IMG/VR virus record: IMGVR_UViG_3300046534_000414
Coordinates: 1 to 22,709 of that record
Direction: 5' to 3' (one strand)
DNA: 22,709 nt
Source of the DNA: a virus
The first letter of the stretch is position 1. Each line of letters opens with the position of its first letter. Below, piece after piece: positions 1 to 22,709 of this stretch. The notes below the pieces were generated by a model, which was given only the letters and a program-made list of their open reading frames with translations, ran no database searches and had not been told where the DNA came from. Made by a program: the position numbers and the translations under genes.

Positions 1-2044
1 ACAGGTTGCCAACATCGGGGGGGCTGTCCTTTGGAACGCCCATTAGAACTGCGGCCTTTTGGCGGACATTGCGAATTGAAATGCCAGATGTGGCGGCGTC
101 GGGTGTAGGATCGGCCTCGGCGATACGCTGCGACATTGTTAAAGGTGCGGCATCCGTCACGCCCTCTACAGGCGCGGCAATATTGGCCTCATCCCAGCCA
201 CGATACCAAGCATTTGCTGCTACGGCGTCGGTCGGGTCAATTTCCGGCGGCATCCGGCGGGGAAGTCCTGCGGCAAAGTCTGTTGCGCCCCGTGCTCTCG
301 ATGCGACCTCATCGCCCTCGTACTGCGGGTCATAAGGTGATGCCTGCGTTGCGTCTACCGCGTCCGCTTGGCCTGCATCAGCCCCGTCACGCCCCTGATT
401 ACCTTCTGGGCTTGATCCATCTGCGGCTTCGTCGATTGTGAGTTGTTCAGAACGGCTTGCATCCGCTGTGTCAAATGCTCCGCCTGCTTCCCCCTCGTAG
501 GGGGCGATTGGTTGCCAGTCTGCTTGCTCTGCACGATCCGCGCTCCTGTTAAGTTGTGACCAAACGGCATCTTCAACATTGCCGCCATTCGAGTTGAGGT
601 CATTGTATGCGTCAAGATAGTCGCTTCTGTCGAAATTGTCGGTAAGACCCGTGGATCTCAGCATTGCATCCATGCTGTCGCGGATTGAGTCGCCGCGCTC
701 TCCTTCTGTTGAAATATCAATAGAAGGCGATGGGACATCCCATGACGAGTATCCAAATTCGGTCGCATCAATCTGCGCGCCGTCTGGGATTTCGTCAAAC
801 GCTGGCGCATTAGAGGAAGGAACAACCTCTGCGCCAGCGCTCTGCCCGGTTGCGCTGCCATCGCTCCCGAGGTTCGGTACAGCCGTGTTAGGGCCGATTT
901 CTGGGCCGCCGTCCGCGCGGGGCGGTGCGGTAGCTGCGGGCGGCGGCAATAATAGCTGCCCCGTCTCTGGGTCCACCTCTGGCGGCGGTGGTGTCTGATC
1001 GTCGGGTCGGCGCGATAGTCCGCCACGGGCACCACCAAAGATACCACCAACAAGACCACCAGCGACGGCAGACTCAACGTATTCACTGCGGGCATCTTCG
1101 TCGGTCAATGAAAGGCCCGCCTGCGCGCGCTCCATGGCCTGCTGTGCTGCTTCCGTGGGTGCTTCTGCTGCGGCACCAAGGGCTGCGCCGGCCAAAATTC
1201 GGCTACCCATGTTTCCTGCGGCCAAGGTTTTTGCAGCTGGGCCGATGAACGGTACAAGTGTGATGGCATCGGACGCCAGATCCGTCGCGGCCTGCGGTAT
1301 TGCGGTGCCAAATGCGGCGCCTTCATTCACAACGCCGTCGTTTTCTTCCTTTTGGCGCTCACGGTTGAAGCCGTAAAACTGTGCGAGGTTGCCTGCAAAT
1401 GCTACTGCGGCACCAACACCGGCGCCTACGGCAGTGCCTCCGGGGCCTGCAAGCGAACCGATAGCTGCGCCGGTCGCAACTGGACCGAGGGTTGTTCCAA
1501 GCTGCGGAACCTGCTGACCCAGTGTGTCAGCGACATACGATGCGCCTGATCCAACCCCATCCACATCGGACAGTCCGGTCAATCCGCGGCTTCTGGACTG
1601 TGCCTCGGCTGCATTATTTTCCGCGACCGTGGCCCCGTAATTCTGCACCCCTTCAAGACCAAGAGATACGCCTGCGCCCTCGACAGCCGATCCAAGGGCT
1701 TGCTGTACGTTGTCTACGCCTGCGCCAAACGCGTTCCTAAACCCACCTTCCGGCTCGATACCTTCAATTTCATCGGCAATGTCTGTCGCGCGTCTTAGGC
1801 TGGCATATGGGACCACATCCTCAATCGACTGGCCCTGCTGCATAGCCGTTGCAATCTCTGCGGCCTTGGCTTCTGGGTCTTCACCCTGCTCTTCAAGCGC
1901 CATGAGTACGTTGCGCGGGATACGGTATTTCTGAGCGATCGCCCCCACGTCTGGCCTTGTGGGGGTCTGATCTGAGGGGTTTGCCCGCTGATCGGATTGC
2001 GGGCCGGACATTACGCCCATGGAGCCTAAGATTGTGTTGGCCAT
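1..2044 (-). CDS. Large polyvalent/internal virion protein, N-terminal 681 codons (3' end beyond window)
   Basis: The frame is open from an ATG at 2044 to the left edge of the window, so the C-terminus is missing. GAGGG lies 5 nt before the start. Residues 34-60 hold an 'AQKYRIPRNVLMALEEQ'-like stretch that recalls the start of lytic transglycosylase domains. Residues 182-340 are rich in glycine and alanine and include NLAQFYG (219-225), EAPTEAAQQAMERAQAG (294-310) and AGGLVGGIFGG (328-338). From memory, this block is typical of the N-terminal part of very large podovirus polyvalent proteins (PLxRFG/LPD-type). After residue 345 the chain is proline-rich and acidic low complexity. Such proteins are usually packaged and ejected into the host, and often carry enzymatic domains further downstream. 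It is last in the ejection gene cluster, which fits. The role is inferred; no enzymatic domain is visible in this part. Confidence 0.85.
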   Translation of the reverse strand, partial: MANTILGSMGVMSGPQSDQRANPSDQTPTRPDVGAIAQKYRIPRNVLMALEEQGEDPEAKAAEIATAMQQGQSIEDVVPYASLRRATDIADEIEGIEPEGGFRNAFGAGVDNVQQALGSAVEGAGVSLGLEGVQNYGATVAENNAAEAQSRSRGLTGLSDVDGVGSGASYVADTLGQQVPQLGTTLGPVATGAAIGSLAGPGGTAVGAGVGAAVAFAGNLAQFYGFNRERQKEENDGVVNEGAAFGTAIPQAATDLASDAITLVPFIGPAAKTLAAGNMGSRILAGAALGAAAEAPTEAAQQAMERAQAGLSLTDEDARSEYVESAVAGGLVGGIFGGARGGLSRRPDDQTPPPPEVDPETGQLLLPPPAATAPPRADGGPEIGPNTAVPNLGSDGSATGQSAGAEVVPSSNAPAFDEIPDGAQIDATEFGYSSWDVPSPSIDISTEGERGDSIRDSMDAMLRSTGLTDNFDRSDYLDAYNDLNSNGGNVEDAVWSQLNRSADRAEQADWQPIAPYEGEAGGAFDTADASRSEQLTIDEAADGSSPEGNQGRDGADAGQADAVDATQASPYDPQYEGDEVASRARGATDFAAGLPRRMPPEIDPTDAVAANAWYRGWDEANIAAPVEGVTDAAPLTMSQRIAEADPTPDAATSGISIRNVRQKAAVLMGVPKDSPPDVGNL

Positions 2045-2076
2045 GTTTTCCCTCTGGAAATTGGGTATATAACAGT

Positions 2077-2086
2077 CGCGTCCTGC
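2077..2086 (-). promoter_or_regulatory. Intergenic motif GCAGGACGCG (copy A)
   Basis: The motif lies 34 nt before the ATG of the large polyvalent protein and touches the end of the adjacent inverted repeat. Similar copies lie in three other intergenic gaps. The function is unknown; a late promoter element or regulator site is an inference. Confidence 0.35.
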
Positions 2087-2146
2087 ACTGCCGGTTGATT
2101 ATTGATACACCTTATCGATGCGTTTAATCAAGGATTCCGGCAGTGC
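2085..2146. repeat. Nested inverted repeat / structured intergenic hairpin
   Basis: GCACTGCCGG (2085-2094) is perfectly repeated in inverse at 2137-2146. Directly inside it, TTGATTA (2095-2101) pairs with TAATCAA (2125-2131), leaving a 5-nt bulge. Within that, ATTGATA (2101-2107) can pair with TATCGAT (2113-2119) with one wobble when read as plus-strand RNA; it shares one base with the second stem. The element fills most of the 112-nt gap between two ejection genes. No T-tract follows on either strand, so it is not a standard intrinsic terminator. An RNase III-type processing hairpin or a protein-binding site are possibilities. Confidence 0.8.
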
Positions 2147-2156
2147 TACTTTCCTA

Positions 2157-4100
2157 TCAGTTCCCTAAGCGGAATAGCGGCGCTTCCTGCTGTGCGCCAC
2201 CTCCCCCACTAAGCGTTCCTAAGCTCTGCACACCCTGCATATACTGCTGGATTGCTTGTTCCATTGTGGTCTGGCCCGAAAGGTCTGCGGACATAATGTC
2301 AGAGGCGCCCTTCATCACATCCTGCTGTGTGATCGCGCCCCTTTGTTCAGGCTGGTTGTCAAACAGCATTTCTGCAACCGTGGCTGGCGATACCATCATG
2401 TGGACGTATTTCAAATACTCGTCGGCGGTTGCAAAGGTTTGCTCTGTACGCTCGCCCGTGTCTTTGTTCAAAAGCACGATACGAGCCCCGCCGGGGTTGC
2501 CGTCGGCGTCGTTAAAGAGCCCAGTCGCTTCAAGGTCAACTTCCATGTTTGGGTCAACGTATCCATACTGCTTGAACGCTGAAAGGGCGTGCTCTGCTGC
2601 GGCATCAACATCGCCTGTCATCATGCTGAATGTGGACCTGCCAATGTCTCTCAGTGCGGCCTTACCTTCGCGGGATTCGACCAATTCAATGTAGGCTTGG
2701 GCCTTGTCCATTTCGCCTCGACCAATATAGAATTCAATCGCCTGTGGCACGACAGTTTCATAGTAGCGGTCCACGTATGCTTGCGATCCACGATCTGTCT
2801 GCGCTGCGGTCACGTCTTCCCCAGGTCGCAACCCGTATGACAAGGCGACGTCCCGAGCGATGGCAACGCCTTGTTCTGCGTCGGCCTGAACTGCGGGGAC
2901 TTCTGACGCTGCCGCAGCAGATTCTAGCTTGTTTGTCGCTTCATCGGACTGGTCGCCCTCGGCGGGCGGTGTTTCTGCGTCTTCGGCAGTGGTCTGGCCA
3001 TAGTTCGGGTTGGCCGTGACCCCAGCAACGTAGTCAAGAACGGGGTCTACAACACGGTTAACCGCACTGGCTGCATTAGTTGCCAATTCGCCGGTCTGGC
3101 GAGCTAAGGCGCCAGGTGCGTTAGAAATGGCACTGACCCCCCGTTGCATCAAATTGCCAACATCGCCGGGGGCACCGCCGCTTTCTCCAAAGTCTCTGTT
3201 TCGATCGTAGTCACCGATGGCCGTGATCACGCCTGCCGATCGATTGGCCGCGTCCAGCGCGGATGAACCATAACCGCGCAAACGTTCACCAAATCCCGGA
3301 CCCTGATCTGTCGGCGCGGGAGCTTCCTGAGTCGGCGCGCGCCCCTGTTCGCCAAACGAGCTTGGAAATGTTTGACCAACGGTCGTGTTTGGGTTTTGCG
3401 GGCGCGGCGTGTAAATAGGATCAGAAGCCTGCCTTGGCGCGGCTCCTTGACGGGACGCCTGTTCCAAGCGGTCAAACTGATCAATCGACGCGACTTTATC
3501 TTCATCCGAAAGGGTAGCGTAGACCTGTGTAAGAGTCATACCCCCAGTGTCCATCATTTCACGTATTTGCGCGTCGGTCATGCGGCCTAGCCCTAGTGCT
3601 GAAGGCCGATTCTTCTGTTCCCGCGCATCCTTAAACCGTGACGCGTCCTGCTGGGGCGTCGGGCTGTTTTGCGACACACCAAGCTGCCCAAAGGAAAGAT
3701 CTGGACGTGCTGGGGCTGGCGTATAAGTTTGGGCGGCTGGCTCGGCCCCTGCTGGCGTTTCATTTCCGTAAACTGGGAAGTTGGGGTTCGCCTCGCTTTG
3801 TGGGGGCGGCGTTGCGCCAAGTCTCATGCTCTCTGCCCACGAGGCCTGTGCTTGCCGTTCCTGTTCATCAAGCGCGCCCTGTCGTTCCCGCTCGCCGACT
3901 TGATAGTCGTATTCTTCCACTTGACGTCCGTAATTTCCTTCCGCACGCCGGTCAGCGTTCTGCGCAAGGCCATAGCGACCCTCGTTAATCTCATCCAGAC
4001 GTCCCTGACGCTCACGATCCAACGTGCGATCTTCTTTGCCATCACGCCAATCGCGGCCCTTAAAGAACCCGTCAACGAAACCTGAAACTGCTGCAACCAC
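2157..4100 (-). CDS. Probable ejected internal virion protein, 647 aa
   Basis: The start is GTG with AAGGAG 7 nt upstream. That ribosome site directly follows the stop codon of the preceding gene, so the two are probably translated together. Residues 1-95 are highly charged and likely helical (many R, E, D and Q). Residues about 95-270 are low complexity, rich in Q, P, A and G. The C-terminal 300 residues look helical and acidic. No catalytic motif is visible. The N-terminal pattern GFxxGFxxxRDxxD is shared with the neighbouring 250-aa protein. I know of no precise family. Its size, composition and place between a lysozyme-like ejection protein and the polyvalent protein suggest a DNA-ejection or inner-core protein. 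The product assignment rests on context; the reading frame itself is very secure. Confidence 0.75.
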   Translation of the reverse strand: MVAAVSGFVDGFFKGRDWRDGKEDRTLDRERQGRLDEINEGRYGLAQNADRRAEGNYGRQVEEYDYQVGERERQGALDEQERQAQASWAESMRLGATPPPQSEANPNFPVYGNETPAGAEPAAQTYTPAPARPDLSFGQLGVSQNSPTPQQDASRFKDAREQKNRPSALGLGRMTDAQIREMMDTGGMTLTQVYATLSDEDKVASIDQFDRLEQASRQGAAPRQASDPIYTPRPQNPNTTVGQTFPSSFGEQGRAPTQEAPAPTDQGPGFGERLRGYGSSALDAANRSAGVITAIGDYDRNRDFGESGGAPGDVGNLMQRGVSAISNAPGALARQTGELATNAASAVNRVVDPVLDYVAGVTANPNYGQTTAEDAETPPAEGDQSDEATNKLESAAAASEVPAVQADAEQGVAIARDVALSYGLRPGEDVTAAQTDRGSQAYVDRYYETVVPQAIEFYIGRGEMDKAQAYIELVESREGKAALRDIGRSTFSMMTGDVDAAAEHALSAFKQYGYVDPNMEVDLEATGLFNDADGNPGGARIVLLNKDTGERTEQTFATADEYLKYVHMMVSPATVAEMLFDNQPEQRGAITQQDVMKGASDIMSADLSGQTTMEQAIQQYMQGVQSLGTLSGGGGAQQEAPLFRLGN

Positions 4101-4111
4101 GATTTTTCTCC

Positions 4112-4864
4112 TTAGTTTACGCTGACGCCCAAGGGGCGCGGCGTGAGTTCAGATCCGTTTCGTTCAAAGTTTGCGATCGCGGCATCAAGCTGCGCATCCG
4201 AAACATTTTTAAACCCTTCCCACTCGGCCCGCATGGCGGCCCGCTTGGCGGCTGGCGACGAGGCATTGACCAAACGTTGCCTTGCAAGGTGATTAACCAT
4301 TTGCGTCTGGGTTGCCTCGTTAAATATTGTGTCGTCAGGAAGGTTAAGCTGTTCCTGCGTTGCGCGGGCGGTGCGTCCAACGATTTGGCCAAACCCTGCG
4401 GGTGTAGCGACACGAGCAGGCTGCCCAGACGCCTCAAGCTGTGCCTTTACCCATTGGCCGTATTCACCAGACGGGTTTTGAAACTCGCGCAATTCGGCCA
4501 ATGTCATTGCGGACACGTCAACGCCGTCGAACCGACCACCGCGCTGACTGTGCCCGAATAGTGTGGATGGATCACCTGCGCCCTCGTGCGCGCGAAGAAG
4601 TCCCGCGATGGTGTCGTTATCTCCGCCTTCGTAACTTGCGGGCGCAGCGCGGCCATATCCCGAGCCTCCATTGGTGGACGGCATGGTCGAATTCCCACCG
4701 GCCCCGTCAGATGGTCCAGCCTGCGGTTCTGCGCCCATGCTTTTCATTGCGTCCAGATAGGTATCCATCCGCTTATTGCTCTCTGTGCGCTGCTCTCTGT
4801 CGGCCTTGCGATCACGAGAATTAGCAAAGCCTTCACCAAATCCGGTTAAACCTGACATGCTCAT
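4112..4864 (-). CDS. Internal virion protein with lysozyme/transglycosylase-like domain, 250 aa
   Basis: Residues 1-40 are charged and resemble the start of the next protein. Residues 45-80 form a Gly/Ser/Pro linker. Residues 85-200 look like a lysozyme-like (goose-type/transglycosylase) fold: LLRAHEG with candidate catalytic E94, FGH at 103-105, the 'SAMTLAEL' stretch at 118-125, GFGQIVGRT at 157-165, and F181 before a helix with QMVNHLARQRL. Muramidases of phage particles often show 'MT..E' and 'G.YQI...T' in this order. It probably opens peptidoglycan locally as DNA enters the cell; it need not be a lysis enzyme. The first ATG is used here; a second at 4858 is also possible. No strong ribosome site is seen (GTAGGT only). 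The domain call comes from pattern recognition. Confidence 0.65.
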   Translation of the reverse strand: MSMSGLTGFGEGFANSRDRKADREQRTESNKRMDTYLDAMKSMGAEPQAGPSDGAGGNSTMPSTNGGSGYGRAAPASYEGGDNDTIAGLLRAHEGAGDPSTLFGHSQRGGRFDGVDVSAMTLAELREFQNPSGEYGQWVKAQLEASGQPARVATPAGFGQIVGRTARATQEQLNLPDDTIFNEATQTQMVNHLARQRLVNASSPAAKRAAMRAEWEGFKNVSDAQLDAAIANFERNGSELTPRPLGVSVN

Positions 4865-4886
4865 TTTGATTTACCTACGGCCATGT

Positions 4887-5576
4887 TCAACCCCACGCGC
4901 CAGCAACAGAGCCCAAGGCTTGACCAAAAGCGGCATATTGCGCCTGCTTGGCCTTCCATCCATCCATGCGACCATCAAACTCTTTGCCAAGGATATTAGC
5001 CTGCTGGCCATACCCGCCCATAGCGCCGCTGAACCCAGCCTGTCCCGACGCGTTGGAAAGCCCCATAGACGTGCCGGGGTTTACCGCCATGCCCTTACCC
5101 ATGTTGATTGAGTTGGTCGTCATGGTTTCGGCTTTTGCGTCGTCCTGCATGATGGACTGCCTGCGCGCCATGTTGGACGCGCCCGCAGATGATAGGGCTT
5201 CTGCTGATCCGCGCGCACCGGCCATTGCTGCGTCACGTCCAGAATCCGGCCTTACTCCCATAGATCGAGAACGGCGGTCGTCAGAGTCACGCTGCAAGGC
5301 AAACTGCTGGCGCACATCACCAACGGCCTCGGACGCACGGTTATCAGCGTTCAGGCCTATCTTGGCAGGGTCTCGGGCCGCATCGGCTCTGGCCGCGTAT
5401 GCGCGTTCCCTTGGGACATAATCTTCTTGGTATCGGGTCCGATCCTCGTCGGCCCACCTGTTTGTGACGTTAGCCTGACCGGTCATAAATTCCAGCATGT
5501 CTTGTCCGGTCTGTGCCGAAAGCTTTGCCGCTTCGCCCATTGCTGGGTCTGGTGTTGGTGCTCCGCCGCCGCTCAT
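4887..5576 (-). CDS. Probable small internal virion (ejection) protein, 229 aa
   Basis: The ATG overlaps the stop of the preceding gene by 4 nt (ATGA), with AAGGCGG upstream. The protein is rich in A, G, S, M, Q and R. It begins MSGGGAPTPDP and ends with a Gly/Ala-rich tail (GQALGSVAGAWG). Residues 30-110 are charged and helix-like (DEDRTRYQEDYVPRERAYA). No signal peptide or catalytic motif is seen. From memory, proteins of this size and composition sit just before lysozyme-like and large ejection proteins in several podoviruses and are often called internal virion protein A. It is first of the Gly/Ala-rich ejection set here. The role is inferred from composition and position. Confidence 0.6.
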   Translation of the reverse strand: MSGGGAPTPDPAMGEAAKLSAQTGQDMLEFMTGQANVTNRWADEDRTRYQEDYVPRERAYAARADAARDPAKIGLNADNRASEAVGDVRQQFALQRDSDDRRSRSMGVRPDSGRDAAMAGARGSAEALSSAGASNMARRQSIMQDDAKAETMTTNSINMGKGMAVNPGTSMGLSNASGQAGFSGAMGGYGQQANILGKEFDGRMDGWKAKQAQYAAFGQALGSVAGAWG

Positions 5577-6073
5577 GACAAATCCGCCTTATATTCTTCG
5601 AGTGTTTCGTGGTGGGTGAAGAACCGACGGACATCCATGCTGACCTCACGCATGTAGTCTTGGCCTCGTGTCAGGTAGATCACAAAGGCAATCAGTTCAG
5701 CGTACCAATCACGCAAGACGTATGAAAACACCTTGTCGTTATCGCTGCCTTTTTCCAGTTCATTGGCGTCAAGCCATGCGTTGATACCTGTCACCAAGAT
5801 AGGAACTATCTCGCTGCGGTAATTCACAAGGAACGGGTTGAGTGGCAGGCCAGTCAAGGCGACAAACAAGATGCGCGTCAGGTCGGCCTTGGTGACTTCT
5901 TTGTCTTGGTCCCAAAGGTCGTCAATGACCTCGCAGAAATCAAAAAACTGCAAGATAAACTCAATGGCGTGCCGGTCAACGATCCACTCATTGAGCTTTT
6001 CGTTTCTCATTGCACGCCAATCGCCCGAGTCGAACTCAGGAGAGTTTGTGGGGATAATGTCTTGTGGGGCCAT
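5573..6073 (-). CDS. Conserved phage protein of unknown function, 166 aa
   Basis: CGGAG lies 6 nt before the ATG, and the 3' end overlaps the next gene by 4 nt. The protein is acidic and mostly helical, with hydrophobic stretches (FILQFFDFCEVIDDLW; ELIAFVIYLTRG) that look like a globular core rather than membrane segments. Features are DWRAMRNEKLNEWIVDRHAIEF near residues 18-39 and INAWLDANELEKG at about 97-109. I recall similar uncharacterised proteins next to ejection protein genes in podoviruses. Coupling to the first ejection gene suggests a linked role, for example as an assembly partner. No enzymatic function can be assigned. Confidence 0.6.
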   Translation of the reverse strand: MAPQDIIPTNSPEFDSGDWRAMRNEKLNEWIVDRHAIEFILQFFDFCEVIDDLWDQDKEVTKADLTRILFVALTGLPLNPFLVNYRSEIVPILVTGINAWLDANELEKGSDNDKVFSYVLRDWYAELIAFVIYLTRGQDYMREVSMDVRRFFTHHETLEEYKADLS

Positions 6074-6105
6074 CGGAAACTCCGTTTTGTCCGTTTGATT
6101 GGCCG

Positions 6106-6115
6106 CACGTCCTGC
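6106..6115 (-). promoter_or_regulatory. Intergenic motif GCAGGACGTG (copy B)
   Basis: The motif lies 34 nt before the start of the 166-aa gene that opens the ejection cluster. It is part of a 13-nt stretch (6105-6117) identical to that upstream of the major capsid gene (13751-13763). The function is unknown. Confidence 0.35.
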
Positions 6116-6130
6116 GCGTTTTGTGATTAG

Positions 6131-6544
6131 CTAAGGGTACATTGACATGACAATAGCACCTTCATCCCCTGTTACGCTAGGCCGTTTGCGATATTCAAAC
6201 TGAAAGCCCGCCTTAAGGTAGCTGATTTGTGATTGAATGTTGCTTTGATCTACAGTGGCGACCAAGATCGCAAGGCCAAGTATCCTTGGGTGAAAGGCCA
6301 ATTCTGTGTACGCGCCCACAACATCCTCAGTGATCGGCAAAGTCGATAGATTGAGGATTACAACATCCGCCGCGCTATCTGCAAAGTGCTGAAACACAGC
6401 AATGTAGGACGGATCTGATTCGCCCTCTTTGATTGCACCAAAGGCGATAGCGTCTTTGCACCAAGCGTTGATCCCTGCAAAGTTAAGTCGCATGGCAGAC
6501 TCAAGCATATCGGCTTGGTTGGCTCTAGTTAATTTCAAAGGCAT
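6131..6544 (-). CDS. Possible GNAT-fold phage protein, 137 aa
   Basis: AAAGGGG lies 6 nt before the ATG. The protein alternates helices and strands. Its C-terminal half contains HPRILGLAILVATVDQSN (85-102), SYLKAGFQFEYRKRP (108-122) and a final strand (AIVMSMY). The 'N....YLKAGF' pattern resembles motif B of GCN5-related acetyltransferases, and many phages carry such proteins near structural genes. The typical acetyl-CoA binding signature (Q/RxxGxG/A) is not visible, so it may be a degenerate or structural GNAT fold. It lies between the tail fibre chaperone and the ejection genes. An alternative is a phage protein of unrelated fold. Confidence 0.45.
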   Translation of the reverse strand: MPLKLTRANQADMLESAMRLNFAGINAWCKDAIAFGAIKEGESDPSYIAVFQHFADSAADVVILNLSTLPITEDVVGAYTELAFHPRILGLAILVATVDQSNIQSQISYLKAGFQFEYRKRPSVTGDEGAIVMSMYP

Positions 6545-6562
6545 GGCAGGCCCCTTTCTGGG

Positions 6563-6970
6563 TCAGGTTGGCGGCTGTGGGAATACAACCGATAGTGGGT
6601 CGTCTGTTTGCTCTGTGATGTTCCTTAGGGCTGTTCGATATTCTATCCACTCTTGGCGCTTAGGCCCATCAAGAGGGCTATCTGTTGCCTGCGTCCAATC
6701 ACTTGCGGTTAAAAAGGCGTGTCTCTGGCTTCGCACGCCTTGCCAAGCTAACATATTTTCCCGTTCAGCAATAACAGAAGATGGCTTTTTGACAACTCTT
6801 TTGCTCAGTATGCGATCATTGTCTGGGTCCACCTCCCTTGATTTTGCATGGTACACATGAAGGTCATTAGACCCATTCAACGGACCTTCATCAGGCAGCA
6901 AGCCGTCAGGCGCAGTGACCACTGATACAATTTCACCATTGTTAATGTTGTATATTGCGTACTGCTTCAT
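6563..6970 (-). CDS. Tail fibre assembly chaperone (Phage_tail_APC-like), 135 aa
   Basis: The start overlaps the fibre stop codon by 4 nt (ATGA). Residues 80-118 carry the hallmark of the tail assembly chaperone family (Pfam Phage_tail_APC): VRSQRHAFLTASDWTQ, then a D/P turn, then K..EW..YR.ALR.I. The N-terminal 60 residues form strands (MKQYAIYNINNGEIVSVV). In this family the protein helps fold or trimerise a tail fibre encoded immediately upstream, as here. Close coupling to the 364-aa fibre gene makes that protein its likely client. The family assignment is strong; the client is inferred. Confidence 0.8.
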   Translation of the reverse strand: MKQYAIYNINNGEIVSVVTAPDGLLPDEGPLNGSNDLHVYHAKSREVDPDNDRILSKRVVKKPSSVIAERENMLAWQGVRSQRHAFLTASDWTQATDSPLDGPKRQEWIEYRTALRNITEQTDDPLSVVFPQPPT

Positions 6971-8061
6971 TTGTATCTCGCCAAAAGTTGCAGTGATACT
7001 TGAGCTGTCATTGTGCTGTTTGCACCTATCCAGTTAAAAAGTATTGTTCTGCTGCCGGTAACGGCTGATGCTATCCGTGCAGTTCCAGAAGGTTGATCGT
7101 TGCCAAATCCCATATTAACGCGATAATCAATTTGTGTAGAGCCATCCATTATCTGATAACCCCATTGGAGCGCACCGGCATTATAACCCTGCTTTACGCT
7201 CCAAAAAATATACACATTAGCGAGATTGTTTCCAAGATTTATAGTTGCGGCTGCCGCAGCTTGAAGCGAGCCATTGCCAGTTATTGTGCTTCCTGTAGCA
7301 AAGACTGGGACGGTAATGGCATTGCCTGCAACCTTCAGGGTGTCAACTTGGAGGTCCCCTATACTTGCCCTCGTAACATAGAGGTCTTGGGCGTGAACGC
7401 CTGCTGGGATAAACGCCCCATTGACTGTGCGCCCTGCCGGATAGACTGCGAACGGGGTGTAATTGCCCTGCCCGCTGCTGTTCACAACGCGCAGCGACGA
7501 GTCATTGATGATGAAATCGCTTACTGCTTGGCCTGCAACCAGACTTGATATCAGTCCAAAGCCAGAAATGTGGCCGTTGTTGTTGATCCGAATGCCATAG
7601 GTAGCACTGACGCCATCTATCGAGACAATCAGCGATGAAATGGAGGTTGAATTTCCGTCAAGCGCCGTCTGAAATGTATCAAATTCACCATCCACTTCGG
7701 TCCCAAGCGTCTCGATGCCCAACATGGCTTGATCAAACAGCCTGTTATATTCTTCCAGCAAAGCCTCGGACTCAGTGTCGATCGCTGCAAATTGTGCTGC
7801 AACCTTTGCTCCTATGCTTCCAGGTCCGTTGACCCCGCTCATGGACCCGACTTGCTTTGCAACTTCGACCTTAATGCCTTCAAGGTCTTTGAACCGGACG
7901 GCGTGTTCCAGCTTTTCGCCACGTAGGCCCGCCAAAACCTCCGTTAGATTGATCGTTCGCTCTTCAACGGGGCTGCGTCGGTTGACAGCTTCAGGGGCGA
8001 CGCTACGGCTCGCCTGAGGGACATTGACGCCCTCCCAAGGTGTACTTTCATCTACCATCAT
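6967..8061 (-). CDS. Tail fibre / host-recognition protein with lambda J-like (DUF1983) domain, 364 aa
   Basis: The first ATG of an ATGATG pair overlaps the nozzle gene stop (8058-8061). Residues 30-135 are helix-rich and could form a trimeric coiled-coil shaft. Residues 141-250 resemble the central straight fibre domain found at the C-terminal end of lambda J-like proteins (DUF1983): YGIRINNNGHISGFGL, then SDFIINDSSLRVVN, then PFAVYPAGRTVNGAFI. Residues 250-364 are strand-rich with few charges and probably form the receptor-binding tip. The lack of a long N-terminal J region suggests that only the fibre domain is used, attached to a podovirus nozzle. The chaperone follows directly. The receptor is unknown. 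Confidence 0.7.
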   Translation of the reverse strand: MMVDESTPWEGVNVPQASRSVAPEAVNRRSPVEERTINLTEVLAGLRGEKLEHAVRFKDLEGIKVEVAKQVGSMSGVNGPGSIGAKVAAQFAAIDTESEALLEEYNRLFDQAMLGIETLGTEVDGEFDTFQTALDGNSTSISSLIVSIDGVSATYGIRINNNGHISGFGLISSLVAGQAVSDFIINDSSLRVVNSSGQGNYTPFAVYPAGRTVNGAFIPAGVHAQDLYVTRASIGDLQVDTLKVAGNAITVPVFATGSTITGNGSLQAAAAATINLGNNLANVYIFWSVKQGYNAGALQWGYQIMDGSTQIDYRVNMGFGNDQPSGTARIASAVTGSRTILFNWIGANSTMTAQVSLQLLARYK

Positions 8062-10037
8062 CCACCCACAAGCTCTGCAATGTCGCTGGCCAGACTTATT
8101 CCTGTCACAGCGGCATATCCTTCTATTTCAATTTCCCAAATATTTGCCAAAAAACCAGAAGGCAGGCGTGTGGCAATGTTCACATCGGTTGTGGTGTGAA
8201 CCAAATTACCGTCAGCATAAATGCGGATTGTGCAGTCTGGGTCTGCTGGGGTCGACTTTGTGCCTGAAACGGGTTCTGTCTCAACAAGTATCGCACCAAA
8301 GTTATCGTATCCCGGCAAGACAATGCGACGGCCCCTCCAAGTCTGGCTTTCAATCGTTGCTCCGTTGCGCGGATCAAACTCTTTTACAACGGCATCGCCC
8401 TCTATGTAGAACAGCGATCCGGTATCAGGATCGTAGGAAAGCAATGTGGGCTGAATATCGGCTTCGATAAAGAACGGCTGTGCCCCACTCAGGTCAACAA
8501 TACCGAATTTTCGAGCACCGTTCGCAACAGGCTGATAAGTGAAATAATACCGCCCGCCCCGTTGTGATGCGCGGATGCTGGATGGACGCAGGGCTCGCCA
8601 CTGCTCTTCTGTAAACAGGCTTCGAGATACGACATTGGCCCCGTTCTGGCTGATCACCACTATGCCTTCATATGAAGCATAGGCGACGGAATATCCCATA
8701 TCGACAATACTGCTGCTGTTCAGGCATGGCAGTGTGCTTTCCAGCTTCTCCATTACCATTAAGGAAGGGTCGGAACCCTGCACTATAAACGGCGATCCTT
8801 TTGTAAGGACCGAGACGAAAACGCCGAACGCGCCAAGACCGATGATATCCGTGTCTGTGGTCATGCGGTATTTTATTGGCCATGCGTGCGGCTTGTATGG
8901 CTCGCAAAACATAAGCTCACGGCCATCAAACGCCGCCATAAGTCCGTTCGGCAGCGAAATCAAACCGCTCATATCATCTGATGGCGCGTTGTAGTCGGTG
9001 CTCGTAATCGGCTCATTCAGGAGTTCGTCAAAATTGTCATACCTTGTCGACCCTGCCAGTGCTACTACCAGTTCCGTAAGGAAGTAGAAGTCTGTTGTGC
9101 CCGAGAGGCTTGTCTTGGAGCGATAAATCCTGATCCTGTCAATTCCACGCCCTGTTTGCACAGGCGCAGGCACGCTATATGACACACCGTCCATCGTACC
9201 CACTTTTACCAATGTGGATGATGGGGCTGGTGCGCTTTCCTCGTCAAACTCGGTGACGTAGGTGTATGTGTAGGTAACGATTTCCTCTGTCGTCGCATAG
9301 TCTCCGGCTTCAAATGGTGACTTGCTAACGTCAGGGAACACAGTGAAGAAGTCCGTGATCGTTGCACTGCCATGCGCGCCGTGTGTGCCAACTGAGTAAT
9401 CTACATCCAAAATCAATCCAAATCGGCCGGCAGCGCCAGAAGGTCGGTTGCGATCAAGTCGGTAAACCCGAATCCTCAGTGTTTCGGCAGCAAAGCTCAA
9501 GCCTGCCAGAACGACTTTCTCGCCATCTATCCTGATGATAGCGCTAGAAGCGTCTGATGCGATGGTTTCTCCGAGGTCAGACACCGCGCTATAACGGTAA
9601 ACAAACTCTTCATCTACATAACCGGCAACAGGTGAATTCACAGTTACGGCGGTCAAGGTGGGCGCGGCCCCAACTGATTGAGATACCTTTGCTACTGTCG
9701 CTTGAGCCGTGGGAGCATAAACGGCAAGGTCATAGTCGGTGCCGCCAACTCGCATCTGCGGTATTCCGCCTGCACCAGTAAAATACAATCTGTTCTGAGC
9801 TACGGGTCCCGAGGTCGCATAAACGTCGGCCTGATCAAAGCTGATAAAGCCTCCACTGTGCTTCAGGAATGTCTGGGGTGCGGTGGCAAATGTGTGCGCG
9901 ACAATAGGCGCTTTAATTGGGCCAATCGATCCATCCTCAAGCCGTGTGTTATTCGCAACCTGAGCATAGTTTGCAGGAAGTAGCCGCGGTTGAAGTCTGG
10001 GAATTGCGCCTTTTAGGTCCGCAGCACGTATCAGCAT
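8058..10037 (-). CDS. Tail nozzle / tail tubular protein B-like, 659 aa
   Basis: GAGGT lies 5 nt before the ATG and overlaps the end of the preceding gene. The protein is rich in beta-strand, with repeated immunoglobulin/propeller-like segments such as YRYSAVSDLGETIAS and YTYVTEFDEESAPAPSS; the latter is a common signature of podovirus nozzle proteins. The start (MLIRAADLKGAIPRLQPRLLPANYAQVANNTRLEDGSI) is typical of the family, as I recall it. P22 gp10 and T7 gp12 fill the same role: they close the tail tube below the adaptor and hold the fibres. Order (two adaptors before, fibre after) and length (600-800 aa is usual) agree. The call rests on pattern and synteny. Confidence 0.7.
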   Translation of the reverse strand: MLIRAADLKGAIPRLQPRLLPANYAQVANNTRLEDGSIGPIKAPIVAHTFATAPQTFLKHSGGFISFDQADVYATSGPVAQNRLYFTGAGGIPQMRVGGTDYDLAVYAPTAQATVAKVSQSVGAAPTLTAVTVNSPVAGYVDEEFVYRYSAVSDLGETIASDASSAIIRIDGEKVVLAGLSFAAETLRIRVYRLDRNRPSGAAGRFGLILDVDYSVGTHGAHGSATITDFFTVFPDVSKSPFEAGDYATTEEIVTYTYTYVTEFDEESAPAPSSTLVKVGTMDGVSYSVPAPVQTGRGIDRIRIYRSKTSLSGTTDFYFLTELVVALAGSTRYDNFDELLNEPITSTDYNAPSDDMSGLISLPNGLMAAFDGRELMFCEPYKPHAWPIKYRMTTDTDIIGLGAFGVFVSVLTKGSPFIVQGSDPSLMVMEKLESTLPCLNSSSIVDMGYSVAYASYEGIVVISQNGANVVSRSLFTEEQWRALRPSSIRASQRGGRYYFTYQPVANGARKFGIVDLSGAQPFFIEADIQPTLLSYDPDTGSLFYIEGDAVVKEFDPRNGATIESQTWRGRRIVLPGYDNFGAILVETEPVSGTKSTPADPDCTIRIYADGNLVHTTTDVNIATRLPSGFLANIWEIEIEGYAAVTGISLASDIAELVGG

Positions 10038-10045
10038 AGTTTACC

Positions 10046-10714
10046 TCACATCCAACGTGGTTTTACGCGAATAGGTGCGCGCTGTTGGCCGCGCATGTTC
10101 GATGCAAAGTGCTTGTTGCAAGCATCATCGAACGCGGCCTTGTGCACCCCAGCCATTTGCGGGTCCGTAAAGTCCTGCTTGTTGGTAGACATAATGCGCC
10201 ATAGCGCCCCGTGCGCCAACTTTTCAGCATATTGCGTGACCATAAATTCCGGCAGCACGTTGTATGCGTCTGCAAGGGGGTCTTCTTCGTCCAGACCGAT
10301 CGCTTGGCCATGGCGGGGCTTAAGGAAGCATGAGACGCGAAGGACGCCAGCCTCAAAAGGATACACAGACACGGTGCCGGGCTTAATCTGCGTAATGTAT
10401 TTTGCCGTGCCGGTGTTGGTCTCGCCTGTCAATTCGTCAGGGTCAACGTCCGTGAATTGTGTTGGCGTCAAAACATTGCCGTTCAGCGTGGCCTCTTCAA
10501 ACTCATGGATTGTTGAATTGATCGTGGCCAGATCACATCCATTCTGGCTTGATATCGTTTTTTTGAACACCTGCCGCCAGCACCTTGTTCGCTCACAAAA
10601 CTCGATCACTGCCAGACGAGCTTGAAACTCGGCGTAGGGCAGCGGCACGGTAGGCACTTGGGGCAATATGTAGGGCATCAACTGGGATACGCTGGTAGTC
10701 ATTGAAAAGGACAT
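10046..10714 (-). CDS. Head-to-tail adaptor / tail tubular protein A-like, 222 aa
   Basis: GGAGGG lies before the ATG and overlaps the stop region of the preceding gene. The N-terminus has a helical segment (AEFQARLAVIEFCERTRCWRQVF, about 28-50) and a strand segment follows. The C-terminus has LPEFMVTQYAEKLAHGALWRIMS followed by a K/H-rich helix. Helix-strand-helix proteins of about 200 aa between capsid and nozzle genes are usual for gatekeeper/adaptor rings such as T7 gp11 or P22 gp4. The protein would form a dodecameric ring below the portal. The family name is not certain; an alternative is a head completion protein. Confidence 0.55.
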   Translation of the reverse strand: MSFSMTTSVSQLMPYILPQVPTVPLPYAEFQARLAVIEFCERTRCWRQVFKKTISSQNGCDLATINSTIHEFEEATLNGNVLTPTQFTDVDPDELTGETNTGTAKYITQIKPGTVSVYPFEAGVLRVSCFLKPRHGQAIGLDEEDPLADAYNVLPEFMVTQYAEKLAHGALWRIMSTNKQDFTDPQMAGVHKAAFDDACNKHFASNMRGQQRAPIRVKPRWM

Positions 10715-10717
10715 CGC

Positions 10718-11413
10718 TTATCCCTCCGCGTTTGCGGCTGCAAGTGACATGCCGTTTTCTGATTGGGAGAAAGTCGTCACGGACTCGCGGAATAGCTGGA
10801 AATGGGCGGCTGCTCGGGCTGCTGACCCGGCCACGCGTCCATCCTTCGAGTATGCGCGATAGATCACGTAATCGACCAGTGGGTTCATATAAACGTCTGG
10901 CACGTCCATGGCGTCCGAGTAGCTGGCCAGTGTGTTCACGTCTGACCCTGGTGTGGGGCTTTGGGTTGGGTATGCGCCTACAACCGCCTCAATGATCCCA
11001 TTGCCATCGTTTCCGGGTGCCACATAGAATTTATTGGGGTCTGCGATGTCATGGATCACATGCACAACCTTTTTGGCGAACGGCACTACGGCAGGATCTT
11101 GCCAAGATGGGATATGGCTGTCCATGATTGACCGAGATTCAAGGCGCCGGATCGCGCCGCCCCCAGTCGTTGACGTTGCCATGTTGCGCGATACGCGTGA
11201 AAGGATTGTGTATTCGGCGGGGAGGGTCTGCAAAGTCCCTTCTGCCATGGTGAGATTGACGGTCTTCGATACCGCGTTTGGCTTGATCGTGACAATCTCG
11301 CGCATCCCATCGTTCACATAGCCGTGCAGTTCCGGCAATGGCCAGCGAACATTGGATGTGTCTTGGAGGGTCGTAGATGCCCGCGTCAGTACGTCTAGGG
11401 TCTGGAATGTCAC
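10718..11413 (-). CDS. Phage adaptor protein (DUF6682-like), 231 aa
   Basis: The start is GTG with GGAG 8 nt upstream. The N-terminus (VLTRASTTLQDTSNVRWPLPELHGYVNDGMREIVTIKP) matches the pattern of the phage adaptor family I know as DUF6682: a helix, then 'RW...EL..Y.NDG..EI'. A strand-rich middle follows (VPDVYMNPLVDYVIYRAYSKDG near 172-193), then a C-terminal helix. The family is found next to N4-gp56-type capsid genes. It probably sits between portal and tail. The stop is 4 nt from the next start, so the two adaptor genes are co-translated. Confidence 0.6.
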   Translation of the reverse strand: MTFQTLDVLTRASTTLQDTSNVRWPLPELHGYVNDGMREIVTIKPNAVSKTVNLTMAEGTLQTLPAEYTILSRVSRNMATSTTGGGAIRRLESRSIMDSHIPSWQDPAVVPFAKKVVHVIHDIADPNKFYVAPGNDGNGIIEAVVGAYPTQSPTPGSDVNTLASYSDAMDVPDVYMNPLVDYVIYRAYSKDGRVAGSAARAAAHFQLFRESVTTFSQSENGMSLAAANAEG

Positions 11414-11433
11414 GCGGGCTTCTCCGTAGGTAA

Positions 11434-11458
11434 AGAGGCCAGCTTTTTAGGCGGCCTC
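11434..11458 (-). terminator. Possible weak intrinsic terminator overlapping a stop codon
   Basis: On the coding strand GAGGCC and GGCCTC (6 bp) enclose a 12-nt loop that contains the TAA of the 211-codon frame, followed by TTT. The short stem and short T-tract make it weak. Read-through into the adaptor genes is likely. Confidence 0.35.
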
Positions 11459-12028
11459 GGTTTTCTCGTCGCGTGTAGCCTGAATGCTTCCACGCATTGT
11501 ATCTGCCTTGGCGGCAGGGTGAGGTTTGCGGCCCACTTCATCTTCGTACACTGTTCTTAGCTGGCTGTCGTCCATGTCTTCAAGGGCAACAATTTTGCCA
11601 TCTGCGGATGGGTCCTGTGGTTCCAAGACTGCATGTTCAGGATCAGGTGCGGGCTCAACGGCTTCGGGATTAGGCGCAGGATCAACCGGCTCAACTGCAA
11701 CCGGTTCATCTGCTGCGGGATCGGGGGGCGGAATTGATGCGGTCGCTAGCTGGCTGTCTGTGGCCATCATGCGCGATTGCCAGTCAATCGGTTCATCAAC
11801 GCTTGTACCCATGCTTATCACTGGTTCGCTTGTTTGGCCGGATGGTCCCTTAAAACGCCGATAACCTTCTGAGATTTTCAGAAATGTATCAATGTGCTTT
11901 TGGTTTTTAACAGGCGCAAGGTGATTGCCATCCCCATAGTCCATAAAGTGATAAGTCGTCTCATCAAGAGACACCTTTGTCCCACCTTCTCGGATCAGAA
12001 CGCATTGGATTAAAACTGTATTAGACAT
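11447..12028 (-). CDS. Structural protein with acidic linker and HeH/LEM-like C-terminus, 193 aa
   Basis: The frame extends upstream to 12082, but ATG 12028 is preferred: it has AAAAGGG upstream, while the longer version starts inside a hairpin with no ribosome site. Residues 1-55 form a small folded domain (VLIQCVLIREGGTKVSLDETTYHFMDYGDGNHLAPV). Residues about 75-145 are a P/A/E/D-rich linker. The C-terminus (DMDDSQLRTVYEDEVGRKPHPAAKADTMRGSI) resembles HeH/LEM-like helical hairpins seen at the ends of phage head proteins. It may be a head accessory or neck protein. The domain at the C-terminus is a tentative match; the overall role is unknown. Confidence 0.6.
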   Translation of the reverse strand: MSNTVLIQCVLIREGGTKVSLDETTYHFMDYGDGNHLAPVKNQKHIDTFLKISEGYRRFKGPSGQTSEPVISMGTSVDEPIDWQSRMMATDSQLATASIPPPDPAADEPVAVEPVDPAPNPEAVEPAPDPEHAVLEPQDPSADGKIVALEDMDDSQLRTVYEDEVGRKPHPAAKADTMRGSIQATRDEKTEAA

Positions 12029-12062
12029 GACAGGTGCCCTTTTGTGATTGCTGGGAAGTATG

Positions 12063-12095
12063 GTTAGCCGCCACATTATCACCTGCGGCGGCTAA
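12063..12095 (-). other. Intergenic hairpin without T-tract
   Basis: TTAGCCGCC (12064-12072) is inverted at 12087-12095, a perfect 9-bp stem with a 14-nt loop. It lies in the 79-nt gap between the 147-aa and 193-aa genes. No T-run follows on the coding strand. It could slow RNA decay or act as a poor terminator. Confidence 0.5.
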
Positions 12096-12107
12096 TCATA
12101 GCGAAGT

Positions 12108-12551
12108 TTAGGAAACGACGCGGATACGGATGTGCAATTTCTTGCCCGCACCGGCTGCGATTTCGGTTGCAGTTTTCAAGCCGATGGAGACGGGTGTGCC
12201 GCCTATTGCCGGAATAGCGGCAATCGCAGTAAGGCTTGTGACGGCACCTGTGTTTGCCGCAACACCGTCGACCAGAACATCGTCGCTTGTGCGAGTTGCG
12301 TCCAGCGAACCAGGCGTTCCAGACATCAGGCCAATGTCGAGGACTTCTGTGCCCACGGCTTCACCGATGAAGTCGAAACCCACGATCCGGCCATGTGGAA
12401 AGACGGGGAAAAGTTCAAGAATATCAGTGGTGGCCAATACTTCATCAATGATGTGGGTGAAAATGTACTCGATCACTTCGCCCTTGCGATGAGGGTGTGG
12501 CACGGGTGTGCGCGCGTTACCCTTGAAATACTTAGATTGCTTGATAGCCAT
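12108..12551 (-). CDS. Probable head decoration/accessory protein, 147 aa
   Basis: GGAG lies 9 nt before the ATG. The protein starts with a basic segment (MAIKQSKYFKGNARTPVPHPHRKGEVIEYIF), then becomes a small strand-rich domain with many A, G, T and V residues. It ends in a strand (KKLHIRIRVVS). There are no cysteines, membrane segments or catalytic motifs. A small beta-rich protein just downstream of the major capsid gene is often a capsid-stabilising decoration protein. It follows the terminator after the capsid gene, so it is probably made in smaller amounts by read-through. The role comes from position and size. Confidence 0.55.
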   Translation of the reverse strand: MAIKQSKYFKGNARTPVPHPHRKGEVIEYIFTHIIDEVLATTDILELFPVFPHGRIVGFDFIGEAVGTEVLDIGLMSGTPGSLDATRTSDDVLVDGVAANTGAVTSLTAIAAIPAIGGTPVSIGLKTATEIAAGAGKKLHIRIRVVS

Positions 12552-12582
12552 GGGATGTGTCTCCGGTTCTGGCGTTAATGGG

Positions 12583-12610
12583 ATAAAGAGGCGCCGTTAT
12601 GGCGCCCCTT
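12583..12610 (-). terminator. Intrinsic terminator after the major capsid gene
   Basis: On the coding strand AGGGGCGCC, loop ATAAC and GGCGCCTCT form a 9-bp stem with one G-U pair, followed by TTATCCC. It starts 8 nt after the capsid stop codon. The T-tract is modest, so partial read-through is likely. Confidence 0.7.
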
Positions 12611-12617
12611 AAACTGC

Positions 12618-13712
12618 TCAGTTCGGGTTAGTGCAGGACGTATCCAGCGCACACACGCCAAAGTCGAGGTCGTTGAACCGCGTCTTCTTCATGCCTGCAA
12701 TCAAGCCGCAGTAAATCTCGATCTGGTTGTCTGCGTCGGTCATTTTCTCGACCCACGACATGCGTGATCCGTTACCGCCGGAACCGTATGCAACCACGCC
12801 AGCCTGACGACCAAGCAAGAGAGCACGGCCCGCAGCAACGTCGCTACCAGCACCGTAATCGCTGTACCGGCGCACTGATTCATGCTCATGCAACACAAGG
12901 TTGCTAATCATGCCAATGCCGCCTTTGACGATCGGAGAGTTGCGACCTTCGGATGTGGCAAGTGCTTGGCTGATCTTGGACCATGACAGGTCGCCAGTTT
13001 CGACGCGCATATCATAAGCCTGAAATGGCGACATGAGCACGATGAAACGTTTACCGCCTTCAACATTGACGGGTGACATGCGAACCACGTTAGGGTTCAC
13101 AGCGTTCATCATTGTTGGTTTAACAGCGACACGCTCAAGAAACGCGACGTTCATCTTGTCGCCAGCCGTAAGTGTGGCCTTTGACGTTGCCGAACCCGCG
13201 TACAGGATGTGATCCGTGTCTGGAGCTTTGATCGGGTTGTTAGCAAACGCTTTGTCAAAAACAGCATCTTGGTTGATCGCGCTGAGTGAGGCGTCACCAG
13301 ACAAGTAAACGAAGAAACCTTCGTCAAGCCACTGCGCGACGTATTCGGATGTACGGTCACGGGCGATGCGGCGCAGGTTGTGCAGTGTGCGCTTGCGCGA
13401 CATACGGCCAGCTGCGGATGCACCTTTACGGGCTTGGTCGATCTTCACTTCGTCTGTGTAGAAAGTCAGGCTTTCGGCGGAACCTTCCACGCGATCATCG
13501 CCCAGTGTCATGCCGCCGCGAAGGCGCATGGACAAATCAAACTGAATCGTGTCGCCAGCTTCATCTTCGAGTTCAACCTTGCGCTCGACAATGTTGTTCT
13601 CGCCTTTACCGATGAATTTGGACCAGTATGATTGCTTTTCCGTGTCTGTTGCCAGTGATGTGGCCCAGCGGCGTACCGCTTTTGGGTCGTTGACACCTAC
13701 TACAGTTTGCAT
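12618..13712 (-). CDS. Major capsid protein, N4-gp56 family, 364 aa
   Basis: AAGGAG lies 8 nt before the ATG, the strongest ribosome site in the window. The protein matches the N4-gp56/DUF4043 capsid family: AVRRWATSL..., SYWSKFIGKGENNIVERKVEL (residues 29-49), GDTIQFDLSMRLRGG, then GDDRVEGSAESLTFYTDEVKIDQARKG, and later a stretch with YCGLIAG and the C-terminal FGVCALDTSC. The family has the HK97 fold and is common in podoviruses. About 360-400 aa is normal, so the gene is complete. It has its own leader (with the 13-nt motif) and a terminator directly after it, as expected for the most abundant virion protein. Family assignment is confident. Confidence 0.9.
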   Translation of the reverse strand: MQTVVGVNDPKAVRRWATSLATDTEKQSYWSKFIGKGENNIVERKVELEDEAGDTIQFDLSMRLRGGMTLGDDRVEGSAESLTFYTDEVKIDQARKGASAAGRMSRKRTLHNLRRIARDRTSEYVAQWLDEGFFVYLSGDASLSAINQDAVFDKAFANNPIKAPDTDHILYAGSATSKATLTAGDKMNVAFLERVAVKPTMMNAVNPNVVRMSPVNVEGGKRFIVLMSPFQAYDMRVETGDLSWSKISQALATSEGRNSPIVKGGIGMISNLVLHEHESVRRYSDYGAGSDVAAGRALLLGRQAGVVAYGSGGNGSRMSWVEKMTDADNQIEIYCGLIAGMKKTRFNDLDFGVCALDTSCTNPN

Positions 13713-13751
13713 TGAACGTCTCCTTTGGGATCAAAATAGAATTGACCAAGG

Positions 13752-13761
13752 CACGTCCTGC
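13752..13761 (-). promoter_or_regulatory. Intergenic motif GCAGGACGTG upstream of the capsid gene (copy C)
   Basis: It lies in the 92-nt leader of the major capsid gene, 41 nt before the ATG. The 13 nt at 13751-13763 are identical to 6105-6117. I see no convincing sigma70 -35/-10 pair in this leader. Confidence 0.4.
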
Positions 13762-13804
13762 GCTTTGTATGTGAACGAGGTTTACCACACATTCGATAGT
13801 GTTA

Positions 13805-13993
13805 TCAACCTTCTTGGAAAGGCGCGCAAATTACTACACCTGCGCGCCTTACAATCGTCTTACTTCGGGGCGCATCTACAACAATACTGAGCACGCCCTC
13901 GCCGGAACGAACCATGCGGATCGTCGTATCATCGCCCACAAGGATCTCGTGTTGGATATGATTATCCTTGGACGTTAATTTGGTTTTCCACAT
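13805..13993 (-). CDS. Small hypothetical protein, 62 aa
   Basis: AGGA lies 8 nt before the ATG. The protein (MWKTKLTSKDNHIQHEILVG...) looks strand-rich with a basic patch (RSKTIVRRAG). It has one cysteine and no membrane segment. It lies between a 94-aa unknown gene and the capsid leader. Its last codons overlap a 10-bp hairpin at 13819-13850, so the 3' end may have a double role. I recognise no family. The ribosome site and tight packing with the previous gene support it being real. Confidence 0.55.
   Translation of the reverse strand: MWKTKLTSKDNHIQHEILVGDDTTIRMVRSGEGVLSIVVDAPRSKTIVRRAGVVICAPFQEG
13819..13850 (-). terminator. Hairpin inside the 3' end of the 62-aa gene, before the capsid leader
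   Basis: AAGGCGCGCA and TGCGCGCCTT form a perfect 10-bp stem with a 12-nt loop. On the coding strand it is followed by TCCAAG, so the T-tract is short. It may attenuate transcription from the scaffold side or protect the capsid mRNA end. Confidence 0.5.
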
Positions 13994-14003
13994 GGGGTCG
14001 GTC

Positions 14004-14288
14004 CTATTCCTTGGTGATCAAAGAGTATCCGCCTTCGAAGGCGTCAGCAGGTGAAAATGAAGTGTATCCACCTTCATACTGAACCCAATACCCACCGACC
14101 TTTGGCGAGTGCTTGCGCACAAACTCATCATCCAGTGCGATTGGGGCGAACCCGTCTTCTTCTGGCACCATCATGAGCAATCCGTAGCTTTCCTGCTCGG
14201 GCGACTCGTTGTGGTACAGTTTTTTAATCTTCAAAGCCCAAACCTTCTTGTGGCTTTGATATTGGGGTAGTTGGCGTTCTACTGGCAT
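14004..14288 (-). CDS. Small conserved phage protein of unknown function, 94 aa
   Basis: AGGA lies 8 nt before the ATG. It starts with MPVERQLPQYQSHKKVWALKIKKLYH, a strand-like segment. It then has PEEDGFAPIALDDEFVRKHSP and a final VGGYWVQYEGGYTSFSPADAFEGGYSLI (residues 64-91). As I recall, small proteins with the 'VGGY.V.YEDGY.S.SPA.AFE.GY' ending are frequent in phages near capsid or lysis genes, without known function. It lies between the scaffold and the capsid. A virion accessory role is possible but unproven. Confidence 0.65.
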   Translation of the reverse strand: MPVERQLPQYQSHKKVWALKIKKLYHNESPEQESYGLLMMVPEEDGFAPIALDDEFVRKHSPKVGGYWVQYEGGYTSFSPADAFEGGYSLITKE

Positions 14289-14304
14289 ATTATAGGTCCT
14301 ATCC

Positions 14305-15285
14305 TTACACTTCTTCCAAGTAGCGGTCTTGCTGCTCTTCAGTCATGCTTGCGAACGATTTTTCTGCTCCGAGCGGATCTCGCATGATCTGCTTGTCTAC
14401 GGCGGCAAAGTGACTGTCTTCGACATCGGCCCCTGTGTCCGAATTGAAGTCGGCAAGGGTCTGCGGTGCCTTGGGCTTTTCGCCGGTCTTCACTTCCAGC
14501 TTATCCTCTGGCCCCTTGTCGACCTTGGCATCGGCCTTGGGCGTCATGGCAAGCGCCTTGCCGTTGCGGGCCTCGTACTCAGCGGAATAAAGGCTGTGAG
14601 CCATTTTGATCTGCCCATCGCGACTTAGATCGGCGTAGGCTTTGTTGCCTGTGACCTCGCGCAACTGACGGTCCCACCCTGGCTTGTGTTCATCGTTCCA
14701 AAGGTCCGGCGCGGTGGCCTTGTATGCTTCTAGGCGTCCGTACCAGTGCTTTTGTTGGTCCGTTGCCGCCTGATCAGCGACGGATGCGGCGGCAGTGATG
14801 GCGGCTTGTGCCCGAGCTTGCTCTGAAATGATGAAATTCTGTTGATCGCCGTATTCTTCCTGCGTCAAATCACCTTGGTCGTATTTGTCCAGCAATTCCT
14901 TTAGCTGCTCTTTGGACTTGGTGACGTATGCCTCGGCCTCGGTGGTGTCGGGGATTTCAGGCATTTTGGGGTCGGCCACGTCCTCAACGGGTGCGACAAC
15001 CGGTGCGACAACCGGTGCGACAACCGGTGCGGGCTCTGATTCCGCCGCCGGTGCGGGCTCGGCGGCAGTCTGCTCCGCAATGTCGGGCTCATCGCCGTCT
15101 GTTACCAATGGCAGGGCGTCTGCTGGCGTGGCCTCGGCAGGGTCAGGGGTTGGTGTTACGATGGGATCGTCGCCAGTAGACAAAAGCTCAATCTCTTGGT
15201 CAGTAAACCCGCCTTCTTTCAGGCTTTCGATTGTGAACTCTTCTGGGATGTGGTCGTAATCTGTTGTTTCAATGCGTAAAGTCAT
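14305..15285 (-). CDS. Probable scaffold protein, 326 aa
   Basis: AAAGGA lies 6 nt before the ATG. The protein is very acidic. Residues 40-110 are a D/P/A/E-rich disordered region with a tandem APVV repeat (86-100). Residues 110-180 are predicted coiled coil (VTKSKEQLKELLDKYDQGDLTQEEY, then A/Q-rich). A Trp-containing segment (KHWYGRLEAYKATAPDLW) follows, and the C-terminus is a charged helix (TEEQQDRYLEEV). Low complexity, coiled coil, acidic N-terminus and position between portal and major capsid are typical for head scaffolds. The sequence does not identify a named family; the role is inferred from composition and synteny. Confidence 0.65.
   Translation of the reverse strand: MTLRIETTDYDHIPEEFTIESLKEGGFTDQEIELLSTGDDPIVTPTPDPAEATPADALPLVTDGDEPDIAEQTAAEPAPAAESEPAPVVAPVVAPVVAPVEDVADPKMPEIPDTTEAEAYVTKSKEQLKELLDKYDQGDLTQEEYGDQQNFIISEQARAQAAITAAASVADQAATDQQKHWYGRLEAYKATAPDLWNDEHKPGWDRQLREVTGNKAYADLSRDGQIKMAHSLYSAEYEARNGKALAMTPKADAKVDKGPEDKLEVKTGEKPKAPQTLADFNSDTGADVEDSHFAAVDKQIMRDPLGAEKSFASMTEEQQDRYLEEV
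14990..15025. repeat. Three perfect 12-bp tandem repeats inside the scaffold gene
   Basis: The unit GGTGCGACAACC occurs three times without change and continues as a partial fourth copy. It encodes the APVV repeat of the disordered linker. The unit length keeps the frame, so copy number could vary without harm. Confidence 0.9.
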
Positions 15286-15296
15286 GGTTTTTCCTT

Positions 15297-17777
15297 TCAG
15301 GCAGTTTCAGTGGGCTGGTCTTTTAGACCCTTGGCCCGCTTGGTAATGTCATTCATGTCAGCAGCGTGCTTTTCGGCGGCCTTGGCTGTCTCGGCTTTGT
15401 GCTGTGCGTTGATTTGCGCCACTGCAATCTTGGCCTGAGCGTCGATTTCAGCGCGGCGTTCTTCGCTGTTGGCTGTGATGCGTGTTTTTTCGAGTTCAAC
15501 GGCACGATACGCCGCGTCGGCGCGCTGATCTGTCTCTGCGAGCTTCTGCTCATACCTTGCAGTCTGCTTCAACGCCTCTTCGCGCAGCTTCATTAGTTCT
15601 TGCTCGAACGCCTGCTGCTGCTCCATGAACCGGCGTTCCATGTCTGCGGACTGCTGGGCTTGTTGATCGCCCTGACCCGCACCTCCCATTTCCGCTTGCA
15701 GCTCGGCCATGATTTTCTGAGCTTCAGCTTGGGCCTTCTGGGCCTTTGCCTGCGTCTCCATCGCATCGGCTTCCTTGCCTGCAATCTCGGCCTCTGCGGC
15801 TCGTTGCTGCATCTGGGCCTGTGCCGTCTCTTGCTCTTGGCGCTGCTGTTCCTCGGGCGTCGGGTTGTTTGGGTCCGCGTCTGGGTCTTCCTGCCCTGTG
15901 ACCTGCCGGATACGCTTCACGAGTTCATCACGCTTCGGCACATCGAGTGCTTCAACGATCAGGTCCATAATACCCACCACCATCTGCGGTGCCGTGGCCG
16001 ACAACTTGCCAGCAAGGTCGAGCAACTGTTCAGCTTGGGCCTGACGTGCCGTCGCGCGCCAATCCTCTTCACTGATAACAAAGTCTGCCTTAAATTCGGC
16101 AATCGCGTTTTCTGGATCGCCGTTGTTAATCGAAACAAAGTCGGCATCGCCGCGGCTGTCTGTGATCCTGAATTGCTCTTCTTCGGTGTAGTATTGCTCG
16201 ATCAGCACCAAAGACTTCTCGCCGTGGATAGATCGGGATAAGCGCAGGTTGTCGAAAAACAGCGACGTGGCAAGCTGGCCTTGATCCTGACGTGCCAAGA
16301 TCGCCTTGCCGCTGGTCGCGTTGGTCTTGCGGCCCAGGTTCTCGTCTGTAACGCCGGATACCTGTTGGATCATCTGCGCATCGCGTGACATCATTTCGAC
16401 ATGAGCGGCGGCGATGTCTCGGTCGGCTTCGATGCTAGGGGCGGGCTTGCCTTCCTTGTAGACAATTACCGCATCGGGGCGCGCGGCCTCGTTGCGCAAC
16501 TCTTCAATGTCGTCAACGGAACCCTCGGAAACAAGGACACGCGTGGTGGATAGGTGGTGCAATGCCTTGGCTGCACGTCTGTTCAGGTCGCGCTGGATGT
16601 CGCGCAGTCCACGGATAAGCCCATATGGCATACCGTCTCTTGCGCGGCGATAACCCCAGACTGGCGTGAACGGGAATCGGTTGTGGCGATACGGGCTGCG
16701 GCGAACGTCCAGCAATCCGGTATCTGTCATGAGAGCACAGTGGATCACCTGTCGCGGGCGCGTGGAAAGCAACGCTATGCCCTCGTTGAATTCTTGAACG
16801 TGGCCAACACTGTATGGGTCAAACAATTCGCCGTTAAACTGCCCACCCTTCATGACTGCGGCGTCTGGCACCATCTTCTTGAACCAACACTCGACAACGC
16901 GCACGCGGTCACGGTTTGTCACTGAATTGCTGCGGCTTCCGCCGGAATAACTGTGGAAGTGCTCAATTTCCTGAAAATCCATAGCGTCGTCGCCAAGATC
17001 GTCGGTCACATACTGACCGTAACCTGACTGATTGGCCGCTCGATCAATCATGCCCGCCCTGTGGCTCCAAAGACCAATTGCCGTGTCAACGTCCAGCCAC
17101 TTGACGCGCATCTGGTATCGCGCGTCTTCGAGGTCATAGCGGACAGCCGTGCTGTCGTAGAGCATGGATCGCCAGTTTTCGTTGCGCATAATGACGTTTG
17201 ACGTGTCGTCGTCGTTGCCCTGTGCCGCTTCGAGCCATCCCACCCCTGCCTTGACGGCTGATTGGAAGGCGGCGGCGGTCTCGGCCTCAAAGTGGCTGCC
17301 ATCGCTGACGTGTTTGAGCAACTGGGTCTTGCGCTCGGCTGACTTCACACCGCGTTCGTTTCGGGAAAGGATACGATAATCCATCGTTGACCGGCGCTGG
17401 CTGCCCAGAACCCAGTTTACCGAGGTGTGGATCATGTTGAACACCATCGGCGACTGGCCACGATCCGCCAGTATTTCGAGTTCTTCCTCTGAAAACTGGA
17501 TATGATCGTAGAAGTCTTCGTCCATCGCCATTTGGACACGGTTTTCGGCCTGCCGGTCCAGTTCGCGGACGTAATGCCCCATCAGGTTTCGATGTAGGTT
17601 GTCACCTTGCTGGCTGTCGAGCCACGAGGTCTTGTTCTTCAGGTTGCGCTTAGGATCAGGCGTATCGTTTGGCAGGAATGTATCACCTGGCGCGTTCTTG
17701 CGCCCTGACTTATAGACAATGCTGCCAGATACTTCATCCCCGGACGGTCCGTCCCGCTTTTCGTCTGCACTAAACAT
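15297..17777 (-). CDS. Portal protein, P22/N4-like, 826 aa
   Basis: GGAG lies 9 nt before the ATG; the start overlaps the preceding gene by 8 nt. The N-terminal 110 residues are charged. PMVFNMIHTSVNWVLGSQRRS (110-130) and PYGLIRGLRDIQRDLNRRAAKALHHLS (384-410) are typical of the wing and stem regions of large podovirus portals (P22_portal family). Residues about 650-826 are a long Q/A/E/K-rich coiled coil (EEQQRQEQETAQAQ...). P22 portal (725 aa) has a C-terminal barrel; here the extension is longer and ends in K/A helices. As a dodecamer it forms the DNA channel and binds TerL and the adaptor. Family assignment is good. Confidence 0.85.
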   Translation of the reverse strand: MFSADEKRDGPSGDEVSGSIVYKSGRKNAPGDTFLPNDTPDPKRNLKNKTSWLDSQQGDNLHRNLMGHYVRELDRQAENRVQMAMDEDFYDHIQFSEEELEILADRGQSPMVFNMIHTSVNWVLGSQRRSTMDYRILSRNERGVKSAERKTQLLKHVSDGSHFEAETAAAFQSAVKAGVGWLEAAQGNDDDTSNVIMRNENWRSMLYDSTAVRYDLEDARYQMRVKWLDVDTAIGLWSHRAGMIDRAANQSGYGQYVTDDLGDDAMDFQEIEHFHSYSGGSRSNSVTNRDRVRVVECWFKKMVPDAAVMKGGQFNGELFDPYSVGHVQEFNEGIALLSTRPRQVIHCALMTDTGLLDVRRSPYRHNRFPFTPVWGYRRARDGMPYGLIRGLRDIQRDLNRRAAKALHHLSTTRVLVSEGSVDDIEELRNEAARPDAVIVYKEGKPAPSIEADRDIAAAHVEMMSRDAQMIQQVSGVTDENLGRKTNATSGKAILARQDQGQLATSLFFDNLRLSRSIHGEKSLVLIEQYYTEEEQFRITDSRGDADFVSINNGDPENAIAEFKADFVISEEDWRATARQAQAEQLLDLAGKLSATAPQMVVGIMDLIVEALDVPKRDELVKRIRQVTGQEDPDADPNNPTPEEQQRQEQETAQAQMQQRAAEAEIAGKEADAMETQAKAQKAQAEAQKIMAELQAEMGGAGQGDQQAQQSADMERRFMEQQQAFEQELMKLREEALKQTARYEQKLAETDQRADAAYRAVELEKTRITANSEERRAEIDAQAKIAVAQINAQHKAETAKAAEKHAADMNDITKRAKGLKDQPTETA

Positions 17778-18234
17778 TGTTCTTCATCTCCGTCTCGCTG
17801 AGAACTGACCCTGACAGACGGTCTTTGATTATGATGTCGCCGATGGCGTAATCGCCTATAAATGGCGGCTTTGGTGGCATGTTGTAGAGGTCTCGTAGGT
17901 TTTCGTTGATCGCGCTTAGGATGTTGATGAATGTCCCTGATAGCATCCCTGTGTCAATCCATTCCGTGATGGATATTTTGGTGTGCAATCGATCGCCTAC
18001 CCTCGGGTCTTCGGATACAGCAAATCTCCACGCATTGTCCAAATAGATCACAACGGGCATTGTATGCTTGGCGGAGACTGTTCGGCCCGCGTCAACCAAG
18101 ACCATGCACGGCTCTTGGCGGCCCTTGTCGTTTACGTGTGTGAACCATGTGAGCATGACAGTAATGCCATATTTCGTGCGCCAGTCTCCGTGGCAATTTC
18201 CAAGGTTGAGCGCGGTGCGTCTGATATTTTTCAT
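17770..18234 (-). CDS. Unknown protein between terL and portal, 154 aa
   Basis: The ATG overlaps the terL stop by 4 nt (18231-18234) and the 3' end overlaps the portal start by 8 nt, so all three are translationally coupled. The protein is mixed: YGITVMLTWFTHVNDKG (22-38), VLVDAGRTVSAKHTMPVVIYLDNAWRFAV (45-73), then TEWIDTGMLSGTFINILSAINENLRDLYNMPP. No signal peptide or classical motif is seen. Possible roles include a packaging cofactor or a portal assembly helper. I recognise no family. Confidence 0.65.
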   Translation of the reverse strand: MKNIRRTALNLGNCHGDWRTKYGITVMLTWFTHVNDKGRQEPCMVLVDAGRTVSAKHTMPVVIYLDNAWRFAVSEDPRVGDRLHTKISITEWIDTGMLSGTFINILSAINENLRDLYNMPPKPPFIGDYAIGDIIIKDRLSGSVLSETEMKNNV

Positions 18235-19850
18235 GCTGTCATTCCTGTCGCGCGGCGACGGTTCCGGTTCCTGAGTGAAGTTGGTTGCCCTGCTGGCGTG
18301 TATCCTTGCGATTTCTGGCGTAGGGCATCACAACAATGGCTATGCTCGTCGTGTCGTGGCTGATCGCTCCACCATTGGATCGTGTTGTTCCAGCCTCGGG
18401 TATAGGCTTCGATGTGGGGAATTCCTTCTTTGCACCCCACCTCGTCAAACTCGTATGTATCAAACTCTTGGTTCGTGAGGTCAATCCCGTGCTGAACGCT
18501 CTTGATCCTTGGAACTATGCGCCAATCCCATGTGGGCCTGATCTTTCGCAGCTGCATGATGGGGCTGGTTATGCTTTCAACATCCTGCCTTGCGTGTGAA
18601 CCATCATGCGGCAGGTAGTGCGCGCCCCAGACGCATCCTTGGGCTTCAAGCCACAAGATGAAGTGCAGATATCCCTTGCTGCTTTCCTCGTAGAAATGGG
18701 TCCAACGGTCCATGGCTCCAATGCGCTGGTGCAACCAGATCGCGGTGTGATCGGTCGCGCCCATGTCCCAGAACGAATTGACAGGGACGTGTTTGACCAT
18801 CGGGTAATTACCGATGCGTTGCGTTGCTCGTGCTCGGCCCATTGCAACAGCGTAGTATTTGCCTTCGTTGGAGGCCTGCCAGCACTCGTCGGGTGTGGAC
18901 GGGTACTCTCGCCACATCAGATCGGGTGTGTTGGCAAAGTCTGCCTCGCGTTTATTCACGTACCAAGCGCGTTGGTCGAGGTCCAAGACGCACTCTTGCT
19001 CAATCTCGATACTGTCGAAGTATTCGTGCTCTTTCGCGCTGATCCGCACCCCATCGGGATTGATCCGGTATCCGCTGTCCTGCCACCACGCAAAGAAGTG
19101 AAACCGATAGTCGGTCGGTAGGATCTTGGACTTGGATTTGCTCTTGGCTTCAGCGCGTTGGCTCATGTCGTAAAATGCGCCGGCCTTGCCCTCTGCCGTC
19201 GATTCAATGAACACCAAGCCGTTCTTGGGCACACCTTGCAGCGAGCCGGTGGTTATCTCGACGGCCTTGTCTGGGTATTTGGCAGCGATCTTGCCCATTT
19301 CGCTGATGTGGAGGAAGTGCGGCGTGCCACCTCGCGCGGATGATGTCACTTCGATTGATGAACCGTTAGAGAATACCATCTGGGTCTGACTGCGCTCGGT
19401 GCACGGCACTGCCTCGCGGACGGCGGCAGGCATGTTGTCATAAGCGAAACACACCTTTTTGCGGTAGAGCTTGGTCGCCGCATCCTTGGTGTGTGCTATC
19501 ACCACCACTTCCTGATCTTTGTTGAACATGGCGTGGTCGAGCGCCATGATCTCTATCAGCGTTGAAAACCCCATCTGCCGAGCTTTGAGGATGATGTTGC
19601 GCTCGTTGAGGTTGGCCAAGAGAAGCCTTTGCCCCTCGTTTGGTCGGAATGGGACGGCAACGTCTGGGATGTCGTCGGCCTCGTCGTCCCCCTTTGTCGT
19701 GATCTTGTAGAGCGCGCCTGAGAAGATGCGCCAATTCCACGATCCGAGCGCAGTCATAAACTCATCGTCGTCCTGCGGTATGAAGGCTATCTCGATCTTG
19801 CCACGCTCATCAAAGGCCAGGCGCGCTGCTATGGTTGCAGCATCGCTCAC
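18231..19850 (-). CDS. terL: Terminase large subunit, 539 aa
   Basis: The start is GTG, overlapping the terS stop (GTGA, 19847-19850). The ATPase part has a variant Walker A, LKARQMGFST (89-98 region), and a Walker B-like strand HFLHISEMG (178-186) with E184 as candidate catalytic glutamate. FIESTAEG (214-221) looks like the coupling motif. The nuclease part shows WDMGATDHTAIW (361-372) with D362, HD at 415-416, and HCCDALR (505-511) with D508. These are the three acidic positions expected in the RNase H-like domain. The motor packages DNA through the portal. Length and motif order are complete; no key residue appears lost. Confidence 0.95.
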   Translation of the reverse strand: MSDAATIAARLAFDERGKIEIAFIPQDDDEFMTALGSWNWRIFSGALYKITTKGDDEADDIPDVAVPFRPNEGQRLLLANLNERNIILKARQMGFSTLIEIMALDHAMFNKDQEVVVIAHTKDAATKLYRKKVCFAYDNMPAAVREAVPCTERSQTQMVFSNGSSIEVTSSARGGTPHFLHISEMGKIAAKYPDKAVEITTGSLQGVPKNGLVFIESTAEGKAGAFYDMSQRAEAKSKSKSKILPTDYRFHFFAWWQDSGYRINPDGVRISAKEHEYFDSIEIEQECVLDLDQRAWYVNKREADFANTPDLMWREYPSTPDECWQASNEGKYYAVAMGRARATQRIGNYPMVKHVPVNSFWDMGATDHTAIWLHQRIGAMDRWTHFYEESSKGYLHFILWLEAQGCVWGAHYLPHDGSHARQDVESITSPIMQLRKIRPTWDWRIVPRIKSVQHGIDLTNQEFDTYEFDEVGCKEGIPHIEAYTRGWNNTIQWWSDQPRHDEHSHCCDALRQKSQGYTPAGQPTSLRNRNRRRATGMTA

Positions 19851-20449
19851 TTATCGTCGTCCTGCGCAGTGTCTCGCTTGATCGGTGCGCGTGACATGCG
19901 CGACTGGATGTCAGATATGGCGTCAGCAAAGGCTCCGGCGGCCTTCTCGGTCTCTTTGTCGTAAACGCCGGTGTATCGGGCGAGCTTTTCTAGGGCGGCC
20001 AGCTTGTCGTACAGCTTGATCTTCGTCTTGCGTACTTGAGAGAAGACTGGCTTGCCCTCGGCGTCGACACCGGTCTTTTCCAGAATGGTCTCCGTGGATG
20101 TTTCTGACAGCGCGTCCAGATCATCGTCGGGTGTGTCTGTGAGGTTGATCTGTGGCTGGCCTTCTGCGTCCACGCTCACAAAGTTGCGCATCGAGGCGAA
20201 TGCGACCTTGGCCATTTCCGCGACAACACGAGCTTGCGTAACGCCCTGAACCTCTTTGATCGCGGTGAATCGCCTTTGGACTTCGAGTTGGACTTTGGGT
20301 TTGGCAAGGAATTTGCACGCTTCCTCGTTTGCCCTGTTATGCGAGTATCCAGCCTTACGCCATGCGTCGGCCGCATTGAAGCTGATCAGGTAGAAACCTA
20401 TGAAAAGGTCCTGCTTGGGCGTCAGTTTCGTGTGCTCGTCATGTGCCAA
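19847..20449 (-). CDS. terS: Terminase small subunit, 200 aa
   Basis: Residues 8-60 match the Terminase_2 small subunit family: LTPKQDLFIGFYLISFNAADAWRKAGYS, then a helix and FLAKPKVQLEVQRRF, a helix-turn-helix that binds the packaging site. Later come VVAEMAKVAFASMRNFV and the C-terminal KLAALEKLARYTGVYDKE, also typical. The start is a TTG at 20449; no ATG or GTG lies in frame before it, since a TGA is six codons upstream. AGGA 9 nt before the TTG could be the ribosome site and is part of motif copy D. It is followed directly by terL. The TTG choice is an inference. Confidence 0.88.
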   Translation of the reverse strand: MAHDEHTKLTPKQDLFIGFYLISFNAADAWRKAGYSHNRANEEACKFLAKPKVQLEVQRRFTAIKEVQGVTQARVVAEMAKVAFASMRNFVSVDAEGQPQINLTDTPDDDLDALSETSTETILEKTGVDAEGKPVFSQVRKTKIKLYDKLAALEKLARYTGVYDKETEKAAGAFADAISDIQSRMSRAPIKRDTAQDDDK

Positions 20450-20454
20450 AATAC

Positions 20455-20464
20455 CGCGTCCTGC
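20455..20464 (-). promoter_or_regulatory. Intergenic motif GCAGGACGCG upstream of terS (copy D)
   Basis: The core lies 7 nt before the TTG start of terS, and its AGGA may also serve as the ribosome site. It is closer to the start than the other three copies. Confidence 0.3.
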
Positions 20465-20528
20465 TCAATGGTTGCGCGATTCCTCATTAAAACAAAACTT
20501 TTGGCATTACAAACTAATCTTGCGGGGG

Positions 20529-20558
20529 TTGCTTTACTGCGCTCAATGATCGTACAGT
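20529..20558 (+). promoter_or_regulatory. Weak sigma70-like promoter candidate for a plus-strand RNA
   Basis: TTGCTT (20529-20534), an 18-nt spacer and TACAGT (20553-20558) face the plus strand. A 6-bp inverted repeat, ATGATC/GATCAT (20546-20551 and 20561-20566), flanks the -10. It points at the hairpin terminator at 20606. Both boxes deviate from consensus. Confidence 0.25.
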
Positions 20559-20605
20559 CTGATCATGCTCCTTGGGGGGAGTTTGTTGTTGATTGTCATC
20601 GAATG

Positions 20606-20637
20606 AAGGCCGGACGCCACTAACGTCCGGCCTTTTT
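20606..20637 (+). terminator. Strong intrinsic terminator facing the plus strand (possibly bidirectional)
   Basis: AAGGCCGGACG, loop CCACTAA and CGTCCGGCCTT form a perfect 11-bp stem. The T-tract (five T's, two of them in the stem) lies on the plus-strand side. On the minus strand the stem is followed by CATTCG, so it would terminate the upstream small-gene operon less well. All genes here are on the minus strand, so the orientation is notable. Confidence 0.8.
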
Positions 20638-20664
20638 CGTGTCTGGATGTCGTTTCAGCCTGCC

Positions 20665-21066
20665 CTAAATCACTTCATAGGCAAAGACGGGGTTTTTGAT
20701 GCTGTGCCCTTTGCCCGGCACTTTGCGAATAAGGCCTTGCTTGATTGCTTCTTCTGCGCGTGACGCTGCTGTTGGCCTTGTGCACTTCAATGCCACGCCT
20801 AGCGCCTTGCTGCTCTGTGGTGGCTTACCTTCCAAATAGTTTGCCAGTTCGAGCACCTTACCCCTCCGCACCATGATTGACTTGCGGTTTTCGCCGTGCA
20901 TCGCCTTGGCACCATTAGGTAGCTTTGAGGTGTGCTTGGCCGCCTTCTCAGCTGCGATCATTACCTCGCCCACAAACCCCTCGATTAGCGTGGACCTTAT
21001 TTCATTGCGAAACGCGTTGGCGATAGTATTTGGGAACATCCCTGCGTTGAGCGTGTTGATGTTCAT
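20665..21066 (-). CDS. Winged-helix-like protein of unknown function, 133 aa
   Basis: The ATG overlaps the stop of the gene before it by 4 nt (ATGA). Residues 1-45 are helical. Residues 68-122 look like a small winged helix (KVLELANYLEGKPPQSSKALGVALKCTRPTAASRAEEAIKQGLIRKVPGKG): helix, helix with turn, then a basic hairpin. It is basic overall. It is the last gene of the coupled cluster before the gap upstream of terS. Its position suggests a possible regulator of late genes or a DNA-binding packaging factor; neither is shown by the sequence. Confidence 0.6.
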   Translation of the reverse strand: MNINTLNAGMFPNTIANAFRNEIRSTLIEGFVGEVMIAAEKAAKHTSKLPNGAKAMHGENRKSIMVRRGKVLELANYLEGKPPQSSKALGVALKCTRPTAASRAEEAIKQGLIRKVPGKGHSIKNPVFAYEVI

Positions 21067-21374
21067 GTCGCACCTCCGTTCATCATTCCAGGATGCGCGA
21101 TGATTGTGTCGATTGATCGGCGTCGTGAAAGGCCACTCGCATTATGAACCAATTTCCAACCTTTCCGCCTGCAGATCTTTTGTACCGCCGATGAGGACAA
21201 ACCTGTTTCGTCAGATATTTCAGACGATGTACATTGCCAGCTTACCGATGATCCGGCCCGCCAGACCATGAAGTCCGTCGCTCGTTTTGTGGATCTATCG
21301 CCCATGCTGTTTTTGTTTGGCCGCAGATCGGCGATCTTTTGCATAAGCTGTTCAATGGTTGGTTTGCGTTTCAT
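21063..21374 (-). CDS. Small HTH DNA-binding protein, 103 aa
   Basis: The start overlaps the previous stop by 4 nt. Residues 45-75 contain a helix-turn-helix-like segment (WQCTSSEISDETGLSSSAVQKICRRKGW): helix, turn at TGLS, recognition helix SSAVQKICRRKG. The N-terminus is basic (MKRKPTIEQLMQKIADLRPNK). The pattern fits small phage regulators and some small terminase-like proteins. A Terminase_2 TerS is already present downstream, so a transcription regulator is more likely. Confidence 0.6.
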   Translation of the reverse strand: MKRKPTIEQLMQKIADLRPNKNSMGDRSTKRATDFMVWRAGSSVSWQCTSSEISDETGLSSSAVQKICRRKGWKLVHNASGLSRRRSIDTIIAHPGMMNGGAT

Positions 21375-21769
21375 GGCTTGGCTTCATTCATTGCACCATT
21401 GTGGATAGTCACAGTTGTCCCCATGCGATTGGTTTCAAATTTGAAATGGTGGGCCCTTTCCGTATAATCCTCCGCCACCATTGCATACATTGATGGTTTG
21501 ACCATGCGGTCAGTTCGCAACCCCTTAAATGCAGTCTTTAGCAGCGATATTGCCTCTTGCTGTAAAAACGGCGAAAGATCAGCAATTACCTTGTCAGCCA
21601 GTTGGGAGAAGATTGCAGATGCGTCAAATTCCCTAGCAACCTCGCGAAAGTTAGGTCGGTTAATTCTGGTTGAAAGTTCTGCTTTGAGCGCAACAATCTC
21701 AGCCTCCGCCTGTTCGAGTTGCTTGGCAAGGCGATTGGCGTCTAACGCTCGGCGAATAAGAGCAATCAT
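21371..21769 (-). CDS. Hypothetical protein with N-terminal coiled coil, 132 aa
   Basis: The frame is open back to an ATG at 21805, but the ATG at 21769 is preferred: it overlaps the stop of the small upstream gene (ATGA, 21766-21769) and has GAGGGAGAG 8 nt before it. With this start the protein begins MIALIRRALDANRLAKQLEQAEAEIVALKAEL, a clear coiled coil. The rest is helical with a strand-rich C-terminus (HHFKFETNRMGTTVTIHNG). It is in the small-gene cluster before terS. The family is unknown. Confidence 0.6.
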   Translation of the reverse strand: MIALIRRALDANRLAKQLEQAEAEIVALKAELSTRINRPNFREVAREFDASAIFSQLADKVIADLSPFLQQEAISLLKTAFKGLRTDRMVKPSMYAMVAEDYTERAHHFKFETNRMGTTVTIHNGAMNEAKP

Positions 21770-21942
21770 GTGGTCAACTCTCCCTCTGTTGGCTCTGTTA
21801 GCCATTTTGCAAGCTCATCCGCACCCATCGCAACCGCCTTCGGGTGATCTATAAGATCACCCATTGCCTTCGCGCACCACGCAATGGCGCACGCCTCGCG
21901 CAGTGTCAGTCCGGCTTTTGAAGCGCCTTCCTTCGTAATCAT
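21766..21942 (-). CDS. Small hypothetical protein, 58 aa
   Basis: It begins at an ATG directly after the stop codon of the preceding gene (TAG then ATG), with GGAGGGCGAG just upstream. The protein is MITKEGASKAGLTLREACAI..., helix-rich with two cysteines, and ends EPTEGELTT. It stops in an ATGA overlap with the next gene. The tight coupling on both sides and the ribosome site argue it is real despite its size. No family is recognised. Confidence 0.6.
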   Translation of the reverse strand: MITKEGASKAGLTLREACAIAWCAKAMGDLIDHPKAVAMGADELAKWLTEPTEGELTT

Positions 21943-22296
21943 CTACTCGCCCTCCGCTGGAGTGTTGCGTGCCTTTTTCAGCGCGTCATTGCGTGCTTTT
22001 GTAAGCGACTCATTAAGCGCCGCCTTAAGCTCAGCAATGCGCTCGGTCTCGTTGATTTTAGATATCTCTTTATTGATATGACCCCAATCAAAGTCTTGGC
22101 CAAAATCCTCAAAAAGTACAGCGGCCTTAACCTTGGCCACAAACTCGCCGCACCAGTAATCCTCATCAATTTTGGTGCGTTTCGGATATCTGTTACACAT
22201 CTTTTGCCTGATCGTGACTGGTTCATCCAGATCAGGAAGCACTATATTTTTAACAGAACTGCTATAAAACTTACACTTTCCGCAATTATCGGTCAT
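21943..22296 (-). CDS. Four-cysteine (zinc-ribbon-like) small protein, 117 aa
   Basis: The ATG overlaps the upstream stop by 4 nt. C5, C8, C34 and C49 (CGKC...MCNRYPKR...YWCGEF) form a CxxC-C-C pattern like small metal-binding phage proteins that resemble ferredoxin or zinc ribbons. Residues 55-117 are charged helix (KEISKINETERIAELKAALNESLTKARNDALKKARN). Function is unknown; nucleic acid or protein binding is plausible. Confidence 0.65.
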   Translation of the reverse strand: MTDNCGKCKFYSSSVKNIVLPDLDEPVTIRQKMCNRYPKRTKIDEDYWCGEFVAKVKAAVLFEDFGQDFDWGHINKEISKINETERIAELKAALNESLTKARNDALKKARNTPAEGE

Positions 22297-22709
22297 GATC
22301 CGTCTCCCTCCGGCGCATTTCGGGCCACGATCATCGCGTCGGCCATGCGGTAAAGTAACATGGCGCGATCAACCAAATATTTGTCGTCCACATCGTTAAG
22401 AAATACACCTTCGTCAGAAGTTGCCATGTCTCCAGCCAAAGCCTGCCCCGCGTAGTGTTCTCGCAGGGTCATTTTGCTGGCCAGACCTCCCTCTGCTCGA
22501 CCACGTTGGCCCTCAGCATAGCCGAGACATATTGAATCGTATAGATTTGCGGAACTTGCCAAAATGCCTGATTTATTCTTGAAGTCGTCGTCGCTGTCAC
22601 TAAAATATGCAGAGACGTCGCCGTGCTTTTCCATCAGCTCCAAGACTTTGCGTTCTGTCTCGGACTTGGCTTGTGATGCCGCGCCTGCCCGGTATGCCAG
22701 GCAAAAGTG
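22293..22709 (-). CDS. Small phage protein, partial (5' end beyond window)
   Basis: The frame is open to the right edge. A TTG at 22643 and an ATG at 22634 lack a ribosome site at proper spacing, so the start probably lies outside. The visible part ends SLxREHY-like: MTLREHYAGQALAGDMATSDEGVF..., then DRAMLLYRMADAMIVARNAPEGDGS. Phage proteins with the pattern 'LR..(F/Y)A..AL.G' followed by 'A...AD.(L/M)(I/L)' are frequent in early gene clusters; function unknown. The 3' end overlaps the next gene by 4 nt. Confidence 0.6.
   Translation of the reverse strand, partial: HFCLAYRAGAASQAKSETERKVLELMEKHGDVSAYFSDSDDDFKNKSGILASSANLYDSICLGYAEGQRGRAEGGLASKMTLREHYAGQALAGDMATSDEGVFLNDVDDKYLVDRAMLLYRMADAMIVARNAPEGDGS

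Follow-up and report, generated by a model that had tools for sequence, protein, structure and literature searches.

A conserved leader hairpin of late genes in Bcep22-like phages: a candidate RNA switch with a CsrA-family protein as its possible reader

In RNA phages of the MS2 type, the coat protein operator is a small hairpin near the start codon, which is read by a phage protein and serves in repression. In tailed phages, the timing of late genes is usually explained by promoters together with antitermination. Within the CsrA family, E. coli CsrA was reported to activate ymdA by opening a hairpin that sequesters the Shine-Dalgarno (SD) sequence (PMC7492729), and RsmE binds AGGAX pentaloops (PMC4005645). 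The CsrA-like proteins of Bcep22-like phages were described as morons without a phage target (PMC9144972, in its text on CsrA-like regulators); the leader element reported below is absent from that text. No description of the element was found in the literature searched, megablast of the window defined below against phage records gave nothing, and Rfam returned no family at gathering score over 114 kb, with a chance match alone (E=3.4) on the capsid leader.

The window, i.e. the whole stretch of DNA analysed, is a virus record of 22.7 kb. Its source is a Bcep22-like podovirus, as assigned from the capsid (phrog_334), portal (phrog_156) and internal virion protein (phrog_511) genes, and the closest phage matches lie in the Lessievirus, Parlovirus and Ittyvirus groups. 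A sequence-only reading of the window had drawn attention to the motif GCAGGACGYG upstream of the genes for a polyvalent protein, the ejection cluster, the capsid and the small terminase subunit (terS). Exact search gave five matches, all on the minus (coding) strand (2077-2086, 3642-3651, 6106-6115, 13752-13761 and 20455-20464), whereas shuffled sequence gave 0.14 on average and never more than one, and the four intergenic positions agreed exactly with those given by that reading. Its other counts were reproduced as well: the motif lies in four of the six gaps longer than 50 nt (112, 57, 66, 92, 215 and 137 nt), the distance from core to start codon is 34, 34 and 41 nt, and 7 nt at terS, the copies at 6106 and 13752 have 13 identical bases in common (the 13-mer GCGCAGGACGTGC), and the single further copy, at 3642, lies within a gene. 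This intragenic copy is unmatched by the covariance model and was rejected as an element, being regarded as a chance coding copy. The 8-base core GCAGGACG has nine copies in the window, several of them within genes. The four intergenic copies differ from one another; those at 6106 and 13752 are full, that at 2077 is a bulged variant and that before terS is partial (Table 1).

Table 1. Positions in the window of the motif sites, of the genes that follow them and of the candidate regulator
Feature	Positions	Strand	Basis or remark
ANGA hairpin GCGC-AGGAC-GTGC, capsid 5' UTR	13751..13763	-	CM R1 26.5 bits, E=1.8e-4; training set of CM R1 includes this site
Alternative RBS-sequestering stem (predicted), capsid leader	13714..13758	-	MFE fold; family-wide swap and shuffle tests
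Major capsid gene (phrog_334), proposed chief target of the element	12618..13712	-	
ANGA hairpin GCGC-AGGAC-GTGC	6105..6117	-	CM R1 23.1 bits, E=0.0011; outside the training set
166-aa gene (phrog_21390), opens the ejection cluster, 3' of the 6106 element	5573..6073	-	
Variant hairpin CAGTGC-AGGAC-GCGACTG, bulged A	2073..2090	-	upstream of the 2-2044 gene
Large virion/polyvalent protein (phrog_6958), N-terminal part, cut by contig end	2..2044	-	
Motif copy before terS, partial element	20455..20464	-	stem of only 2-3 bp
Terminase small subunit gene (phrog_51)	19847..20449	-	
Divergent CsrA/RsmE-family protein, 62 aa, proposed trans-acting regulator	13805..13993	-	directly upstream of the capsid leader

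Comparison with relatives showed that GCAGGACGYG is part of a conserved, predicted 5'-UTR RNA hairpin, GCGC-ANGA(N)-GTGC, which precedes the capsid gene in some 70 phages and prophages of the Bcep22-like type. Among 74 distinct capsid leaders collected from IMG/VR, bacterial genomes and phage records, the hairpin lies 20-47 nt before the capsid ATG in all but a few distant ones, and a Microcystis phage also carries it 5' of its capsid gene. The motif hence withstood the test of conservation in relatives that had been proposed for it. Hairpin columns C7, A10, G12, A13 and G17 are invariant, and the stem varies by paired changes (GCAT/GTGC, GCAC/GTGT, ACGC/GTGT, GCGT/ATGC and GCGC/GCGC). Over the five-pair stem, 21 cells are altered on both sides; the covariation score of 0.211, against 0.154 for shuffled data, was reached in none of 500 shuffles. 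The loop contains GGA in the window and in about 60% of the capsid leaders, and a definition of the site by GGA only was rejected because many orthologous loops, including most of the remainder, are ATGA or AAGA. By sequence, the AGGAC loop of the window on its C-G pair falls in the same class as the A-GGA-X pentaloops of RsmZ SL3 and SL4 (PMC4005645). RsmZ, however, is an sRNA that sequesters protein, whereas the phage hairpin lies in mRNA leaders, and the ATGA or AAGA of many phage relatives sets them apart from the GGA of RsmZ.

The other sites in the window were compared in the same way. The 6105 hairpin is kept in a relative (L006/L025). The variant at 2073, which is paired as CAGTGC/GCG-A-CTG, scores below the threshold of CM R1 in the window; before the homologue of its downstream gene in a relative (L026), the sequence is GGCGGCGC-AGGAT-GTG-A-CCGCC, in which the bulged A is retained and the stem is different. 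Giant DarB-like polyvalent genes have the element in front of them in POI1126 and L031, which parallels the site before the polyvalent gene of the window. The terS copy was likewise unmatched by CM R1 in the window search; its AGGA can serve as a putative SD sequence for the TTG start, and GCAGGAYGC is kept before terS in L006/L024 and L007. In the 215-nt gap upstream of terS, a terminator-like hairpin (GGCCGGACGTTAGTGGCGTCCGGCC, 20608-20632, minus strand) was noted by eye, and two small ORFs upstream of terS (21063-21374 and 20665-21066, minus strand), which gave weak winged-helix/MarR-like matches below the cut-off, are possible late regulators. A terminator-like sequence, GGGGCGCCATAACGGCGCCTCTTT, was also seen directly 3' of the capsid gene (about 12588-12608, minus strand) and could make the capsid message its own unit.

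Second sites were searched for with a covariance model built from the capsid hairpins alone and with a regular expression. The element was found 19-31 nt before lysis genes (endolysins of GH108 and GH19, and a holin) and before genes for tail fibres, giant DarB-like proteins, an internal virion protein and a virion protein with an S74 domain; phrog_511 and phrog_8003 are among the families represented. In POI1126, all five such sites lie 60 nt or less upstream of annotated starts, positions that make up 3.2% of the strand. The lysis gene divergent from the capsid gene has its own copy of the element in several phages. The spacer between the capsid gene and the divergent endolysin gene in L100 and L097 holds two copies back to back, about 60 nt apart; therefore, both divergent promoters must fit that spacer.

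The loop of the hairpin and its 3' arm can pair with the segment between SD and AUG, and this pairing encloses the SD together with a variable hairpin. In the MFE fold of the capsid leader of the window, the hairpin segment GGACGT is paired with ACGTTC directly 5' of the capsid ATG, and the stem encloses a second hairpin and the SD AAGGAG. Duplex energies were computed on isolated leaders, 39 of them non-redundant capsid leaders and 17 non-capsid. The capsid leaders' own duplex had a mean of -13.3 kcal/mol, compared with -9.5 when the arms were swapped between phages (none of 20,000 permutations was as strong) and -7.8 when the 3' segment was shuffled (0/300); the corresponding values for the 17 non-capsid leaders were -15.1 and, on shuffling, -8.7 kcal/mol (0/300). 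At the 6106 site of the window the competing stem is weak (-5.5 kcal/mol). When the hairpin was enforced, at a predicted median cost of 5.4 kcal/mol, the predicted accessibility of the ribosome-binding site (RBS) rose from 0.40 to 0.64 on average and went up in 34 of the 39 leaders. The existence of two mutually exclusive leader states, the hairpin and an RBS-hiding stem, i.e. an RNA switch, is hence strongly supported, and the predicted folds show the leader structure over the RBS that is looked for in a CsrA target.

The protein encoded beside the capsid gene matches Pfam CsrA below the cut-off of 27 bits (23.2 bits, E=7e-5), DC1 gp46 passes this cut-off with 39 bits, and a profile of 40 orthologues (A3) matches RsmE 2jpp at E=3.7e-13, which places the family with CsrA/RsmE by sequence. 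For the AlphaFold model of the window protein (pLDDT 79.7), the top 14 Foldseek matches are all CsrA/Rsm proteins; the best probability is 0.97, but the best E is 0.23 with a TM of about 0.5, and none has E<=0.001. The CsrA-like regulators of Bcep22, BcepIL02, DC1, JC1 and Parlo belong to the same protein family and have the same position upstream of the capsid gene. The equivalent of the RNA-contacting Arg44 is present in the window protein (R49) and in many relatives, and is replaced in many others. Loop base 2 is correlated with the R44-equivalent residue (LR 19.8, p=5e-4, for a relation noticed before it was tested and on one tree), which is suggestive of co-evolution; loop base 2 also pairs with the 3' arm, which could be the source of the correlation instead. 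A role of this ORF as a capsid cement protein was considered and rejected, the GP4 cement protein having 157 aa and an Ig-like fold (PMC9698820). In JC1, CsrA was found in virions by one peptide in mass spectrometry (PMC9144972), which allows another role for the CsrA-like protein.

Of the element carriers for which enough sequence is available, nearly all have a CsrA-like gene. As it usually lies just before the capsid gene, co-inheritance explains much of this co-occurrence. The element carriers L056, L090 and L104 have no CsrA-like match, and their records are fragments. In L097, L100 and L101, the CsrA-like gene is unlinked from the capsid gene and the element is still present. The distant controls were other capsid relatives, with the Stx phages among distant relatives left out; ten of these relatives have neither the element nor, except for PA8, a protein of the CsrA-like family. 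The record of Pseudomonas phage PA8 (L115) contains two CsrA-family proteins (W01:27053-27190 and 10108-10245), and no ANGA element was found before its capsid gene.

Comparison of leaders and genomes thus shows a predicted 5'-UTR element that is conserved and covaries, recurs at late genes, competes with a putative RBS-sequestering stem and co-occurs with a CsrA-family gene. We propose that late phage messages begin with a cis-acting RNA element, of which the motif would be the core. The short hairpin GCGC-ANGA(N)-GTGC would form in state A of this element; in state B, its loop and 3' arm would pair with the SD-AUG segment, and the resulting stem would conceal the RBS. Binding of the ANGA loop by the phage's divergent CsrA/RsmE-family protein would hold state A and free the RBS, by which the capsid, internal virion, tail, polyvalent and lysis genes would be switched on jointly at translation; the bound protein may also protect the mRNA 5' end. 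Both the binding of the element by the CsrA-like protein and its effect, activation and not repression, are inferred. The model as a whole, with RNA switch, CsrA-like reader and activation of late translation, is held with slightly more belief than doubt. Against it stands the fact that about 40% of the capsid loops are ATGA or AAGA, without the GGA needed by canonical CsrA. The proposed element is like the MS2-type operator in that a small hairpin near the start codon would control translation through a (candidate) phage protein; it is unlike it in protein fold, phage type and loop, and the MS2-type operator represses. It is closer to the ymdA leader of E. coli (PMC7492729), since in both the SD is hidden by a leader stem that a CsrA-family protein bound upstream would open. 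Unlike ymdA, the phage element has a phage-encoded, divergent candidate regulator and an ANGA(N) loop, and a single element is repeated at a number of late genes.

The motif had at first been suggested to be a late promoter element or a regulator site. The second part of this suggestion stands, in that relatives keep a common regulatory site where late modules begin; the first does not. A DNA-level promoter element or operator would agree with the intergenic placement and with the promoter-like hexamers close by: 10 of 39 capsid leaders and 10 of 15 leaders of other genes have a TATAAT-like -10 hexamer that starts 15-25 nt before the hairpin, compared with 1.6 and 0.7, respectively, in shuffles. 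The motif itself, however, supplies neither a -10 nor a -35 hexamer; it follows the -10 and is part of the transcribed leader, 19-47 nt upstream of the start codons. As it also covaries within the hairpin and with the pre-AUG segment, which is unexpected of a DNA promoter, it was rejected as a promoter element, and a DNA-level function is considered very improbable. From the position of the -10 hexamers, a promoter probably adjoins the motif rather than being in it, and the hairpin is probably close to the mRNA 5' end; a sigma-70 promoter scan of the window found no excess. Upstream of the capsid hairpins of L042, L043, L049, L062, L076 and L091, inverted repeats like GTTTGCAAAACGCAAAC were seen around the presumed -35, and these could serve a late regulator as operator. 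A boxB-like or put-like antitermination signal at the start of each late transcript would account for sites that head many late transcripts and for a stem of 4-6 bp with a loop of 4-5 nt directly after promoter-like sequence, boxB being of similar size. By inspection, nothing is conserved directly upstream of the hairpin, where boxA would lie, and antitermination leaves unexplained both the pairing to the pre-AUG segment and the 19-31 nt spacing to start codons; this explanation, too, is regarded as highly unlikely.

Two further explanations accept the RNA element and differ over its reader or its effect. The element may be a real switch, or a stabiliser of the mRNA 5' end, that is read by another factor, with the CsrA-like gene just a neighbour; the host ribosome or an RNase, the capsid protein, another phage protein and temperature are the candidates, and jointly they are judged unlikely. 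The linkage of csrA-like and capsid genes would be expected on this account, the probable position of the hairpin, a few nt at most from the 5' end, is in line with it, and the loss of the R44 equivalent in many of the phage proteins favours it as well. Yet the element is kept where the csrA-like gene is unlinked, phages without the CsrA-like protein family are also without the element, and the invariant loop suggests a specific binder. It is also doubtful that the CsrA-like protein acts on the same switch as a repressor, which would bridge the hairpin loop and the GGA of the SD and delay late proteins. Many leaders do have GGA in both the upstream loop and the SD, the usual layout of CsrA repression, and CsrA mostly represses (PMC7492729). 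Because the conserved hairpin competes with the RBS-hiding stem, its holding should instead expose the RBS, and loops without GGA are common.

For Bcep22-like phages across several bacterial phyla, the activation model would imply a private post-transcriptional late regulon, in which a CsrA-family reader, whose loop specificity would have drifted from GGA to NGA, acts through a hairpin switch at the 5' terminus of almost all late messages and sets the time at which capsid, tail and lysis genes are translated; this wider picture is tentative and given a little less than an even chance. Late messages that share one conserved 5'-UTR switch, probably read by a phage CsrA-family protein, would form a late regulon controlled at translation. 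If true, this would provide a function for phage csrA genes, so far classed as morons or as modulators of the host, and the protein/RNA pairs of these phages would be a natural series in which to study changing CsrA specificity.
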